Part shown: positions 1 through 64,000 of the stretch, piece by piece | Numbering within the stretch: position 1 is the stretch's first letter | Layout: each line of letters begins with the position of its first letter | Assembly: GCA_022769545.1 (NCBI GenBank) | Contig: JALEJS010000014.1 | Span: 1-64,000 of the forward strand | Length of the DNA stretch: 64,000 nucleotides | Source of the DNA: Blautia sp. | GTDB taxonomy: Bacteria > Bacillota > Clostridia > Lachnospirales > Lachnospiraceae | Direction: 5' to 3' | The notes under the pieces: model-generated | What the model saw: the letters and a program-made list of their open reading frames with translations, nothing else | Told to the model about the DNA's origin: nothing | Database searches by the model: none | Program-made: the position numbers and the translations under genes

Positions 1-44
1 ATTATCATCTGTTCCCTTTTTTTATCTGAATTTTTTGTCATCAT
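1..44 (-). CDS. Start of a gene running off the left edge
   Basis: On the minus strand two consecutive ATG codons (44-42 and 41-39) open a frame without stops to the window edge (MMTKNSDKKREQMI). A GAAGGGTGG ribosome site lies just upstream and a TATAAT -10 box sits at 73-78, with no convincing -35. Only 14 codons are visible, so the product cannot be identified. The lysine-rich start followed by REQMI would fit a regulator such as TetR, but that is a guess. Confidence 0.45.
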   Translation of the reverse strand, partial: MMTKNSDKKREQMI

Positions 45-141
45 AAAAAAACACCACCCTTCTGATATTTTTATTATACCAGAAAAACGGCCATAAATGT
101 AGAAAAGCCCAGCTTTTGCCGGGACTTTGTCTACAGTCTGA

Positions 142-174
142 GCAGTGATTCCATGTTAATTATGGAATCACTGC
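142..174 (-). terminator. Stem-loop downstream of the lipoprotein gene
   Basis: A 13-bp perfect stem (142-154 with 162-174) and a 7-nt loop lie about 40 bases beyond the lipoprotein stop codon. There is no clear U-tract on the minus strand, so termination strength is uncertain. Confidence 0.5.
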
Positions 175-216
175 CATAGAAAGATTCATTTCTGTGCTTT
201 TTCTTACGCTATTCTA

Positions 217-1302
217 TTATTCTTCGCTGTAGCTGTCATCATAATCGCTGTCGTAATCATCGTAACTGCTGTCATAGCTGCTGTCATAGTCGCTGTCATA
301 CGGTGACATATAGTATACATCCGCCGCTTCGCCATGATAATAGTAATCTACACCGTCCTCATCATATACGTCACTCTCACCGGAGAAAGTATACGGTCTT
401 CCGTCATAATCGATCCAGCCGCCGTTTCCGTCTGCCATGACCACCAGTGCCTGTCCGTCGGAATTACGGTAGATCGTTCGTGTCTGACTGGTATCGGAAA
501 GTGCTGCGTCAGACAGATTTCCATTTGCATCCAGATCAACTCCACCGGCAGAGGAACCTGTTCCTCCGGCCTCTGCACCGGAATCAGAAGTTCCGGAACC
601 CGAATCCGTTCCGGCCGCTGCATCGCCGGTTCCGGCAGTCCCTGCAGTATCGGTACCAGCCGCAGCTGTTCCCAGAATCTGGAAACTGTCCACAGATTTC
701 TGTACATTTGCAAGAACCGTATCATCGCCGGTTACCGTTCCCACCACACTGTAATACTGTGTATCGTCGGAATAATACTTATTTACAGAATATGCCACGC
801 CGCCGCTCTTATCTGTATTCAGATACTTCACGGTATAGGAATATACCTGCATACTGCCGGACTGAGCATTTGTAAAGTTCTGAATTTCAAAATCCGTTCC
901 GGCCGTCATGTCGGCTGCCTGCTCCATTGCCTCTGCGGTATCCTGAGAAGTCGGAATCAGCACAGATGCCATATCGTCACCGGTTCCGTGAAGGATCAGA
1001 ATCTTGCCCTGCTCCGGAGACTCAAAGCTGACCATATCTGTCTGGTCTGTTTTATTTGCCCAGGTCGCATCCGGAAGCTGAATGGAAACGGTCTTATCTG
1101 CTGATGTATACGTCGTATTCTGAACATCCGGTGCAATCGTCGGGGTCGGTTCCGGTGTCGCCGTCGGGATCGGAGTCGGCGTCGTCTCCACAATGATCTG
1201 TTCTTCTTTTTTATCTTTATCTCCGAATAATCCACATGCCGTCAGTGTTCCGGATAATGTCACCATCATTGCCATCAACACGAGTATTTTCTTATTCTTC
1301 AT
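217..1302 (-). CDS. Secreted lipoprotein with Pro/Thr linker and Asp/Ser/Tyr-rich tail
   Basis: The 361-aa product begins with a lysine-rich signal peptide ending in the lipobox LTAC (Cys23), so it should be lipid-anchored outside the membrane. A Thr-Pro-Glu linker (about residues 40-60) precedes a globular region (about 65-210). A low-complexity Gly/Ala/Thr/Ser stretch follows (about 212-255), then a short conserved-looking segment around NSDGQALVVMADGNGGW. The tail is made of repeated D-S-x-Y-D units. The AAGGAGG site fits the ATG at 1302. I recognise no enzyme motif; the function is unknown. The Pro/Thr/Glu linker resembles those in two kinases at 15,051-19,158, which may only reflect a common way of crossing the cell wall. 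Confidence 0.8.
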   Translation of the reverse strand: MKNKKILVLMAMMVTLSGTLTACGLFGDKDKKEEQIIVETTPTPIPTATPEPTPTIAPDVQNTTYTSADKTVSIQLPDATWANKTDQTDMVSFESPEQGKILILHGTGDDMASVLIPTSQDTAEAMEQAADMTAGTDFEIQNFTNAQSGSMQVYSYTVKYLNTDKSGGVAYSVNKYYSDDTQYYSVVGTVTGDDTVLANVQKSVDSFQILGTAAAGTDTAGTAGTGDAAAGTDSGSGTSDSGAEAGGTGSSAGGVDLDANGNLSDAALSDTSQTRTIYRNSDGQALVVMADGNGGWIDYDGRPYTFSGESDVYDEDGVDYYYHGEAADVYYMSPYDSDYDSSYDSSYDDYDSDYDDSYSEE

Positions 1303-1435
1303 AGTATCCTCCTTACCTGTATCACTTCCTCAAATCTCGAAAAAGTCATACGAATTGTCTGCAGTTGTTCTTATATTTTACATTTTTATTACAATTATGT
1401 CAATTATTTTTCAAATTTCAAATGTGAAATTACTG

Positions 1436-3508
1436 TTAAATCCTCTGCCATTCCTCGTCTACATGATAGACGGTGAGTTCATGCAGCGCTCTGGTAGCCG
1501 CAATGTATTTTGCTTTTCTGATCAGTTCTCTTTGATCCCGCGCAGGAAATACGGAGAAAACCTGTTCAAATTCCAGGCCTTTTGCCAGATAATACGTGGT
1601 GACCGTCAGTCCTTTTCGGAATCTGGTGCTGTTCCGGTTCATCCAGTGTATCTCCATCGTTTCCTCCGGTCGATTTTCTGCTGTTTTTTCTTTCAAAAGC
1701 AGCCACATCCGCTCCGCTTCTTCTTCCGTTCTCAGGATCACTGCCGCAGTCTCATACCCGTCTTCCTGATGTTTCAGCCGGCCGGCAATGTCCTTCGCAG
1801 CCTCCTCCATACTGTCTGCCCGGATCTCCTCCACGGGTTTGCCATGACGTTCAAACAGTTCCACGTCTCCGGCTTCCGCATACTGACCGGCATACGCTGC
1901 GATTTCAACCGTATTCCGATAGCTTTTGTTCATTACAATTTTCCGGATATTTTTTCCGAAAATTTCCGGCAAAAATTCCATGGCATCTTCCCGGGCCGCT
2001 TCCATCTTCTGCATCCGGTCTCCCAGGATGGTCATTCTGCAGGGAAAGATCTCGCGGATGATCCGGTACTGAAGGCGGGAATAGTCCTGCATCTCATCAA
2101 TGATCAGATGTTTGATATTTTTATGGATCCGGCTGTTATGAAGGCGATACTTCAGATAGAGAAGAGGATATACGTCTTCGTACGGTATGTGCCGTTTTTC
2201 CACCGGAAGATCCGGCAGCGGCTTCAGGCCATACTCCCGCAGGAATCGGTTGTAAATAACGTAAATGTCTCTGGTTACATACATTTTCCGGAATTTTCCA
2301 AGCACAAGTTCCCGCTCTTCCTCTTCCATATCTGTATTTCGAAGTGTTTCCACTTCATCAATGAAATATTCCGCCACAGCATCCATTCTGGACAGCAAAG
2401 GAATATCCGGAAATTTATCATAAAACAATCGAATGATCTGCCCTTCGTCCCGGACAAATCCACGATGCTCCACTTTTGTAAAATTCATCAGACCGTCTTC
2501 CAGCTCCAGAAGGAAGCCTTCCAGTTCATTCAGAAAACCTTCCGACTGCTTTTCCTGTCCGGATGAAACCAGATCCGGACATTTCAGCTCCCGCTCCAGA
2601 TGATCATAAAGCTCCTCACAGTCAGCTGCGGTATCCTTCAGCTGCTGATATGCAAACAGATCAAAACTCATTTCCTGTATGTTTTCCTCTCCAAGCTCCG
2701 GAAGAATATGAGAAATGTAGTCCGCAAACACACTGTTGGGAGACAGGATCAGAACATTGGAGGATTTCAGATTTTTACGGTCATGATAAAGCAGGTATGC
2801 GATCCGATGCAGTGCGATCGATGTTTTTCCGCTTCCTGCCGCCCCCTGGATCACCATGATCTTATCTTTTGTATTCCGGATAATGGCATTCTGCTCCTTC
2901 TGAATGGTCCGCACAATGTTTTTCAGCTGTGTCTCTCCATGCCCTGCCAGCTCCGCACCCAGAATCTCGTCATCGATCTTGATATCGCTCTCAAACTCAT
3001 AGACCATCTTTCCATGGCGGATCTTATACTGCCACTTGGAACAGATCTCTCCTTCCAGAGTCCCCGCCGGTGCCTCATAATAAGCCGGTCCTTTGTCGAA
3101 ATCATAAAACAGTCCGCTGACCGGAGCTCTCCAGTCATAAATCAGCGGAACACGACCTGCATGCTCTGAGAAATTGCTGATCCCGATATAAAAGGTTTCC
3201 GGATCCTCCTCATCCTCATAACGGAAATCCACTCTTCCGAAGAAAGGAGATTCCAGCATCTTTTTCAGTCTGTGCCGAAGCGTCCGCTGTTCCTGATTGG
3301 CATTGACCTGAGTCAGAAGTGCCTGCTGATTGTCATAATTCTCATAGCCGTACTGGTCCATCTCTGTATAATTTTCCCAGTAGTATTCGTGCATGCCTTC
3401 TACTTCTTTCTTTCCTGCTTCGATAGACTGCTCCAGCTCTTCGATGCGCTTTTTCAGTTTTTCCTGTACACGGGCAAGGTACGCTCTGCCTTCTGATCTT
3501 TCTGTCAT
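1436..3508 (-). CDS. helD: HelD-type UvrD/Rep-like ATPase (RNA polymerase recycling)
   Basis: This is a 690-aa superfamily 1 ATPase. A coiled-coil N-terminal arm (about residues 5-60) is followed by a Walker A, GAAGSGKTSIALHR. A Walker B-like IIDEMQDYS follows in the second half, and VTTYYLAKGLEFEQV near the C-terminus is the helicase motif for nucleotide and DNA contact. Arm plus split ATPase is the layout of HelD, which removes stalled RNA polymerase from DNA in Bacillota; its assignment over UvrD rests on this architecture and length. The ATG at 3508 is chosen over an in-frame ATG at 3532 because AGGAGG lies 4 bases upstream of it. A TATAAT -10 box is at 3541-3546. Confidence 0.85.
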   Translation of the reverse strand: MTERSEGRAYLARVQEKLKKRIEELEQSIEAGKKEVEGMHEYYWENYTEMDQYGYENYDNQQALLTQVNANQEQRTLRHRLKKMLESPFFGRVDFRYEDEEDPETFYIGISNFSEHAGRVPLIYDWRAPVSGLFYDFDKGPAYYEAPAGTLEGEICSKWQYKIRHGKMVYEFESDIKIDDEILGAELAGHGETQLKNIVRTIQKEQNAIIRNTKDKIMVIQGAAGSGKTSIALHRIAYLLYHDRKNLKSSNVLILSPNSVFADYISHILPELGEENIQEMSFDLFAYQQLKDTAADCEELYDHLERELKCPDLVSSGQEKQSEGFLNELEGFLLELEDGLMNFTKVEHRGFVRDEGQIIRLFYDKFPDIPLLSRMDAVAEYFIDEVETLRNTDMEEEERELVLGKFRKMYVTRDIYVIYNRFLREYGLKPLPDLPVEKRHIPYEDVYPLLYLKYRLHNSRIHKNIKHLIIDEMQDYSRLQYRIIREIFPCRMTILGDRMQKMEAAREDAMEFLPEIFGKNIRKIVMNKSYRNTVEIAAYAGQYAEAGDVELFERHGKPVEEIRADSMEEAAKDIAGRLKHQEDGYETAAVILRTEEEAERMWLLLKEKTAENRPEETMEIHWMNRNSTRFRKGLTVTTYYLAKGLEFEQVFSVFPARDQRELIRKAKYIAATRALHELTVYHVDEEWQRI

Positions 3509-3632
3509 ACTTCCTCCTGCTGCTTCACACATGTCTAAATATTATATCCCATTTTCCGGATAAAGTATAGACAGAAAATAAAGAACAAAGCGGACAAGTC
3601 CGATTCGAGCTCCCTTATGATTATGAAATAAT

Positions 3633-3663
3633 GAGGGAGCCCCGCACATGCGGCAGCTCCCTC
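3633..3663 (-). terminator. Terminator-like hairpin after the clpB/DUF4250 unit
   Basis: Arms GAGGGAGC (3633-3640) and GCTCCCTC (3656-3663) enclose a second short CCGC/GCGG stem, 6 bases past the DUF4250 stop codon. The minus-strand run that follows (ATTATTTC) is only moderately U-rich. Confidence 0.6.
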
Positions 3664-3668
3664 TGCAT

Positions 3669-3842
3669 TCAGACAAACTGATTTGTCACTTCATCATATT
3701 CATAATCAATGGATGACAGCTTTTCCGACAGCTCATCTGCATCCGCCTCTTCTGCCGCGCAGAACTCATCCAGACTGGAATAAAAATCTCTGAGTTTCGT
3801 ATTCACATAACTCAGAAGCATCACAGGGTCATTGGGCAGCAT
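3669..3842 (-). CDS. DUF4250 family small protein
   Basis: This 57-aa reading frame starts MLPNDPVMLLSYVNTKLRDF, the characteristic opening of the DUF4250 family of short Clostridia proteins. The rest is acidic (EEADADELSEKL). It starts 9 bases downstream of the clpB stop codon, so it is probably read from the clpB transcript. The upstream ribosome site (AAAGGATAGAGAAGAG) is modest, which also fits coupling to clpB. The function of the family is unknown. Confidence 0.85.
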   Translation of the reverse strand: MLPNDPVMLLSYVNTKLRDFYSSLDEFCAAEEADADELSEKLSSIDYEYDEVTNQFV

Positions 3843-3851
3843 ATCTCTTCT

Positions 3852-6437
3852 CTATCCTTTCGTTCTTATTACAAACTGACCATCTTCAAGATCCAGCAGC
3901 AGTGTCTGCCCGGCATGTACATCCCCGGAAAGAATCTTGCGGGCCGCCAGTGTTTCCACATATTTCTGTAAATACCTTTTCAGAGGACGGGCGCCGTAAA
4001 CCGGATCATATCCTTCTTCGATCACATGGTTTTTCGCTGCTTCGGTCAGCTCCAGTCCCAGCTCCTGATCGGCAAGCCGTTTGTTCAGCTCTTTTACCAT
4101 CAGATTCACAATACATCCGATGTTCTCTTTTGTCAAAGGTTTAAACAGAATGGTTTCATCCAGACGGTTCAGAAACTCCGGCCGGAAATGATTCCTCAGA
4201 TCATTCATGACCGCCTTCTCCGCTTCCGGAAGAATTTCTCCCTGCGCGTCAATACCGTCCAGCAGATAAGATGAACCGATATTGGAGGTCATAATAAGGA
4301 TGGTATTTTTAAAATCTACCGTTCTTCCCTGGGAGTCCGTAATCCTGCCGTCATCCAGCACCTGCAGAAGGACATTGAACACATCCGGGTGCGCTTTTTC
4401 GATCTCATCAAACAGAACCACACTGTAAGGCTTCCGGCGAACAGCCTCTGTCAGCTGGCCGCCTTCTTCATAGCCGACATATCCGGGAGGAGCTCCGATC
4501 AGACGGGACACGGAGTATTTTTCCATATACTCACTCATATCGATCCGAACCATATTCTGCTCATCGTCAAACAGGTTTTCCGCCAGTGTCTTAGCCAGCT
4601 CGGTTTTGCCCACACCGGTAGGTCCAAGGAACAGGAAGGAGCCGATCGGCTTCGTCGGATCCTTGATCCCTGCCTTGGAACGAAGAATGGCATCGGTCAC
4701 TCTGCGTACCCCTTCGTCCTGGCCAATCACCCGCTCATGCAGCTGATCCTCCAGTCCAAGGAGCTTTGCCCGCTCTCCTTCGGTCAGTTTTGATACCGGA
4801 ATTCCGGTCCATCTGGAGATGATCCGGGCGATCTCATCGTCCGTAACCGCCTCGTGTACAAGACTCCGGTCATTCTCTTTGACCTGTCGTTCCTCGACTT
4901 CCAGCTGATTCTGAAGACGAGGAAGCTCTCCATACTTCAGCTCCGCCGCCTTTTCCAGATCATAGCTCTGTTGTGCAATCTGAATCTGTTTATTGACCTC
5001 TTCAATCTGCTCTCTGAGCTTCTGCAGCTTCTCCACAGAGTGTTTTTCATTGTCCCACTGCGCCTTTTTGCTGCTGAACTCCTCCTGCAGTTCTGCCAGT
5101 TCTTTCTGCAGTTCTGCCAGGCGCTCCTGACTGAGATGATCGGTCTCCTTTTTCAGGGCAGATTCTTCGATCTGCATCTGCATGATTTTCCGGTTCATCT
5201 CATCCAGCTCGGTAGGCATGGAATCCAGTTCCGTCTTTATCAGCGCGCAGGCCTCGTCCACCAGGTCAATGGCTTTGTCCGGAAGGAACCGGTCAGAAAT
5301 ATACCGGTGAGACAGCGTAGCTGCCGCAACCAGGGCGCTGTCTGTAATTTTTACGCCATGGTACACCTCATAGCGCTCTTTCAGTCCCCGGAGAATGGAA
5401 ATCGTGTCTTCCACCGTCGGCTCATCTACCATAACCGGCTGGAAACGGCGCTCCAGGGCTTTGTCCTTCTCAATATACTGCCGGTACTCATCCAGAGTGG
5501 TGGCACCGATACAGTGCAGTTCGCCTCTGGCCAGCATGGGTTTCAGCATATTCCCTGCATCCATGGCACCGTCTGTCTTCCCCGCGCCCACGATCAGATG
5601 CAGTTCATCGATAAACAGAATGATCTCGCCATCGCTTTTCTTTACTTCCTCCAGAACCGCTTTCAGACGCTCTTCAAATTCTCCCCGGTATTTGGCACCG
5701 GCCACCAGAGCGCCCATATCCAGTGCAAAAATCTTTTTATCCTTCAGGCCCTCCGGCACATCTCCACGAACAATCCGCTGTGCAAGACCTTCAATCGCGG
5801 CTGTCTTTCCCACCCCGGGTTCTCCGATGAGCACCGGATTGTTTTTGGTTTTCCGGGAAAGAATCCGGATAATGTTACGAATTTCCGTATCTCTGCCAAT
5901 CACCGGATCCAGCTTCTGATTTCTGGCCTTCTCCACCAGATCCTCACCGTATTTGTTCAGTGTGTCGTAGGTCGCTTCCGGATTGTCGCTGACAACCCGC
6001 TGATTTCCGCGGACTGTGGACAACGCCTGAAGGAACCGTTCTCTGGTAATCCCGAATTCATTCAGAATCTTCCGAATAGACGGACTGGGATTTTTCAGCA
6101 TGGAAAGAAACAGATGCTCCACGGACACATATTCATCACCCATGGCCTTCGCCTCATCCTCCGCACTTACCAGCGCCTTATTCAGATACTGTCCGAACCG
6201 GAGCTCTCCTCCGGAAACCTTTACCCGGGCATCCAGAGCCTTTTTTACCACATTCATGAAATATTCTGTATTGATTTCCATTTTCTGAATCAGTTTCAGA
6301 ATCAGACTGTCCTCCTGTGTCAGAAGGGAATAAAGCAGATGCTCCTGCTCCACTTCCTGATTGCCGTATTCATATGCAATCTTTTCCAGATCCTGCACTG
6401 CCTGTATGGACTTCTGTGTAAATTTACTGATATTCAT
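3852..6437 (-). CDS. clpB: ATP-dependent disaggregase ClpB
   Basis: The 861-aa protein has all ClpB parts: a two-repeat N domain (residues 1-145), AAA-1 with Walker [10 protein letters not shown], a coiled-coil middle domain (about 410-530; repeated [12 protein letters not shown]-type heptads) and AAA-2 with Walker [10 protein letters not shown]. It lacks the zinc finger and ClpP-docking loop expected of ClpC/ClpX. It pulls polypeptides out of aggregates together with DnaK. The ATG at 6437 has an AGGAGGGG site upstream; a longer in-frame start at 6509 would translate the 5' UTR hairpin and is rejected. A CIRCE element and a sigma-A promoter lie 153-216 bases upstream, so HrcA heat-shock control is expected. 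Confidence 0.97.
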
Positions 6438-6468
6438 AAAGACCCCTCCTTTGCTATATGAATAACCA

Positions 6469-6541
6469 AAAAGTCCGTCCAATATCCATGTGTCTGCGCA
6501 TGCAAGCATGCTACGTCACATGGCTGCTGTCCGGGACTTTT
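6469..6541 (-). promoter_or_regulatory. Long nested hairpin in the clpB 5' UTR
   Basis: Between the predicted transcription start (about 6583) and the clpB start codon the leader folds into a 73-nt nested palindrome. Outer arms are 6469-6476/6534-6541 (AAAAGTCC/GGACTTTT), middle arms 6486-6492/6517-6523 (CCATGTG/CACATGG) and inner arms GCATGC 6498-6503/6506-6511. The minus strand ends in a short T run. It could be an attenuator, an mRNA-stabilising structure or a dispersed palindromic element. Confidence 0.5.
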
Positions 6542-6589
6542 ATAATAAAAATCCGAATAAAACAGAATTGTTTCTTCTGTTCTATTCGG

Positions 6590-6618
6590 AATATAACACG
6601 ATTGCATTCGGTTGTCAA
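6590..6618 (-). promoter_or_regulatory. Sigma-A promoter of clpB
   Basis: On the minus strand a perfect -35 TTGACA (6618-6613) and a -10 TATATT (6595-6590) are separated by exactly 17 bases. This is the best promoter upstream of clpB and sits directly downstream of the CIRCE operator. Confidence 0.85.
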
Positions 6619-6626
6619 TACTTTTG

Positions 6627-6653
6627 TTAGCACTTTTATTAATCGAGTGCTAA
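6627..6653. promoter_or_regulatory. CIRCE element (HrcA operator)
   Basis: The inverted repeat TTAGCACTT-N9-GAGTGCTAA matches the CIRCE consensus (TTAGCACTC-N9-GAGTGCTAA) with one mismatch in the left arm. It begins 8 bases upstream of the clpB -35 box and follows the citrate synthase stop codon by only 2 bases. HrcA binding here should repress clpB at normal temperature. CIRCE is more often downstream of the promoter and is classically linked to groESL and dnaK. Confidence 0.88.
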
Positions 6654-6655
6654 TT

Positions 6656-8032
6656 TCATGTACGGTCATGTATGTCCTGATAATCTCTGTGGGTGCCCAC
6701 ATACATATAAGCAGGACGGATGATTTTACCTTTATTTACCAGCTCCTCCAGACGATGCGCGCTCCATCCGGCAATACGGGAAATGGCAAAGATCGGTGTA
6801 AACAGCTCTGTCGGAATTCCCAGCATGGAATATACCAGACCGCTGTAGAAGTCCACGTTGGCGCAGATCGGCTTCAGCAGGTGTCTTCTCTCCGCAATCA
6901 GGCCCGCTGCAAGACGCTCTACCGTGTCATACAGCATAAATTCATCCTGCTGCTGTTTTTCCTCCGACAGATGCTTTGCATATCTTTTCAGGATCACCTC
7001 ACGGGGATCCGAATCGGTATATACGGCATGTCCCATACCGTATATCAGTCCGGCTCCGTCAAAGGCTTCTTTGTTCAGAATGCGGATCAGATAATTGCGG
7101 ATTGTCTCCTCATCTGCATAGTCCGGACAATGCTCCTTCAGATCCTGAAACATCTGCATAACCTTCAGGTTGGCACCGCCGTGTTTCGGTCCCTTCAGAG
7201 AAGACATGGATGCCGCCACTGCAGAATAGGTATCCGTTCCGGAGGAAGTCACCACATGATTGGTAAAGGTACTGTTATTACCGCCGCCATGCTCTGCATG
7301 AAGCACCAGCGCCACATCCAGAACCTTTGCTTCCAGTTCCGTATACACGCCGTCCTTGCGGAGCATGTACAGAATGCTTTCCGCGGTGGACAGCCCTTTC
7401 TTCGGCGGGCGAACCACCAGCGTCTTATCCAGGTGAAAATGGCGGTATGCATAATAAGAATACACTGCCATCATGGGCATCTTCGCAATCAGCTGCAGCG
7501 ACTGACGCAATACATTGGGAACCGAGATGTCATCCGGGTTCTCATCATAGGAATAAAGAAGCACAATACACTTCTGCAGGGCGTTCATCAGATTGGCCGG
7601 CGGCGCTTTCATGATGACATCACGGACAAACTGTCCGGAAAGCTCCCGCAGATCTCCGAGAATCCGGATAAAGCTTTCCAGTTCATCCTGATGCGGAAGC
7701 CTGCCAAACAAAAGAAGATACGTCGCTTCTTCAAACATAAACCGTTTGGCTTTGTTTCCGTGAATCAGGTCGATTACATTGATTCCCTGAAAATACAGCT
7801 CTCCATCAATGGGTTTGCTCACTCCGTCGATCACTTCCACTGCCTTTACATCCGAGACCTCCGTCAGGCCGGTAAGAACACCCTTACCATTGGAATCACG
7901 GAGTCCCCGTTTTACATCATATTTCCGGTACAGACTCTGATCAATTTCGCCGGAAACCATACAGTGATTCACCAGCTCGTCAAATTTCTCATTTAACTCT
8001 TCTCCCAGATCCATCATCGAATAATTACTCAT
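6656..8032 (-). CDS. gltA: Citrate synthase
   Basis: The 458-aa Si-type citrate synthase condenses oxaloacetate and acetyl-CoA. Motifs seen are HAEHGGGNNSTF (catalytic His region), PKHGGAN (CoA/citrate His) and MGHAVYTDSDPRE (active-site His-Ala-Val and downstream Asp). The N-terminal extension before the core is typical of the long Clostridia form. The ATG at 8032 has CAGGAGTGG upstream and is preferred over the in-frame ATG at 8056. No aconitase or isocitrate dehydrogenase gene is adjacent. The stop codon abuts the CIRCE element of clpB. Confidence 0.95.
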   Translation of the reverse strand: MSNYSMMDLGEELNEKFDELVNHCMVSGEIDQSLYRKYDVKRGLRDSNGKGVLTGLTEVSDVKAVEVIDGVSKPIDGELYFQGINVIDLIHGNKAKRFMFEEATYLLLFGRLPHQDELESFIRILGDLRELSGQFVRDVIMKAPPANLMNALQKCIVLLYSYDENPDDISVPNVLRQSLQLIAKMPMMAVYSYYAYRHFHLDKTLVVRPPKKGLSTAESILYMLRKDGVYTELEAKVLDVALVLHAEHGGGNNSTFTNHVVTSSGTDTYSAVAASMSSLKGPKHGGANLKVMQMFQDLKEHCPDYADEETIRNYLIRILNKEAFDGAGLIYGMGHAVYTDSDPREVILKRYAKHLSEEKQQQDEFMLYDTVERLAAGLIAERRHLLKPICANVDFYSGLVYSMLGIPTELFTPIFAISRIAGWSAHRLEELVNKGKIIRPAYMYVGTHRDYQDIHDRT

Positions 8033-8139
8033 AATCCACTCCTGTCTATCTCCCAAGAGGATTGTCCCTCTTCTTTTTTGCAGAATTTTTTTCGTACATC
8101 ACAGAAAAACACAGAGCACTTTTCCGTGATACAAACAAA

Positions 8140-8173
8140 GCACTGACTGCGATTCCGTCTTCGTAATCAGTGC
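8140..8173 (-). terminator. Probable terminator of cobI
   Basis: Arms GCACTGA (8140-8146) and TCAGTGC (8167-8173) are followed on the minus strand by TTTGTTTG. It lies between cobI and citrate synthase and probably separates their transcripts. Confidence 0.6.
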
Positions 8174-8235
8174 CTGGCTTTTATTCTTTATCACGTTAAC
8201 ATATTATACAGCAAACTTTTCAAAATTACAAGCTA

Positions 8236-8922
8236 TTATTTGGTTTCTTTTGCTATAATCAGTGAATAATATCCGGCATCCTCCGGAATTTCCTGTGCAC
8301 TCCGGAAAATCCGCTGTGTGTCCATACCACAGTTTTCCACCATGCACACCTCTGCCTGATCACGAATCAGTTTTTCTTTTACCTGTCCGATTTTACGCGC
8401 GGACTTCATCAGGACGCGGGTTCCCGGATAATTCAGCTCCTGTTCAATATTATGCACCGCCGGAATCACATGCAGTTCCTCATTCCACTCGGTCAGCGAA
8501 ATGTCCAGACAGGCTGCCGCCGCACAGAAAGACGGAATTCCGCTGATCACTTTTGTCTCATAGCCTCTGGCCTTGATTCTTTTATGTACATACATGTAGG
8601 TAGAATAAATCGTAGGATCTCCCAAAGTGAGAAACACCACGTTTCTTCCCCGTTTCAGATATGCTTCCACCTGATCCGCAGCCTCATCGTGACTTTTACG
8701 GATCAGCTCGCGGTCCTTAATCATAGGCATCGGAACTGCAATCAGCTCTTTCTCTCTCAGTTCCGGAACTGCCTGCACTGCAATTTTATAGGCAACCGTA
8801 TCCTCCGCCTTTTCTCCCGGAACTGCAATCAGATCATTCTCCCGGATCGTCCGAACCGCTTTTAATGTCATTTCTTCCGGATCTCCCGGTCCGACGCCTA
8901 CTCCATATAATATGCCGTTCAT
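8236..8922 (-). CDS. cobI: Precorrin-2 C20-methyltransferase
   Basis: This 228-aa SAM-dependent methylase acts early in the corrin branch of cobalamin synthesis. Visible are the N-terminal LYGVGVGPGDPEEMTLKA (SAM/tetrapyrrole methylase loop), the LTLGDPTIYSTY motif specific to the CbiL/CobI group and the GIPSFCAAAA loop. The ATG at 8922 is preferred because GAGG precedes it by 6 bases, whereas the ATG at 8934 overlaps that site. No other cobalamin gene is near, so the rest of the pathway must be elsewhere. Whether it uses precorrin-2 or cobalt-precorrin-2 cannot be told from sequence alone. Confidence 0.9.
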   Translation of the reverse strand: MNGILYGVGVGPGDPEEMTLKAVRTIRENDLIAVPGEKAEDTVAYKIAVQAVPELREKELIAVPMPMIKDRELIRKSHDEAADQVEAYLKRGRNVVFLTLGDPTIYSTYMYVHKRIKARGYETKVISGIPSFCAAAACLDISLTEWNEELHVIPAVHNIEQELNYPGTRVLMKSARKIGQVKEKLIRDQAEVCMVENCGMDTQRIFRSAQEIPEDAGYYSLIIAKETK

Positions 8923-8994
8923 TGTTTTCCTCATCTTTCTATTTTTATGCTCGTTCTATCATACCGCAAACACATTCTTTTCACAATACTTTAT

Positions 8995-9023
8995 TTGATA
9001 ATTTTTTGACTATGGAGTATAAT
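8995..9023 (+). promoter_or_regulatory. Sigma-A promoter of relQ
   Basis: TTGATA (8995-9000) and a perfect TATAAT (9018-9023) are spaced by 17 bases, ending 35 bases before the start codon of the alarmone synthetase gene. Confidence 0.8.
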
Positions 9024-9058
9024 ATACGCAATTGAGATCTTTTACACAGGAGAACATT

Positions 9059-9757
9059 ATGATGAATACACAGATTACGATTCCGGAGGAGAATCATTCT
9101 TCATGGCTGAATACTCCGGATCCCAAAATTTTTTTGGAAAATGCAGAAAAGTTCAACAATCTGATGATGATGTACCGCTGTACCATCCGCGAAATCCAGA
9201 CAAAGCTGGAGGTCCTGGATGACGAATTTTCCGTACAGTACAAAAGAAATCCCATCTCCTTCATCAAGACACGCATCAAGTCTCCTCAGAGCATCTACCG
9301 GAAGCTGGAAAAGAACGGTTATGATTTCACGCCTCAGAGCATTCACGATCACCTGAACGATGTGGCAGGCATCCGCGTTGTCTGTGCCTTTGTGGACGAT
9401 ATTTATACCATCGCCGACCTGCTCGCGAGCCAGGATGACATCACCGTGGTCAACATCAAGGATTATATCAAAAACCCCAAGCCCAACGGGTACCGGAGCT
9501 ATCACATGATCGTGGAAATTCCCATCTTTTTCTCAAAGGGAAAAACGCCCATGCGCGCGGAAATTCAGATCCGCACAAACGGAATGGATTTCTGGGCAAC
9601 ACTGGAACATCAGCTCCGTTACAAGCAGGGCATTGAGAAGATGGATGGATATGAGATCATCAGCGAAGAGCTTCTGCGCTGTGCAAAATCCATGCACAAT
9701 ATGGACAACGAGATGCAGTCCATCAAAAATAAAATCGGCCAGTTCCACGATATCTGA
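9059..9757 (+). CDS. relQ: Small alarmone synthetase (RelQ/YjbM type)
   Basis: The 232-aa protein consists of a single RelA/SpoT synthetase domain with no hydrolase, TGS or ACT domain. It should make (p)ppGpp from ATP and GDP/GTP. Landmarks are HLNDVAGIRVVCAF, the G-loop-like KPNGYRSYHMIVEIP, AEIQIRTNGMDFWATLEHQLRYK and the basic patch SIYRKLEKNGYDF. The start at 9059 has AGGAG upstream; an in-frame ATG at 9032 lies nearer the promoter without a ribosome site. It is followed after 38 bases by a DUF3783 gene, probably on the same transcript. Confidence 0.92.
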   Translation: MMNTQITIPEENHSSWLNTPDPKIFLENAEKFNNLMMMYRCTIREIQTKLEVLDDEFSVQYKRNPISFIKTRIKSPQSIYRKLEKNGYDFTPQSIHDHLNDVAGIRVVCAFVDDIYTIADLLASQDDITVVNIKDYIKNPKPNGYRSYHMIVEIPIFFSKGKTPMRAEIQIRTNGMDFWATLEHQLRYKQGIEKMDGYEIISEELLRCAKSMHNMDNEMQSIKNKIGQFHDI

Positions 9758-9795
9758 CACATTTTCACAGCAAAATCGCAGAAAGGCAGACTTAT

Positions 9796-10173
9796 ATGCA
9801 TTCACAGATTTTACTCTATAACTTCAAAAATGATATACGGACCCTGCAGATCCGTCACTATCTGACCTCCATCGGCTGCGAAATCCGGGAGGTCTCCGCT
9901 CCGGAATATCTGGAGACTCTCGGGTATCTCTTTTCGCTTCCCGGCTTTTCCAAAAATCCGATGTTTAATCTGGGACAGAATTTCTCAGAAGAAATGCTGG
10001 TCATGAAGGATTTTTCCAGTGAACAGATCGATGGATTTCTTGCGTTTTTCCGTGCCATGCAGTTAAAACCAGTGGCACTGAAGGCGGTTCTGACACCCGT
10101 CACACAGCACTGGAATTCCATCCGGCTTTTTCAGGAGCTGCAAAAAGAACACGCTGCCATGAAACGTCCCTGA
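9796..10173 (+). CDS. DUF3783 domain protein
   Basis: This 125-aa protein matches what I know of DUF3783, a small family found in Clostridia: SQILLYNF at the start, a central SEEMLVMKDFSSEQIDGFL and a C-terminal KAVLTPVTQHWN segment. Its role is unknown. It lies 38 bases behind the alarmone synthetase and is likely co-transcribed. Its last five codons and stop codon are part of a strong terminator stem (10,150-10,193), so the gene end and the terminator share the same DNA. Confidence 0.88.
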   Translation: MHSQILLYNFKNDIRTLQIRHYLTSIGCEIREVSAPEYLETLGYLFSLPGFSKNPMFNLGQNFSEEMLVMKDFSSEQIDGFLAFFRAMQLKPVALKAVLTPVTQHWNSIRLFQELQKEHAAMKRP

Positions 10174-10193
10174 GGGCGTTTCATGGCAGCGTG
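10150..10193. terminator. Bidirectional terminator overlapping a coding end
   Basis: A 17-bp perfect stem (10,150-10,166 with 10,177-10,193) carries an inner CCC/GGG pair around the TGA stop of the DUF3783 gene. On the minus strand it is followed by TTCTTTTT, a good U-tract for the convergent nitrite/sulfite reductase gene. On the plus strand the T-run is delayed. Confidence 0.85.
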
Positions 10194-10235
10194 CGTTCGA
10201 CCTGGATTTTTCAGGATACTGCTCCTGTCCGTTCT

Positions 10236-11783
10236 TTATGCAAGATATCCGGCAGCAATTTTCTCCGGTGCCGACGGATCCTCCTGGATCCACTGTTCGT
10301 AGGTTTTTCCGGATGCTGCCACCGTCTTTCCCAATTCTGTCAGAAAGGCAGGGATATCCTTCTGCAGCATGGTACCTACTTCATGGCCCATGACTTCCTT
10401 TCCCTGAACCTCACAGCCATTCCGATAAAAGACAAATGCCGGCTGCGGCTTTTTATCGACCGTCTTCACACCACCGCGGAATCCAAGTGCTCCTGTCTGA
10501 TGAGTTCCGCAGGAAGACGGACATCCGGAGATATGGATCTGCGGAAGCGCCCCGTCCGGAAGGTTTGCCTCACGGACCGCCTGAACACATTCTGCCAGAA
10601 GTGCCTGCGAATCGCGCACACCCACCTGACAGATGCTTGCACCGATGCAGCTTACCGAAGTCTCGAAAAGTGACTGTGCACTGCCTTTGAGAACCTCCAG
10701 CACACGGCCGGCCTCTTCTGCTGTCAGGTTGATCACATAAGCAGTCTCATCCGGTGCCAGACGCATTTCCGCATCGGAAATATCCTGAAGTGTATCTGCA
10801 AGTGCACACAGCTCATTCACATCGGGCTGACCTCCCAGCGGATGCCATACCACCGTGTAGAGACCTTCCTGCTTCTGTGCCAGCACTCTGCTGCCTGTCT
10901 CCATGGTTCCCTGAGGTGCTTTGCTGCATTCCGGAATTTCCACAGAAATCGTAAGGTCTTCTCCGGAATCCAGTACCTGCTGCAGCTTCTTAAGATATGC
11001 TTTTTTGTATTCCTGTGCTCCGCCAAGCTTTTCCTGCATATAACGTGTACGCGCTTTTCCGCGGTTTTCATAATTGCCGTATTCACGGAATGTCAGCCAC
11101 ATTGCCTTGATGTAATAAAGAATCTGTGACGGATCCACTGCTTCTGCAACTTTCACACCAAACTGAGGATTATTTCCAAGTCCTCCGGCGCTGTATACGT
11201 CAAAGGTTCCGTCTTCTCTGGCAGCAAAGCCCAGATCACGATAAGTAGCATGTGTCAGGTTTGCCGGAGAACCGGAAAAACCAACTTTTAATTTGCGCGG
11301 CATTTTCTCTGCCTTGATAAAGTTCATCAGGTATTCGCCGGCTGCTTCTGCATATGGAAGCACGTTGAAATATTCATTTTTTTCTACACCGGCCAGCGGA
11401 GAACACATCACATTTCTCGGAAAGTCTCCGCCGCCGCCCATCGTTACGATACCGGCGTCCAGAGCCTCTTCCATGATACGGTATACCTGCTCTGCCTTCA
11501 GATCATGCAGCTGAATGGTCTGGCATGTGGTAAAGTGTGCTTTCTTCACATCATTTTCACGGATCGCTTTTGCCACAAAGGTCAGCTTCTCTTTTGTCAC
11601 ACGGCCTGCTGTCATGCGAAGACGCAGCATGCTGGCCTTACCACCTTTCTGTGCATAGCTTCCGTACAGGCCGGAAAATCCTTTATAATCCTTTTTATCT
11701 ACTTCTCCTGCATAAAATGCATCGGTCATTTTTTTGAATGCAGGCAAATCCTGTCTCCAGCTTTGTGGATCAATTTTGTTCAT
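10236..11783 (-). CDS. Siroheme nitrite/sulfite reductase
   Basis: The 515-aa protein has the two-fold nitrite/sulfite reductase repeat. The first ferredoxin-like half contains LRLRMTAGRVTKEKL and the siroheme-contact region TCQTIQLHDL. The 4Fe-4S cysteines are CIGASICQVG (C-x5-C) and GCPSSCG (C-x3-C), so the [4Fe-4S]-siroheme centre should be complete. It would carry out a six-electron reduction of nitrite or sulfite. Neither electron donor nor substrate can be decided from sequence, and no partner subunit, transporter or siroheme synthase gene is adjacent. It has its own promoter at 11,812-11,840 and an AAGGAGG site. Confidence 0.9.
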   Translation of the reverse strand: MNKIDPQSWRQDLPAFKKMTDAFYAGEVDKKDYKGFSGLYGSYAQKGGKASMLRLRMTAGRVTKEKLTFVAKAIRENDVKKAHFTTCQTIQLHDLKAEQVYRIMEEALDAGIVTMGGGGDFPRNVMCSPLAGVEKNEYFNVLPYAEAAGEYLMNFIKAEKMPRKLKVGFSGSPANLTHATYRDLGFAAREDGTFDVYSAGGLGNNPQFGVKVAEAVDPSQILYYIKAMWLTFREYGNYENRGKARTRYMQEKLGGAQEYKKAYLKKLQQVLDSGEDLTISVEIPECSKAPQGTMETGSRVLAQKQEGLYTVVWHPLGGQPDVNELCALADTLQDISDAEMRLAPDETAYVINLTAEEAGRVLEVLKGSAQSLFETSVSCIGASICQVGVRDSQALLAECVQAVREANLPDGALPQIHISGCPSSCGTHQTGALGFRGGVKTVDKKPQPAFVFYRNGCEVQGKEVMGHEVGTMLQKDIPAFLTELGKTVAASGKTYEQWIQEDPSAPEKIAAGYLA

Positions 11784-11811
11784 TTTTTGCCTCCTTACAG
11801 GTTTTTCTTAC

Positions 11812-11840
11812 ATTATAGCAGATTCTGCCCGTCCTGTCAT
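11812..11840 (-). promoter_or_regulatory. Promoter of the siroheme reductase gene
   Basis: On the minus strand ATGACA (11,840-11,835) and TATAAT (11,817-11,812) are spaced by 17 bases, about 30 bases before the start codon. The remaining spacer up to the rhaA terminator shows no obvious gene. Confidence 0.7.
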
Positions 11841-11986
11841 TTTCCATTGTGATATTTTCACCTCATCTGTCCGTTTCCTGCATTTCCCCCGGCATCTTAT
11901 GATCCATAAGCACTGTTTACTTTCCGGATAAACCAGATATAAATTATCCGTACACCCGATATCATAAAAAATCAAGACAGTATGAC

Positions 11987-12028
11987 AAAAAAGAAGGCGC
12001 AGTCCTGAAACTGCACGCCTTCTTTTTT
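11987..12028. terminator. Strong terminator downstream of rhaA
   Basis: A 17-base arm (11,987-12,003) pairs with 12,012-12,028 in an A-run/GC stem/T-run structure. It works in both orientations by sequence. Only rhaA needs it here, 60 bases past its stop codon. Confidence 0.88.
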
Positions 12029-12087
12029 CTTGAATATGTGTAATCAGTCCGAATTCTCGGATTTCCTCATTACCGGAACGAGAGCAT

Positions 12088-13344
12088 TTATCTCCTGGAA
12101 AGAACTTCCTCTTCGTATTTCACAATTTCATCAAACCATGTTCCATCGGCCGGCACGCCGCACTGTGCACAGTACTCTGCCCATACATCTCCAAACGGCA
12201 TCGTCTTCATTTCATCCTGGCGAACCATCAGTTCTGTCAGTCTGCTTTCATCCTGAAGCTTCTTCAGTGCTTCATTCGGTGTACAGAGCGCATTCAGCAG
12301 AGCCTTCTGCATATTTCTCATACCAACGGTCCATGCAGAAATACGGTTGATGCTTGCATCAAAGTAATCCAGTGCAATATATACACGGTTCAGTGCATCG
12401 TTGCGAACGATCTCTTTTGCAATTTCCTTTGTCTCATCATCCAGAAGCAGTACGTGGTCAGAATCCCAGCGAACGCCACGTGTTACATGAAGTGCCACCT
12501 CATCAAAGAAGCACAGTAAAGCCGGAATCTTGTCAGATACAACTTCTGTCGGATGATAATGTCCGTTATCCATCAGAGGCAGACATTTGTCTTTGTGCTC
12601 TGCAGCAAAGCTTAAGGAGAATTCTGCACTTCCTGCGGTATAAGATTCTACACCGATGCCAAATACCTTGGATTCCACACATGGTTTCACAAGATTAAAA
12701 TCATATGGCTCGTTAAGAATCTCTTCGATGGATTCTTTATAACGCATTCTCGGTCCCATTCTGTCCGCCGGAATATCCTTGAATCCATCACCGGTCCAGA
12801 TATTCATAACACACGGGATTCCTGTCTCTTCTGCGAAGTACTGAGAAATACGGATGCAGGCTTTTCCATGCTCGATCCAGAATTTTCTGACTTCCGGATC
12901 CGGGCTGGAAAGAGACAGGCCGTCTTTGATCATCGGATGAGAGAAAAAGGTCGGGTTGAAATCAAGACCCATGTTATGTTTCTTTGCCAGCTCCACCCAT
13001 TTTTTAAAGTGTCTTGGCTCCAGCTTGTCTCTGTCAACAAAGCCGTCTTCTTCAAAAATCGCATAGCATGCATGCACATTGATCTTTTTCTGTCCCGGAA
13101 CCAGTGTAAACACTTTTTCCATATCTGCCATCAGCTGTTCCGGTGTTTTTGCCTTTCCGGGATAGTTGCCGGTCGTCTGAATACCACCGGTCAGAGGGCC
13201 GTCATGATCAAAACCGATCACGTCATCACCCTGCCAGCAGTGCATGGATACCGGTACTTTTTTGAGTGTTTCAATTGCCTTGTCTGTGTCTACGCCGATT
13301 GCAGCATACATCGCTTTCGCAGACTCATATCTTTCTGTTGCCAT
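12088..13344 (-). CDS. rhaA: L-rhamnose isomerase
   Basis: The 418-aa enzyme converts L-rhamnose to L-rhamnulose. Family signatures are VSMHCWQGDDVIGFD, the metal and substrate residues in INVHACYAIFEE, LDFNPTFFSHPM and MDNGHYHPTEVVSDKI. The length is normal. The start has AAGGAGG at good spacing. It lies 93 bases downstream of rhaB, so the operon order is rhaB-rhaA. No rhamnulose-1-phosphate aldolase or rhamnose regulator gene is in the window. Confidence 0.97.
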   Translation of the reverse strand: MATERYESAKAMYAAIGVDTDKAIETLKKVPVSMHCWQGDDVIGFDHDGPLTGGIQTTGNYPGKAKTPEQLMADMEKVFTLVPGQKKINVHACYAIFEEDGFVDRDKLEPRHFKKWVELAKKHNMGLDFNPTFFSHPMIKDGLSLSSPDPEVRKFWIEHGKACIRISQYFAEETGIPCVMNIWTGDGFKDIPADRMGPRMRYKESIEEILNEPYDFNLVKPCVESKVFGIGVESYTAGSAEFSLSFAAEHKDKCLPLMDNGHYHPTEVVSDKIPALLCFFDEVALHVTRGVRWDSDHVLLLDDETKEIAKEIVRNDALNRVYIALDYFDASINRISAWTVGMRNMQKALLNALCTPNEALKKLQDESRLTELMVRQDEMKTMPFGDVWAEYCAQCGVPADGTWFDEIVKYEEEVLSRR

Positions 13345-13437
13345 TGGAATTACCTCCTTGAAATATATGTGTATTTGTTTTTTACATGTAAGAATGCTCC
13401 GGCATAGCCAGTCCGTATATCGGAAAATTACAGTTCC

Positions 13438-14841
13438 TTACGGCTCATAAGTCTTAATGTCAAAAGATTCATGGATCACGGTACGTGCTTCCGGAACGGA
13501 TTTGAATTCGCCGGTCTTAAGCATCTGTGCCGTAATGTTTCCGATCGCAGTAGCCTCTCCGGGGCCTGCCTCAACCTTTTTGCCGGTTGCCTTTGCAGTC
13601 AGTTCATTCAGATATCCCGCATTGGAGCCGCCGCCTACAACACAGATACGGCTGTAGGTACGTCCGGTCATTTCCTCCAGCTCCTTTGCAACTCTTGCAT
13701 AGCACTCTGCAAGGCTGGTATAAATAACCGTTGCCAGCTCACCCAGGGTTTCCGGAACCGGCTGTCCGGTTCTGCGGCAGTAATCTTTTACTTCTTCTGT
13801 CATGTTCTTCGGAGACAGGAAGCAGTCATCATTTACATCCACTCTGGACGGGAAATCCTTTGCTTCCTCTGCCATCGCGCAGATCTGCGCAAAGCTGTAC
13901 ATATCATTCACTTCGTGTCGTACAGACTGGATCATCCACAGACCCATGATATTTTTCAGATAACGGATCGTTCCGTTATAACCGCCCTCGTTTGTGAGGT
14001 TCCGTTCACAGCTCTTCGGAGAACAATCCGGAGTCTTCCTCTCCAGGCCCATCAGAGACCATGTTCCGGAGCTGATGTAGATAAAGTCATCGTCATTTGA
14101 CGGAACTGCCAGAACTGCAGAGCCGGTATCATGTGTTGCCGGTGCCACAACTTCACAGTCAAAGCCAACCATTTCCTGTACTTCTTTGCTGAAATGTCCT
14201 ACGCTGGTTCCCGGCATGATCAGCTTCTGGAAAATCTTTCTCGGATATCCAAGTCTGTCGATAATGTCATAATCCCAGTCTCTGGTCTGTGCATTTACCA
14301 TGTTTCCTGTCGAAGCTTCTGTATATTCATTGGTCTTTTCTCCGGTGAGAAGATAGTGGAAATAATCCGGAACATGCAGCAGCGTCTCTGCTTTTTCCAG
14401 ATAATCCGGATGCTGCTTCTTCACCGCCATCAGCTGATATACGGTATTAAAGATGGCTTTCTGAATACCGGTTTTCTCGTAAAGTTCTTCTTTGGAAACG
14501 ATTTTATATACTTCTTCGTCCATTCCTTCGTTACGATGATCACGATAACCAACGGTGTTTCCGATCACTTTTCCGTCCTTATCCAGAAGAACAAAGTCAA
14601 CGCCCCAGGTATCTACGCCCATACTTACCGGAACCTTGCCCATTTCCTTGCATTTTTTCAGTCCGATGATTACTTCATTAAAAATACGGTCAAATTCCCA
14701 GCAGAGTTCGCCGTCTTTTTCCACCATTCCATTCTCAAAACGGTGAACCTCCTCCAGAATCATTTTTCCGTTTTCCACGTGTCCCAAAATATGACGTCCG
14801 CTGGAAGCTCCCATGTCTACTGCAAGATAATATGTAGCCAT
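13438..14841 (-). CDS. rhaB: Rhamnulokinase
   Basis: The 467-aa FGGY-family kinase phosphorylates L-rhamnulose. The N-terminal phosphate loop DMGASSGRHILG, the substrate segment MGVDTWGVDFVLLD, APATHDTGSAVLAVP and VVGGGSNAGYLNEL place it with RhaB rather than other FGGY kinases. Neighbouring rhaA supports this. The ATG at 14,841 is preceded by AAGGAGG; an earlier in-frame ATG at 14,883 has none. The promoter is at 14,922-14,951. Confidence 0.96.
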   Translation of the reverse strand: MATYYLAVDMGASSGRHILGHVENGKMILEEVHRFENGMVEKDGELCWEFDRIFNEVIIGLKKCKEMGKVPVSMGVDTWGVDFVLLDKDGKVIGNTVGYRDHRNEGMDEEVYKIVSKEELYEKTGIQKAIFNTVYQLMAVKKQHPDYLEKAETLLHVPDYFHYLLTGEKTNEYTEASTGNMVNAQTRDWDYDIIDRLGYPRKIFQKLIMPGTSVGHFSKEVQEMVGFDCEVVAPATHDTGSAVLAVPSNDDDFIYISSGTWSLMGLERKTPDCSPKSCERNLTNEGGYNGTIRYLKNIMGLWMIQSVRHEVNDMYSFAQICAMAEEAKDFPSRVDVNDDCFLSPKNMTEEVKDYCRRTGQPVPETLGELATVIYTSLAECYARVAKELEEMTGRTYSRICVVGGGSNAGYLNELTAKATGKKVEAGPGEATAIGNITAQMLKTGEFKSVPEARTVIHESFDIKTYEP

Positions 14842-14921
14842 CTTAACTACCTCCTTGTGATATGCTTTGTGGCATTTGTACAATTTTTCAAATGCTGATT
14901 CACTTTTTTACTTCATATTTG

Positions 14922-14951
14922 ATAATATCATATTACTATACTTTTCTTCAA
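14922..14951 (-). promoter_or_regulatory. Probable rhaBA promoter
   Basis: On the minus strand TTGAAG (14,951-14,946) and TATTAT (14,927-14,922) are spaced by 18 bases, 80 bases upstream of rhaB. The region is A/T rich; no operator half-sites are clear. Confidence 0.5.
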
Positions 14952-14975
14952 GTGGTAAGACCCTTGTTTGTCAAA

Positions 14976-15009
14976 AAAAGTGTCCTTATTTGCAAATAAG
15001 GACACTTTT
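14976..15009 (-). terminator. Terminator at the end of the kinase array
   Basis: A perfect 34-bp palindrome (17-bp arms meeting at 14,992/14,993) is followed on the minus strand by a run of seven T. It lies 42 bases past the stop codon of the last kinase gene and cleanly closes the signalling island. Confidence 0.88.
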
Positions 15010-15050
15010 GTAAAATGACGGATATTCTCACTCTCTTCTGAACGCTTTTT

Positions 15051-17390
15051 CTATCCCTTCTCTCTCAGCCGTATCTGTATTCCCTGAATTTCATTCCCGG
15101 AGCCCGGAATCCCGCAGGTTGCCCCATTTGTAACCCACTCCTGCCAGCCTTCATTTGCCACATGCACCCGGTAAAGAAGATCATAATCTTCCACCAGCGT
15201 ATCGCTGAGCGCTATTTCAACTGCCTCCAGTCCCGTCTCTTCATGCATGGTTCCGGCAATTTCGCCAGAAACGCCCCAGTCCTGCCAGCCACGGTTCTGA
15301 ACATAAACCCGGTAATAAATACCAGGCTCTCCGTCCGCATCATAAAGAGACAGTCTCAGCGCTTCCAGCCGAAGGCCCCGTCCGGTAATTCCTGAGCACA
15401 TGGAACCCTGCGTCGGCTCCGTCCATCCGTAATACTGCATATAGGAGGAGAAGGTAAGCATCCGGGAAGTCTCTCCATAAGGAAAGGTTCCGTCAGAATC
15501 AAACAGTCCTGCCGCATTTCTCGTCCGCACAATGCTGATTTCATACAGGCTGCCATCCAGAAACTGCAGCCGGATGGTCTCATTTTTCGACTCTTCATAT
15601 GGCTGCTCGGAAAACATCGTCAGGCACTGATAGGTACTGTTTCCTTCCACATTTTCATAATAGGAAAATCTCCAGTCCCCGGATTCGTCCTGAAAAAATA
15701 CGTCTTCCTGGCGGAGGCTTTCCAGCATCTCTGCCGAAATCTTCAGTTCGCTGCACACCTGCGAAAAGCCGGAACCACAGCGAACGCTCCCGGAGCCCAC
15801 CGCCATGGATGAAACTGCTCCCACATCACAGATGTTGAGAAATTCTTCCAGCACATTCAGAGATGTATTCGTCATCTGGTTAAAATAGATTTCATATTGG
15901 GAACTGTGTATGGCAGAGCCGGCAGAAAAAGGATCCCCGATCAGCTCCTCACTGTATTGTATGTGATTTCCGCTAAAATACTGCTCCATTCCCCAGATGG
16001 ACAGTTCAGACCAGTTCATTCCCAGCAGCGAGAAATCATCATCAAAACGGTAGTATGCCTGTTTCCAGTTGTCCATATAAGGATCCGCAAAGAAAAACGG
16101 TTCCGGTGCTGCAGTTGGTTCCGGCGCTTCTGTCGGCGTCGGTGTCGCAGTCGGCTCCGGCACAACGGTCGGTTCCGGTCTTTTTGTCGGCTCTGACGCT
16201 GCTGCGGGCTTCGGCGTTTTTGTCGGTTTTGACGTAATCGTCGGTTCCGGTACCGGCGTGAGCTCTGACGGGGTTTCTCTGTTCATCCAATTCATAAAGT
16301 TCCGGCGAAGCTGTCCTCCAAACAGATTTCCCACCACGAAAAAGAGAAGTACCCCACTGACAACCGCACCGTATTTCACAGCCGGCGGCAGCTTTCTTCC
16401 ACTGAGTTCTTCCAGAAGATCCTGGGCATTCTGGTATCGGTTCTGGCTTTTCACAGACATCCCCTTCTGGATCACACCGGAAATATGGCTGCTTACCTTC
16501 GGGATCTCTCCACGCGCGGCCAGCTGCTTCAGCGAAACCATCTCATCGCTGTATACCCTGGAGCTGGACTCCTGCGGAACCTTCCCCGACATCATCCGGT
16601 ACATAACTGCACAGACTGCGTAGATATCCGTCCAGGGTCCCAGTCTCGCTCTGGACTGATACTGTTCAAACGGTGCATAGCCCCGTTTCAGCACCACAGT
16701 CAGACTTTTCGTCTTTTCTCCCGTGGAGATCCGTGCCGCACCAAAATCGATCAGATATACTTTTCCATCCTCTCCCAGCATGATGTTGTCCGGACTGATA
16801 TCCCGGTGAACCATTCCTTCTGCATGGATCCGCACCAGCACTTTCAGGATCGGCATCATAATATCCAGCGTTTCCCTTTCCGACAGCGACCGTCCCAGTT
16901 CTTTCAGATATTCCTTCAGATTTTTTCCGGAAATATATTCCATCACCATATAGGCAGTCCCATTTTCATAGAAGAAGGAGCTGACCTGTACCACGCCCTC
17001 CTGTCTCCGGAATTTTCTGAGATTCTGGGCCTCCTCCACAAAGCCTTTCATTCCCATCTCAAAATATATGGTCTGATTCCCGGAAATCAGGGACAGTCTG
17101 CCGGTGGTCTGTCCTGTCATATCGCGAAATGCCAGCTCTGCCGGAAAATATTCCTTAATTGCCACCGGAAGCTTCAGGTTCAGATCCATTGCAAGATATG
17201 TAATTCCAAAACCGCCTTCCCCCAGCACCTTTCCCAGAAGATACTGACCATTCAGGATGGTGCCCGGCTTCAGCACCCGGGCACTGCATATCCGGCTGTA
17301 TTCATTCAGCTCAAACCCACAGTGTGGGCACCGCTGCCCGGGGGTATTCCGTTCCCGCATGCAGCCCAGACATAAATTATTCAGATTCAT
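15051..17390 (-). CDS. Receptor Ser/Thr kinase with C-terminal ChW repeats
   Basis: This 779-aa membrane kinase opens with a zinc ribbon (CLGC...CPHC, residues 8-25). The kinase domain has LGEGGFG, AIK in PVAIKEYFP, VHRDISPDN and LIDFGAAR, so it should be active. One membrane segment (about 345-366) is followed by a long Pro/Thr/Glu linker (about 380-440) that probably spans the wall. The extracellular part has an unassigned region and then three clostridial hydrophobic-W units. Two are typical (NRGWQDWGVSGEIAGT and NEGWQEWVTNGATCGI); the first, around YYGWTEP, is weaker. ChW repeats are known from secreted clostridial proteins and may bind glycans or proteins. It is the last gene of the array and lacks the conserved leader; an AGAGGTAGG site precedes the ATG. 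Confidence 0.92.
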   Translation of the reverse strand: MNLNNLCLGCMRERNTPGQRCPHCGFELNEYSRICSARVLKPGTILNGQYLLGKVLGEGGFGITYLAMDLNLKLPVAIKEYFPAELAFRDMTGQTTGRLSLISGNQTIYFEMGMKGFVEEAQNLRKFRRQEGVVQVSSFFYENGTAYMVMEYISGKNLKEYLKELGRSLSERETLDIMMPILKVLVRIHAEGMVHRDISPDNIMLGEDGKVYLIDFGAARISTGEKTKSLTVVLKRGYAPFEQYQSRARLGPWTDIYAVCAVMYRMMSGKVPQESSSRVYSDEMVSLKQLAARGEIPKVSSHISGVIQKGMSVKSQNRYQNAQDLLEELSGRKLPPAVKYGAVVSGVLLFFVVGNLFGGQLRRNFMNWMNRETPSELTPVPEPTITSKPTKTPKPAAASEPTKRPEPTVVPEPTATPTPTEAPEPTAAPEPFFFADPYMDNWKQAYYRFDDDFSLLGMNWSELSIWGMEQYFSGNHIQYSEELIGDPFSAGSAIHSSQYEIYFNQMTNTSLNVLEEFLNICDVGAVSSMAVGSGSVRCGSGFSQVCSELKISAEMLESLRQEDVFFQDESGDWRFSYYENVEGNSTYQCLTMFSEQPYEESKNETIRLQFLDGSLYEISIVRTRNAAGLFDSDGTFPYGETSRMLTFSSYMQYYGWTEPTQGSMCSGITGRGLRLEALRLSLYDADGEPGIYYRVYVQNRGWQDWGVSGEIAGTMHEETGLEAVEIALSDTLVEDYDLLYRVHVANEGWQEWVTNGATCGIPGSGNEIQGIQIRLREKG

Positions 17391-17466
17391 TTTCCTACCT
17401 CTTTCTGGTATTCCCTCATCCGGATGATGTTGGGGACAAAAGCTACCTCACGGATTGTTCCGCATT

Positions 17467-19158
17467 TCATGATTCTCCGTAAGCCGTAATCTCACTGACA
17501 CAGATATCATCTGTCAATGTTCCCACATACTCGTCCGTAAACAGAAAATCAATCCGGTCTGTGTAAATCGCAGCCGGGAGCATTAAAAGAAATTCCTTCT
17601 GCTCATCCGGGAATGTCAGTGAAAATTCCTGTTCTCCAATCGTCACGGTACATGCTTTCGGCCTGCTGTTCTCGATCCAGTTGTTTCCCGGTCTCCAGTT
17701 TCCCACACGAAAGCGGATTGCACGGACTGCACGGGTCTGATCGAATATGGCAGTCAGCAGCGGCCTGTTTTCACTGGTCTGCCAGGAACTGACTTCATCC
17801 CGGTCCATTGCCTTATCCGGTGTGTATTCATATGGTCCATATATATTATACTGTCCCTCCATCCTTTCCGGAATCAGCACCCCCAGCCCCTGTATTTTGG
17901 CAGGATCAAACGCTCCGAAGGCGGGCTTCTGCGGTATCGGTGTCGCAGTCAGCTCCGGTGTCGGTGTCGCAGTCGGCTCCGGAATCGGCATCGTGGTCGG
18001 CTCCGACGTTGATGTCGGCTGCCCGCCAGATCCAAGCCTTGCCATTAACGGACCCGTCGTATTACGAAATGCGAATAATGCAACGATCAGAACTGCCACA
18101 CAAATGCATGCAGTGATGATTCCGACTGCAGCCAGATTCCTTTTTCCGGTTTCCTTTTTATCTTCTTTTTTGGTCAGATCAAAAAGCAGCTCCTGCATAT
18201 TCTGATAGCGGTCCTCCGCCTTCATGGACAACCCCTTCTGAATCGCCTCTGAAACCCTGCGGGATACCGGAGGAATTTTGTTTTCGGCCGCCAGAACGGC
18301 CAGGGGCCGAACCCTGTCACCGGAAATACGGGCAACTGCTTCCTGCGGTTTTTTTCCTGCCATCATCCGGTACATGGTCGCACAGAGTGCATAGACATCG
18401 GTCCAAGGCCCCTGTCTGCCATGTGTCTCATACTGCTCAATGGGCGCATATCCCTGCTTCAGCACAACGGTAATGCTGTGTGTTCCTGCACTGCTGAGCA
18501 TGCGTGCCGCGCCGAAGTCAATCAGGGAAACCTTCCCGGAACGATCTATCATGATATTGTCCGGACTGATGTCACGGTGAACGATTCCTTCTTCATGTAC
18601 CCGGATGAGAATCTGCATCACCGGCATCAGAATCTCCAGCGTTTCCTTCTCTGTGAGGACGCCTCGCTGTTCCAGATATTTTTGCAGACTGATCCCGTCC
18701 ACATATTCCATTACCATATACGCCGTTCCGTTCTCGTAGAAGAACGAACAAACCTGTACAATTCCTTCCTCATTGCGGAATTTCCCAAGCTTTTTTGCTT
18801 CCTCAGAGAAGCTTCGCAGTCCATTTTCAAAATAAGACCTGCGTTCTCCTGTCCTGGCCGTGACGACCTCCGTCGACCCGCTCTGCGTATCCCGGAACGC
18901 CAGGCTGGTCGGAAAATACTCTTTCACAGCAACCGGCATCTCCAGGTACAGATCCATGGCGATATAGGTAATACCAAAGCCGCCCTCACCAAGCACCTTT
19001 CCCAGATAATACTGACCATTCAGGATGGTGCCCGGCTTCAGAGCGCGCCCGCTTCGGACACTTTCATACTCTCTTCGGTCAAATCCACAAAAAGGACAAT
19101 TCCCATCCGGTCTTTCCAGCTCACGCATACAGCCCGGACATAATCTGCTGATATCCAC
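17467..19158 (-). CDS. Receptor Ser/Thr kinase with NADase-type/discoidin-like domain
   Basis: The 563-aa protein has the zinc ribbon CPGC...CPFC, an intact kinase domain (VAVKEYFP, VHRDISPDN, LIDFGAAR, QGYAPIEQYE), one membrane helix (about 341-364) and a Pro/Thr/Glu linker. The C-terminal domain of about 140 aa begins with YNIYGPYEYTPDKAMD. Its pattern (disordered start, SSWQT, RFRVGNWRPGNNW, SRPKACTV, strand-rich end) resembles the NADase-type glycan-binding or discoidin-like fold, so the sensor may bind sugar. This is my reading of the pattern, not a search result. Translation starts at GTG (19,158) behind AAGGAG. It does not carry the repeated leader of the upstream copies. Confidence 0.88.
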   Translation of the reverse strand: MDISRLCPGCMRELERPDGNCPFCGFDRREYESVRSGRALKPGTILNGQYYLGKVLGEGGFGITYIAMDLYLEMPVAVKEYFPTSLAFRDTQSGSTEVVTARTGERRSYFENGLRSFSEEAKKLGKFRNEEGIVQVCSFFYENGTAYMVMEYVDGISLQKYLEQRGVLTEKETLEILMPVMQILIRVHEEGIVHRDISPDNIMIDRSGKVSLIDFGAARMLSSAGTHSITVVLKQGYAPIEQYETHGRQGPWTDVYALCATMYRMMAGKKPQEAVARISGDRVRPLAVLAAENKIPPVSRRVSEAIQKGLSMKAEDRYQNMQELLFDLTKKEDKKETGKRNLAAVGIITACICVAVLIVALFAFRNTTGPLMARLGSGGQPTSTSEPTTMPIPEPTATPTPELTATPIPQKPAFGAFDPAKIQGLGVLIPERMEGQYNIYGPYEYTPDKAMDRDEVSSWQTSENRPLLTAIFDQTRAVRAIRFRVGNWRPGNNWIENSRPKACTVTIGEQEFSLTFPDEQKEFLLMLPAAIYTDRIDFLFTDEYVGTLTDDICVSEITAYGES

Positions 19159-19182
19159 TGTTTTACTCCTTTGTACGCTATT

Positions 19183-22100
19183 TCACCATTTTTCCGCTTC
19201 GTATCTCTGTTCCCAGTACGCTGCCATTTCCGGATCTGCTTCCACTCCGGTACCAGACTCGTACATTTTCCAAAGCGCCCTCATGGCATAACTGGCCCCC
19301 CCTTCTGCCGCTTTTTTATACCATTCCAGAGCTTTCTGATAATTCTGTTCCACACCTTTTCCGTCACAATATGCTTCTGCCAGATCATACTGATCATAAA
19401 CCCTTCCAAAGCCTGCGCTTATTTCGAGATACTGAAATCTTTTTTCATACCATTTCCGGGCCTTTTCACTGTCCGGTTCCGTGCCCTCTCCGGCTTCATA
19501 CATATACCCCAGGCTGTCACAGGCATATACATTCCCCTGCTCTGCCGCTTTTTCAAACCATTTCAGGGCTTTCTGAGAGTCTTTCTCCACCAGCTCGTTT
19601 CCCCAATCATAAACCCATCCTAAATTTAACTGTGCATGCTTATCTCCATTCTCTGCTTTCCGTTCCAGATACGTCAGGTATTTTCCGTACCACTCCTGCG
19701 CTTTTTCCAGATCCTTTTCAGCCAGCTCTCCTTCCGCATACACGAGCCCAAGCTCCTCCATTGCATAAGAAAACCCCTGTCCTGCGGATTTTTCATACCA
19801 CAAAAGTGCTTTTTCCCAATCCTTCTCTACATTGAGTTCCCCGCGAGCGTAAATTCTGCCCAGCTTGTACTGCGCATATGCATCCCCGCGTTCTGCATCC
19901 CTGATGTACTGCTCCAGTACCTTCGCATACCACTCCTGTGCCTTTTCCTCATCTCTTTCCACTCCGTTTCCTTCGGAATACATATCTCCCAGCTTTTGCT
20001 GTGCATAGTCATATCCCTGTCCAGCTGACTTTTCATACCATTCCAGTGCTTTTTCATAGTTCTGTTCCACACCTTCTCCTTCCAGATACATGGCAGCCAG
20101 TCTTTCCTGCGCATAGACATTCCCCTGTTCCGCCGCTTTCTCATACCACTTTGCAGCATTCTGATCATCGATTGGCACACCATTTCCACAATCGTACACA
20201 ACTGCCAGTGAATACTGCGCATCTGCATTGCCGGATGCAGCTCTCTGTTCATATTGTTCCAGTGCTCTCGCATACCATTTGAGGGCATTTTCCTCACTGA
20301 TCGGAATCCCGCGTCCTTCCATATACATGGAACCAAGCGTTTCCTGCGCAGAGATATTTCCCTGTTCCGCCGCCTTTTCATACCATTTCACTGCCGCCGG
20401 ATAATCCTGTTCCACACCATTTCCCGCGCAGTAATAATCCCCAAGGGTCTCCTGGGCAAATGGGTCTCCCCTGTCTGCCCGTTTCTGATACTGCGCAAAG
20501 GCTTTGCCATACCATTCCTTTACTTTTTCCAGATCCGGTTCCACACCTTCTCCCTCCAGATACATGGAAGCGAGTTTTTCCTGTGCAGAGATATTTCCCT
20601 GCTCCGCCGCCTTCTCATACCACGCTGCGGCACTCTTATGATCGACCGTCACGCCGCATCCCCAATAGTACGCATTTCCCATTGCATACTGTGAGGAAGC
20701 TTTTCCCTGCTCTGCCTCCTTTTCATACTGTACCAGGGATTTTTCAAACCATTCCCAGGAAAGATCCGGATTCATTTTCCCGCTGTTCTCATTATCATAC
20801 AATCGTCCCAGCATATACTGAGCATCTGCCTTATTCTGCTCTGCCGACTTCTGATACCATTCCTCTGCCTGATCATAATCACATGCGGGCCCCTTGCCAT
20901 AATAATATGCACAGCCCAGAGAATACTGTGCATCCGCATCTCCCTGCTTTGCCAGCTTCTCGTACTGCAAAAAGGACTCTTCGAACAGGCTGTCTGCCTT
21001 TTCCATATCCTGCGGCACTCCTCTGCCATTCTCATAGCAGTCTGCCAGAGCGTACAGAGCGCCTGCATTTCCCTGTTCTGCCGCTTTTTCAAAATATTCG
21101 GCTGCCTTCACACAGTCCGGCTCCACAGCATCCCCGTTCAGGTACATCAGTCCCATCCGATACTGTGCCTGTGCATTTCCTTTTTCTGCATTTTTTTCCA
21201 GATATTCTTTTGCCAGTTCGTATTCTCCGGCTTTATAATATGTTTCTCCCATTTCCAGGTCACGGAGCGATGTCTTTTTTAAGAGCATTCCCACGACCAC
21301 AGCAGACACGACAAGCACCGCAGCCGCAATTCCCGTGATCAGGCGTTTTCTTCCTCCTGCTTTTCTTTCCGGCCTTTCGCGATGTTCCGTATTGTCAGAG
21401 ACCGTTTCGGCCTTCTTTCCCTGGCTCTGTTCCGTCTTATCTGCTTTGTTTTTGGTCTGTGTTTTTTCTGTACTTTTCAGATCTTCCATAAGGATCTGCA
21501 TATCCTGGTAGCGTTCTTCCCGCTTCAGAGACATTCCCTTTTCAATCACCTGAGAAATCTGTTCGGAAACCGGAGGAATCGCATGCTCCTCCACCAGCAC
21601 GGACAGCGGCTTCACCTGATCCTCATCTACCCGGGCTGCCGATTCCTGCGGTACCTTTCCGGACAGCATCCGGTACATCGTAGCGCAGACAGCATAGACA
21701 TCCGTCCACGGTCCCATTTTCCCCCTGGAATAATACTGTTCAAAGGGGGTATAGCCCGGCTTCAGCATCACTTCCAGACTCTTCGTCTCCGCTCCGGTCA
21801 CCATCCGCGCCGCTCCGAAATCGATCAGATATACTTTTCCATTGTCTCCCAGCATAATGTTGTCCGGACTGATGTCGCGGTGAATGACTCCCGTCTCATG
21901 GACTTTTCCCAGGATCTGCAGCACAGGTGTCATAATCTCCAGGGTTTCCGCCTCAGACAGCGGGGTGTTCTTTTCCTGCAGATACTGTTTCAGACTCTTC
22001 CCGCAAATATATTCCATGACCATATAAGCGGTTCCATTCTCATAAAACAGCGTATTGACTTTTACAATTCCGTCATATTCCCGAAACTGTATCAGCTTCC

Positions 22101-22464
22101 GGGCCTCTTCCACAAAGCTCTCCATTCCCCGATTGTAAAACGCTGCTTTTTCTCCGGTAAATGCAGTCAGACGGTTTGTCTGCAGCTGGGTGTTATCCCG
22201 CACGGCCAGGCCGGCCGGAAAATACTCTTTTATCGCCACGGGAAACAGCATATTCAGGTCATAGGCAAGATAGGTAATTCCAAATCCGCCCTCACCAAGC
22301 ACCTTTCCCACCAGATACTGCCCGTTCAGGATGGTTCCCGGACGCAGCACACGGGCACTGCAGTTTTGCATGTATTCATTTATATCAAATCCGCACCGGG
22401 GACAGCGCTGCCCCGTATTTTCAATCTCTTTCATACAGCCAAAACAGAGCTTGTTGACATCCAT
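19183..22464 (-). CDS. Receptor Ser/Thr kinase with long SEL1 repeat array (1,093 aa)
   Basis: The cytoplasmic half is the family standard: zinc ribbon Cys7/10/21/24, G-loop LGEGGFG, Lys79, HRD Asp197, DFG Asp215, then a charged linker (KTQTKNKADKTEQSQG). One membrane helix lies at about residues 374-394. The remaining 700 residues are about 17 SEL1 (TPR-like) repeats. These alternate between a unit with WYEKAAEQGN and a longer unit with QYxxxAxxGD, giving a super-repeat of about 76 residues. SEL1 arrays are protein-binding solenoids; here they would face outward. The gene is preceded by the conserved leader and an AAGGAG site. Downstream kinase B starts only 24 bases after the stop, so the two are probably co-transcribed. 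Confidence 0.93.
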   Translation of the reverse strand: MDVNKLCFGCMKEIENTGQRCPRCGFDINEYMQNCSARVLRPGTILNGQYLVGKVLGEGGFGITYLAYDLNMLFPVAIKEYFPAGLAVRDNTQLQTNRLTAFTGEKAAFYNRGMESFVEEARKLIQFREYDGIVKVNTLFYENGTAYMVMEYICGKSLKQYLQEKNTPLSEAETLEIMTPVLQILGKVHETGVIHRDISPDNIMLGDNGKVYLIDFGAARMVTGAETKSLEVMLKPGYTPFEQYYSRGKMGPWTDVYAVCATMYRMLSGKVPQESAARVDEDQVKPLSVLVEEHAIPPVSEQISQVIEKGMSLKREERYQDMQILMEDLKSTEKTQTKNKADKTEQSQGKKAETVSDNTEHRERPERKAGGRKRLITGIAAAVLVVSAVVVGMLLKKTSLRDLEMGETYYKAGEYELAKEYLEKNAEKGNAQAQYRMGLMYLNGDAVEPDCVKAAEYFEKAAEQGNAGALYALADCYENGRGVPQDMEKADSLFEESFLQYEKLAKQGDADAQYSLGCAYYYGKGPACDYDQAEEWYQKSAEQNKADAQYMLGRLYDNENSGKMNPDLSWEWFEKSLVQYEKEAEQGKASSQYAMGNAYYWGCGVTVDHKSAAAWYEKAAEQGNISAQEKLASMYLEGEGVEPDLEKVKEWYGKAFAQYQKRADRGDPFAQETLGDYYCAGNGVEQDYPAAVKWYEKAAEQGNISAQETLGSMYMEGRGIPISEENALKWYARALEQYEQRAASGNADAQYSLAVVYDCGNGVPIDDQNAAKWYEKAAEQGNVYAQERLAAMYLEGEGVEQNYEKALEWYEKSAGQGYDYAQQKLGDMYSEGNGVERDEEKAQEWYAKVLEQYIRDAERGDAYAQYKLGRIYARGELNVEKDWEKALLWYEKSAGQGFSYAMEELGLVYAEGELAEKDLEKAQEWYGKYLTYLERKAENGDKHAQLNLGWVYDWGNELVEKDSQKALKWFEKAAEQGNVYACDSLGYMYEAGEGTEPDSEKARKWYEKRFQYLEISAGFGRVYDQYDLAEAYCDGKGVEQNYQKALEWYKKAAEGGASYAMRALWKMYESGTGVEADPEMAAYWEQRYEAEKW

Positions 22465-22556
22465 CTGATTACTCCTTCTCTTTCATTTTATAAAAGATTT
22501 ATCCTTTTTTTACCTGGCGTTTCTTCTTTTTATCATTTGATTCTGGTACCTGGCAC
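22465..22556 (-). repeat. Conserved kinase leader, copy 1
   Basis: About 90 bp upstream of the 1,093-aa kinase. Read on the minus strand it runs from GTGCCAGGTACCAGAATC through an A-rich AAAAAGAAGAAAC segment and AAAAAAGGATAAATCTTTT to GAAGGAGTAATCAG-ATG. A second GTGCC follows further upstream. The same block precedes seven other kinase genes. Confidence 0.9.
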
Positions 22557-22579
22557 CCATTTGTGGCACCCATTTGGAC

Positions 22580-25500
22580 TCATCTGGAAGAAAACAGATT
22601 CCATCCGGAGTCCGTAGATACAATTCCAAAATTTGAACCAACTCTATAATACTGAACCACCTCATCATACCACTTCCGGTACATTTCTGTTCCTTCCTGC
22701 CCATTTGCATACATGTTTCCAAGCTGTTCTCTGGAATAAAGATTCCCCTGTTCTGCCGCTTTTTCATACCACTGCAGTCCCTTCTGCCGATTTTGAGTCA
22801 CAAAGTCATTTCCATTAAAATAAATTTTACCCAATTCACATTGTAAATCGGCATCTCCATACTCCGCTTTTCTCTCCATATATGCCATGGCTTTTCCGTA
22901 CCACTCCAGCGCTTTTTCCGGATCCTGTTCAACCCCATCACCTTCTGCATACATAAATCCAAGACTTTCCTGCGCGGCACAATATCCCTGTTCCGCAGCC
23001 TTTTTATACCACTGAAACTTTTCTTCGCAATCTTTTATTACACCAGATTTGCCAGAACCATAGATACTCCCCAACAAATACTGTTCATACATATCTCCAT
23101 GCTCTGCCTTCCAGATATGATAGTCCAACGCTTTTGTATACCATTCCTGTGCTCTTTCCAGATCCTTTTTCACACCATTTCCACTGACGTATATATCGCC
23201 CAACTTCTCCTGCGCAGAGTAATATCCCTGTCCTGCCGCCTCAAAATACCACTTCAGGGCTTTCTCCTTATCCTCTTCCAAATAAAGTCCTTCATAATAC
23301 ATATCCCCCAGTTTTTTCTGCGCATATACATTTCCCTGTTCCGCAGCTTTCTCATACCATATCTGTGCCTTCGTAAAATTCATTTCCACGCCATCACCCA
23401 GATAATAACAGTCCCCCAGCCTATACTGAATATCTGCATTTCCCAAAGCAGCCCTCTGTTCATATTGTGCAAGAGCTTTTCCATACCATTTCAGCGTACT
23501 CTCCTCATTGATCTCCATGCCTTTTCCTTCCCAGAAAGCAGAACCAAGAGCTCTCTGAGCATTGACATTTCCCTGTTCTGCCGCTTTTTCATACCACCTT
23601 GCCGCTTTCTGATAATCCTGCTCCACACCGTTCCCGGCACTATAATACTCAGCCAGTATATACTGTGCATCCGGATCATTGCTGTCTGCACACTTTTTAT
23701 ATTGTTCAAAAGTTTTGCGATACCATTCTCTTGCTTTTTCAATACTTGGCTCCACACCATTTCCCTCAAGATACATGTGACCAAGCATATCCTGTGCTTT
23801 CACGTTTCCCTGCTCTGCGGCTTTTTCGTACCATTTCGCCGCATTTCCATAATCTACAACTACTCCATAGCCCCAATAATACGCATTTGCCAGCGAATAC
23901 TGTGCCGAGTCGTTTCCCTGTTCTGCCTCTTTTATGTATTGCATAAATGCACTCTGATACCATTCCCATGAACGATCCAGATCCCATTTCCAGCTGAATG
24001 TCGAATACAACTGACCCAGCATAAATTTTGCATCTGCATTTCCCTGTTCCGCGGCCTTTTCATACCATACTTCTGCCTGATCATAATTACACGCAGTTCC
24101 ATTCCCGTAAAAGCAGGCATTGCCAAGAGCGTATTGCGCATCGGAATCTCCATCTCCTGCCAGTTTCTCATATTGCCGCAAAGCTTCTCCATAAAGGCTA
24201 TTCGCCTTCTCAATATCCTGTTGTACTCCCCTTCCTTTATCGTAACACTCTGCCAGACAATTCAATGCCCCTGCATGTTTCTGAGATGCCGCCTCTTCAA
24301 AATACTCTACTGCTTTTTCACAATCCGGAGCAACACCATTACCATTCATATACATCAATCCCATCCGGAACTGTGCCTGTGCATTTTCTTTTACTGCCGA
24401 TTTCTCCAGATATTTTTTCGCCTGTTCAAATTTTCCTGCCTGATAGAGCTTTTCTCCGACCGTACCATTTTGTATCAGATTCTCCCTAATGATTATTCCA
24501 GAGAACAGTACTAATATCCCGACAATTACCGCCACACTTCCTGTAAACAGCCATTTCTTCCCTCCGGTCCTGCGCCTGGTTATCGCTTCACTTTTCTCCT
24601 TCTGTTTCTTTTTGTTATTTTTCAGTTCATTCAGCAGCGTTTCCATGTCTGAATATCGGTCTTCTTCTTTCAGGGACATTCCTTTTTCAATAACGTCTGA
24701 TAACTGAGTTGATAATGGCGGGATAGCTTTTTCCACCGTCAATTCCTTCAACGTTTTCACCTGATCCACAGACATCCTTGCCGCCGATTCCTGCGGTATC
24801 TTTCCAGACAGCATCCGATACATGGTGGCACAGACAGCATACACATCGGTCCACGGCCCCATATTTCCTTTGGAATAATATTGCTCAAATGGTGTATAGC
24901 CCGGTTTCAGCATTACTTCAAGACTTTTGGTTTCTGCTCCGGTTACCATTCGGGCTGCCCCAAAATCAATCAGATAAACCTTTCCATTATCACCCAGCAT
25001 AATGTTATCCGGACTGACATCGCGGTGAATGACTCCACTCTCATGAACCTTTCCTAATATCCGCAAAACCGGTTTCATAATCGCCAGTGTTTCTGCTTCA
25101 GACAAAGGAACCTGCTTTTCCTGCAGATACTGTTTCAGACTTTTACCACGAATATATTCCATCACCATATAGGCTGTTCCGTTTTCATAAAACAGTGTAT
25201 TTACTTTTACAATCCCTTCATAATCACGGAACTGCATCAGTTTTCTGACTTCTTCGACAAAATTATTCAGACCATGCTCAAAATAATTCTTTTTTTCACC
25301 GGAAAATGCGGATATCCTTCCATCTGATTTTTCCGATCCATCCCGTGAAGCAAGCCCTGATGGAAAGTATTCTTTGATTGCAACCGCCATCATCACATTC
25401 AGGTCAAACGCAAGATATGTAATCCCAAATCCGCCCTCGCCAAGCACCTTTCCCACCAGATACTGCCCGTTCAGGATCGTTCCAGGACGCAGCACACGGG

Positions 25501-25609
25501 CACTGCAGTTTTGCATGTATTCGTTTATATCAAATCCACATCTGGGACAGCGCTGCCCCGGATTCTCTTTCTCTTTCATACAGCCAAAACAGAGCTTGTT
25601 GACGTCCAT
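22580..25609 (-). CDS. Receptor Ser/Thr kinase with long SEL1 repeat array (1,009 aa)
   Basis: Built like its downstream neighbour: zinc ribbon Cys7/10/21/24, catalytic Lys79, HRDVSPDN Asp197, DFG Asp215, membrane helix at about 355-376 and about 15 SEL1 repeats with the same long/short alternation. The HRDV variant and the segment GLASRDGSEKSDGRISAF are shared with the kinase at 30,237-31,772, with only a few changes over the first 250 residues. The C-terminal end (YRVGSNFGIVSTDSGWNLF) does not look like a SEL1 unit. It follows the conserved leader. The stop codon lies 24 bases before the repeat block of the next gene. Confidence 0.93.
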   Translation of the reverse strand: MDVNKLCFGCMKEKENPGQRCPRCGFDINEYMQNCSARVLRPGTILNGQYLVGKVLGEGGFGITYLAFDLNVMMAVAIKEYFPSGLASRDGSEKSDGRISAFSGEKKNYFEHGLNNFVEEVRKLMQFRDYEGIVKVNTLFYENGTAYMVMEYIRGKSLKQYLQEKQVPLSEAETLAIMKPVLRILGKVHESGVIHRDVSPDNIMLGDNGKVYLIDFGAARMVTGAETKSLEVMLKPGYTPFEQYYSKGNMGPWTDVYAVCATMYRMLSGKIPQESAARMSVDQVKTLKELTVEKAIPPLSTQLSDVIEKGMSLKEEDRYSDMETLLNELKNNKKKQKEKSEAITRRRTGGKKWLFTGSVAVIVGILVLFSGIIIRENLIQNGTVGEKLYQAGKFEQAKKYLEKSAVKENAQAQFRMGLMYMNGNGVAPDCEKAVEYFEEAASQKHAGALNCLAECYDKGRGVQQDIEKANSLYGEALRQYEKLAGDGDSDAQYALGNACFYGNGTACNYDQAEVWYEKAAEQGNADAKFMLGQLYSTFSWKWDLDRSWEWYQSAFMQYIKEAEQGNDSAQYSLANAYYWGYGVVVDYGNAAKWYEKAAEQGNVKAQDMLGHMYLEGNGVEPSIEKAREWYRKTFEQYKKCADSNDPDAQYILAEYYSAGNGVEQDYQKAARWYEKAAEQGNVNAQRALGSAFWEGKGMEINEESTLKWYGKALAQYEQRAALGNADIQYRLGDCYYLGDGVEMNFTKAQIWYEKAAEQGNVYAQKKLGDMYYEGLYLEEDKEKALKWYFEAAGQGYYSAQEKLGDIYVSGNGVKKDLERAQEWYTKALDYHIWKAEHGDMYEQYLLGSIYGSGKSGVIKDCEEKFQWYKKAAEQGYCAAQESLGFMYAEGDGVEQDPEKALEWYGKAMAYMERKAEYGDADLQCELGKIYFNGNDFVTQNRQKGLQWYEKAAEQGNLYSREQLGNMYANGQEGTEMYRKWYDEVVQYYRVGSNFGIVSTDSGWNLFSSR

Positions 25610-25700
25610 CTGATTACTCCTTCTTTTTCATTTATAAAAGATTTATCCTTTTTTTACCTGGTGTTTCTTCTTTTTATGATTTGATTCTGGTACCTGGCAC
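25610..25700 (-). repeat. Conserved kinase leader, copy 2
   Basis: Same organisation as copy 1, ending upstream with GTGCCAGGTACCAGAATC (25,700-25,683). It lies 21 bases from the stop codon of the 402-aa kinase. Confidence 0.9.
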
Positions 25701-25721
25701 CCGTCTGTTCAAGTTGCCATA

Positions 25722-26930
25722 TCAGGGAGTCCCAGTTGCTGATACCCCCAGCCACATCGTAAGGAATATAAGAAAAATCAGGCCACAGATCATTGCAATA
25801 TCTCTTTTATCCATATATGTTATGATTTTTTTTACATCAGTTTTTGAGATTGTTGCATCGGAGTTATCTGAAAACTGCGTGTTCTGTGACTCCGGGAATT
25901 CCGGTTTCGCTTGTTCCCGAACTGATATTTTTTCAGATCCGTTTAATTCTTTTAAAAGAATTCCCAGATCCTGATATCGATCTTCCGTTTTCAGAGACAT
26001 TCCTTTTTCCACAACCTGTGAAGTTCTCTGTGATACCGATGGGATTTCTCTTTTTTCTGAGAGCGCATACAACGTTTCCTGCTGATCCCGGTCAATGCGT
26101 GCCAGGGATTCCTGCGGTACCCTTCCGGACATCATCCGGTACATGGTGGCGCAAACGGCATACACATCCGTCCAGGGGCCCATGTTTCCTCTGGAATAGT
26201 ACTGCTCAAATGGCGTATATCCCGGTTTTAATACCACATCCAGACTCTTTGATTCCGCTCCGGTTATCATGCGGGCCGCTCCGAAATCGATCAGATAGAC
26301 TTTCCCGTTTTCCCCCAGCATAATATTATCCGGGCTGATATCCCGATGGATAATTCCAGCTTCATGAACTTTTTCCAGCATTTTCAATATTGGCATCATG
26401 ATTCTGAATGTCTCTGCTTCTGTCAGCGGAGCTCTCTTTTCCTGCAGATACTGTTTCAGACTCTTTCCATGGATATATTCCATCACCATATAGGCAGTTC
26501 CGTTTTCATAAAATAATGTGTTTACCTGCACAATTCCTTCCTCATACCGGAACCGGATCAGGCTCTTTGCTTCTTCGGTGAAACGCTCCAGACCCTGCTG
26601 ATAATATACGGATTTTTCCCCGGATAGCACTGAGATTCTGGTAATGCTTCTCTCACTGGCATCACGTACAGCCAGTCCTGCCGGAAAGTACTCCTTTATC
26701 GCCACCTGCATTTCCAGATTCAGGTCCATCGCAAGATATGTAATCCCAAAACCGCCCTCGCCCAGTACTTTTCCTACCAGGTACTGACCATTCAGGATCG
26801 TACCCGGACGCAGTACACGCGCACTGCAGCTTTGCATATATTCATTTATGTCAAACCCACAGTAGGGACAAGGCTGTCCCTGATTTTCATTCTCTTTCAT
26901 ACAGCCTAAACAAAGCTTGTTGACATCCAT
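25722..26930 (-). CDS. Ser/Thr kinase with membrane tail and no sensor domain
   Basis: The 402-aa protein has the zinc ribbon and an intact kinase domain (Lys79, IHRDISPDN, LIDFGAAR). After a Ser/Lys-rich linker it ends with a single hydrophobic helix (about 378-397) and the residues VSATGTP. No outside domain remains, in contrast to all neighbours. The reading frame closes 21 bases before the GTGCC repeat of the next leader, so the tail may have been lost by recombination at that repeat. Its kinase domain is closest to the one at 32,030-34,345 (shared SERSITRISVLSGEKSVYYQQGL-type block). Confidence 0.9.
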   Translation of the reverse strand: MDVNKLCLGCMKENENQGQPCPYCGFDINEYMQSCSARVLRPGTILNGQYLVGKVLGEGGFGITYLAMDLNLEMQVAIKEYFPAGLAVRDASERSITRISVLSGEKSVYYQQGLERFTEEAKSLIRFRYEEGIVQVNTLFYENGTAYMVMEYIHGKSLKQYLQEKRAPLTEAETFRIMMPILKMLEKVHEAGIIHRDISPDNIMLGENGKVYLIDFGAARMITGAESKSLDVVLKPGYTPFEQYYSRGNMGPWTDVYAVCATMYRMMSGRVPQESLARIDRDQQETLYALSEKREIPSVSQRTSQVVEKGMSLKTEDRYQDLGILLKELNGSEKISVREQAKPEFPESQNTQFSDNSDATISKTDVKKIITYMDKRDIAMICGLIFLIFLTMWLGVSATGTP

Positions 26931-27022
26931 CCGATTACTCCTTCTCTTCCTTTTTACAAAAGATTTATTATTTTTTCAGTTGGTGTTTCTTCTTTTTATG
27001 ATTTGATTCTGGTACCTGGCAC
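26931..27022 (-). repeat. Conserved kinase leader, copy 3
   Basis: Leader of the 402-aa kinase, ending at GTGCCAGGTACC (27,022-27,011). Immediately beyond the repeat lies a ten-codon kinase remnant, so here the repeat is fused to a broken gene. Confidence 0.88.
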
Positions 27023-27031
27023 CCCTCTGGC

Positions 27032-27061
27032 ACAGCCGAAACACAAGTTGTTGATATCCAT
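27032..27061 (-). pseudogene. Remnant of a kinase gene (first ten codons)
   Basis: An ATG at 27,061 opens MDINNLCFGC, the first half of the family's zinc ribbon. After the second cysteine the sequence turns into the GTGCCAGGTACC repeat (ARGVPG...) and stops at 26,996. The join lies in short shared TGCCAG sequence. The rest of a kinase gene has been deleted here. Confidence 0.75.
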
Positions 27062-27098
27062 TTTGTTTGCTTCTTCGTACGATTCTGAATCCAGATCC

Positions 27099-27843
27099 TC
27101 AGATATTGTTCATCACTGATCGAATAATACCAGTTGCTATCGTGGTCATTCCTTCATTTGTCGGATGGGAGCCATCAATAGAATTATAAGGCATCCTATA
27201 GCTGTACAAATCAATGAGTTTACAGTTATTTTCAGATGATATTCTCCGGATTATTTCGTTGTATTCCTCAATGTGTATTCCGGCATATTCATACGGAAAT
27301 ATAAATCCGGATATTCTGAAATATATGTTTCACTTAATGTACAGCACCATATTTCACTCACAGGATAATTCTTTTTAAGCTTTTTGAGCATATTATCATA
27401 AGCAAACAGAAACAGCTCATTCTGGTCTTTTGGGGGAATGTATGCACGGGTTCCTGTTTCTGCTCCAAACGCCCAGTCATTTATACCCAGAAATACAATA
27501 ATAACATCCGGCATTACTGAGTTCATATGCAAAGAAGAAGTTCTTTCATCGCTGCAGCCGGATGGAAAAAGCTCCTTACTTAATCGCAACTTTGTTACCC
27601 GGCTTCCAGACCAGGAATTATTCACAAGAAGTTTTCCGCCAAAGAAACCTATCACTTTAGCCCACCAGGTATCCGTCACGTCATTAACACCTGATTTTCT
27701 GCAATTATCTCCCAGGTAAAAAAGATTATATCCTTGTGGATTATATCCTTCGAATGTACTTATGGATCTCCTAACACAGAAAACTGCTTTCCAAAATAGT
27801 TATTCTTTCTCTGCCAACTGATACAATTCAGATTATCCGCCAC
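27099..27843 (-). pseudogene. SGNH hydrolase, broken by two frameshifts
   Basis: Read in three frames, the region encodes a complete SGNH/GDSL hydrolase. Block I is FSVLGD, then (after a one-base loss near 27,767) ISTFEGYNPQGYN. Block II is NNSWSGSRVT, block III VFLGINDWAFG. After a second shift near 27,300 block V follows as IDGSHPTNEGM, then a stop at 27,099. The only long open stretch is 27,251-27,679. The first shift removes the base that completes the catalytic serine codon in GD-S. The best start is a GTG at 27,843. It stands between kinase genes and is unrelated to them. Confidence 0.8.
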
Positions 27844-27848
27844 ATGGA

Positions 27849-27857
27849 CCCCCCCCC
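27849..27857. repeat. Nine-base C/G homopolymer
   Basis: Nine consecutive C (G on the minus strand) directly upstream of the start region of the SGNH pseudogene. On the minus strand it reads TTTTTA-G9-TCCATGTG, so it covers the position of the ribosome site. Confidence 0.8.
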
Positions 27858-27875
27858 TAAAAATGTTGGTATTCT

Positions 27876-27991
27876 GAGAAGCCTGCGTTCAGCCAATTCA
27901 CCGGGAAAACAGCTTCTTTCCCAAACGCCCGATTCTTTTCAGCAAATCCTTCTTCCTATACTCTATTCGTATTTTGAGCACGTAAAGTTTT
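27876..27991. repeat. 115-bp direct repeat, copy 1
   Basis: This stretch, from TGAGAAGCCTGCGTTCAGCC to GAGCACGTAAAGTTTT, recurs at 31,882-31,995 with only a handful of differences. It forms the 3' flank of the double-kinase gene, 6 bases past its stop codon. Confidence 0.9.
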
Positions 27992-27996
27992 CATTT

Positions 27997-29559
27997 TCAA
28001 TACAGATCTTCCAGTAATTCACCGATATTCTGATAACGTTTTTCACATTTCAGATTCATTCCCTTTTCCACCACATGAGAAGTGCTCCATGACAATGGCG
28101 GCCTCTGTCCTTTTTTTGCCAGTTCATACAATGATTCCAACCGATCCTGAGCCATGGAGACATATACTTCCCGAATACTTTTTCCAGACAACATCATATA
28201 CATGGTGACACATACTGCATATATATCTGTCCATGGTCCTACTCTGCCTCCGGAACCATACGATTCAATGGATGAAAATGACGATTCCTTTGTCAGAGTC
28301 GCTCTTTCGAAAGAATCTTCTTTGATCCTGCAGGACGTTCTGTATTCCTTTAAATGTACCTTTCCCTTTTCACCCAATATGATATTATCCGGATACACTT
28401 CCTGATAAATGTATCCCTCCTCATGCATCTTCTTCAATTCATACAGAACTGGAGCCATGATTTTCAGCGTTTCCTTTTCCGACAACGGAACATTCTTTTC
28501 CTGGAGATACTGTTTCAGACTTTTTACACGGTAATACCTCAATTCCATGTTTTTTTCCGGAGCTGTTTCACTCAACGCTTCCAGCAACTCCTTAACGCTC
28601 TGGTATCGTTCTTCTCGTTTCAGAGCCAGACCTTTTTCTACCACCCGCGAAATATTCCGTGACAACGGTGCTGTAACTCCTCTTTTTTCCAGTTCGCCCA
28701 ATGTCATCATCTCGTCCTTCTCCATGCGAGAAAGTGACTCCTGTGGGATTTTTCCGGACAGCATCCGGTACATGGTTGCACAGACGGAATAAATATCTGT
28801 CCATGGTCCCAGTTTTCCATGAGTGTAATACTGTTCAAAGGGAGTATAACCTCGTTTAAGAACAACATTCAGGCTTTGAGTCTCTGCTCCGGTAAGCATA
28901 CGGGCTGCTCCAAAATCAATCAGATACACTTTTCCATCTGTGCCAAGCATAATATTGTCCGGACTGATATCACGATGAATGATTCCTGCTTCATGGATTT
29001 TTTCCAGTGCTTTCAGAATCGGGGTAATAATTGCAAGCGTTTCCGCCTCAGAAAAAGGTGCCTCCTTTTTCTGAAGATACAGTTTCAGACTCTGCCCATG
29101 GATATATTCCATTACCATATAGGCTGTTCCATTTTCATAAAAGAAGGTGTTAACCTGCACGATTCCTTTCTCATGCCGAAAGCGGATCAGACTTCTGGCT
29201 TCCTCTGTAAAGCTGTCCAGACCATTTTTATAGAAGTCAATTCGCTCACCTGAAAGAGCCGATATTCTGTTCGTTCTTCTGTCAGCCATTTCTCTGACCG
29301 CCAGTCCTGCCGGAAAATACTCCTTAATTGCCACAGGAAAGTGCAGATTCAAATCGAAGGCAAGATATGTAATCCCAAAACCACCCTCGCCCAGTACTAT
29401 TCCTACCAGATACTGACCATTCAAGATGGTTCCAGGCCGAAGCGCACGGGCGCTGCAGTTTTGCATATATTCATTAAGGTCAAATCCACAATAAGGACAG
29501 CGCTGCCCCGGATCCTCTTTCTCTTTCATACAGCCAAAACAGAATTTGTTGACATCCAT
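27997..29559 (-). CDS. Ser/Thr kinase fused to a degenerate second kinase lobe
   Basis: Residues 1-330 are a normal member of the array (zinc ribbon; Lys79, HRDISPDN Asp197, DFG Asp215, KRGYTPFEQY). From about residue 341 to 520 a second copy of the kinase C-lobe follows: SLKQYLQEKNVPLSEKETL, the catalytic loop as YQEVYPDN (residues 385-392), DFG replaced by EYR (405-407), then GPWTDIYAVCVTMYMMLSG. The second unit lacks a G-loop, the Lys and the catalytic Asp, so it cannot be an active kinase. No membrane helix or outside domain is present, making this the only clearly cytoplasmic member. Its tail resembles the end of the kinase domain at 36,516-38,270 (LESLYELAKKG, PPLSWSTS). Confidence 0.9.
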   Translation of the reverse strand: MDVNKFCFGCMKEKEDPGQRCPYCGFDLNEYMQNCSARALRPGTILNGQYLVGIVLGEGGFGITYLAFDLNLHFPVAIKEYFPAGLAVREMADRRTNRISALSGERIDFYKNGLDSFTEEARSLIRFRHEKGIVQVNTFFYENGTAYMVMEYIHGQSLKLYLQKKEAPFSEAETLAIITPILKALEKIHEAGIIHRDISPDNIMLGTDGKVYLIDFGAARMLTGAETQSLNVVLKRGYTPFEQYYTHGKLGPWTDIYSVCATMYRMLSGKIPQESLSRMEKDEMMTLGELEKRGVTAPLSRNISRVVEKGLALKREERYQSVKELLEALSETAPEKNMELRYYRVKSLKQYLQEKNVPLSEKETLKIMAPVLYELKKMHEEGYIYQEVYPDNIILGEKGKVHLKEYRTSCRIKEDSFERATLTKESSFSSIESYGSGGRVGPWTDIYAVCVTMYMMLSGKSIREVYVSMAQDRLESLYELAKKGQRPPLSWSTSHVVEKGMNLKCEKRYQNIGELLEDLY

Positions 29560-29640
29560 CTGATTGCTCCTTCTCTTTTCTTTACAAAAGATTTATCCTT
29601 TTTTCATCTGATGTTTCTTCTTTTTATGATTTGATTCTGG
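29560..29640 (-). repeat. Conserved kinase leader, copy 4 (interrupted)
   Basis: Matches the other leaders up to ...CCAGAATCAAATCAT, but the GTGCCAGGTAC end is missing. The sequence switches at 29,640 to the DNA that precedes a truncated transposase. Confidence 0.85.
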
Positions 29641-29809
29641 CAATGCCATTAGTCCAACCCAGCTTAACTGTTCTTTTACGGTTTCTCATAACCGTCCTAT
29701 TATTGACTGGCTTTTCTACAGCATTCATATTGGAATTGATTGGCACTATTTTAATATTTCTGTAACATTATTTCTTCTATTTTTAGTTGACAAACATGAA
29801 TAAATGTGC

Positions 29810-29845
29810 GGCTGCCTTATCTGATAATTATCAGATAAGGCAGCC
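29810..29845. repeat. 36-bp perfect palindrome before the transposase remnant
   Basis: Perfect inverted repeat with 18-base arms (GGCTGCCTTATCTGATAA at 29,810-29,827 and its complement). It lies 65 bases upstream of the transposase start and could be a terminator protecting the element from outside transcription. The 29,641-29,809 stretch contains no recognisable gene. Confidence 0.75.
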
Positions 29846-29910
29846 CTTAGATTATCAAGCTGTTTTGATACCACTCAAAAAAAATATAATCTAAGGAGCA
29901 CATTACTATT

Positions 29911-30236
29911 ATGAATGATTATCCCACAAAAGTAAAAGAAAAATTGAATTCTATTATCAAAGATATGGACGATCACCATTGGCTGTTTACAAAGAACCCA
30001 GGCCACGACTTTTCCCGTCAGCATCTTGGCAAACTTTCCTTTTTTGATACCATGCGCATACTCATTGGTATGGGAAAAGGAAATACAGCTGATGAGATCA
30101 TGGATTATTTTGACCTGGATCCGGTCCTCATCCCTTCCCAGTCCGCTTTTATCCAGAGAAGATCTCAGATATCTCTTTCAGCTTTTGAGTATCTTTTTTC
30201 TGAATTCTCATTAGACTTCTGTGTCCGGAACCCAAT
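29911..30236 (+). pseudogene. Truncated IS4-type transposase
   Basis: Only the N-terminal 100 or so residues of an IS4-family transposase remain: MNDYPTKVKEKLNSII, LFTKNPGHDFSRQ, LSFFDTMRILIGMGKGNT and SAFIQRRSQISLSAFEYLF. A full-length enzyme would be several hundred residues with the DDE triad; none of that is present. The frame meets the 3' end of the kinase gene at 30,237 in opposite orientation. It is the only plus-strand gene trace inside the island. Confidence 0.82.
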
Positions 30237-31772
30237 TTACATCAACCCATTCCTTCGCATATCTTCCAGCATTTGCTGAGCATTACTTTCTCCCCGTCTT
30301 ACTGCTTTCTTATACCATTTGACAGCTTCCTCAAAATCCCGCACTACTCCCTTCCCAAAATGATAACAATAACCTAATGCATACTGCGAACGTCCATCAC
30401 CCTTTCTGGCTCCTTTTTCAAACCACTCGACAGCTTTTTCATAATCGCCTTCCCTGAAATAATCCGATCCTAATCCAAAGAAAATATCTTTTCTGCTTAT
30501 TTTTTTCAAAAAATTCAAAATCACTGAAGCAATTAATCCACCAATAAGAATATCTTTGATATAAATGGCTACATCCCCAAAAACATTTATTATCACATTA
30601 ATTATTATCAGAGTATAAATAATTTCAATTGGCTTCCATTTTCTTTCTGAAGCCTGAGAATATTTTATTTCATCCAAAACTAATTTAGGTTCTGTCTTCT
30701 CAGCCCCTTCATTCTGCTTTTCATTTTCCTGTTCAAGATTTTTCTCTGCATAACTATTTTGTTCATAATTTCTTTCCCTTTTATTGAGGTCTTTTATTAA
30801 TTCATAAATATTCTGATATCGATCTTCCGTTTTCAGAGACATTCCTTTTTCCACAACCTGTGAAGTTCTTTCTGATACCGATGGAATTTCTCTTTTTTCT
30901 GAGAGCGCATACAACGTTTCCTGCTGATCCCGGTCAATGCGTGCCAGGGATTCCTGCGGTACCTTTCCGGACATCATCCGGTACATGGTGGCACAGACAG
31001 CATACACATCGGTCCACGGCCCCATATTTCCTTTGGAATAATATTGCTCAAATGGTGTATAGCCCGGTTTCAGCATTACATCAAGGCTTTTTGTCTCCGC
31101 CCCGGTTACCATTCGGGCTGCCCCAAAATCAATCAGATAAACCTTTCCATTATCACCCAGCATAATGTTATCCGGACTGACATCGCGGTGAATGACTCCA
31201 CTCTCATGAACCTTTCCTAACATCCGCAAAACAGGTTTCATAATCGCCAGTGTTTCTACTTCAGACAAAGGAACCTGCTTTTCCTGCAGATACTGTTTCA
31301 GACTTTTACCACGAATATATTCCATCACCATATAGGCCGTTCCGTTTTCATAAAACAGTGTATTTACTTTTACAATCCCTTCATAATCACGGAACTGCAT
31401 CAGATTTCTGACTTCTTCGACAAAACTATTCAGACCATGTTCAAAATAATTCTTTTTTTCACCGGAAAATGCAGATATCCTTCCATCTGATTTTTCCGAT
31501 CCATCCCGCGAAGCAAGCCCTGATGGAAAGTATTCTTTGATTGCAACTGCCATCATCACATTCAGGTCGTATGCAAGATATGTAATCCCGAAGCCGCCCT
31601 CACCCAGCACTTTTCCTACCAGGTACTGACCGTTCAGGATCGTGCCCGGCCGCAGCGCACGGGCACTGCATTTTTGCATATATTCATTAAGATCAAATCC
31701 ACAATAAGGACAACGCTGCCCCGGATTCTCTTTCTCTTTCATACAGCCAAAACAGAGTTTGTTGACATCCAT
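30237..31772 (-). CDS. Membrane Ser/Thr kinase with two SEL1 units (mosaic)
   Basis: The 511-aa protein has the zinc ribbon, an intact kinase (Lys79, HRDVSPDN, LIDFGAAR), a Glu/Asn-rich linker, a hydrophobic region that can form two membrane helices (about 390-440) and two SEL1 repeats. With two helices the SEL1 part would be cytoplasmic, unlike its relatives. The first 260 or so residues nearly equal those of the kinase at 22,580-25,609. The rest of the kinase domain instead follows the one at 25,722-26,930 (ESLARIDRDQQETLYALSEKR). The stop codon lies at the junction with the truncated transposase, so the C-terminus may have been cut by that insertion or a later deletion. Confidence 0.9.
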   Translation of the reverse strand: MDVNKLCFGCMKEKENPGQRCPYCGFDLNEYMQKCSARALRPGTILNGQYLVGKVLGEGGFGITYLAYDLNVMMAVAIKEYFPSGLASRDGSEKSDGRISAFSGEKKNYFEHGLNSFVEEVRNLMQFRDYEGIVKVNTLFYENGTAYMVMEYIRGKSLKQYLQEKQVPLSEVETLAIMKPVLRMLGKVHESGVIHRDVSPDNIMLGDNGKVYLIDFGAARMVTGAETKSLDVMLKPGYTPFEQYYSKGNMGPWTDVYAVCATMYRMMSGKVPQESLARIDRDQQETLYALSEKREIPSVSERTSQVVEKGMSLKTEDRYQNIYELIKDLNKRERNYEQNSYAEKNLEQENEKQNEGAEKTEPKLVLDEIKYSQASERKWKPIEIIYTLIIINVIINVFGDVAIYIKDILIGGLIASVILNFLKKISRKDIFFGLGSDYFREGDYEKAVEWFEKGARKGDGRSQYALGYCYHFGKGVVRDFEEAVKWYKKAVRRGESNAQQMLEDMRRNGLM

Positions 31773-31871
31773 CTGATTGCTCCTTCTCTTTTCTTTACAA
31801 AAGATTTATCTGTTATCCGGCATTTTATCTGCTGTTTCTTCTTTTTATAATCTGATTCTGGTACCTGGCAC
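31773..31871 (-). repeat. Conserved kinase leader, copy 5
   Basis: Leader of the mosaic kinase. It is slightly longer than the others because of an extra TGCCGGATAAC-like insertion in the middle, and ends at GTGCCAGGTACC (31,871-31,860). Confidence 0.88.
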
Positions 31872-31881
31872 TTCACTCTTT

Positions 31882-31995
31882 GAGAAGCCTGCGTTCAGCC
31901 AATTCACCGGGAAAACAGCTTCTTTCCAAAACACCCGATCTTTTCAGCAAATCCTTCTTCCTATACTCTATTCGTATTTTGAGCACGTAAAGTTT
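31882..31995. repeat. 115-bp direct repeat, copy 2
   Basis: Second copy of the block at 27,876-27,991. It sits between two REP-like elements (31,860-31,871 and 32,005-32,016), downstream of the 771-aa kinase gene. Its minus strand can be read without stops, but no protein family is recognisable. Confidence 0.9.
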
Positions 31996-32004
31996 TTGGA
32001 TTAT

Positions 32005-32016
32005 GGTACCTGGCAT
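32005..32016 (-). repeat. REP-like ATGCCAGGTACC element
   Basis: A copy of the leader-end element standing alone, 14 bases past the stop codon of the 771-aa kinase gene. It shows that the element is not tied to the leader. Confidence 0.7.
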
Positions 32017-32029
32017 TTTATACGCTTTA

Positions 32030-34345
32030 CTACCATTGTCCATACTTTATCATCATTTCGGCACCGAAATCGCCCTGTTCTGCTGCCTTATAAAAATAAT
32101 CTTCTGCAATTTGTTTATCTTGTTTTACACCATATTCATAATAATAACATAATCCCAATGAGTATTGCGCATCTGCCAACCCATATTCCGCAGCTTTCTC
32201 GTACCATTCTATTGCTTTTTCATAATTGCCATTATAAAAATTGATACTTCCCACCATATACTGCGCTTGTACATTTTCATATTCCGCTGCTTTTTCATAC
32301 CATTTAACAGCTTCGTTATAATCCTCTTCATCGTAATAGTAGTTTCCAAGCTGGTATTGTGCCTCTGCATTTCCTGCTTCTGCGGCCTTTTTAAACAATT
32401 CTACTGCCTTCTCATAATCTGTTTCGTCATAATAAATATTTCCCAAACTATAGCAAATTTCACTTAAGCTGTTCCGGGCATCTTCATTTCCCTCATCTGC
32501 CGCCTTTTCATACCATTCAATAGCTGTCTCTGTATTCTGCTCCACTCCTGTTCCTTCACAGTAACAATTCCCAAGCTGATATTGCGCATCTACATTTCCT
32601 GCATCTGATGCCTTTTTATACAACTCTACTGCCTTCTCATAATCTGTTTCGTCATAATAAATATTTCCTAAACTATAGCAAATTTCACTTAAACTGTTCC
32701 GGGCATCTTCATTCCCCTCATCTGCCGCCTTTTCATACCATTCAATAGCTATCTCTGTATTTTGTTCCACTCCTGTTCCTTCACAGTAACAATTTCCAAG
32801 CTGATATTGCGCGTCTACATTTCCTGCATCTGATGCCTTTTCATACCACTTAACTGCTTCTTTGTAATCTGATTCACCATAATAAGTTTGTCCTAAACTA
32901 TAATAGGCCGCACTTAAACTTTTCTGTGCGTCTGCATTCCCTGCGTCTGCTGCCTCTTCATACAGTTCAATGGCAGTCTCTGTGTTTTGTTCCACTCCCG
33001 TTCCTTCATAAAAGCAATTCCCAAGCTGATATTGCGCTTCGGTATTCCCTGTATCCGCTGCCTTCTTCAGCAATTTATACGCCTTCTGATAATCTTCTCT
33101 TTCATAATACTCACAGCCCAGTTCATAGCATTTCTCTGCCGATCGGAACAGTTCCGGATGAGACCACATCCCAAATCCGGACACAAAAATCAGCAGTGCT
33201 GCCGCAGTACCGCCCGCAATCAAATATTTTTTCCGGGAATGTTTCTTTTCTACTTTCTCCTTATGTCTCTCCTTGTGTATTTTTTCCTCTTTTGCTTTTT
33301 CCGCCTTCTGTTTTTTCTCTGAAACGACACTTTTTTCAGCGTTTTTTTCTTCTTCTGTCAGATCTATTAATAGTTCATCTATGCTCTGATAACGCTCCTC
33401 TCGTTTCAGAGACATTCCTTTTTCCACAGACTGTGAAGTTCTCTGTGATACCGATGGAATTTCTCTTTTTTCTGACAACGTATACAACGTTTCCAGCTGA
33501 TTCTGGTCAAGGCGTGCAAGGGACTCCTGCGGTACCTTTCCGGACAGCATCCGGTACATGGTGGCACAGACGGCATACACATCGGTCCAGGGCCCCATAT
33601 TTCCTCTGGAATAGTATTGTTCAAAGGGAGTGTACCCTGGTTTTAATACCACATCCAGACTCTTTGATTCCGCTCCGGTTATCATGCGCGCCGCTCCGAA
33701 ATCAATCAGATACACTTTTCCATCTGTGCCAAGCATAATATTATCCGGGCTGATGTCACGATGAATGATTCCTGCTTTGTGTACTTTTTCCAGCATTTTC
33801 AATATTGGCATCATGATTCTGAATGTCTCTGCTTCTGTCAGCGGAGCGTTCTTTCCCTGCAGATACTGTTTCAGACTCTTTCCATGAATATATTCCATCA
33901 CCATATAGGCCGTTCCGTTTTCATAAAAGAATGTGTTTACCTGCACAATTCCTTCCTCATGCCGGAACCGGATCAGGCTCTTTGCTTCTTCGGTGAAACG
34001 CTCCAGCCCCTGCTGGTAATATACGGATTTTTCCCCGGAAAGCACTGAGATTCTGGCAATACTCCTCTCACTGGCATCGCGTACAGCCAGTCCAGCCGGA
34101 AAGTATTCCTTTATCGCCACCGGAAATTCCAGATTCAGATCCATCGCAAGATATGTAATCCCGAAGCCACCCTCACCCAGTACTTTTCCCACCAGGTACT
34201 GACCATTCAGGATCGTACCCGGACGAAGTACACGCGCACTGCAGTCTTTCATATATTCATTTATGTCAAAACCACAGTATGGACAAGGCTGTCCCTGATT
34301 TTCATTCTCTTTCATACAGCCGAAACAGAGCTTGTTGACATCCAT
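32030..34345 (-). CDS. Receptor Ser/Thr kinase with SEL1/TPR array (771 aa)
   Basis: The kinase head (Lys79, IHRDISPDN, LIDFGAAR) is of the same subtype as the 402-aa kinase. A highly charged Lys/Glu/His linker (KEEKIHKERHKEKVEKKHSR) leads to a membrane helix (about 375-393) and then GMWSHPELFRSAEKCYELG. The outside part has about ten SEL1/TPR units. Two of them are near-identical copies of a 75-residue module (DNA repeat 32,401-32,850). The linker, helix and first repeats are almost the same as in the next kinase upstream (34,508-36,394), although the kinase heads belong to different subtypes, a sign of tail exchange. Confidence 0.93.
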   Translation of the reverse strand: MDVNKLCFGCMKENENQGQPCPYCGFDINEYMKDCSARVLRPGTILNGQYLVGKVLGEGGFGITYLAMDLNLEFPVAIKEYFPAGLAVRDASERSIARISVLSGEKSVYYQQGLERFTEEAKSLIRFRHEEGIVQVNTFFYENGTAYMVMEYIHGKSLKQYLQGKNAPLTEAETFRIMMPILKMLEKVHKAGIIHRDISPDNIMLGTDGKVYLIDFGAARMITGAESKSLDVVLKPGYTPFEQYYSRGNMGPWTDVYAVCATMYRMLSGKVPQESLARLDQNQLETLYTLSEKREIPSVSQRTSQSVEKGMSLKREERYQSIDELLIDLTEEEKNAEKSVVSEKKQKAEKAKEEKIHKERHKEKVEKKHSRKKYLIAGGTAAALLIFVSGFGMWSHPELFRSAEKCYELGCEYYEREDYQKAYKLLKKAADTGNTEAQYQLGNCFYEGTGVEQNTETAIELYEEAADAGNADAQKSLSAAYYSLGQTYYGESDYKEAVKWYEKASDAGNVDAQYQLGNCYCEGTGVEQNTEIAIEWYEKAADEGNEDARNSLSEICYSLGNIYYDETDYEKAVELYKKASDAGNVDAQYQLGNCYCEGTGVEQNTETAIEWYEKAADEGNEDARNSLSEICYSLGNIYYDETDYEKAVELFKKAAEAGNAEAQYQLGNYYYDEEDYNEAVKWYEKAAEYENVQAQYMVGSINFYNGNYEKAIEWYEKAAEYGLADAQYSLGLCYYYEYGVKQDKQIAEDYFYKAAEQGDFGAEMMIKYGQW
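32401..32850. repeat. 225-bp tandem repeat inside the 771-aa kinase gene
   Basis: Two nearly identical 225-bp units (32,401-32,625 and 32,626-32,850) encode the 75-residue module with YYDETDYEKAVELYKKASD and CEGTGVEQNTE. The high DNA identity points to a recent in-frame duplication. Confidence 0.85.
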
Positions 34346-34436
34346 CTGATTACTCCTTCTCTTTCCTTTACAAAAGATTTATCCTTTTTTCATCTGCTGT
34401 TTCTACTTTTTATAATCCGATTCTGGTACCTGGCAC
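34346..34436 (-). repeat. Conserved kinase leader, copy 6
   Basis: Leader of the 771-aa kinase, ending at GTGCCAGGTACC (34,436-34,425). Two further degenerate elements follow upstream at 34,457-34,493. Confidence 0.9.
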
Positions 34437-34456
34437 CCATCTTGTTGGAGGATTAT

Positions 34457-34493
34457 AGTACCGGGCACTTTATCCGATTCTGATGCCTGGCAC
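34457..34493 (-). repeat. Two degenerate REP-like elements
   Basis: GTGCCCGGTACT (34,468-34,457) and GTGCCAGGCATC (34,493-34,482) on the minus strand are variants of the leader-end element, both preceded by AAA. Together with the intact copy, three stand within 70 bp. Confidence 0.65.
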
Positions 34494-34507
34494 TTTATCC
34501 ATCCTAC

Positions 34508-36394
34508 TTAATCCATCAGTTCAAGCGTTCTTTTTGCATTACTTTTTCCCTGAATTGCTGCCTTTTCTAAATACTTTTTTGCCATTTCAAAATCCTGTTT
34601 TACTCCAATTCCAAAACGATAGCAATTTCCCAAGAAAAGTTGTGCACTCGCATTTCCTAAATCTGCAGCCTTCTTGAATAACTCCAAAGCCTTTTTCCTA
34701 TTTACCTCTACACCATTTCCAGAATAATACCTATATCCCAGCTGATACAAGGCATCCGCATTCTCTTGAGCTGCGGATTTCTCAAACAATTCGATTGCCG
34801 TCTCTGTATTCCTATCTACTCCTGTTCCAGTATAATAACACCTTCCAAGATAATACTGGGCGTCTGCATTTCCTGCGTCTGATGCCTTTTTATACCATTC
34901 TACTGCCTTCTCATAATCTGTTTTGTCATAATATATATTTCCTAAACTATAGCAAATTTCACTTAAGCTGTTCCGGGCGTCTTCATTCCCTTCTTCTGCT
35001 GCCTCTTCATACAGTTCAATGGCTGTCTCTGTATTTTGTTCCACTCCTGTGCCTTCATAGTAGCAATTTCCAAGCTGATATTGAGCATCTGTATTCCCTG
35101 CGTCCGCTGCCTTCTTCAGCAATTTATACGCCTTCTGATAATCTTCTTTTTCATAATACTCACAGCCCAATTCATAGCATTTCTCTGCCGATCGGAACAG
35201 TTCCGGATGAGACCACATCCCAAATCCGGACACAAAAATCAGCAGTACTGCCGCAGTACCGCCCGCAATCAAATATTTTTTCCGGGAATGTTTCTTTTCT
35301 ACTTTCTCTTTATGTCTCTCCTTGTGTATTTTTTCCTCTTTTACTTTTTCCTCTTTCTGTTTTTTCTCTGAAGCGACACTTTTTTCAACGGCTTTTTCTT
35401 TCTCTGTCAGATCCTTTAATAACTCATTTATGCCCGGATAACGATCCTCCCGTTTGAGAGACATTCCTTTTTCAATTACCAGAGAGAGCCTTTTTGATAC
35501 CGGCAGAATTTCTTTTCTCTCTGCCAGTTTCCATAACGGTTCCACTTCATCCTCTTCCAGACGGGACAGCGCCTCCTGCGGTACCTTTCCGGACAGCATC
35601 CGGTACATGGTGGCACAGACAGCATAGACATCCGTCCAAGGGCCCATTTTCCCACGGGAATGATACTGTTCGAAGGGTGTGTAGCCAGGTTTCAGAACCA
35701 CCTCCAGACTTCGGGTCTCTGCACCGGTGATCATACGGGCCGCCCCGAAATCAATCAGGTAAACATTTCCATCCTCACCCAGCATAATATTATCCGGACT
35801 GATGTCACGATGGATGATTCCCGTCTCATGAACCTTTTCCAGTTCCTCCAGAACCGGCCTCATGATCTCCATCGTTTCTCTTTCGGACAACGGTGCATTT
35901 TTCTCCTGGAGATACTGCTTCAGACTCTTTCCGCGAATATACTCCATCACCATGTATGCCGTCCCGTTCTCATAGAAAAACGTGTTAACCTGCACAATTC
36001 CGTCATCACGCCGAAATCGGATCAGGCTCCTGGCCTCTTCTGTAAAGCTCTCCAGACCTTTCTCATAAAAAGTCTGTTTTTCTCCGGAAAAAGCAGATAT
36101 TCTGTCTGTTTTCTTTTCACTGATATCCCGCACTGCAAGTCCTACGGGAAAGTATTCCTTAATTGCCACCGGAAGACGCAGATTCAGGTCGTATGCAAGA
36201 TATGTAACCCCGAAGCCGCCCTCACCCAGCACTTTTCCTACCAGGTACTGACCGTTCAGGATCGTGCCCGGCCGCAGCGCACGGGCACTGCATTTTTGCA
36301 TATATTCATTAAGATCAAATCCACAATAAGAACATCGCTGCCCCGGATTCTCTTTCTCTTTCATACAGCCAAAACAGAGTTTGTTGACATCCAT
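34508..36394 (-). CDS. Receptor Ser/Thr kinase with SEL1/TPR array (628 aa)
   Basis: Zinc ribbon CFGC...CSYC, intact kinase (Lys79, IHRDISPDN, LIDFGAAR), Lys/Glu/His-rich linker, membrane helix (about 374-392) and about seven SEL1/TPR repeats. Its linker, helix and first two repeats match the 771-aa kinase almost residue for residue, while its kinase head is nearer to the OmpA-like kinase upstream (ETRSLEVVLKPGYTPFEQYHS, EALSRLE). It is preceded by the conserved leader; the ribosome site is GAAGGAG. Confidence 0.92.
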   Translation of the reverse strand: MDVNKLCFGCMKEKENPGQRCSYCGFDLNEYMQKCSARALRPGTILNGQYLVGKVLGEGGFGVTYLAYDLNLRLPVAIKEYFPVGLAVRDISEKKTDRISAFSGEKQTFYEKGLESFTEEARSLIRFRRDDGIVQVNTFFYENGTAYMVMEYIRGKSLKQYLQEKNAPLSERETMEIMRPVLEELEKVHETGIIHRDISPDNIMLGEDGNVYLIDFGAARMITGAETRSLEVVLKPGYTPFEQYHSRGKMGPWTDVYAVCATMYRMLSGKVPQEALSRLEEDEVEPLWKLAERKEILPVSKRLSLVIEKGMSLKREDRYPGINELLKDLTEKEKAVEKSVASEKKQKEEKVKEEKIHKERHKEKVEKKHSRKKYLIAGGTAAVLLIFVSGFGMWSHPELFRSAEKCYELGCEYYEKEDYQKAYKLLKKAADAGNTDAQYQLGNCYYEGTGVEQNTETAIELYEEAAEEGNEDARNSLSEICYSLGNIYYDKTDYEKAVEWYKKASDAGNADAQYYLGRCYYTGTGVDRNTETAIELFEKSAAQENADALYQLGYRYYSGNGVEVNRKKALELFKKAADLGNASAQLFLGNCYRFGIGVKQDFEMAKKYLEKAAIQGKSNAKRTLELMD

Positions 36395-36485
36395 CTGATT
36401 GCTCCTTCTCTTTTCTTTACAAAAGATTTATCCTTTTTTCATCTGCTGTTTCTTCTTTTTATAATCTGATTCTGGTACCTGGCAC
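36395..36485 (-). repeat. Conserved kinase leader, copy 7
   Basis: Leader of the 628-aa kinase, ending at GTGCCAGGTACC (36,485-36,474). A shorter GTGCCGGATAA element follows near 36,500, just before the stop codon of the OmpA-like kinase. Confidence 0.9.
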
Positions 36486-36515
36486 TTTATCTGCTTTATC
36501 CGGCACTTTATCCGC

Positions 36516-38270
36516 CTAATCCTTCGTGAGGATTTTTATTTCCACTCTTCTGGATGCATCTGCATCCACTTCTCCGGATGCCGTGTAGACCGGCTCATCG
36601 AAGGAACGACCCACGGCCTCTGTCAGAAGGCTCATCTCTTCCTTCTCCTCCTGCGCAAGAATGGAAATGCAATATTCCATGACTGATTGCGCACGCTTCT
36701 GAGACAGATCCAGATTAAAATTATAGCTTCCCACCATGTCTGTGTGTCCTTCAAATACAATCTGCTCAAGCGCTCCCCGAAATTCCTCTGCCAGCACTAC
36801 GGACGCAAATACCGGAAAGAAATGATCCAGATACTGTTTTCCCTCATCCGTTAAAGAATACGTATTATAGGCAAACAGCACGTTGGAGTCCATAATGACA
36901 GAGCCGTCAACGGACACTCCATAATTTACTCCTTCTGCATCCATGGCATTCTGCAGCTGCACCGAAATTTTTTCCAGCGTACCCATTTCCTGCTTTTGCT
37001 CTTCCGAATAGAGCTCTGTCGATTCTGCGTTGGTGTTGTCAACTGTGCTTTCATGATTTTTATTCCCTTCCAGGTATGCACTTACAACAAAAAACACAAC
37101 TGCAACTGCAAGAATACAGAGAACGATTACTATTGAATGTAATTTCTCTGTTTTTTCCAACTCCGTAGCTTCTTTTGCCGCTTCGGGTTCCTGCTCAAGG
37201 ATCGTATCATCTTTGGTATTTTTTGATACTGTTTTTTGATTTACCGGGGGAACCGATTTTTCTTTTTCCTGTTTTGAGCCTGTAAGCGCCTCCTGCAGAT
37301 CCCTGATTTTCTGATAACGCTCCTCACTTCTTATTGCCATCCCCTTTTCCACTGCACTTGAAGTGCTCCATGACAGCGGGGGACATTCTCCTTTTTTTGC
37401 CAGCTCATACAATGATTCCAGATGGTCTTTCTCGAGACGGGAGAGTGCTTCCTGCGGCACCTTTCCGGACAGCATGCGATACATGGTTGCACAGACAGCA
37501 TAGACATCTGTCCAGGGGCCCATTTTTCCATAGGAATGGTACTGTTCAAAGGGGGTGTAGCCAGGCTTCAGAACCACCTCCAGACTTCGTGTCTCTGCTC
37601 CTGTAATCATGCGGGCCGCACCAAAATCAATCAGGCAGACTTTTCCGTTTTCTCCCAGCATAATATTATCCGGGCTGATATCCCGGTGGATAATGCCTGC
37701 CTCATGGATTTTTTCCAGTACCTGAAGAACCGGCGTCACGATTTCCAGTGTTTCTCTTTCCGACAATGGCATGTTTCTCTCCCGCAGATACTGTTTCAGA
37801 CTTTTTCCACGGATGTATTCCATCACCATATATGCCGTTCCGTTTTCGTAAAAAAAGGTATTTACCTGAACAATTCCTTTCTCCTGCCGGAAACGAATCA
37901 GACTTCTGGCCTCTTCCGTAAAGCTTTTCAGACCATTTTCAAAATAATACTGCTTGTCTCTGGAAAAAGCAGAAATTCTGTTTGTCCTCATTTCCGTAAC
38001 TTCCCGCACTGCCAGACCAACCGGAAAATATTCCTTGATCGCCGTCGGAAGATTCAGATTCAGATCAAACGCGAGATAGGTAATTCCAAATCCGCCCTCA
38101 CCCAGCACTTTTCCCACCAGATACTGCCCATTCAGGATCGTCCCAGGCCGAAGCACACGGGTACTGCATGTGTTCATATATTCTCTTATGTCAAATCCGC
38201 AATGAGGACAGCGCTGCCCCGGATTCTCATTCTCTTTCATGCAGCCGAAACAGAGTTTGTTGACATCCAT
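36516..38270 (-). CDS. Receptor Ser/Thr kinase with OmpA-like domain
   Basis: This 584-aa protein has the zinc ribbon, an intact kinase domain (Lys79, IHRDISPDN, LIDFGAAR), a membrane helix (about 378-397) and a C-terminal OmpA/MotB-like domain (about 450-584). The latter shows LFAYNTYSLTDEGKQYLDHF, the signature EGHTDMVGSYNFNLDLSQKR and the closing RRVEIKI. Such domains bind peptidoglycan in outer-membrane and motor proteins, so this kinase may sense the wall. It is the first of the ten tandem kinases and directly follows the FHA operon. The conserved leader precedes it. Confidence 0.93.
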   Translation of the reverse strand: MDVNKLCFGCMKENENPGQRCPHCGFDIREYMNTCSTRVLRPGTILNGQYLVGKVLGEGGFGITYLAFDLNLNLPTAIKEYFPVGLAVREVTEMRTNRISAFSRDKQYYFENGLKSFTEEARSLIRFRQEKGIVQVNTFFYENGTAYMVMEYIRGKSLKQYLRERNMPLSERETLEIVTPVLQVLEKIHEAGIIHRDISPDNIMLGENGKVCLIDFGAARMITGAETRSLEVVLKPGYTPFEQYHSYGKMGPWTDVYAVCATMYRMLSGKVPQEALSRLEKDHLESLYELAKKGECPPLSWSTSSAVEKGMAIRSEERYQKIRDLQEALTGSKQEKEKSVPPVNQKTVSKNTKDDTILEQEPEAAKEATELEKTEKLHSIVIVLCILAVAVVFFVVSAYLEGNKNHESTVDNTNAESTELYSEEQKQEMGTLEKISVQLQNAMDAEGVNYGVSVDGSVIMDSNVLFAYNTYSLTDEGKQYLDHFFPVFASVVLAEEFRGALEQIVFEGHTDMVGSYNFNLDLSQKRAQSVMEYCISILAQEEKEEMSLLTEAVGRSFDEPVYTASGEVDADASRRVEIKILTKD

Positions 38271-38361
38271 CTGATTGCTCCTTCTCTTTTCTTTACAAAA
38301 GATTTATCCTTTTTTCATCTGCTGTTTCTTCTTTTTATAATCTGATTCTGGTACCTGGCAC
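38271..38361 (-). repeat. Conserved kinase leader, copy 8
   Basis: Leader of the OmpA-like kinase, ending at GTGCCAGGTACC (38,361-38,350). It is the most upstream copy. Confidence 0.9.
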
Positions 38362-38370
38362 TTCACTGGC

Positions 38371-38414
38371 ACGGCACCAGGACAGAACCTTCCGGTAATC
38401 TGCCCTGGTGCCGT
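38371..38414 (-). terminator. Hairpin at the end of the FHA operon
   Basis: Arms ACGGCACCAG (38,371-38,380) and CTGGTGCCGT (38,405-38,414) lie 16 bases past the stop codon of the last FHA gene. There is no U-tract, so it may be a leaky terminator, or an inverted pair of the GTGCC repeat family. Confidence 0.5.
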
Positions 38415-38429
38415 CTCATTCACCTGATA

Positions 38430-39596
38430 TTATTTTAATCTTACCTGGAAGGTATTGTCCTTATTTCCAACATAGAAGGTATCTCCGTCCTGTAATGTGA
38501 CGGTTCCTGTACATTTCATTCCGTTTCCTTTATAGGTACCGTTCAGGGAATTGAAATCCGTAAGGACAAATCCCTTTCCGTCCGGATTGTAAACGATGGA
38601 ACAATGCTTTCTGCTGATCTCATCTGTTGCAATGATCAGATTGGATTCCTTTGGATTACGGCCGATTATCACCGGAATTCCCTTATCCAGCTTCAGCTCC
38701 ATTCCGCCATATACACCACATACACCCATCAGGATGCCCTGACCGGACCAGTCACCGCCTGTTGGCGGATCTACCTGCCATTTGGGTGGCTGTGGCGGTG
38801 TTAGCGGTGTTGACGGCGGTATAAGCTGGGGATTCCGCATCTCCGTCCGGTAGGAATTCAGGAAAACGCCCCATGTGATATAGGCAACTGCTGTGGCAAC
38901 TCCAGCGAGAAATGCAAAGAAATCTCTGGATAAGATCACACTGCCCAGTGCGGCGAACACATTTACCACACCAATAATGATGTTCATAACGATCACATAC
39001 ATAGATACTCTGTCAGACGGTGTTTCTGTCTGTACCACTGTTCTCATGGTTCCGATCGTCTGAATCAGTTTTAAGTAGTATAAAATATACAGTCCGAGTA
39101 CAATACCAATCACCAGTATGCAAAGAAGCATAATGCCAATCGCATCTTCGCCGACAGTGACCATTGCAATAATGCATACGATTACGCTGATCACGCCTAC
39201 CAGGCCTAACAGAACGGTGAAAATAATGGAAATCACGCGGATGATCGTCAGACCGGTGCAGGACATTTTTTTCATTCCGCTGCTGCTTCCTTCCGCAAAG
39301 GTAAGCCACATTCCAAGGCAGAGCAGAATCATCGGAATCATTCCGATCAGCGTTCCAATCACAGAGGATACCCGTATTGTCGACAGATAGGAATATGCAC
39401 CATATCCGCCCAGGTCATACAGATCCGCATAGCGCAGCAGACTCGTGACAATGGATGACTGTCCCACCAGACTTGAAATCAAAGAAAATGCAATGGAAAC
39501 CGTATATGCAATCGTTGCTGTCAGAAAAAGCGCCGATGTGGACAGCTGTTTCACCGCTTTGATCACAGGGCTTTCTGAATATCCTGAATTTATCAT
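38430..39596 (-). CDS. Polytopic membrane protein with C-terminal FHA domain
   Basis: The 388-aa protein has about six membrane helices in residues 18-250 (STALFLTATIAYTVSIAF and others). A Pro-rich cytoplasmic linker (PPSTPLTPPQPPKW) precedes a full FHA domain (about 300-388) with IIGRNPKESNLII, ISRKHCSIVY and DFNSLNGTYKGNG. All phosphothreonine-contact residues (GR, SR-H, NG) are present, so it should bind phosphorylated partners at the membrane. It is the last gene of the operon. AAAGGAG precedes the ATG. Confidence 0.9.
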   Translation of the reverse strand: MINSGYSESPVIKAVKQLSTSALFLTATIAYTVSIAFSLISSLVGQSSIVTSLLRYADLYDLGGYGAYSYLSTIRVSSVIGTLIGMIPMILLCLGMWLTFAEGSSSGMKKMSCTGLTIIRVISIIFTVLLGLVGVISVIVCIIAMVTVGEDAIGIMLLCILVIGIVLGLYILYYLKLIQTIGTMRTVVQTETPSDRVSMYVIVMNIIIGVVNVFAALGSVILSRDFFAFLAGVATAVAYITWGVFLNSYRTEMRNPQLIPPSTPLTPPQPPKWQVDPPTGGDWSGQGILMGVCGVYGGMELKLDKGIPVIIGRNPKESNLIIATDEISRKHCSIVYNPDGKGFVLTDFNSLNGTYKGNGMKCTGTVTLQDGDTFYVGNKDNTFQVRLK

Positions 39597-39678
39597 ATTA
39601 TTTCTCCTTTACCAGTTTATCGTTTGTCATTTTCTACATTTTTGAGCAGCACGCTCATCTTTATCCCTGACTGACCGA

Positions 39679-40485
39679 TCAGTCCTTCTTCTCCTCCTGA
39701 TCGATCCATCCGTAGTTTTCATCACAGAATTTTACAAAAACAAGCTTGTTCTTTCCGATTGTCAGCACATCACGGTCCTTCAGCTGAACCGTCTGCAGAA
39801 CCACAGAACCATTCAGGTAAAACAGTTCATGTGATTTTCCCGGAGAAGCATAAAATTCTCTTTTCAGAGGCTCGTAGGCGATGACTGCGTGCTGATCTCT
39901 GGAAACGCTCAGATCGCCATACAGGCAGACATTCATATTCTTGTCAACACTGGTATCCCGTCCGATGAAATTGTTTCCGAAGGTTAACGGCAGTCCCTTT
40001 CCATAGTGGCTTCCTTCCACACACACCAGCCAGCCTACGACAGGACCGGTGGATGCCGCAGCAGACTGGTACGGTGCTGTCGTCTTGTCTCCTGTGTCCA
40101 TACCACCCTGAGGAAGATCCCAGAATCCAATCGTTTTTCCGCTGTCTCCGACTGGCGGAGCATACAGTGGCTTTGTCTGATTTGTATATATACTTCCCAT
40201 GGAATCCGGAACCGCATTCTGTCCTGCATATGCATTTCCCTGAAACATTCCCTGGGTCGCCGGTTCTGACATCTGGGCAGCTCCCATAGGATTTCTCAGC
40301 TCCGGACTGATTCCCTGGGCCGCCGGATAGGACTCCTGCTTTCTTACGCCATTCTGATCCCAGTACCCCATTGTCACACCTTCTGCCGGCTCTGTCACGC
40401 CATCATTCGCACCGGAACAATGCGGACAGCTGCTGTATGTGTCCGTATCATAGAAATGTCCGTTTGCACATCTTTCAATTCTCAT
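39679..40485 (-). CDS. Zinc-ribbon FHA-like protein
   Basis: This 268-aa soluble protein begins RCANGHFYDTDTYSSCPHC (possible zinc site C-x3-H...C-x2-C). A low-complexity Gly/Gln/Met/Pro middle part follows, then a C-terminal FHA-like domain (about 150-258) with NFIGRDTSVDKNMNVCL, SVSRDQHAVI and YLNGSVV. The domain starts with GWLVCVEGSHYGKGLPL, as in the protein at 43,119-43,694, which is its paralogue. The GR and SR-H residues are kept but the NG turn is altered, so phosphopeptide binding is likely, not certain. AGGAGG precedes the start. Confidence 0.85.
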   Translation of the reverse strand: MRIERCANGHFYDTDTYSSCPHCSGANDGVTEPAEGVTMGYWDQNGVRKQESYPAAQGISPELRNPMGAAQMSEPATQGMFQGNAYAGQNAVPDSMGSIYTNQTKPLYAPPVGDSGKTIGFWDLPQGGMDTGDKTTAPYQSAAASTGPVVGWLVCVEGSHYGKGLPLTFGNNFIGRDTSVDKNMNVCLYGDLSVSRDQHAVIAYEPLKREFYASPGKSHELFYLNGSVVLQTVQLKDRDVLTIGKNKLVFVKFCDENYGWIDQEEKKD

Positions 40486-40548
40486 AGTTGTACCTCCTGA
40501 AAATATGTATTATTTTTTATATAATTGACATCCTTGCCAATACATAAG

Positions 40549-41301
40549 CTATTGTAAAATAAACACGTTTTTTCCGCCTCCAAGAGAAAGTCTGCTTCCC
40601 GGAGAACATTTTGTCTCTTTTTCCCTGACCAGTCTCTGCGAACTGTTCAGATATGTTCCCTGTGAGGAATAGTCTGTCACATAGTAATATCCGTCCTCAA
40701 ACCGGATCAGACAGTGATTACGGCTCACATCCTCATCGGAATTCGGAAAAACAAGATTACAAAGATTCCGGTTTCGTCCCATCCGGATGCTCATCCCCTG
40801 CTCCATATCCAGCTTCACATTACAGTATGTCCCGGCGATACACAAAAGTCTGCCGCGCCGGCTCTCCTGCTCCTGCGAATGAAGTATCCGGTAATTATAT
40901 ACTCTGCTTAATTTCTGCACATTGTACACCAGCAGATATCTTGCGACAAAAGGCCCTGCCAGAAACAGCAGAATTCCCGGAAATGCCCACAGAAGATAAG
41001 TACTGCCTTTTTCCTCAATAAACAGCCCGTACTTTTCACCTGCCCTGCGGATCCGCTCCCCCTGACAGTAATACCAGTACAGCGAGTACACGCCCAGCGT
41101 AACAATGGTCAGAAGCACCTGCGGCCAGTACTTTTTCGATTCGTCTGCCCCGGATTCCTCCACCAGTCCGCAGGCCGTTTCCACATCTGCGGATATTTCC
41201 GGCAGGAAGAAAATTCCAAACAGAACGTATTTCCATATAGATCTGTCTTCCTCCAGAAGCCGGTGATTTCCGACTCCCTCATTTCTGAAATTCTCGTTCA
41301 T
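40549..41301 (-). CDS. Membrane protein with DUF4234-like segment and FHA domain
   Basis: The 250-aa protein carries an N-terminal cytoplasmic piece, two to three membrane helices including LLTIVTLGVYSLYWYYCQGERI (a DUF4234-like helix-turn) and YLLWAFPGILLFLAGPF, and a C-terminal FHA domain (about 160-250). The latter has IRMGRNRNLCNLVF, VSRNHCLIRF and DYSSQGTYLN. NG is replaced by QG at the specificity turn. The ATG at 41,301 is used, with GGGG 6 bases upstream; a TTG at 41,319 would lengthen it. It starts 27 bases past the VWA-FHA stop codon. Confidence 0.87.
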   Translation of the reverse strand: MNENFRNEGVGNHRLLEEDRSIWKYVLFGIFFLPEISADVETACGLVEESGADESKKYWPQVLLTIVTLGVYSLYWYYCQGERIRRAGEKYGLFIEEKGSTYLLWAFPGILLFLAGPFVARYLLVYNVQKLSRVYNYRILHSQEQESRRGRLLCIAGTYCNVKLDMEQGMSIRMGRNRNLCNLVFPNSDEDVSRNHCLIRFEDGYYYVTDYSSQGTYLNSSQRLVREKETKCSPGSRLSLGGGKNVFILQ

Positions 41302-41328
41302 CGTCTTCCCCTTCTGCAAAGGAGCCTG

Positions 41329-43128
41329 TTACTTCCAGTCAATTCTGAAATGAATGCCGCCTGCCACAATCTCATCATGGGGCTGCAGCCGGAACCGGCC
41401 TTTTCCCATGATGGAAATTCCGTTTACGATCGTTCCGTTTCTGGAATCCAGATCGCAAACAAAGATGTTATCTCCATCCAGCTCCAGTGCAAAATGCTGT
41501 CTGGACATCCTGGAGTCATCACAGTAAATCTCACACATCTTCGAAGAACGCCCCACTATGGTGCTTCCGTTAATGATCCAGTCCAGACGCTTCGGCTCAC
41601 TGACTCCGTTGCTCAGCCACAGCACCACCTTTCTGGTGGGCAGATTGGGATTTTTCACCGACACTGCCTGACTGGCATAGGAAGAATCCAGAACAATTCC
41701 TCCTCCCGGCGTGAGCTGAATCTGTGCCTGCTGCTCCAGATTTTCGATATCCGCCTCCATCTTCCGGACATCTTTTTTCATCTTCCGCATGATCAGAATA
41801 CTGATGATCACAATAATCAGAATCAAAACCGTCAGGCCGATGGGCCACCATTTCAGAATCAGCTGCCCCAGAGATTCCTTCTCCGGTTCCGGTGCCGGTC
41901 TGTCCGCAATTTCCAGAGTCAGTGAAGAAATGCCCAGCGGGTTTTTCTCATACGATGCATCTGTCACATTCCGGATTGATATCTCATATGTACCGTCGTA
42001 CAGCGTATCTCCAAATACCAGCAGCACGCTGTCATCTCCGGCATCGTCTGTGGTAACCTGCTGCACGGCCAGTGTTTTCTCACCGTTTTTTACCGTATAG
42101 CTTTCTGCATTTTCCGCATTTCTCATTGCCTCTGAATACACGATGCGGATTTCATTTGTCTCATTTCCCGTTTCCGCTTTTGCGGTGGGTGCCGTATCAT
42201 CCTTCTGTCCTCTGTCCACAAGGATGGAAACCGTATCCGATGCTTTCCCTTCCGGGAATTTCAGGACAAAATCTTCATTCTGATTGCTGATATTGTTGGT
42301 CTTTGCCCGAAGCAGTGCCCGGTAGCTGCCAAGAACCGTTTCTCTGATTTTATTCAGCCCCTCCAGAACTCCCTGGGACTGAGAGCATGCCCAGGGCACA
42401 CCTCCGGTATTGCGTGACAGTGCCGCGAATTTTCCGCTGTAATCGGCAATTTCCAGCTCCGAGTCTCCCTCGTTGTTCTCTACCGCAACGGTAAATACCG
42501 GAATGCCCTTTGCGATCAGGCGTTTTTCCACGCTGTCCATATTTCTGGTATTGTCTGCACAGTCCTTACCATCTGAAATAATGACCACGACGCGTCGTTT
42601 CTGTGAACTGGCAGCCTCTTTGCTGATCATGTCTGTCACCTGATCGATGGCATCAAACAGGACGGTATTGTTATCTCTGTTATCCAGCTGACCGATGACA
42701 TTCGCGCTCTCCTCCGCACCTTCCGAGCCGTTCAGAAGCATGGTCACTTCGTTTCCGAAGGAAAGCAGAATCATCCGGTCTTCGTTTCTCATTTCCTGTC
42801 GGAACTGAGTCAGAGACGTTTTGATCTCCTGAAAACGTGTCTTCTGAATGGATCCGGAAATATCCAGAAGAACGTAGTATTCCGCGGCCTCTCCACATTC
42901 CGAAAAGAGTGTGTTGGATTCCAGTCTCAGCGCTTCCCCGCCCAGATATCCTTCCGGATTCTCCGCCTGCGGTGCCCGGTAATACACCGTCACATCCGGC
43001 ATATTCACATTTACCTGCTCGATTCGGTAATCTGCATCTGCCAGCACCGGTACCGGCTGACAAAGCAGAACCACCAGCAAAACCAGCATCCATATCGTTT
43101 TCATTCTGTATCTGTTTTTCATTTCCAT
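41329..43128 (-). CDS. Secreted-side VWA domain with cytoplasmic FHA domain
   Basis: The 599-aa protein has a signal sequence ending near ADA. A von Willebrand A domain follows (about 80-260) with the metal site DISGS and a later SDGKDCADN. A beta-rich region comes next (about 290-410), then one membrane helix (WWPIGLTVLILIIVIISILIM), a coiled coil (MRKMKKDVRKMEADIENLEQQ) and a canonical FHA domain at the C-terminus (IVGRSSKMCEI, MSRQHFAL, DLDSRNGTIVNG). It can thus link an outside metal-dependent adhesion module to phosphothreonine binding inside. The ATG at 43,128 (GAGGGG upstream) overlaps the preceding gene by 10 bases, implying coupled translation. Confidence 0.9.
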   Translation of the reverse strand: MEMKNRYRMKTIWMLVLLVVLLCQPVPVLADADYRIEQVNVNMPDVTVYYRAPQAENPEGYLGGEALRLESNTLFSECGEAAEYYVLLDISGSIQKTRFQEIKTSLTQFRQEMRNEDRMILLSFGNEVTMLLNGSEGAEESANVIGQLDNRDNNTVLFDAIDQVTDMISKEAASSQKRRVVVIISDGKDCADNTRNMDSVEKRLIAKGIPVFTVAVENNEGDSELEIADYSGKFAALSRNTGGVPWACSQSQGVLEGLNKIRETVLGSYRALLRAKTNNISNQNEDFVLKFPEGKASDTVSILVDRGQKDDTAPTAKAETGNETNEIRIVYSEAMRNAENAESYTVKNGEKTLAVQQVTTDDAGDDSVLLVFGDTLYDGTYEISIRNVTDASYEKNPLGISSLTLEIADRPAPEPEKESLGQLILKWWPIGLTVLILIIVIISILIMRKMKKDVRKMEADIENLEQQAQIQLTPGGGIVLDSSYASQAVSVKNPNLPTRKVVLWLSNGVSEPKRLDWIINGSTIVGRSSKMCEIYCDDSRMSRQHFALELDGDNIFVCDLDSRNGTIVNGISIMGKGRFRLQPHDEIVAGGIHFRIDWK

Positions 43129-43694
43129 ACGCGCCCCTCTCTGCAAAATGGCACAAATTCAAATTTACAGCTTCCCATGGAGATCTCATCCCCCAGATGC
43201 AGCTCCTGCGGTGCCTTCAGAAGTTCTCCGTTCAGATATGTATTGCTTCCTCCGCCCGGCCTGATAAAAAAGCAGTTGTTATTCGGCTCATAAATCAGGA
43301 AACAGTGCTCCTCCTGCTGGATCTTCGGATCCTCTGCCAGACAGATATCCATGTTGTAGCTGCTGCCGATTTTGTTGCTCCCATAAGAGATCCGGTAGTC
43401 TCTTCCTTTCATCGGTCCCTCTGTACAGACAAGCCAGCCTGTCACAAGGGCCGTTCCGCTGTGTTTCTTCCAGAGCCCCACCGTCAGCGGTTCTCCGTCA
43501 CTTCCCATACCGGAAACATGCGGCCCCCTTCCTTCCTGTATGGTGATTGCCCGCGACCCGCCGGGCCATCCCACGGTAACCGGGTCATCATCCCAGGAGG
43601 ATCCCCAGTTTTCTCTGCGCATTTTGCAGTACGGACAGTCATTCGATTTTTCCGTATCATAGTTGTGTCCATTGATGCATCTGATTATAGCCAT
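43119..43694 (-). CDS. Zinc-ribbon protein with degenerate FHA domain
   Basis: This 191-aa protein starts RCINGHNYDTEKSNDCPYC, like the protein at 39,679-40,485, and has a similar C-terminal fold starting GWLVCTEGPMKGRDY. In its FHA core the conserved GR reads GS (NKIGSSYNMDICL) and the SR-x2-H motif reads QQEEH. The phosphothreonine-contact residues are therefore lost, and it is probably a structural or non-phospho partner. The gene overlaps the next one by 10 bases and follows the PP2C gene by 20. Confidence 0.82.
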   Translation of the reverse strand: MAIIRCINGHNYDTEKSNDCPYCKMRRENWGSSWDDDPVTVGWPGGSRAITIQEGRGPHVSGMGSDGEPLTVGLWKKHSGTALVTGWLVCTEGPMKGRDYRISYGSNKIGSSYNMDICLAEDPKIQQEEHCFLIYEPNNNCFFIRPGGGSNTYLNGELLKAPQELHLGDEISMGSCKFEFVPFCREGRVWK

Positions 43695-43714
43695 CTGATC
43701 TGCCCCCTTCCCTT

Positions 43715-44470
43715 TTACCTAATTTGTACGCAGACAGCCGAATAGTTATCCATATTCTCTCCGGTCCCGTTCTTCTCCACGATCTCGAGCATGCTGTCCA
43801 GCCACTTCTGTACCGAATCTGCTTTTTTCAGGCACTGCAGCATCTGCTCTTCCGTGATGTATTCCCAGAAGCCATCGGAGCAAAGAAGAAACGCGTCATT
43901 TTTCCTGAGCTTTACCACCGGAGATACTTTGCATCCCAGTTTTTCGGTATCTTCTCCCAGATTGTGAAGCAGCCGGTTCCTGTCCGGATGCTTCCGGATT
44001 TCCTCCGGAGAGATATTTCCCATATTCACCAGCATCTGCGGAACACTGTGATCCAGCGTCTGCTCTGCAATCGTATAGCCCTGAAGAATTTTCCTGCGGA
44101 ACATATACAGTCTGGAATCTCCAATGTGTGCCCACTGGGCTTCTTCGCTGTTCATCTTCAAAATGACCAGTGTGCTGCACATACGCACGGCTCCCGGGAC
44201 GGTTGTCCGTGCCTCCAGGACGGCATTCTGTGCATATTCCATCGCCTGCTCCAGATCGTCAGCTTCCGTTTCACCGATCGGGCGATATTCGTTTCGGAAG
44301 TATTCCAGAACACTTCCCACCGCTGTCTGAGAAGCTACATCGCCGCAGCCGCAGCCTCCCAGTCCATCTGCCAGCAGATAAACCCGTTCCTTTCCGATTT
44401 TATCCATCTGTATGCAGTCTTCATTATACTCACGATCACCCGTACGGCTCTCCATTGCAAATCTAATCAT
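43715..44470 (-). CDS. PP2C-type Ser/Thr phosphatase
   Basis: The 251-aa protein matches the PPM/PP2C family: ESRTGDREYNEDCI at the N-terminus, LADGLGGCGCGDVAS (metal Asp in DG), WAHIGDSRLYMFR, and CSDGFWEYITEEQM near the end followed by NMDNYSAVCVQI. The metal-binding aspartates are present, so it should dephosphorylate Ser/Thr residues with Mn/Mg. It has no membrane helix. It lies between the unknown anchored protein (76 bases) and a degenerate FHA protein (20 bases), inside the kinase operon. Confidence 0.92.
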   Translation of the reverse strand: MIRFAMESRTGDREYNEDCIQMDKIGKERVYLLADGLGGCGCGDVASQTAVGSVLEYFRNEYRPIGETEADDLEQAMEYAQNAVLEARTTVPGAVRMCSTLVILKMNSEEAQWAHIGDSRLYMFRRKILQGYTIAEQTLDHSVPQMLVNMGNISPEEIRKHPDRNRLLHNLGEDTEKLGCKVSPVVKLRKNDAFLLCSDGFWEYITEEQMLQCLKKADSVQKWLDSMLEIVEKNGTGENMDNYSAVCVQIR

Positions 44471-44546
44471 ACCATCACCTGCATCTCCATTTTTTTAAGT
44501 CGCTGTATTCTGTCAAATCCTGCGCCCATCCGGCCTGAATTTTTTC

Positions 44547-45914
44547 TCAGACTGTGTTCTCCTGCTGCGGTGCCGTATCTGCCGTTTCCTCAGACACGGC
44601 CCTGGTCATAACATCATATACCTTCTCCACAAACTGTCCCTGCTGCTCATCACTGATGACACTCTCATCGATCCTCGTATACAGGACAAACCCGGATGCC
44701 TCACTTTCATCGATATCGTTCACCACTGCAAGGAATGTCTCCTCACATGCCGCTCCGGATCCGTCCTCCGTCTGCCCGGCCTTCTCCGACATCCAGCAGC
44801 AGTGCTTCCCATTATTTTCAGACAAAGTCCGCATCTCCTGTGCCACAGCAGAACAGGAAGTACCATACTCTTCACTTACCGGTCTCTGAAACAGATTCTG
44901 AAAATTCTTTTTATATGTACCCTGTTCGGACTCCTGTCCCTCCACGACCATCTTCCGGAAAAATTCCATACCATCCTGCACCGTAGTTTGACAGTGAAAA
45001 ACTTTATTATCCCCTGTATCCCCTGTCATAATTGTATCTGCAAATCCGTTTTTATCGAAATAATTTTGCATCTCTGTGTATCCGTTCTCCCAGTCTCCTT
45101 TCAAACGCGGATTCTCATATGGGTTCCCATGACTCTCATCAAAATATCCAAGAAGGCCAACCAGGCTTTTTGCTGCCTCCTTCGAAGAATGTTTCAGAAA
45201 ATCTTCTTTCATTTCTGCGTTTTCATCTTCGCGTCCCAGCATTTCCAGCAAATGAGTCTTTAGGAAATTATCCGTTTCTCCATAACCATTGTATATAGTC
45301 CCTTCCGACAACCGCTGATACACCGCTCCGGCAATATACATTTTGCCAAAATCAGCTTTCGTCTGTTCCTTCAGATTGTCAAGATTTCGAATAGAACCCT
45401 TCATCTCTCCGGACCGGAGCGGCATCACACAGTATACCAGCTGCTCCTTCGTTATTCCATTGTCATCCAGAAACCTGTCGATCACCTGCTTTCCGGGACT
45501 TGCCTGTTCTGCCGCTCCCTCCGGAGTCTCTGCCGGATTCGGATCCTGCGCCGATTCCGAAGACTGGGTTTCACCTGAAAGCTCTGACGAATCCGTATCC
45601 GTCGCCTCTATGGTTCCATCCGTATTACGGTCAGCCGTCTCCCCATTCGTTTCTGCCGGAACATTCGGTATTTCTTCCACCAGATCTTCCTGCCTGCTTT
45701 CTGTTTCGGCAGCCCCCAACTGTGCAGCTGACAATTCCTCTGTCTTTCCCGGTGCCAGGAAACAGCGATAGGCCAGATACACATTGCTTCCGGCAAGAAT
45801 GATGCATGCCGCCAGGACACCGTAAAAACGCTGGGTATATTTTCGCAGTTTTTTTCCGTTTCCGCGTTTTCTCTCCATATTTTTATAGGAATTCTGAAAT
45901 TCATTTCTGTCCAT
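44547..45914 (-). CDS. Membrane-anchored extracellular protein of unknown function
   Basis: The 455-aa protein has a basic cytoplasmic start, one membrane helix (about 31-51, YGVLAACIILAGSNVYLAY), an acidic Glu/Thr/Ser linker to about residue 150 and a globular outside domain. The domain's pattern (VYCVMPLRSGE, ADFGKMYIAGAVYQRLSEGTI, a late TRIDESVISD) is reminiscent of the class A beta-lactamase/serine-hydrolase fold. No S-x-x-K motif is seen, so I assign no activity. It starts one base after the pseudokinase stop codon (TAA-A-ATG), a sign of translational coupling, which ties it to the signalling operon. Confidence 0.8.
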   Translation of the reverse strand: MDRNEFQNSYKNMERKRGNGKKLRKYTQRFYGVLAACIILAGSNVYLAYRCFLAPGKTEELSAAQLGAAETESRQEDLVEEIPNVPAETNGETADRNTDGTIEATDTDSSELSGETQSSESAQDPNPAETPEGAAEQASPGKQVIDRFLDDNGITKEQLVYCVMPLRSGEMKGSIRNLDNLKEQTKADFGKMYIAGAVYQRLSEGTIYNGYGETDNFLKTHLLEMLGREDENAEMKEDFLKHSSKEAAKSLVGLLGYFDESHGNPYENPRLKGDWENGYTEMQNYFDKNGFADTIMTGDTGDNKVFHCQTTVQDGMEFFRKMVVEGQESEQGTYKKNFQNLFQRPVSEEYGTSCSAVAQEMRTLSENNGKHCCWMSEKAGQTEDGSGAACEETFLAVVNDIDESEASGFVLYTRIDESVISDEQQGQFVEKVYDVMTRAVSEETADTAPQQENTV

Positions 45915-45915
45915 T

Positions 45916-46857
45916 TTATCCGTTTTCCCTTTCCATCCACGCCCGCAGCTGCTGCACATTCTCCGGCCGCTGCTCTGCCTTTGCGGCAGTCAGATACTGA
46001 ATGAGTTTCTGTGCTTCCAGATCCATGTTCCCGGATTTCAACCGCGGTCTGCCTTCTTTTGGTTCCTTTCCGGAAAGCATCCGGGCATATATCATTCCCA
46101 GCGAATACAGATCTGCATTTTTCTCCGGTGCCTGTCCCTTCATGACTTCCGGAGCGAGATATGCGGTCTGAAATATTTCCATTTCCGCACCGATTTTCCG
46201 ATACGCCTGCAGCTTTGCTCCGCCGAAATCAATCAGACGCATCCGACCGGTATCTTCGAGATAGATACTGTCCGGAGACAGATTTCCATGACAGATTCCC
46301 CTTGCGTGCAGGTTCTCCAGAACCCCCGCGAGTCCCCGGAATATCTGTCCTGCTTCGCCCGGCGATATCCTTTTTTCCTGATCCATACGATCCTGCAGCG
46401 TACATCCCTGAAGATATTCCATCACAGCATATGTCGTATTGTTTTCCCGAATGCAGCGATATACTTCCACAATTCCCGTGATATCCTGCATTTTGTGCAG
46501 GAGGATCATTTCTTTTTCAAACGCGTGCAGTCCATACAGAAACATCTTTTTCTTTTCTGAATTCTGCACAGAAATCTTATTGGTTCGTTTTGAGCGTCTG
46601 CCCAGTCCCACCGGAAAATATTCCCGCACTGCCACACGCTTTAAAAGCAGGGCATCCCACGCCATATAAATTATAGAATAATCTGTATTACTGAGAACTC
46701 TTCCCAGAATATACCGCCCTGATAATATCGTTCCCGCAGGCAGAATCTCCGGCATTCTTTTCTTATCTGCATCGGCCTGCTCCTGGGAATATCCACACGC
46801 CGGACACTGGTTGTATTCTTCCCCATAATCCCGCATGCACCCCATACATTTTTTCAC
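45916..46857 (-). CDS. Pseudokinase of the zinc-ribbon Ser/Thr kinase family
   Basis: The 313-aa protein aligns over its whole length with the kinases of the array (zinc ribbon C4/C7/C18/C21; EYFPVGL; DLYSLGMIYARMLSG) but has lost the catalytic residues. The G-loop reads LSNTDYS instead of LGEGGFG. The ATP-anchoring Lys is Arg78 (VAVREYFP). HRD is H190-G191-N192, and the metal-binding Asn is Ser197. Only DFG (Asp210) is kept. It ends without a membrane helix. A scaffold or regulator of the true kinases is likely. Translation starts at GTG (46,857) behind GGAGGAAACCAG, 13 bases past the PP2C stop. Confidence 0.9.
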   Translation of the reverse strand: MKKCMGCMRDYGEEYNQCPACGYSQEQADADKKRMPEILPAGTILSGRYILGRVLSNTDYSIIYMAWDALLLKRVAVREYFPVGLGRRSKRTNKISVQNSEKKKMFLYGLHAFEKEMILLHKMQDITGIVEVYRCIRENNTTYAVMEYLQGCTLQDRMDQEKRISPGEAGQIFRGLAGVLENLHARGICHGNLSPDSIYLEDTGRMRLIDFGGAKLQAYRKIGAEMEIFQTAYLAPEVMKGQAPEKNADLYSLGMIYARMLSGKEPKEGRPRLKSGNMDLEAQKLIQYLTAAKAEQRPENVQQLRAWMERENG

Positions 46858-46870
46858 CTGGTTTCCTCCG

Positions 46871-47644
46871 TTACTGTTCCATTCTGAGTATCACGACTGT
46901 CGTATTGTCCTGCTTTGCCACGGACAGCCGCAATGCCTCATTGCAAAGGCGTCCCGCCGCTATCTGCATGTTCTCTCCGCTTTCCTCTACAATTGCCAGA
47001 ATCTGCGCATCATTCAGACTCTTATACAGTCCGTCACTGCACAGAAGCACCATATCTCCCTTCTTCATCACACAGGGTTCCGCTGACACATCTGCCAGAG
47101 GGAGGTTTCCGATTCCCAGAAAGCTGATCAGTGCTTCCCCTCGTCCACGTTCCCGTTCCCGCTCTTCCAGAGATATCTCTCCTGTACGGTACATCTCATC
47201 TAATTTGAGATTATAATTGTGCATCCGGGTCAGCGTCGTAATTTCTCCTCCGGAGAGATAATAAATCCGGCTGTCCCCCACAGACCCCCAGTACATTCTG
47301 TTTTCAACCATCATTACCGCCACTGCCGTGGTTCCGGCATACAGCGGGTTTCCGGAAGCATCACAAAGCTGTGTCACCTCCCGGTCCGCTTCTTCCAGGC
47401 ACTGACGCATTGTTGCCGGAATCTCATTCTCTTTCAGCGGGATGGCATTTCGAATTCCATTTACCAGAGAACGGACTGCCGTCTGACTGGCCCGTTCGCC
47501 CCCGGCCATTCCGCCCATTCCGTCACAGACTGACGCAAGCAGAAGGTTCCCGTCTCCTGTACAGCAATAGGAATCCTGCTGAGACGGTCTGTCTCCGATA
47601 ATGGAATATGCACCTGTCTGAATCAATCCATCGCTTTTTTCCAT
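46871..47644 (-). CDS. PP2C-type Ser/Thr phosphatase
   Basis: The 257-aa PP2C protein shows IIGDRPSQQDSYCC, SVCDGMGGMAGGERAS (metal-binding Asp-Gly), YWGSVGDSRIYYL, LCSDGLYKSL and KQDNTTVVILRM. All key aspartates are present. It is a second phosphatase in the operon and differs from the one at 43,715-44,470 in sequence and inserts. The start at 47,644 has AAAGGAAT upstream; a longer in-frame start at 47,740 would overlap the kinase gene and carries a hydrophobic stretch atypical of the family. Confidence 0.9.
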   Translation of the reverse strand: MEKSDGLIQTGAYSIIGDRPSQQDSYCCTGDGNLLLASVCDGMGGMAGGERASQTAVRSLVNGIRNAIPLKENEIPATMRQCLEEADREVTQLCDASGNPLYAGTTAVAVMMVENRMYWGSVGDSRIYYLSGGEITTLTRMHNYNLKLDEMYRTGEISLEERERERGRGEALISFLGIGNLPLADVSAEPCVMKKGDMVLLCSDGLYKSLNDAQILAIVEESGENMQIAAGRLCNEALRLSVAKQDNTTVVILRMEQ

Positions 47645-47702
47645 ACTTTTTATTCCTTTATTAAATGATGTGCGATTTATACGGCAAATCACATTAAATA
47701 TT

Positions 47703-48821
47703 CTACAGCCAGAAAAAACAGACAATAACACAGACCACAAGCAGAACCAGACAGGACCACACCGTAAGATATTTCCAGAATCCCACCGGTTTTTCCTGAT
47801 TCAGAATTTCCAGAAGTCTCTGGTATTCTGCATCCATATCCGTCTCTTCTTCACACAGACTCTTTTTCAGCGCATCATAAAATTCTTTCATGTCGCCAAA
47901 GCGTTCTTCCGTCTGCAATGCCAGCGCCTTCATCAGAACCGCTTCCTGTTCCGCCGTAATCTGAACCCCCAGTGCCCCTGGCCGTTCCAGCTCTGTACCC
48001 ATGGTCCTTTCCATCGCCGCAACGGGAACCTTCCCGGTAATACAGCGGTAAAACGTGGCCCCAATCTCATACACATCAATCCACGGACCGATTTTGTATC
48101 CGCAGCTGTACTGCTCCGGAGGCGCATATCCCTGCTTCAGAGTGATATATTTGCTGCTGATTTCATTGTAATTGTATTTTGCTCCTCCGAAATCCATGAT
48201 CTTTATGGAACCGTCTTTCAGACAACGGATATTATCCGGGCTGATATCACGGTGGTATACACCCAGACGGTGAATTTCCATCAGTGATTTCATCACTGGA
48301 GCCAGAAGCCGGAAGGCCTCTTCCAGCGAAATCTTTCCTCCCTGCGCTTTGACATATGTCAGAAGGTCAATTCCTTCCAGGAATTCCATGACAATGTATG
48401 CGGTATTGTTCGCTTCAAAAAAGCGGTATATATCTACAACACCCTTCTTGTCCCGCATTTTGTTCAGAAGATCCGCCTCCTGCAGAAACTTCATCTTGCA
48501 CTCGTAATAGAAATTCTTTTTTCGCACATCGCCATCTGGCAAAACCGTTCTGGTATTGCGTCTCACAAGAATATCCGCAACAAAAAGCTCTTTGATTGCT
48601 ACTTTTTCTCCGGTAACAAAATCAAGAGCCACATAGGTGATGCCAAAGCCACCCTCCCCAATTACGCGCCCGAGAAGATACCTGTCATCCAGAAGGGTCA
48701 GTGGAGGCAGGTGATGACTATTGACTTTATATTCAGTTATACAAAAACCGCAATGCGGGCAATATACACTATTATGAGGTTTTTCCTGCATACAGTTGAT
48801 GCAAATTTTTTCTACATTCAT
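47703..48821 (-). CDS. Ser/Thr kinase with C-terminal membrane anchor (operon head)
   Basis: The 372-aa kinase has the zinc ribbon CINC...CPHC, G-loop IGEGGFG, VAIKELF, YHRDISPDN and KIMDFGGAK, all intact. One membrane helix closes the protein (about 350-370, LTVWSCLVLLVVCVIVCFF) and leaves no outside domain, so it acts as a membrane-tethered kinase, not a receptor. It is the most divergent active member of the family here. Sitting first in the operon with phosphatase, pseudokinase and FHA genes behind it, it may be the core kinase of the system. The promoter is at 48,854-48,882; the ribosome site (AGCTGGAA) is weak. Confidence 0.92.
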   Translation of the reverse strand: MNVEKICINCMQEKPHNSVYCPHCGFCITEYKVNSHHLPPLTLLDDRYLLGRVIGEGGFGITYVALDFVTGEKVAIKELFVADILVRRNTRTVLPDGDVRKKNFYYECKMKFLQEADLLNKMRDKKGVVDIYRFFEANNTAYIVMEFLEGIDLLTYVKAQGGKISLEEAFRLLAPVMKSLMEIHRLGVYHRDISPDNIRCLKDGSIKIMDFGGAKYNYNEISSKYITLKQGYAPPEQYSCGYKIGPWIDVYEIGATFYRCITGKVPVAAMERTMGTELERPGALGVQITAEQEAVLMKALALQTEERFGDMKEFYDALKKSLCEEETDMDAEYQRLLEILNQEKPVGFWKYLTVWSCLVLLVVCVIVCFFWL

Positions 48822-48853
48822 ACGAGGTTCCAGCTTTCCATCTGATACTTTTT

Positions 48854-48882
48854 ATTCTAATATGCATTATATTTGTTGTCAA
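48854..48882 (-). promoter_or_regulatory. Sigma-A promoter of the kinase-phosphatase-FHA operon
   Basis: On the minus strand a perfect -35 TTGACA (48,882-48,877) and TAGAAT (48,859-48,854) are spaced by 17 bases, 33 bases before the first kinase start codon. It is the clearest promoter of the whole island. Confidence 0.82.
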
Positions 48883-48947
48883 TTTTTTTATTCTTTTTAT
48901 CATTTTTTAATTATTTTTGTCAAAACAGACAAATTATACGCAAAAAA

Positions 48948-48979
48948 GGAAGCTATCTGTGTCAAAACAGACAGCTTCC
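48948..48979 (-). terminator. Terminator of the secreted-protein gene
   Basis: GGAAGCT (48,948-48,954) and AGCTTCC (48,973-48,979) close a hairpin with an inner TCTGT/ACAGA stem. On the minus strand six T follow. It isolates the kinase operon from upstream transcription. Confidence 0.85.
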
Positions 48980-49125
48980 CTGCATAACTTGTATTTCTTT
49001 TTTATTCCTTTCCTGATGTATGAACGGATAAAAATAGAACTAAAGTCAGAAGATGCGAAACGGATTGTTTCGTTTTTCGTGCAGCCCCATTCAGCTGAAT
49101 GGCTTTTTTCCCCGGTACCATTTAA

Positions 49126-49974
49126 TCAGAAACGGACTGCCTTGGTTTTATAATTGCTCCAACTTCCATATGCCTTTTTTCCGTCTACAATTTTATAAGC
49201 ACGGACTTTTATTTTGAGGTCGTAATCTATATGGGAAAAGTTTATTGAAAATGAAGTTCTTCTCGTAAAACTTTTCTGACAAAACCACGTCCTGTCATCT
49301 GCATCCTTGCTCAAAAAATACACTTCATATCCTGTGGCTCCACGGACTTGTTCCCATTTAATGCTGTATTGAACGCCATCAAACTGAAATGGTTTACTGT
49401 ATGCTGAATCATACGTTTTTTTCCACGACCCGAGATTCGGTGCTTTAAATAAACGATACGTGTTCTTTTTCAGTGAAAATTGTTTGATATGAGGGCTTTT
49501 GTAAATATTTCTATTCACAAACACCCTCTGATAACTCTCTCCTGAAATCTTCAGGTAGGTATATCCGCCCCTTGCCTCGAATGCACAGAGTTTATTATTA
49601 TATAAAAACCATGAACCGGAGGATATTCTCTGAGGAATCTGACCACTGATCTTTTTAACCTTTCCATTAGAATACACATACAGATAAATAGGATATCCGC
49701 CCTTTGGCTTATGAACAGCTGACGTTATTTTTCTTCCCTCAAAATAATTTCCGGTTATGATCAGTACCGGTTTCCTATTCTCACCGGCATTCACAATTGC
49801 ATAATAATTATTCTGTTCATGTGATTTCAGATAATTCTTATATGCGGCTACTGCTCTTTCGTTTTGCGTCAATGCGCTGACTGTTTTTGCATCAAATTTA
49901 AAAACAGCAGCACAAATCAACACAATCATAAATAACCCAAAATACCACTGTTTCTTTTTTCTTATTGTCTTCAT
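49126..49974 (-). CDS. Secreted protein with fibronectin-III-like end
   Basis: The 282-aa protein has a signal sequence (WYFGLFMIVLICAAVFKFDAKTVSA). Next come a globular region with several aromatic strands (YYAIVNAGENRKPVLIITGNYFEG) and a C-terminal segment typical of a fibronectin type III strand pair (YSIKWEQVRGATGYEVYFLSK ... KIKVRAYKIVDGKKAYGSWSN). No catalytic motif is evident and the function is unknown. The ATG at 49,974 is chosen because GGAGG lies 6 bases upstream. It stands alone between the sigma-factor pair and the kinase operon and has its own terminator. Confidence 0.8.
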   Translation of the reverse strand: MKTIRKKKQWYFGLFMIVLICAAVFKFDAKTVSALTQNERAVAAYKNYLKSHEQNNYYAIVNAGENRKPVLIITGNYFEGRKITSAVHKPKGGYPIYLYVYSNGKVKKISGQIPQRISSGSWFLYNNKLCAFEARGGYTYLKISGESYQRVFVNRNIYKSPHIKQFSLKKNTYRLFKAPNLGSWKKTYDSAYSKPFQFDGVQYSIKWEQVRGATGYEVYFLSKDADDRTWFCQKSFTRRTSFSINFSHIDYDLKIKVRAYKIVDGKKAYGSWSNYKTKAVRF

Positions 49975-50150
49975 ACGCATCCTCCCCCTGAATACAATAA
50001 TACGGATTGTCGTTTCAAAAATATTATATCTCTGCATGTATTCTTTGTAAATACACGGAACAAAGCTTTCCTCAAATTTATTCAGTTATATTTTATACAT
50101 ACTTTTTTCATATCTACAGGCATCGTTTCAGAAAAAGATTCTATCATTCA

Positions 50151-51356
50151 TTACTTCTTTCTGCGAACCTTTTTCACAATTCCCACAATCACACCGATCA
50201 CCACAGCCGCTGCCAGCAGATACGGGAAGCAGATAATCAGTCCCACCAGGAAATCCACGCATCCTTCCTGAAGGTTATCCAACGAATCCCCAAGGCCAAG
50301 ACGAATTCTCTCCCATATGGAAAGCTTTGCCGGCGGTGTCACCTTCTGCACCTCCGATGCCTCCAGCTGAATAGTCACATAGGAAATCTGATTATCCAGA
50401 ATGTTTTTCGAGGACTGGTAGCTTTCCAGCTCATACTCTACCTCCGAAAGCCGTGATTCAATTGTAATGATGTCTTCCACATTTTTCGCGTCCTCCAGAA
50501 GCTCCAGCAGACGGTCCTGCTGTGTCTTCAGCGAACGGATCCGTCCTTCGGTATCGGAATACTGAAGCGTCACATCCTCCACATTCTCATTCCGGCTGAG
50601 AATATTCCCGAGTCCGTCCATCTGCTCTGAAAAGTTCTCCAGTGCACTCTCCGGAATGCGGATCGTATAGCTTCCATACATCAGGCCGTCATCGTTCTGT
50701 CCGGAATTTCCACTGACCCGGCTGCTCTCAAAATAACCGCCCGCCTGTGTGACTGCCCGCTCCAGATCTGTGGAAAAAGCATCAAAATCCAGTGTTTCCA
50801 CCGTCACAGAAACTGTCCGGATCAGCTTTCTGTCCGATCCCGTGAGCGTATTTTCGCTGCCTACACTACCGGATAAAGAACCGCTGTCTGACTCTGACAT
50901 TTCTTCTTTTGCCATCAGAGGTATATCCTCACTATACATGGAATCCTGTACACTGTATAATCCCTGCTCCTCCACCGTATCGTTTTCATAGTCCTGACCT
51001 GCGACGGACAGATCCGACGAGAGGATATCCCCGCTGAAAAAGCCGCTGTCTTTCTGCCAGGAATCCGCTGTCTGAGCAGAACCTGTCTGCTTCGTCTCTG
51101 CCCCGATGCGCACCAGTTCTGCACGCACCGGACCTGCCACCAGAAGAAGACAGGCTGCGGCTGCGGCCCATTTTCCCCAGCGGTTCCATCCGTTTCGCAA
51201 AAAAGCCTTTCTCTTCGGAGAGGATACATTCTGCTCCGCATTCTGTGACGAATCATTTTCCTCCGGAGGAAGCTCCCCCTCGATTCGCTGCCACAGATCC
51301 GGCATTTCCTCCATGGCATTCTTTCTGAATAATTCTTCGATTCTTTTATCGTCCAT
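50151..51356 (-). CDS. DUF4349 membrane protein, probable anti-sigma factor
   Basis: The 401-aa protein begins with a cytoplasmic segment typical of anti-sigma factors (MDDKRIEELFRKNAMEEMPDLW), followed by a membrane helix (about 61-78). A DUF4349 domain (about 175-350) has SVTVETLDFDAFSTDLERAV, IRIPESALENF and a coiled coil (DTEGRIRSLKTQQDRLLELLED). A final helix (about 372-394) ends in KKVRRKK. Its gene overlaps the sigma-factor gene by 11 bases, supporting a sigma/anti-sigma pair. The outside part is probably the sensor; the signal is unknown. Confidence 0.88.
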   Translation of the reverse strand: MDDKRIEELFRKNAMEEMPDLWQRIEGELPPEENDSSQNAEQNVSSPKRKAFLRNGWNRWGKWAAAAACLLLVAGPVRAELVRIGAETKQTGSAQTADSWQKDSGFFSGDILSSDLSVAGQDYENDTVEEQGLYSVQDSMYSEDIPLMAKEEMSESDSGSLSGSVGSENTLTGSDRKLIRTVSVTVETLDFDAFSTDLERAVTQAGGYFESSRVSGNSGQNDDGLMYGSYTIRIPESALENFSEQMDGLGNILSRNENVEDVTLQYSDTEGRIRSLKTQQDRLLELLEDAKNVEDIITIESRLSEVEYELESYQSSKNILDNQISYVTIQLEASEVQKVTPPAKLSIWERIRLGLGDSLDNLQEGCVDFLVGLIICFPYLLAAAVVIGVIVGIVKKVRRKK

Positions 51357-51882
51357 ATTCTGCCCTCCTCAATTTTTCAAGTCCCTGCTGATAACTCCAG
51401 GAAACGGTTCCCTGTGGAATCTGCAGATATTCCGCAATTTCCCGAAAGGTACAGCCTCCCAGTATCTTCATGTGAAAAATAATCTTTTCCCGGGCATTCA
51501 GATATCCAAGCGCCTCCTCAAAAGACAGCCTGTCCAGCACCTCCTGCTCCGTGCCGCTTCCGCTGTCCTTTTCTGTCCCGATCAGTTCCGGCCATTCCAG
51601 TTCCTGCTCCCGCTGGTTTTTCCGCATAAAATCTATGGTCATATTTCTGGCAATGCGAAAAAGCCATGCCTTATGTCCCTGTCCCGGCTGATATTTACCG
51701 GCAGCCTGCCACAGCCGGATGAATAATTCCGATGTGATATCCTCGGCATTTTCCCTGTTTTTTACAACCGCCAACACGGCACCGTATACTGCCGCTGCAT
51801 ATGCCTGATAAATCTCCTTCAGGCCATCCCGGTCTCCCTCCAGGATGTGCCGGATACAAATTTCAAAATATTTATCATCCAA
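51346..51882 (-). CDS. ECF-type RNA polymerase sigma factor
   Basis: The 178-aa protein has region 2 (VVKNRENAEDITSELFIRLW and KAWLFRIARNMTIDFMRK) and region 4 (LNAREKIIFHMKILGGCTFREIAEYLQIPQGTVSWSYQQGLEKLR). It lacks regions 1 and 3, as in ECF factors. It starts at TTG (51,882) behind AAGGAGGG and overlaps the anti-sigma gene. A TATAAT lies about 50 bases upstream without a clear -35, perhaps because the operon is read by the sigma factor itself. Confidence 0.93.
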   Translation of the reverse strand: MDDKYFEICIRHILEGDRDGLKEIYQAYAAAVYGAVLAVVKNRENAEDITSELFIRLWQAAGKYQPGQGHKAWLFRIARNMTIDFMRKNQREQELEWPELIGTEKDSGSGTEQEVLDRLSFEEALGYLNAREKIIFHMKILGGCTFREIAEYLQIPQGTVSWSYQQGLEKLRRAEYGR

Positions 51883-51981
51883 TAAAAAATCCCTCCTTCT
51901 ATCGATTTTATATAGGGTATCTATATATTATACGATATCCGAAGAGATTTTTTATGGGTTTTTCACTTTTTCATTCAACTA

Positions 51982-53394
51982 TTATTCATAAATGCTTCTG
52001 TAACGAATTTTCTGCTGCATTTCTTCCACAGAACCGGCAAATCCCGCGGATGCGAGAGACTGCATTGCCGCACCGTAAGCAGCTTCCTCCGAACACTGCG
52101 GTATTTTCAAAGGCATACGGAATAACTCCTGTGCCAGCTCCTGAAGCAGACGGTTCTGCCGGATTCCGTTTCCGGAACCAACCAGATACATCGCTGCGCT
52201 TCCGGTCATCGCACACATTTTTTCATACATCAGATAAAGCTCATCCAGAACGCCCTGCAGCATTCCCACCGTCATGGCACCGGGATGAAAATTTTCGATT
52301 CCGATTGAGGAAATCATTCCCCGTTCTGCCGGATTGCTTCTGGTTCCGGAAAAAGTGGTCCGTATTTTCCAGGCAGCCTCTTTTCCAAACGTATCCATGA
52401 AATCCCGTGCCTGAGTCTCCATTCTGCCATACAGATTTTTCATTTTTCCATCGGTATGCGGAAACGATACTCCGCACATCTCTGCCACCTCGCGATAAAA
52501 CTGCTCCAGCATTGCATACGCTCTTCCGCCGCAAAGTCCGGATCCAACCATAAGATACATTTTTTCCGTACACGGTCTCAATTCAATCGCCCCATGCGAT
52601 TCCATATATCTGGATGTTCCCACGGACACCTGGCTGCCTGTTCCGATATTCAGCAGTACGGTGTTCGAAAGATCCTGCACCGACCCCAGTACACTCGCCT
52701 GATTGTCTCCCAGCGATGCGGTAACCGGAATTCCCCCGTGCAAACCTCCTTTTGTTACACCGACCACACTGTGGCCCGGCAAAATCACAGGCAGAAACGA
52801 GATGTCCACCTTTGCCTCTTCAAGCTCCTGCATGCAGAATTCACCCAGCTCCAGGTCATAGCAGCCCCAGCTTGCCGCCATATCCTTTGCAATAAACGGC
52901 TCCCTGATTCCGCAAAGCTTCATGGCGATATAATCGCTGAGCGTTACCAGCTTTTTCGCAGCATCCGGAATCAGACCTTGTTTCTGAAGATAAAAATGGG
53001 TCGTGATTCCATATCCTGCCGCTGCCGCTCCTGTCGCATCCTGCAGAACCTGGGCATAAGTCCTTCCGTCCTTCATCAGCTCATTGCCGCTTCCATCCTG
53101 CCATGTATACAGAGGGCTGACTGCTTCTCCATCCGGATTCACATACAGGATTCCATGCATCTGTCCGGTCATTCCAATACTGCCTGGTTTTCCATATTTG
53201 CGGATCAGCTCTTCCACAGCCTGCACGGTCATTCCCCGGAGTTTTTCCGGATCCTGTATCCGCTGAAAGGGCAGATAAGGCTTTTTATTCGCTTTGTGGA
53301 AAATGGTTGTCTGATCGACCAGTTCCCCAGTCTCCCCATCCATTACCACCACACTGATGGTAGTTGTCCCCATATCAATTCCAAACGCCAGCAT
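51982..53394 (-). CDS. FGGY sugar kinase, sedoheptulokinase/xylulokinase-like
   Basis: The 470-aa FGGY kinase shows the phosphate-1 loop FGIDMGTTTISVVVMD, the IGMTGQMHGILYVNPDG segment with PLYTWQDGSG (as in sedoheptulokinase-type enzymes), the adenosine-binding LVGSGNGIRQNRLLQELAQ and EEAAYGAAMQ. The TWQD motif argues against rhamnulokinase and glycerol kinase. The substrate is presumably the sugar brought in by the ABC transporter next to it, but it cannot be named. The gene follows the binding-protein gene by about 160 bases containing a hairpin. Confidence 0.85.
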   Translation of the reverse strand: MLAFGIDMGTTTISVVVMDGETGELVDQTTIFHKANKKPYLPFQRIQDPEKLRGMTVQAVEELIRKYGKPGSIGMTGQMHGILYVNPDGEAVSPLYTWQDGSGNELMKDGRTYAQVLQDATGAAAAGYGITTHFYLQKQGLIPDAAKKLVTLSDYIAMKLCGIREPFIAKDMAASWGCYDLELGEFCMQELEEAKVDISFLPVILPGHSVVGVTKGGLHGGIPVTASLGDNQASVLGSVQDLSNTVLLNIGTGSQVSVGTSRYMESHGAIELRPCTEKMYLMVGSGLCGGRAYAMLEQFYREVAEMCGVSFPHTDGKMKNLYGRMETQARDFMDTFGKEAAWKIRTTFSGTRSNPAERGMISSIGIENFHPGAMTVGMLQGVLDELYLMYEKMCAMTGSAAMYLVGSGNGIRQNRLLQELAQELFRMPLKIPQCSEEAAYGAAMQSLASAGFAGSVEEMQQKIRYRSIYE

Positions 53395-53421
53395 ATACCA
53401 GTTCTCCAGTCACATGTAATA

Positions 53422-53438
53422 TTATGTCCATTTGTCCC
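53422..53438. repeat. Half-palindrome TTATGTCCATTTGTCCC
   Basis: This 17-mer recurs exactly at 62,986-63,002 as one arm of a palindromic element. Here it is followed by a degenerate inverted partner (CAAAGGACATTAT near 53,458-53,470). It lies in the spacer between the sugar-binding-protein and kinase genes. Confidence 0.6.
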
Positions 53439-53477
53439 GCAACGTATGACACATAACCAAAGGACATTATAGCCAAA

Positions 53478-53512
53478 GGGGGCCGCACACCAGTTCCAGG
53501 TGCACGACCCCC
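53478..53512 (-). terminator. Hairpin between binding-protein and kinase genes
   Basis: GGGGG (53,478-53,482) and CCCCC (53,508-53,512) close an imperfect GC-rich stem that also pairs CACC with GGTG. On the minus strand only three T follow. It could lower kinase expression relative to the abundant binding protein. Confidence 0.6.
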
Positions 53513-53557
53513 TATCGTTAGATCACTCTACGTTGCCTTGAAATGAATGATTATCAA

Positions 53558-54676
53558 TTAGTCATACAGGTTCGGAGCGATTGTTTCGTCTTCCATGTTT
53601 GTGGAATCATACCAGTAACCAGCTGTCGGAACATCAGATACTTCCTGTCCGTTTGCTGCTGCTGTCAGAGCGTAGATTGCGTAGTAGCCCATCATCAGAG
53701 GAGACTGTGTAACAGCACCAAGGAATGTGCCATCCTGTACAGCTGCTTTAATGATAGAACCAGCATCGAAACCAACACCGATTACATCGCCTGCTGCTGC
53801 ATCGGAACCAAGAACGTTCAGGTTGGAGTTCGCTGCAAGAACACCTTCTGCTGCTGTCTGGTTGGAACCGAAGATTGCGATACAGTTTTCTTTGGAAAGA
53901 ATAGCCTGAGCCTCTGTGGAGCAAAGCTCTACCGTTGTCTGTGCCGGAACTGCTACCTGGATAACAACGTCTGCATCAGCTTCTGTTGCATCAGCGGTTG
54001 TTGCTGCGTTTACATAGAATTCATTTCCTGCTACTGCAACGGTTTTTCCGTCAGCCTGAAGAAGCTCGATCATCTTGTCGATGAATCCGCCGCCACGCTG
54101 CTGAATGTTAAGAGCAGTTGCATCCTGGTTAACTTCACCGATGATAACCTGTCCTTCTGCATTTGCTACAACATCTTTGATTGCTGCATACATATTTTCA
54201 GCTGCTACGGAACCAGCCTGCGCATTGTCTGTACAAACTTCTGCTACTACGGAGCCTTCCGGAGCATCAGCAACACCGGTATCAAATGTAACTACCGGGA
54301 TTCCCTTATCTGCACATGCCTGAAGAGCTTCCAGTACAGAGGAGGTATCACATGCTGCAAGACCAAGACCAACCGGGTTTGCTGCGATTGCAGTATTGAT
54401 CATGTTTACCTGGTCAGCAATATCAGACTCGCTGTTCGGGCCCTGTGCGTTAAAGGTAACACCCAGCTCTTCTCCAGCCATCTCCATACCTTTTACAGCT
54501 GCCTGCCAGTATGTAGACTGGAAGGATTTTACCATCATCGGGAATTCATAAGCTTCGTTAGCTGTCAGTCCTTCGAACTGTGCGGTAGGATCTTCTTCTG
54601 CGAATACGGGTGCAGCAGTCATGCCTGCTACCATTGCTGCGCTGAGTCCCAGTGCGATTAATTTTTTGATTGTCAT
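53558..54676 (-). CDS. Sugar ABC transporter binding protein
   Basis: The 372-aa periplasmic-binding-protein type I (ribose/galactose class) has the two-lobed pattern: MVKSFQSTYWQAAVKGMEMAGEELG, QVNMINTAIAANPVGLGLAACD, IPVVTFDTGV and VIGVGFDAGSIIKAAVQDGTFLGAVTQSPLMMGYYA. The signal peptide ends ...TAAPVFA-EE and contains no lipobox cysteine. This is unusual for a Gram-positive transporter, whose binding protein is normally a lipoprotein. It belongs to the CUT2 operon upstream (75 bases behind the second permease). An AAAGGAGG site precedes it. Confidence 0.92.
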   Translation of the reverse strand: MTIKKLIALGLSAAMVAGMTAAPVFAEEDPTAQFEGLTANEAYEFPMMVKSFQSTYWQAAVKGMEMAGEELGVTFNAQGPNSESDIADQVNMINTAIAANPVGLGLAACDTSSVLEALQACADKGIPVVTFDTGVADAPEGSVVAEVCTDNAQAGSVAAENMYAAIKDVVANAEGQVIIGEVNQDATALNIQQRGGGFIDKMIELLQADGKTVAVAGNEFYVNAATTADATEADADVVIQVAVPAQTTVELCSTEAQAILSKENCIAIFGSNQTAAEGVLAANSNLNVLGSDAAAGDVIGVGFDAGSIIKAAVQDGTFLGAVTQSPLMMGYYAIYALTAAANGQEVSDVPTAGYWYDSTNMEDETIAPNLYD

Positions 54677-54715
54677 TTCTTTGTCCTCCTTTTAATTGAA
54701 ATAACTTGTTTTATG

Positions 54716-54729
54716 CAAAAACGTTTTCC
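54716..54729. promoter_or_regulatory. Possible cre (CcpA) site
   Basis: The sequence CAAAAACGTTTTCC contains the palindromic AAAACGTTTT core of catabolite-responsive elements but deviates at the outer positions. It lies between the second permease and the binding-protein gene. Confidence 0.3.
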
Positions 54730-54750
54730 GTTTTACATATCGTATGAAAT

Positions 54751-55728
54751 TTATTTTGCTCCTTTTTTCTCTTTGAGAATATCGATCAGAACCGCACCGA
54801 TCAGTACGAGACCTGTGATAATCTGCTGCCAGTTTGCCTGAAGTCCGATATACGGAAGACCGGTCTTAAGAAGCATGATAACGTAGATACCTACAAACGT
54901 TCCGAGAATGGAGCCATATCCTCCAGTTGCTGCAACTCCACCTACAAATACACCGCCGATGGCATCCATTTCAAGACCTGCGCCAGTACCCGGCTGTACC
55001 GTAGGAGTAACTGCTGCATACGCTGTTGCTGCAAGACCAACAAACAGTCCACAGATCACGTATACCATAACATGATAAAATTTTACATTGATTCCGGAAA
55101 GAGCTGCTGCCTCTTTATTCGAACCGATTGCGATCGTGTAACGGCCGAATTTGGTGTGGTTCAGAACAAACTCCATCAGAAGAACCAAAAGCACCATCCA
55201 CAGGAAACCGATCGGATAACGGGAAGCACTTCTTCCGGTACCGATGGTAAGCTTGTAGATTGTGTGGAACCATCCGCCTTCCTGTGTAAGTCCCGGCCAT
55301 GGAGTCGCTGTACAAAGAGAACCGATACCACGGGTGATCATACAGGTACAAAGTGTAGCCAAAAACGGCGGGAGATTCATAACACCGATCAGAACACCAT
55401 TCACTGCGCCAATCAGAACACCCAGCAGCACACATACCAGCATTGCCACAAGAACCGGGCATCCATAATTTCTGACCAGTGTTCCGCCAATCAGTGCGTA
55501 GCAAACCATTCCTGTTCCGATTGACAGGTCTACACCTGCTGTAATAAGCGGGAACGTAACACCGATTGCCATCAGAAGGTCATAGTAGGAAAAATCCAAC
55601 AGACTCAGCAATGTATTGTATTGTCTGAACTCCTTACTCATCAACGAAAAGATCAACGTCAATGCAATAACAACTAACAAAACAATAAATCTCTGATCAC
55701 TTAAAATACTTTTACTCTTCTTATTCAT
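54751..55728 (-). CDS. Sugar ABC transporter permease (RbsC-like)
   Basis: The 325-aa protein has about nine membrane helices and the CUT2 permease signatures SIGTGMVCYALIGGT, GLFVGLAATAYAA and AIGGVFVGGVAATGGYGSILGT. It forms the membrane channel with the other permease and the double ATPase. It begins 11 bases downstream of the ATPase stop codon, with TAAGGAGG before its ATG. CUT2 systems normally have one permease gene used as a homodimer; here two different ones are present. Confidence 0.94.
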   Translation of the reverse strand: MNKKSKSILSDQRFIVLLVVIALTLIFSLMSKEFRQYNTLLSLLDFSYYDLLMAIGVTFPLITAGVDLSIGTGMVCYALIGGTLVRNYGCPVLVAMLVCVLLGVLIGAVNGVLIGVMNLPPFLATLCTCMITRGIGSLCTATPWPGLTQEGGWFHTIYKLTIGTGRSASRYPIGFLWMVLLVLLMEFVLNHTKFGRYTIAIGSNKEAAALSGINVKFYHVMVYVICGLFVGLAATAYAAVTPTVQPGTGAGLEMDAIGGVFVGGVAATGGYGSILGTFVGIYVIMLLKTGLPYIGLQANWQQIITGLVLIGAVLIDILKEKKGAK

Positions 55729-55739
55729 GACTGTCCTCC

Positions 55740-57251
55740 TTAATCGATATTCCGTGTAGCTTTGTTCATAATGTTTTCCTGGGTTGCTTCAGAAATATCA
55801 ATATTTCCTGTAACTTTTCCCTCACACATAACGATAATACGGTCACTCATACGGAGAACTTCTGTCATCTCAGAAGAAATCATGATAATTGATTTGCCCT
55901 CAGCTGCCAGTTTGTTCATTAACTTATAAATTTCGTTCTTGGCACCAACGTCGATACCTCTGGTAGGCTCATCGAAGATCAGGATCTCACTGTCTCTCGT
56001 AAGCCATTTTGCAATAACGACTTTCTGCTGGTTACCGCCGGAAAGATTTACAACAAGCTGCTCCGGATTTGGCGTCTTGGTTGCAAGCTCCTTGATATAT
56101 TTCTCAGTTACCTTTTTCTCTTTTGCTGAATTGATCAGCAGACCGCTGGTATACTGCTCCATCGTTGCCAGAGTTGTATTTTCAATACAGGACTTCTGTA
56201 CAACACATCCGTATCTTCTTCTGTCCTCTGACAGATAACCGATACCGCATTTTACCGCATCCTCCGGTGTGTTGATCGTCACCTCACGAAGCTGACCATC
56301 TTTTCCCATGACAGAGATCTTTCCGCTCTCTTTCGGATCCGCACCAAATAATGCTCTTGCCGTCTCTGTACGTCCGGCACCCATCAATCCGGAGAAGCCA
56401 AGAATCTCGCCCTTTCGAAGTTCGAAGCTGACATCCTGAACCATCTTGCCTGCATTCAGATGTTCTACCTTAAGAACAACCGGGGCATCCGGTGCAACCA
56501 TGCTGTGCTGCTTCGGATCCTCGTAAATCACACGGCCAACCATCATGTTGATGATATCTTCCTTGGAGCTTTCTGCTGTAACCAGAGTTCCCACATAACC
56601 GCCGTCACGCATGACTGTAACACGGTCTGTGATAACCTTAATCTCATCCATACGATGAGAAATGTAGACAATTCCCAGTCCCTTTTCACGAAGGTCACGG
56701 ATAATTACAAACAGATCCGCGATTTCCTTCTCCGTCAGAGCTGCAGAAGGCTCATCAAAGATAATGACCTCCGCCTTATGGGAAATTGCTTTTGCAATTT
56801 CGCACATCTGCTGTTTACCAACCGTAAGATTGTGCATCTTCTCTCTCGGGTCGATCTCAATATTCAACTCCTGGAAAAGCTTCTTGGAATCCTCGATCAT
56901 TTTCTTGTCATCAATGCGGAAACCTTTTTTCGGCTCACGTCCGATGAAAATGTTCTGAGCGACTGTAAGGTCACCCACCATGTTTAATTCCTGATGTACG
57001 ATTACAACGCCTGCATCCTGTGCTTCTCTTGTGTTATGGAATTCCACCTCTTTGCCTTTGTAAGTGATAGAACCGGAATCCTTCTGGTAAATACCGGTAA
57101 GAACCTTCATCAGAGTCGATTTTCCGGCACCGTTCTCTCCCATAAGAGCATGTACTTCTCCGCGTTTCACCTCGAAATTAACATGATCCAAAGCATGAAC
57201 ACCAGGAAAGGACTTATCAATGTCTTTCATTGTCAGAATAACTTCACCCAT
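55740..57251 (-). CDS. Sugar ABC transporter double ATPase (MglA/RbsA-like)
   Basis: The 503-aa protein contains two ABC domains. The first has Walker A GENGAGKST and a weak signature LTVGKQQM, then VIIFDEPSAALT. The second has a degenerate P-loop GLMGAGRTE with a canonical signature LSGGNQQKVVIAKWL and ILIFDEPTRGIDVGAK. This asymmetry is normal for CUT2 ATPases. It powers the two permeases on either side in the operon. The spacing to the upstream permease is 18 bases, with GGGAGG before the ATG. Confidence 0.96.
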   Translation of the reverse strand: MGEVILTMKDIDKSFPGVHALDHVNFEVKRGEVHALMGENGAGKSTLMKVLTGIYQKDSGSITYKGKEVEFHNTREAQDAGVVIVHQELNMVGDLTVAQNIFIGREPKKGFRIDDKKMIEDSKKLFQELNIEIDPREKMHNLTVGKQQMCEIAKAISHKAEVIIFDEPSAALTEKEIADLFVIIRDLREKGLGIVYISHRMDEIKVITDRVTVMRDGGYVGTLVTAESSKEDIINMMVGRVIYEDPKQHSMVAPDAPVVLKVEHLNAGKMVQDVSFELRKGEILGFSGLMGAGRTETARALFGADPKESGKISVMGKDGQLREVTINTPEDAVKCGIGYLSEDRRRYGCVVQKSCIENTTLATMEQYTSGLLINSAKEKKVTEKYIKELATKTPNPEQLVVNLSGGNQQKVVIAKWLTRDSEILIFDEPTRGIDVGAKNEIYKLMNKLAAEGKSIIMISSEMTEVLRMSDRIIVMCEGKVTGNIDISEATQENIMNKATRNID

Positions 57252-57269
57252 TGCTGTATCCTCCCTTCC

Positions 57270-58247
57270 TTAATTCTTTCTGCGTCTTGCAGAAACATCC
57301 GCATAAACTGCTGCAATTACAATGATACCGGTAATGATCATCTGCTGTCCTTTGCCAAGACCAAAGGCCAGAATACCCTGCTGTAAAAGAGAGATGATAC
57401 ATACGCCGATCACGGTACCGCCGATGGATGCAAGTCCGCCGACCATGGATGTACCACCCATTACGCAGCCCGCAATGGCTTCGTTGTTGTACTGGTCGCC
57501 GTATCCCGGCTGTACGGTTGTATATGTAGCTACAAAAAACAGAGCGGCAATTCCTGCCATCATTCCGCAAATGATATATGCAAGCATACGCCATTTCTTT
57601 GTGTTGACACCGGAAAGACGAACTGCCTCACTGTTGGAGCCAAGACAGAGGATATAGCGTCCCGGTTTCGTACGGTAAAGAACAATCCCGCAGATCACAG
57701 CCGCTGCCAGAAAGATCACAAGACCTACCGGAAATCCTTTATATGAAACAATATTTCTGAACCAGCCATTTGCAGGATCGTTGCCCAGCGGCCAGCTCAC
57801 AGACTGTGTCTTTGTAAACACAGATGCAAGACCTTTCGCAATGTTCATGGATGCCATGGATACGATAAACGGCGGCACAGACATATAAGACACAAGCCAT
57901 CCGTTAAAGACTCCAAAGCATACACCGATCAAAATACAGATTACCATAGCCAATGCACAAGGAACGCCATAGCTGCCCAGGCAGTAGCCGGAAATCAGTG
58001 CGCAGCAGAACATTACCGGTCCAATGGAGAAATCGATTCCTCCGGTAGCAATTACAAATGTAACGCCAAGTGACAAAAAGCCCAGGAAATACACATAGTT
58101 CAGAGTAGACTTGATACTGTCAACGATCGGGAATTTGCTTCCCAGCACAGCTCTGAAAACCACGAACATAACAATCAGAATCCCTACTAACAGGATTCTG
58201 TTCAGTCCGAGCTTTTTTATGATTGGATTTTGTTTCAGTTTTTCCAA
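57270..58247 (-). CDS. Sugar ABC transporter permease (RbsC-like), first gene of the operon
   Basis: The 325-aa permease has about nine helices, FVIATGGIDFSIGPVMFCCALI, IVSMASMNIAKGLA and NNEAIAGCVMGGTSMVGGLASIGGT. It resembles the second permease (54,751-55,728) only moderately and so probably forms a heterodimer with it. Translation starts at TTG (58,247) behind CAGGGAGGG. The region from here up to a perfect palindrome at 58,338 must hold the transporter promoter, but I cannot name its boxes with confidence. Confidence 0.94.
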   Translation of the reverse strand: MEKLKQNPIIKKLGLNRILLVGILIVMFVVFRAVLGSKFPIVDSIKSTLNYVYFLGFLSLGVTFVIATGGIDFSIGPVMFCCALISGYCLGSYGVPCALAMVICILIGVCFGVFNGWLVSYMSVPPFIVSMASMNIAKGLASVFTKTQSVSWPLGNDPANGWFRNIVSYKGFPVGLVIFLAAAVICGIVLYRTKPGRYILCLGSNSEAVRLSGVNTKKWRMLAYIICGMMAGIAALFFVATYTTVQPGYGDQYNNEAIAGCVMGGTSMVGGLASIGGTVIGVCIISLLQQGILAFGLGKGQQMIITGIIVIAAVYADVSARRRKN

Positions 58248-58337
58248 TTTTTTCCCTCCCTGTTTTTACATTTCTGTATTTTTGTTATTACTATAATAAC
58301 TTGAAATTCTTCTGATGAAAATGGAATTTCTTATATA

Positions 58338-58379
58338 AAAAGGTTAAAAATTTACGATATCGTAAATTTTTAACCTTTT
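58338..58379 (-). terminator. 42-bp perfect palindrome ending the sensor operon
   Basis: Two 21-base arms meet at GATATC (58,356-58,361). The A-rich and T-rich ends (AAAAGG/CCTTTT) make it a bidirectional intrinsic terminator. It lies 4 bases past the stop codon of the membrane-anchored binding protein and separates the sensor operon from the transporter operon. Confidence 0.85.
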
Positions 58380-58383
58380 ACTG

Positions 58384-59391
58384 TTATGACGTTTCCGTTT
58401 CCTTCCGCGATGAGTTAAACGGAAAAATCAGTTTTTCAATTTCACTGTCATACATGTTCTCCGGCGTCACCAGCTCACAGCCGGAATCAATATTTTTTTC
58501 CACCTCCTGCCCGCCCAGCATGCGGATGCTTTCACGCACCCCCAGATATCCCATCTTAAAGGCCTTCTGCACCACAACCCCTTTGATGATCCCTTCTTCC
58601 ATCAGTTCCACGGCCTCCTGGGAGCTGTCGATTCCCACCAGTGCGATCCGGTCCTGTGCCTTCTCATCCCGGACTGCTCTCGCAGCTCCCACAAAGGAAT
58701 ACTCGTTCATTCCGGCGATCATCACCAGATCCGGATACTTCTCCATCAGCTGGTTCGTCAGCTCATATGCCTTTTCATACTGCGAATCACAGTAAACCAC
58801 CTCCGCAACGTTCTGTCCCAGATCTCCCAGTCCCTCCCGGAAGCCTTTTTCTCTCTCCCGTGCGGTAGAGACCCCCTGCACATGTGCCACAATGGCAATT
58901 TTTCCTTCTTTCTCACCGATCAGCTGTGCGGCATATTCTCCCAGAAGCCTTCCTGCCTCCAGGTTATCCGTCGCCACCGTGAGATCCTGCAGCGGTTCTT
59001 CCGTGTATGAGTCGATATACACGATGCGGATTCCTTTTTTCTTTGCCTTTTTCAGGTATTCCTCCGACTCCGTGAAGCTGGAAGGGGAGATCAGAATGGC
59101 ATCCGGACGTTTCGCGATCGCCTCTTCCAGAAGTTCGTTCTGGCGCTGTACATCCATTTCCTGATCAGGAGCCGTAACCTCCAGTGACGCATTATACTCA
59201 TCTGCCGCAGTCCTCGCCCCGGCAATCAGAGAAGTCCAGAAATCGTTGGTTCCATCCACGACCTTTGGAATGTAGATCAGGGACCATTTCTTCGGATTTT
59301 TCTGCTGCAGGTAACCGGAAATTCCCATACCTCCCAGAAGGATCGCTGCCAGCACCAGAATCCCGATCATCCATTTTTTATAATTCCTCAT
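58384..59391 (-). CDS. Membrane-anchored sugar-binding protein of a sensor system
   Basis: The 335-aa protein has an uncleaved-looking N-terminal helix (WMIGILVLAAILLGGMGISGYL). A type I periplasmic-binding domain follows: WSLIYIPKVVDGTNDFWTSLIAG, RPDAILISPSSF, IRIVYIDSYTEEP and ALVGIDSSQEAVELMEEGIIKGVVVQKAFKMGYLGV. There is no lipobox. It overlaps the histidine-kinase gene by 14 bases, so it most likely presents sugar to the kinase rather than to a transporter. The ATG at 59,391 has GGAGG upstream; a much longer in-frame start has none. Confidence 0.9.
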   Translation of the reverse strand: MRNYKKWMIGILVLAAILLGGMGISGYLQQKNPKKWSLIYIPKVVDGTNDFWTSLIAGARTAADEYNASLEVTAPDQEMDVQRQNELLEEAIAKRPDAILISPSSFTESEEYLKKAKKKGIRIVYIDSYTEEPLQDLTVATDNLEAGRLLGEYAAQLIGEKEGKIAIVAHVQGVSTAREREKGFREGLGDLGQNVAEVVYCDSQYEKAYELTNQLMEKYPDLVMIAGMNEYSFVGAARAVRDEKAQDRIALVGIDSSQEAVELMEEGIIKGVVVQKAFKMGYLGVRESIRMLGGQEVEKNIDSGCELVTPENMYDSEIEKLIFPFNSSRKETETS

Positions 59392-61174
59392 GGTATTCCT
59401 CCTGTTCTGCCGGAATGGTAATCGTAGCCGTCGTTCCTTTTCCCGGTTCACTGCGATAGGAAATTCCGTAATCCGCCCCGTAATACAGCTGCAGCCGCTT
59501 CTGCACATTGTACACACCTACACCGTTGGAATGGTAATTCACCTTGTGTCTTTCAAAGATGTGAGCCAGAGTATGTTCATCCATTCCTGTGCCGTCATCC
59601 GAAATTTCCAGAACCGCATTTCCGTCCTGCCGGTATCCGCGCACAACCAGAAGTCCCTTTGTTTCCTTATATTTCAGCCCGTGATAGATGGCATTTTCAA
59701 TAATCGGCTGCAGAACCAGCTTGATGATCTTTACATGGTTCAGAGAAAGATCCACCTGAATCTGAAATTCCATCTTATCTTTATACCGCATTTTCTGGAT
59801 CGTCAGATAGCTTCTGGCGTACTCGATTTCTGTGGCAATGGAAACCAGTTCATCCTCATTGCTGATACTCTGGCGCAGAAGCCTGGCCAGAGCTGCCGTC
59901 ATGAGCACCACTTCCTCATTTTTCTTTCCCTCGGCCATCCAGATGATCGAATCCAGCGTATTGTACAGAAAATGCGGATTGATCTGCGACTGCAGAGCCT
60001 TCAGCTCACTTTTTCTCTTTTCTTCCTGATCGCGCACATTCTGCTCCATCAGTTCCTCGATCCGGTGCGTCATCACATTGAAGGAGCTGGTAAGGCTGCC
60101 GATTTCATTTTCCGAAGTGACGATCAGATCCGGGCCTCCGAAATCTCCCTCCTGCACCTTTGCCATGGAATCGCGCAGCCGCTGAATGGGAAGGGTAATA
60201 TTCCTGGCAACCACACTGGACAGTATGATCGCAATGATCATCAGGACCAGTGCAGTCAGAACGTAGATCAGCTGCGCCTGCCGGCTGCTGCGGAGCAGCT
60301 TTCCCACATTCATACAGCCGGCCACCGACCAGCCTGTTTTTTCCGATTTGGAGATACAGTACACCTTTCCGCTGTTCCCCGTTCCTGTCAGGACCGCATC
60401 GGACCCTACCTGCATGACTTCATCAATGTTTTCCGTCTGCAGCTCATTGTACAGCTGCTGCTGCTGCGGATGATACACAATGTTTCCATCCTGATCCAGA
60501 ATGAACACATAGCCCGCATCTCCGATGGTATTCTGATCGCACAGTTCCCGGATCGCATTGTAATTCAGATCAATGAAAAACACCCCTGCCGGCTTTTCTT
60601 TACGATCCCTGCTGCAGATGCCCTTGCTCAGTGTGATCACCCAGGGACGCTCCCCCTCAATAATGTGCTGGACATGGGAGGATGTCAGAACAGAAATCCC
60701 CAGATTGTCCCAGGCATTGCGAAACCATTCCAGGTTTTCCATACGGATATTCGGATTCACCGTATCTGTCCCGTCGTTCAGAAGGGCCTTCCCGTCTGCC
60801 CGCACCAGTCCGAGATTGCAGATATCATCACGGCCCTCCAGAATTGTGTGAAACTGTTCCAGAAGTCGTCTGCGGTATTCCGTGTTATCCAGATCCCCCG
60901 ACAGATATTTCTGAACATCCTCACTGTCCGCGATCACCGATGCGATATTCTCCATGTAATCAATATAGGAATCGATGTTCTGATTCATCTGTCGGATGAT
61001 CGTCTGGGTGTACATGGTGGAATTTTCCAGAACCGCCTTCCGCGTATAATTCAGGGATACCACCGTCACAATCAGTACCGCACCGAGAAGCACAATGGCA
61101 ACCGTTGTAAAAATTGCACTCTGAATGCTCTTGAATCTGCCCAGAAATCTTCCTTCCGTGTACTCTTTTTTCAT
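59378..61174 (-). CDS. YesM-type sensor histidine kinase
   Basis: The 598-aa kinase has an N-terminal helix (about 21-43) and an outside dCache-like sensor (about 45-290, GYVFILDQDGNIVYHP). A second helix (about 301-323), a HAMP linker (ARNITLPIQRLRDSMAKVQEGDF) and a His_kinase module with QINPHFLYNTLDSIIW (phospho-acceptor His) follow. The ATPase has IIENAIYHGLKYKETKG and SDDGTGMD. It overlaps the response-regulator gene by 4 bases (ATGA) and the binding-protein gene by 14. Together these form a three-part sugar sensor. Confidence 0.95.
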   Translation of the reverse strand: MKKEYTEGRFLGRFKSIQSAIFTTVAIVLLGAVLIVTVVSLNYTRKAVLENSTMYTQTIIRQMNQNIDSYIDYMENIASVIADSEDVQKYLSGDLDNTEYRRRLLEQFHTILEGRDDICNLGLVRADGKALLNDGTDTVNPNIRMENLEWFRNAWDNLGISVLTSSHVQHIIEGERPWVITLSKGICSRDRKEKPAGVFFIDLNYNAIRELCDQNTIGDAGYVFILDQDGNIVYHPQQQQLYNELQTENIDEVMQVGSDAVLTGTGNSGKVYCISKSEKTGWSVAGCMNVGKLLRSSRQAQLIYVLTALVLMIIAIILSSVVARNITLPIQRLRDSMAKVQEGDFGGPDLIVTSENEIGSLTSSFNVMTHRIEELMEQNVRDQEEKRKSELKALQSQINPHFLYNTLDSIIWMAEGKKNEEVVLMTAALARLLRQSISNEDELVSIATEIEYARSYLTIQKMRYKDKMEFQIQVDLSLNHVKIIKLVLQPIIENAIYHGLKYKETKGLLVVRGYRQDGNAVLEISDDGTGMDEHTLAHIFERHKVNYHSNGVGVYNVQKRLQLYYGADYGISYRSEPGKGTTATITIPAEQEEYHEEL

Positions 61175-62790
61175 TTTCGCTTCTCCCTTGCATACTCGGT
61201 AGGCGTTTTTCCGGTCATCTTCTTAAAGGATATCCCGAAATAATGAGGATCGGAAAATCCCACCTTTTCTGCAATCTCATAGTTTTTCAGTGTCGTATGC
61301 TCCAGAAGTTCCCGCGCCTTCTCCATCCGCACCCGCACCAGAGCCTCAATAAAGGTCTCTCCGGTGGCCTCCTTGAAGATGGTGCTGAAATAGCTGGTGC
61401 TGATATTCAGATAATTGCAGATACTGTTCAGATTCAGTCCCGGATCCATATAATTGTTCTGAATATAATCCTGTGCAAGCACCGCCTGACGCTGCATACT
61501 GGAACTGTTATATTTCTGCATGTTCTCAAATACACGCTCCGCATAATCCTTCACAAGTCCGATTGCTTTCTGAAAACTCTTCTGCTCCGTGATGCGGATG
61601 ATCATTTCCTCCCGCGTATGGGTGATCTCATCAGAATCCGCATTGACGGTTTCCCATGCCTTGGCAACCGCGCGGACGATCTGCTGAAGATACACACACG
61701 CAAGACTTTTATCTGCATATGCATCCTTGATCCCCTGCTCCATCTTCGCAAGCATCAGTTCCATGGTCTCCTTTTTTCCGGTTTTCATGGCATTGACAAA
61801 TGCTTCCAGCGGTTCCTGCAGAGACAGATTCTGCGTTGTCTTTCGCTCATCCATATCAATAAGAAGGTTTCCTCCCAGAAGGTACCGGTACTGCATGGCT
61901 TTTTCTGCAAGCTTATAGGAAAGCAGGAGCTTGTCAGGTGCCTTGACCCAGCTTCCGATCCCGATGGATACCGCAATCCCGATCACCTCCTTCACTTTCT
62001 GCTGGATGTCCCGGCAGATCTCCAGAATCCGGTTCGAAAAATCCCTGGTATGTTCTCCCATAAAAAGGACACAGACACGGCTGCTTCCCTCCTGGTAGGC
62101 CACGCCTGCATTTGCCTGACTTACCAGCTCATCACTGATATTGAACAGCACAAATGCCATCAGCGCACTCTCCTGATATTTTTCCACCTCCAGCTGATAC
62201 ATGTCGGAATAGATATCCATGTCAAACACGGCAACCCGATAGCTGGGCACATCCATATCGATTCCCAGCTCTTTCATCTGCTTCAGGCTCACTTCCACAT
62301 CCTGTGTACACTTTACCAGTTCCTCGATAGCCTTGGACCGGATGACCAGTGCATTTTTGTGATATTTCTGAGAAACCTGCGTCAGGCTCTCCATTTTTCT
62401 GCGCTCTGCCTTTCTCTGCTCCACCTTCTCCTTCATGCGGCTGATCACACCGGTCAGCTCCATCGCCGTCACCGGCTTGAGAAGATATTCACTTACATCA
62501 TACTGAATCGCCTTCTTGGCATACTCAAAATCGCTGAAGCCGCTGAAAATCACAATGACAATATCCGGATAATTATCGTGAAGATAATGACTCAGCTCCA
62601 TTCCATCCATATAGGGCATACAGATATCCGTCAGAACGATATCCACCTCCTGGCTCTTCACAAATTCCGCCGCTTCCTGACCATTTTCGCAGACCCCGAC
62701 CAGTTCACAGTCCATAGCCTTCCAGTCAATATTTTCACGGATCGCATCCCGCACCAATATTTCATCATCTACCAGCAATATCCGATACAT
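61171..62790 (-). CDS. Response regulator with AraC-type DNA-binding domain
   Basis: The 539-aa protein starts with a receiver domain (YRILLVDDEILVRDAI; phospho-acceptor Asp in VLTDICMPYMDG; Lys in YLLKPVTA). A long middle region with coiled-coil and GGDEF-like remnants (GIAVSIGIGSWVKAPDKLLLSYKLAEKAM) follows. It ends with an AraC double helix-turn-helix (LNLNSICNYLNISTSYFSTIFKEATGETF and IAEKVGFSDPHYFGISFKKMTGKTP). The ATG at 62,790 has AGGAGG upstream; a much longer in-frame start at 62,976 would read through a palindrome. It probably activates the sugar transporter operon. Confidence 0.94.
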   Translation of the reverse strand: MYRILLVDDEILVRDAIRENIDWKAMDCELVGVCENGQEAAEFVKSQEVDIVLTDICMPYMDGMELSHYLHDNYPDIVIVIFSGFSDFEYAKKAIQYDVSEYLLKPVTAMELTGVISRMKEKVEQRKAERRKMESLTQVSQKYHKNALVIRSKAIEELVKCTQDVEVSLKQMKELGIDMDVPSYRVAVFDMDIYSDMYQLEVEKYQESALMAFVLFNISDELVSQANAGVAYQEGSSRVCVLFMGEHTRDFSNRILEICRDIQQKVKEVIGIAVSIGIGSWVKAPDKLLLSYKLAEKAMQYRYLLGGNLLIDMDERKTTQNLSLQEPLEAFVNAMKTGKKETMELMLAKMEQGIKDAYADKSLACVYLQQIVRAVAKAWETVNADSDEITHTREEMIIRITEQKSFQKAIGLVKDYAERVFENMQKYNSSSMQRQAVLAQDYIQNNYMDPGLNLNSICNYLNISTSYFSTIFKEATGETFIEALVRVRMEKARELLEHTTLKNYEIAEKVGFSDPHYFGISFKKMTGKTPTEYAREKRK

Positions 62791-62852
62791 TCTGATATCC
62801 TCCTGTTTTTCCTGCTTATATCCTTTGATGTTGGCCGACAAATGAGCCTGAC

Positions 62853-62888
62853 GTCGATTTTTCCGTGCTAAGCACTCCCAAAATCGAC
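62853..62888. promoter_or_regulatory. Nested palindrome upstream of the response regulator
   Basis: GTCGATTTT (62,853-62,861) pairs with AAAATCGAC (62,880-62,888) around an inner GTGCT-A-AGCAC (62,865-62,875). It lies 63 bases before the start codon and could be an operator or a leader hairpin. Confidence 0.5.
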
Positions 62889-62947
62889 AAAAACATTCGC
62901 AATCCGCACATTTTTCTGTAAAAAATGGCTGCTTGCTCATGTTTTGC

Positions 62948-63002
62948 GGGACCCATAGACATAAAAACACATGCAAGCATGTATTTTATGTCCATTTGTC
63001 CC
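62948..63002. repeat. 55-bp imperfect palindromic element
   Basis: Arms of 26-27 bases with a few mismatches (GGGACCCATAGACATAAAA at the left, TTTTATGTCCATTTGTCCC at the right) meet at CATGCAAGCATG. It sits between the end of the AAA gene and the response-regulator leader. No U-tract follows on the minus strand, so it looks more like a dispersed palindromic repeat than a terminator. Confidence 0.65.
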
Positions 63003-63032
63003 TTGGCTCATCTTACCATGACACGGGATTTT

Positions 63033-64000
63033 TTACAATTCATCCATCTGCTTTATCAGCTCCTGCCGCTTCTCCTGAAACAGCAGGTTTCGATTATAAA
63101 GATAATAACGGGGACACTCGTATTCTTCCAGAAACTTCACAGCATAGCAGCCGGTATTCAGTTCCGTGATGAAAATTACCATTTCCTGCCCCTGCGGCAG
63201 CGCTGCCTCCATGAAATCAAAAGCCTTTTCCAGTGTGTCTGCCACCCGGTCATAAATCTGATCATACTGCGCCCTCCTGTCTGCAAACAGTTCCTGCATG
63301 ATCGAAAATGCTTCTTTTCCGTCTGCAGCTGCGGCTCCCTTTATCTTCTGAATGATTTCCTCCAGAGAAGACAGCGTATCCAGGTACAGATGCTCCTCCT
63401 CACGATCCAATAGCTCCGCATTTTTCAGGCGGCGGAATTCTCCTTCGAAAGAATCGCGGCAGTCTTCCAGAAATTCCATCGGCGCATCCTGATAGGCTCC
63501 CAAAAGGCCTTCTCTGCATTGTTTCAGGCACTCCAGGAGACGCTCCAGCCTCCGGCATTCCCGGTACCAGGCAGAAAACTGCGTATTACACCGGGACAGA
63601 ATCAGCCCCGTCACGCTCAGGCGCTCATCAAAAGAGGCATGAGACAGCCGTTTCACCATGCCCTCCGGAATCTTCCCTTCAAAAACGGCATCTATCTGGT
63701 AATCCTCCCGGTATTTGTAGGACAGCTCCAGATAGCCCGCAAAATCCTTCGCAATTTTTTCATGCTGAATATACTGGATCACCACATCCCGATCCACCGT
63801 TTTTCCCAGCTTTTCATATACATAAATCATTCTGGACAGGTCCTCCCAGCCTCTGGGGGTGGCAAACTGCTTTCCGTCAACGGTACTTTCCATCTGATAA
63901 AAATAAGAAGGACGCAGACTCAGATACGACAGAATTGCCGGATGTATTTCCTGCTGACAGGCATATTCCTTCCACGCCTCATAATCCGGCTCCACCTCGA
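63033..64000 (-). CDS. 3' part of a probable AAA (MoxR-like) ATPase
   Basis: The frame is open to the window edge, so only the last 322 residues are visible. ATPRGWEDLSRMIYVYEKLG, followed by helical segments, resembles the lid region of MoxR-type AAA ATPases, where the arginine in PR-W-x-x-LS is conserved. The remaining 220 residues are charged helices (ECRRLERLLECLKQCREG, LYLDTLSSLEEIIQKIKG) with no recognised motif. The Walker motifs would be outside the window, so the family call is tentative. Its stop lies 31 bases before the palindromic element at 62,948-63,002. Confidence 0.6.
   Translation of the reverse strand, partial: EVEPDYEAWKEYACQQEIHPAILSYLSLRPSYFYQMESTVDGKQFATPRGWEDLSRMIYVYEKLGKTVDRDVVIQYIQHEKIAKDFAGYLELSYKYREDYQIDAVFEGKIPEGMVKRLSHASFDERLSVTGLILSRCNTQFSAWYRECRRLERLLECLKQCREGLLGAYQDAPMEFLEDCRDSFEGEFRRLKNAELLDREEEHLYLDTLSSLEEIIQKIKGAAAADGKEAFSIMQELFADRRAQYDQIYDRVADTLEKAFDFMEAALPQGQEMVIFITELNTGCYAVKFLEEYECPRYYLYNRNLLFQEKRQELIKQMDEL

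Follow-up and report, generated by a model that had tools for sequence, protein, structure and literature searches.

Bacterial Ser/Thr receptor kinases have mostly been examined singly or in small numbers, as housekeeping sensors. Mycobacteria carry the cluster pknA/pknB-pstP-rodA-pbpA-fhaB-fhaA, PpkA has a VWA domain, and in the receptor-kinase clusters of plants the kinase is constant and the outside variable. Excerpts of PMC6213207 describe a T6SS threonine phosphorylation pathway of PpkA, PppA and Fha1, and a title cited there names Rv1747 as an ABC transporter with two FHA domains that is phosphorylated by PknF. PMC1262709 lists a protein of Pseudomonas aeruginosa that combines kinase and VWA, as well as bacterial kinase domains fused to many different domains and transmembrane (TM) receptors. 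PMC3136440, on a plant tandem cluster, mentions receptor kinases, tandem arrays and gene conversion. Ser/Thr receptor kinases with PP2C and FHA partners are a known kind of system, of which the locus described here is a variant. New here are a mosaic kinase array, a kinase clade without rows from other genomes, heads 92-93% identical with different tails in two other genomes, and varying kinases beside a recurring FHA/PP2C core. We recognized no description of such arrays or of the operon in the titles and abstract starts of the open-licence PMC literature.

The window, by which we mean the whole 64,000-nucleotide stretch analyzed, comes from a gut-type bacterium and contains ten kinase genes on the minus strand at 15051-38270 (K1 to K10), each an open reading frame. 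Like the PASTA kinases (PknB/PrkC/Stk1) with their PP2C, the locus combines a Hanks-type kinase, a TM segment and an outer tail with a nearby PP2C; it differs in its N-terminal zinc ribbon and many tandem paralogues. Pfam placed PASTA repeats on none of the ten array kinases (for K8 among the matches listed, 25 of 29 families), and K10 scored 158 bits with the NCBIfam PASTA-kinase model against a cut-off of 450, so membership of the PASTA kinases was rejected. Relatives in genome G390 carry PASTA tails on a similar head type.

The original prediction of ten same-strand genes with a common zinc ribbon and kinase domain is borne out by Pfam and by motifs. The Pfam Pkinase domain scores 104-162 bits in all ten (cut-off 31.7), and every copy has a C..C-C..CGF zinc ribbon at residue 7, a Gly loop, and the HRD and DFG motifs. 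The beta-3 lysine motif was matched by pattern in nine; in K10, missed by the pattern, it reads TAIK by eye. A hydropathy scan predicted a TM segment in nine kinases, with two neighboring hydrophobic calls in K7 and none in K6, and the description as receptor-type therefore holds for nine of the ten. The genes had also been called adjacent. They do form one run on one strand, but gaps of 1066 and 677 nt interrupt its contiguity. Within these gaps lie a disrupted SGNH-hydrolase gene and a short ORF on the opposite strand. The SGNH/GDSL hydrolase piece lies between K5 and K6 (27251-27679, minus strand; best 25.9 bits, cut-off 32.9), and a possible kinase-start stub, read by eye, is found directly before the K5 leader (27026-27061, minus strand). 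A transposase fragment is a tentative candidate for 29911-30279 (plus strand), which has no family match.

As anticipated, the C-termini differ, with OmpA, Sel1, dead kinase lobe and ChW types, or none, by Pfam and a sub-cut-off F5/8 type in K2. K1 (15051-17390) continues past the zinc ribbon, kinase and TM segment into a further region and three ChW repeats (94 bits); the structure model of its tail reached a pLDDT of only 30.5. In K2 (17467-19158) the zinc ribbon, kinase and TM segment are followed by a weak NADase_transloc tail of F5/8 type (23.8 bits, below the Pfam cut-off of 27), modeled as all-beta with a mean pLDDT of 65.2; kinases of G062, G065, G066, G077 and G009 carry the NADase_transloc tail at 38.7-80.1 bits. 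Five of the ten genes have Sel1 tails, counted here as Pfam stretches and as units found with our own HMM, respectively: K3 (19183-22464; 14 and 17), K4 (22580-25609; 11 and 15), K7 (30237-31772; 2 and 2), K8 (32030-34345; 9 and 10) and K9 (34508-36394; 5 and 6). All five keep the head and a TM or hydrophobic stretch, and K4 is a paralogue of K3 over its whole length. K5 (25722-26930) consists of head and TM segment with the tail absent, whereas K6 (27997-29559) joins its head to a second kinase lobe that lacks the N-lobe and catalytic motifs. K10 (36516-38270) has a head, a TM segment and an OmpA-like domain (36.2 bits, cut-off 27.2).

The limits originally given for the locus, 15051-38270, proved too narrow: an operon-like run extends to 48821, with K1-K10 as its 3' portion. 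Besides a pseudokinase and one more kinase, the remainder encodes five FHA proteins and two PP2C phosphatases, and the run holds five of the six FHA domains in the genome. Beyond K10, all on the minus strand, lie a multi-TM protein with a C-terminal FHA domain (38430-39596; 50.5 bits), a degenerate FHA domain behind an N-terminus that looks zinc-ribbon-like by eye (39679-40485; 27.9 bits), a DUF4234-FHA protein (40549-41319; FHA 50.1 bits), a VWA-TM-FHA protein (41329-43146; Pfam and hydropathy) and a second protein with a zinc-ribbon-like N-terminus, again by eye, and a degenerate FHA domain (43119-43694; 34.9 bits). Two of the five FHA domains thus look degenerate, so some of the five may not bind phosphothreonine. 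A PP2C phosphatase follows (43715-44470), then a one-TM protein without Pfam or NCBIfam matches (44547-45959), whose G016 counterpart adjoins the pseudokinase; its candidate assignment as penicillin-binding or beta-lactamase-like was rejected on the same absence of matches. The pseudokinase K11 (45916-46857) has Asn for the HRD Asp and Arg for the beta-3 Lys. The second PP2C (46871-47740) precedes K12 (47703-48821), which has a zinc ribbon, kinase and TM segment, lacks a tail, and is sister to the first core kinase of G016. A promoter-like site lies upstream of K12 (48854-48882, minus strand; 11/12 match), and a terminator-like end follows K1 (14976-15009, minus strand), a 34-nt perfect inverted repeat and then a T run.

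Eight genes, K3-K10, carry related upstream leaders of up to about 93 nt, as had been predicted; K1 and K2 lack them. With three or fewer mismatches allowed, the 18-base leader core occurs 10 times in the window (0.05 expected); at one mismatch or fewer, all eight matches in the whole genome fall within the array. The K6 leader is without the core and shares the remainder.

Comparison of the array genes revealed mosaic structure. K8 is a K5-type head joined to a K9-type tail: it matches K5 at 105-116 of 120 positions per 120-nt block through the first 960 nt, and the following linker and TM blocks match K9 at 118/120 and 115/120, with K9-like first repeats. K7 is a three-part mosaic, 98-99% identical to K9 over nt 0-198, 94-99% to K4 from nt 198 to about nt 790, and 98% to K5 beyond that point, with a last block of 82%. 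Max-chi-square tests with 20,000 permutations gave p=5e-5, the permutation floor, in four of four retested triplets. At p<=0.001, 39 of 168 array triplets were significant versus 0 of 60 in a control that had only 6 sequences, more divergent than the array and hence imperfectly matched. RVT_1 reverse transcriptase had no match in the genome (91% complete), and none of its resolvase (3) or tyrosine-recombinase (4) matches lies on contig 13, that of the array, which led us to reject shuffling by a diversity-generating retroelement or by a recombinase. Homologous recombination of the ordinary kind between heads suffices.

In a 54-row tree, from which 13 of 67 rows had been removed beforehand (long branches, pseudokinases and FHA-fused kinases), K1-K10 and a contig-11 kinase formed one clade (95/93) with no rows of other genomes. 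A quick tree of all 67 rows grouped K1, K3-K10 and the contig-11 kinase in a clade (96) and placed K2, tentatively, next to that clade together with a G077 kinase (84). A single clade of Sel1-tailed heads was rejected (AU p=2.6e-11), so Sel1 was recruited, or moved between heads, at least twice. Related kinases on contigs 11 and 50 show that diversification extends beyond the array locus; contig 50 holds a further expansion with differing tails. Across the order, a search of 392 genomes (E<=1e-85, no more than 4 candidates scored per genome) matched four other genomes at 45-51% identity and nothing closer, and a K10 search of genome contigs gave 7 loci in Ruminococcus or Ruminococcaceae MAGs (27-35% identity). 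One genome was sampled per species, so the variation seen is at species level; the gene caller missed the G085 kinase (L046) and placed the K2 start too late.

The pattern of like heads with unlike tails recurs elsewhere. Two G023 kinases, b and c, have 93% identical heads and share linker and TM segment, after which one continues into 11 Sel1 units and the other into a region that is unrelated and has no Pfam match; G062 b and c have 92% identical heads, with 196 tail residues in one and an end after the TM segment in the other. Fourteen of 34 kinase loci in other genomes (13 genomes) combine kinases, FHA and PP2C, ten of these with a VWA-FHA gene; in the other 20 the FHA/PP2C set is incomplete or absent, in part due to contig ends. 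Beside this recurring core the kinases number from one upward across species and their tails differ, contrary to the identical content that would have spoken against diversification. Taking sampled relatives and the window together, tails of at least 14 kinds score above curated cut-offs on this head family.

Gene order and sequence make it reasonably likely that the array and the FHA/PP2C core form a multi-receptor Ser/Thr phospho-signaling operon in which crossover re-pairs heads and tails. K12, K11, the two PP2C, the FHA readers and the VWA-TM-FHA protein would form an intracellular hub, fed by ten further kinases through near-identical cytoplasmic heads, nine of them connected via TM segments to different outer sensor tails. 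The heads may phosphorylate the neighboring FHA proteins or the same substrates, the conserved partner genes probably read these signals, and PP2C would reverse the phosphorylation. The tails are predicted to lie outside the cell and to bind different ligands, whether wall, glycan or protein. The array probably expanded in this lineage by tandem duplication; with leader and head sequence shared, crossover or gene conversion within a head could then re-pair a 5' half with another tail, as in K8, and a tract inside the head may also patch heads together, as in K7. Tail diversity may be favored, and with five Sel1 tails among ten it is moderate within the array. The original prediction had gone further and called the locus a receptor-diversification cassette. 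One head with varied outer modules is indeed seen in the array, in G023 and G062 and across species, but a special machine is not. We find it doubtful that the locus is a strain-variable receptor bank in which recombination continually re-pairs sensor modules, tail diversity is selected and function resembles that of plant clusters.

Neutral tandem amplification with gene conversion, in which heads are homogenized, tails drift and most copies are redundant, would also account for homogenized leaders and 5' ends (the 93-nt K9 leader at 36395-36487, minus strand, is 93/93 identical to the K10 leader at 38271-38363), for five of ten tails being variants of one Sel1 type, and for the intergenic debris. 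Tails diverge more than heads even between orthologues (head identity 50-72%, tail 26-68%), so the contrast is partly a plain difference in rate. However, the tails come from separate families (ChW, OmpA, Sel1 and the weak F5/8 type) and are not drifted copies, and expansions with differing tails occur also in G023, G062 and contig 50. Nor do the copies drift to pseudogenes: all ten frames are open, and dN/dS is 0.11-0.28 over heads in six of six array pairs tried and 0.18 and 0.27 over tails in two pairs. We regard a purely neutral origin as unlikely.

A multi-receptor signaling operon is also favored over a role of the kinases, PP2C and FHA proteins in gating an exporter, as in the T6SS pathway. 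In G016 the core operon has an EssC gene as its direct neighbor (1087.9 bits, cut-off 778.4), a G023 locus encodes a fusion of two FHA domains with an ABC-2 transporter, and FHA domains of the run have weak YscD-like Pfam matches. Yet the best EssC score in the array's own genome (91% complete) is 114.5 bits against that cut-off, the FHA-ABC fusion is absent among the scanned window genes, and EssC, which 14 of the 64 genomes of the genus have at E 1e-150 (many of these assemblies are fragmented), lies beside the core in just one of the loci compared. Exporter gating is thus very improbable here; a general role as T7SS regulator was rejected, as, of the loci compared, just the one in G016 has EssC next to its core, and the array's own genome is without it. 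Misjoined reads from coexisting strains or paralogues are an exceedingly improbable source of the mosaics: the assembly has 50 contigs and is 91% complete, and the run's three longest exact direct repeats measure 122, 119 and 116 nt, just under commonly used assembly word sizes, but with none of 125 nt or more, 150-nt reads can span every one, all ten frames are intact, and the constant-head, different-tail pattern recurs in two other genomes.

With ten intact paralogues, head-tail exchange and all but one of the genome's six FHA domains close by, the locus supplies chimeric receptors of natural origin. It opens to testing how bacteria connect new sensory inputs to one phospho-signaling output and how they tolerate cross-talk among near-identical heads, and the tail kinds carried by one head family are a resource for ligand discovery. 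Among described systems, a polymorphic-toxin type was considered: Pfam found no toxin catalytic family on the window tails or on 37 other tails. Two tail families have toxin-linked names (NADase translocation domain and ricin-type lectin) and are non-catalytic. The mycobacterial cluster likewise brings kinases, PP2C and FHA proteins together; the run, in which Pfam found neither RodA nor PBP (20 proteins scanned), has a VWA-FHA protein, a pseudokinase and ten receptors. The T6SS pathway shares a kinase, PP2C and FHA in one cluster and VWA as a working part, but here VWA sits on the FHA protein rather than on the kinase, the run has no secretion system identified next to it, and no T6SS structural gene was named by Pfam among 20 window proteins. 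Likeness to Rv1747 lies in the FHA-FHA-ABC2 architecture of the G023 locus. Plant receptor-kinase clusters belong to unrelated organisms, and the bacterial heads bear tails of different families. In the portion of the PMC1262709 survey available, diversity is found across genomes, whereas here mosaic exchange takes place within one array.

The array lies on contig 13 of its genome (2.96 Mb in 50 contigs, 91% complete) and consists of ten head-to-tail ORFs on the minus strand, from 15051 to 38270. We numbered them K1 (15051) to K10 (36516); transcription would proceed from K10 to K1. The original prediction of ten same-strand genes sharing a zinc ribbon and a kinase was borne out by Pfam and motif searches: in all ten the ribbon occurs at residue 7 and the kinase domain shows the Gly loop, HRD and DFG motifs; ribbon and kinase domain together are termed the head. 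The beta-3 lysine motif was matched by pattern in nine; K10, missed by the pattern, has TAIK by eye. The receptor-type label holds for nine of the ten, in which a hydropathy scan predicts a transmembrane (TM) segment (two adjacent calls in K7), and fails for K6, where the scan found none. The C-termini differ as claimed. K1 carries three ChW repeats, K3, K4, K7, K8 and K9 carry Sel1, and K10 carries OmpA, all over the Pfam cut-off; K5 ends just after the TM segment, without a tail; and the K6 tail is a second kinase lobe that lacks an N-lobe and, by eye, the catalytic motifs. The NADase-type tail of K2 (NADase_transloc, F5/8-type) scores below the Pfam cut-off. Twelve of the 19 genes that account for the genome's 20 Pkinase matches are inside the window.

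The locus is larger than originally described, with FHA, PP2C and kinase genes continuing directly upstream on the same strand to 48821. Directly upstream of the array are five FHA proteins (minus strand, at 38430, 39679, 40549, 41329 and 43119), that at 41329 combining VWA, TM and FHA. Beyond them, also on the minus strand, are a PP2C (43715), a protein without an assigned family (44547), the pseudokinase K11 (45916-46857), a second PP2C (46871) and a kinase, K12 (47703-48821). The K1-K12 run holds five of the genome's six FHA domains. Judged by eye against the generally known motif, the conserved FHA residues are kept in three of the five sequences, and 39679 and 43119 look degenerate. The HRD aspartate of the pseudokinase is replaced by asparagine in all four members compared (the window and genomes G016, G021 and G023). 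It has been retained in the operon and may be an allosteric partner of the kinases. A promoter-like site 5' of K12, near 48880, matches 11 of 12 positions and has a terminator-like hairpin immediately upstream; downstream of K1, T residues follow a 34-nt perfect inverted repeat. This arrangement fits one long operon-like unit from K12 to K1. Promoters internal to the run may exist, and single promoter-like sites carry little weight because the scan returned 31 against 20.8 expected.

Head identity among K3-K10 is 68-90% at the amino acid level, and the closest paralogue shifts along the gene. In K7, nt 0-198 are 98-99% identical to K9, the part from there to about nt 790 is 94-99% identical to K4, and the last two blocks are 98% and then 82% identical to K5. 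The first 960 nt of K8 are K5-like (105-116 identities per 120-nt block) and its linker and TM segment are K9-like (118/120 and 115/120), K5 falling there to 42/105 and 44/99. By the maximum chi-square test, 39 of the 168 K3-K10 triplets gave p≤0.001, and four selected triplets reached 5e-5, the floor of 20,000 permutations; in an earlier run with 500 permutations, 44 of 168 were at its floor. None of 60 control triplets reached p≤0.001 (largest chi-square, p=0.004), the control being imperfect in that its six kinases (the NADase-tailed kinases of G062, G065, G066 and G077, K2 and a second G062 kinase) differ more among themselves than the array kinases do. K9 and K10 have the same 93-nt leader and unrelated tails; a 117-nt block 3' of K6 recurs 3' of K8 at 97%; and the longest exact direct repeats are 122 nt. 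The K5-K6 gap contains a disrupted SGNH-hydrolase gene whose longest fragment falls under the family cut-offs, and directly 5' of the K5 leader are, by eye, the apparent first dozen codons of a kinase. The K6-K7 gap holds an opposite-strand 122-aa ORF without a family match (29911-30279, plus strand) and, near it, a 36-nt perfect inverted repeat.

A crossover within the common leader or head would exchange the tail, and a conversion tract would patch the head. Ordinary homologous recombination would be the economical agent, since the genome gave no reverse transcriptase match and the array's contig no match to a resolvase or tyrosine recombinase. Six head pairs gave dN/dS (NG86) estimates of 0.11-0.28, and two tail pairs gave 0.18 and 0.27. 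With histories mixed by recombination and dS above 1 in five of the eight pairs, these values are rough, but they give no sign of decay.

Heads matched at E≤1e-60 in 20 of 64 genus genomes (one per species, including this one), and no head more than 54% identical to K5 occurs among them outside its own genome. Annotating the stretches around matches with HMMs made from the window gave 34 kinase loci in other genomes, including one in G085 whose kinase the gene caller missed. Kinases, FHA and PP2C occur together in 14 loci of 13 genomes (G077, G062, G065, G023 twice, G021, G016, G009, G053, G035, G036, G390, G270 and G234), ten of which also have the VWA-FHA gene. The other 20 include lone kinases, kinases with only PP2C or FHA (e.g. 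stretches L042, L049, L052, L064 and L065) and contig ends. In G016 the gene order matches that of the window (kinase, pseudokinase, unassigned gene, PP2C, FHA, VWA-FHA, FHA, FHA), and there is no array; the window has an extra PP2C between K12 and K11 and an extra FHA gene. K12 is sister to the first core kinase of G016 in the maximum-likelihood tree (100/99). The core is thus found repeatedly, with differing numbers of receptors. In contrast to the variable arrays, a second trio of kinases has the same order and similar neighbours in L041 (G009) and L053 (G033), and two of the three are present on a short contig in L054 (G007).

We scanned 37 tails from kinases outside the array: three from contigs 11 and 50 of the same genome, nine from outside the genus (G053, four from G390, G383, two from G270, and G234) and the rest from the genus. 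The Pfam cut-off was reached by 21, of 13 kinds (NADase_transloc, InlB/Flg_new repeats, RCC1, LRR, Sel1, beta-lactamase-like, ILEI, MORN, ricin-type lectin, PASTA, WG, SH3 and NACHT), and by no Pfam match in the other 16. Adding the window's ChW and OmpA gives 15 kinds, or 14 without NACHT, which sits on a divergent kinase lacking the ribbon. The strict ribbon pattern is present in at least 54 of 81 kinase-head genes, a lower bound because relaxed ribbons and late-called starts, including K2, escape it. Orthologues show 26-68% identity in tails versus 50-72% in heads. Rate alone thus accounts for part of the head-tail contrast, but not for the closest pairs of G023 and G062. Among three tandem kinases of G023, the two most similar have 93% identity in their heads and share the linker, TM segment and a few further residues (61% over 69 residues); after these, 11 Sel1 units follow in one and a region lacking any Pfam match in the other, and the post-TM parts give no significant BLASTP match. 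Among three G062 kinases, the closest heads are 92% identical; one of these kinases has a tail of 196 residues and the other ends after the TM segment.

Contig 50 of the array's own genome carries two more zinc-ribbon kinases, with RCC1 and LRR tails (L037:8130-12618), adjoined by a separate RCC1-repeat protein (L037:6253-8073). An array-clade kinase on contig 11 (L036:7853-9652) has an InlB-type repeat tail and is flanked by large ORFs of 425-1515 aa. Genes with a hydrophobic start adjoin the NADase-tailed kinase in three genomes (L018:14455-15426, L023:18456-19400 and L026:10424-11359); the two scanned both match D-Ala-D-Ala carboxypeptidase (Peptidase_M15_4), a hint of cell-wall sensing.

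Because the mosaic heads of the array break the assumptions of a tree model, the 54-row maximum-likelihood tree of heads is read here only at the level of their whole clade. That clade (95/93) unites K1-K10 with the contig-11 kinase, K2 branching outermost. The NADase-tailed kinases of G062, G065, G066 and G077 fall inside the surrounding 19-row clade (100/98), and that of G009 is placed elsewhere. On the simplest reading of this tree, whose root was not inferred, the NADase-type tail would be the ancestral one here, and the ChW, Sel1, OmpA, InlB-repeat and dead-lobe tails would have come later in this lineage. A single clade for the Sel1-tailed heads of G023 and the window was rejected (AU p=2.6e-11), and the 26 rows whose tails could be named require at least 13 changes of tail type.

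From linkage and the established roles of these families, we propose that many receptors would signal to common FHA readers, with PP2C reversing the signal and the conserved pseudokinase modulating it. Searches of open-licence PMC papers turned up no account of such a tandem array. Trypsin-like protease and FHA domain proteins in the same kind of operon in G023 (L028:1044-2399) and G270 (L067:4690-6129) suggest a phospho-controlled protease. In G016, the kinase/pseudokinase/PP2C/FHA core has as its direct neighbour an EssC-type T7SS ATPase that bears FHA at its N-terminus (L033:1850-12071), which would link the T7SS to the signalling module in one species; nothing over the EssC cut-off was found in the array's own genome, and no FHA-ABC fusion among the window proteins scanned. 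A core operon of G023 includes an ABC-2 transporter with two FHA domains (L030:6430-8745). EssC beside one core and this transporter within another are hints of control of export or envelope functions, and in its FHA-FHA-ABC2 architecture the G023 protein resembles Rv1747.
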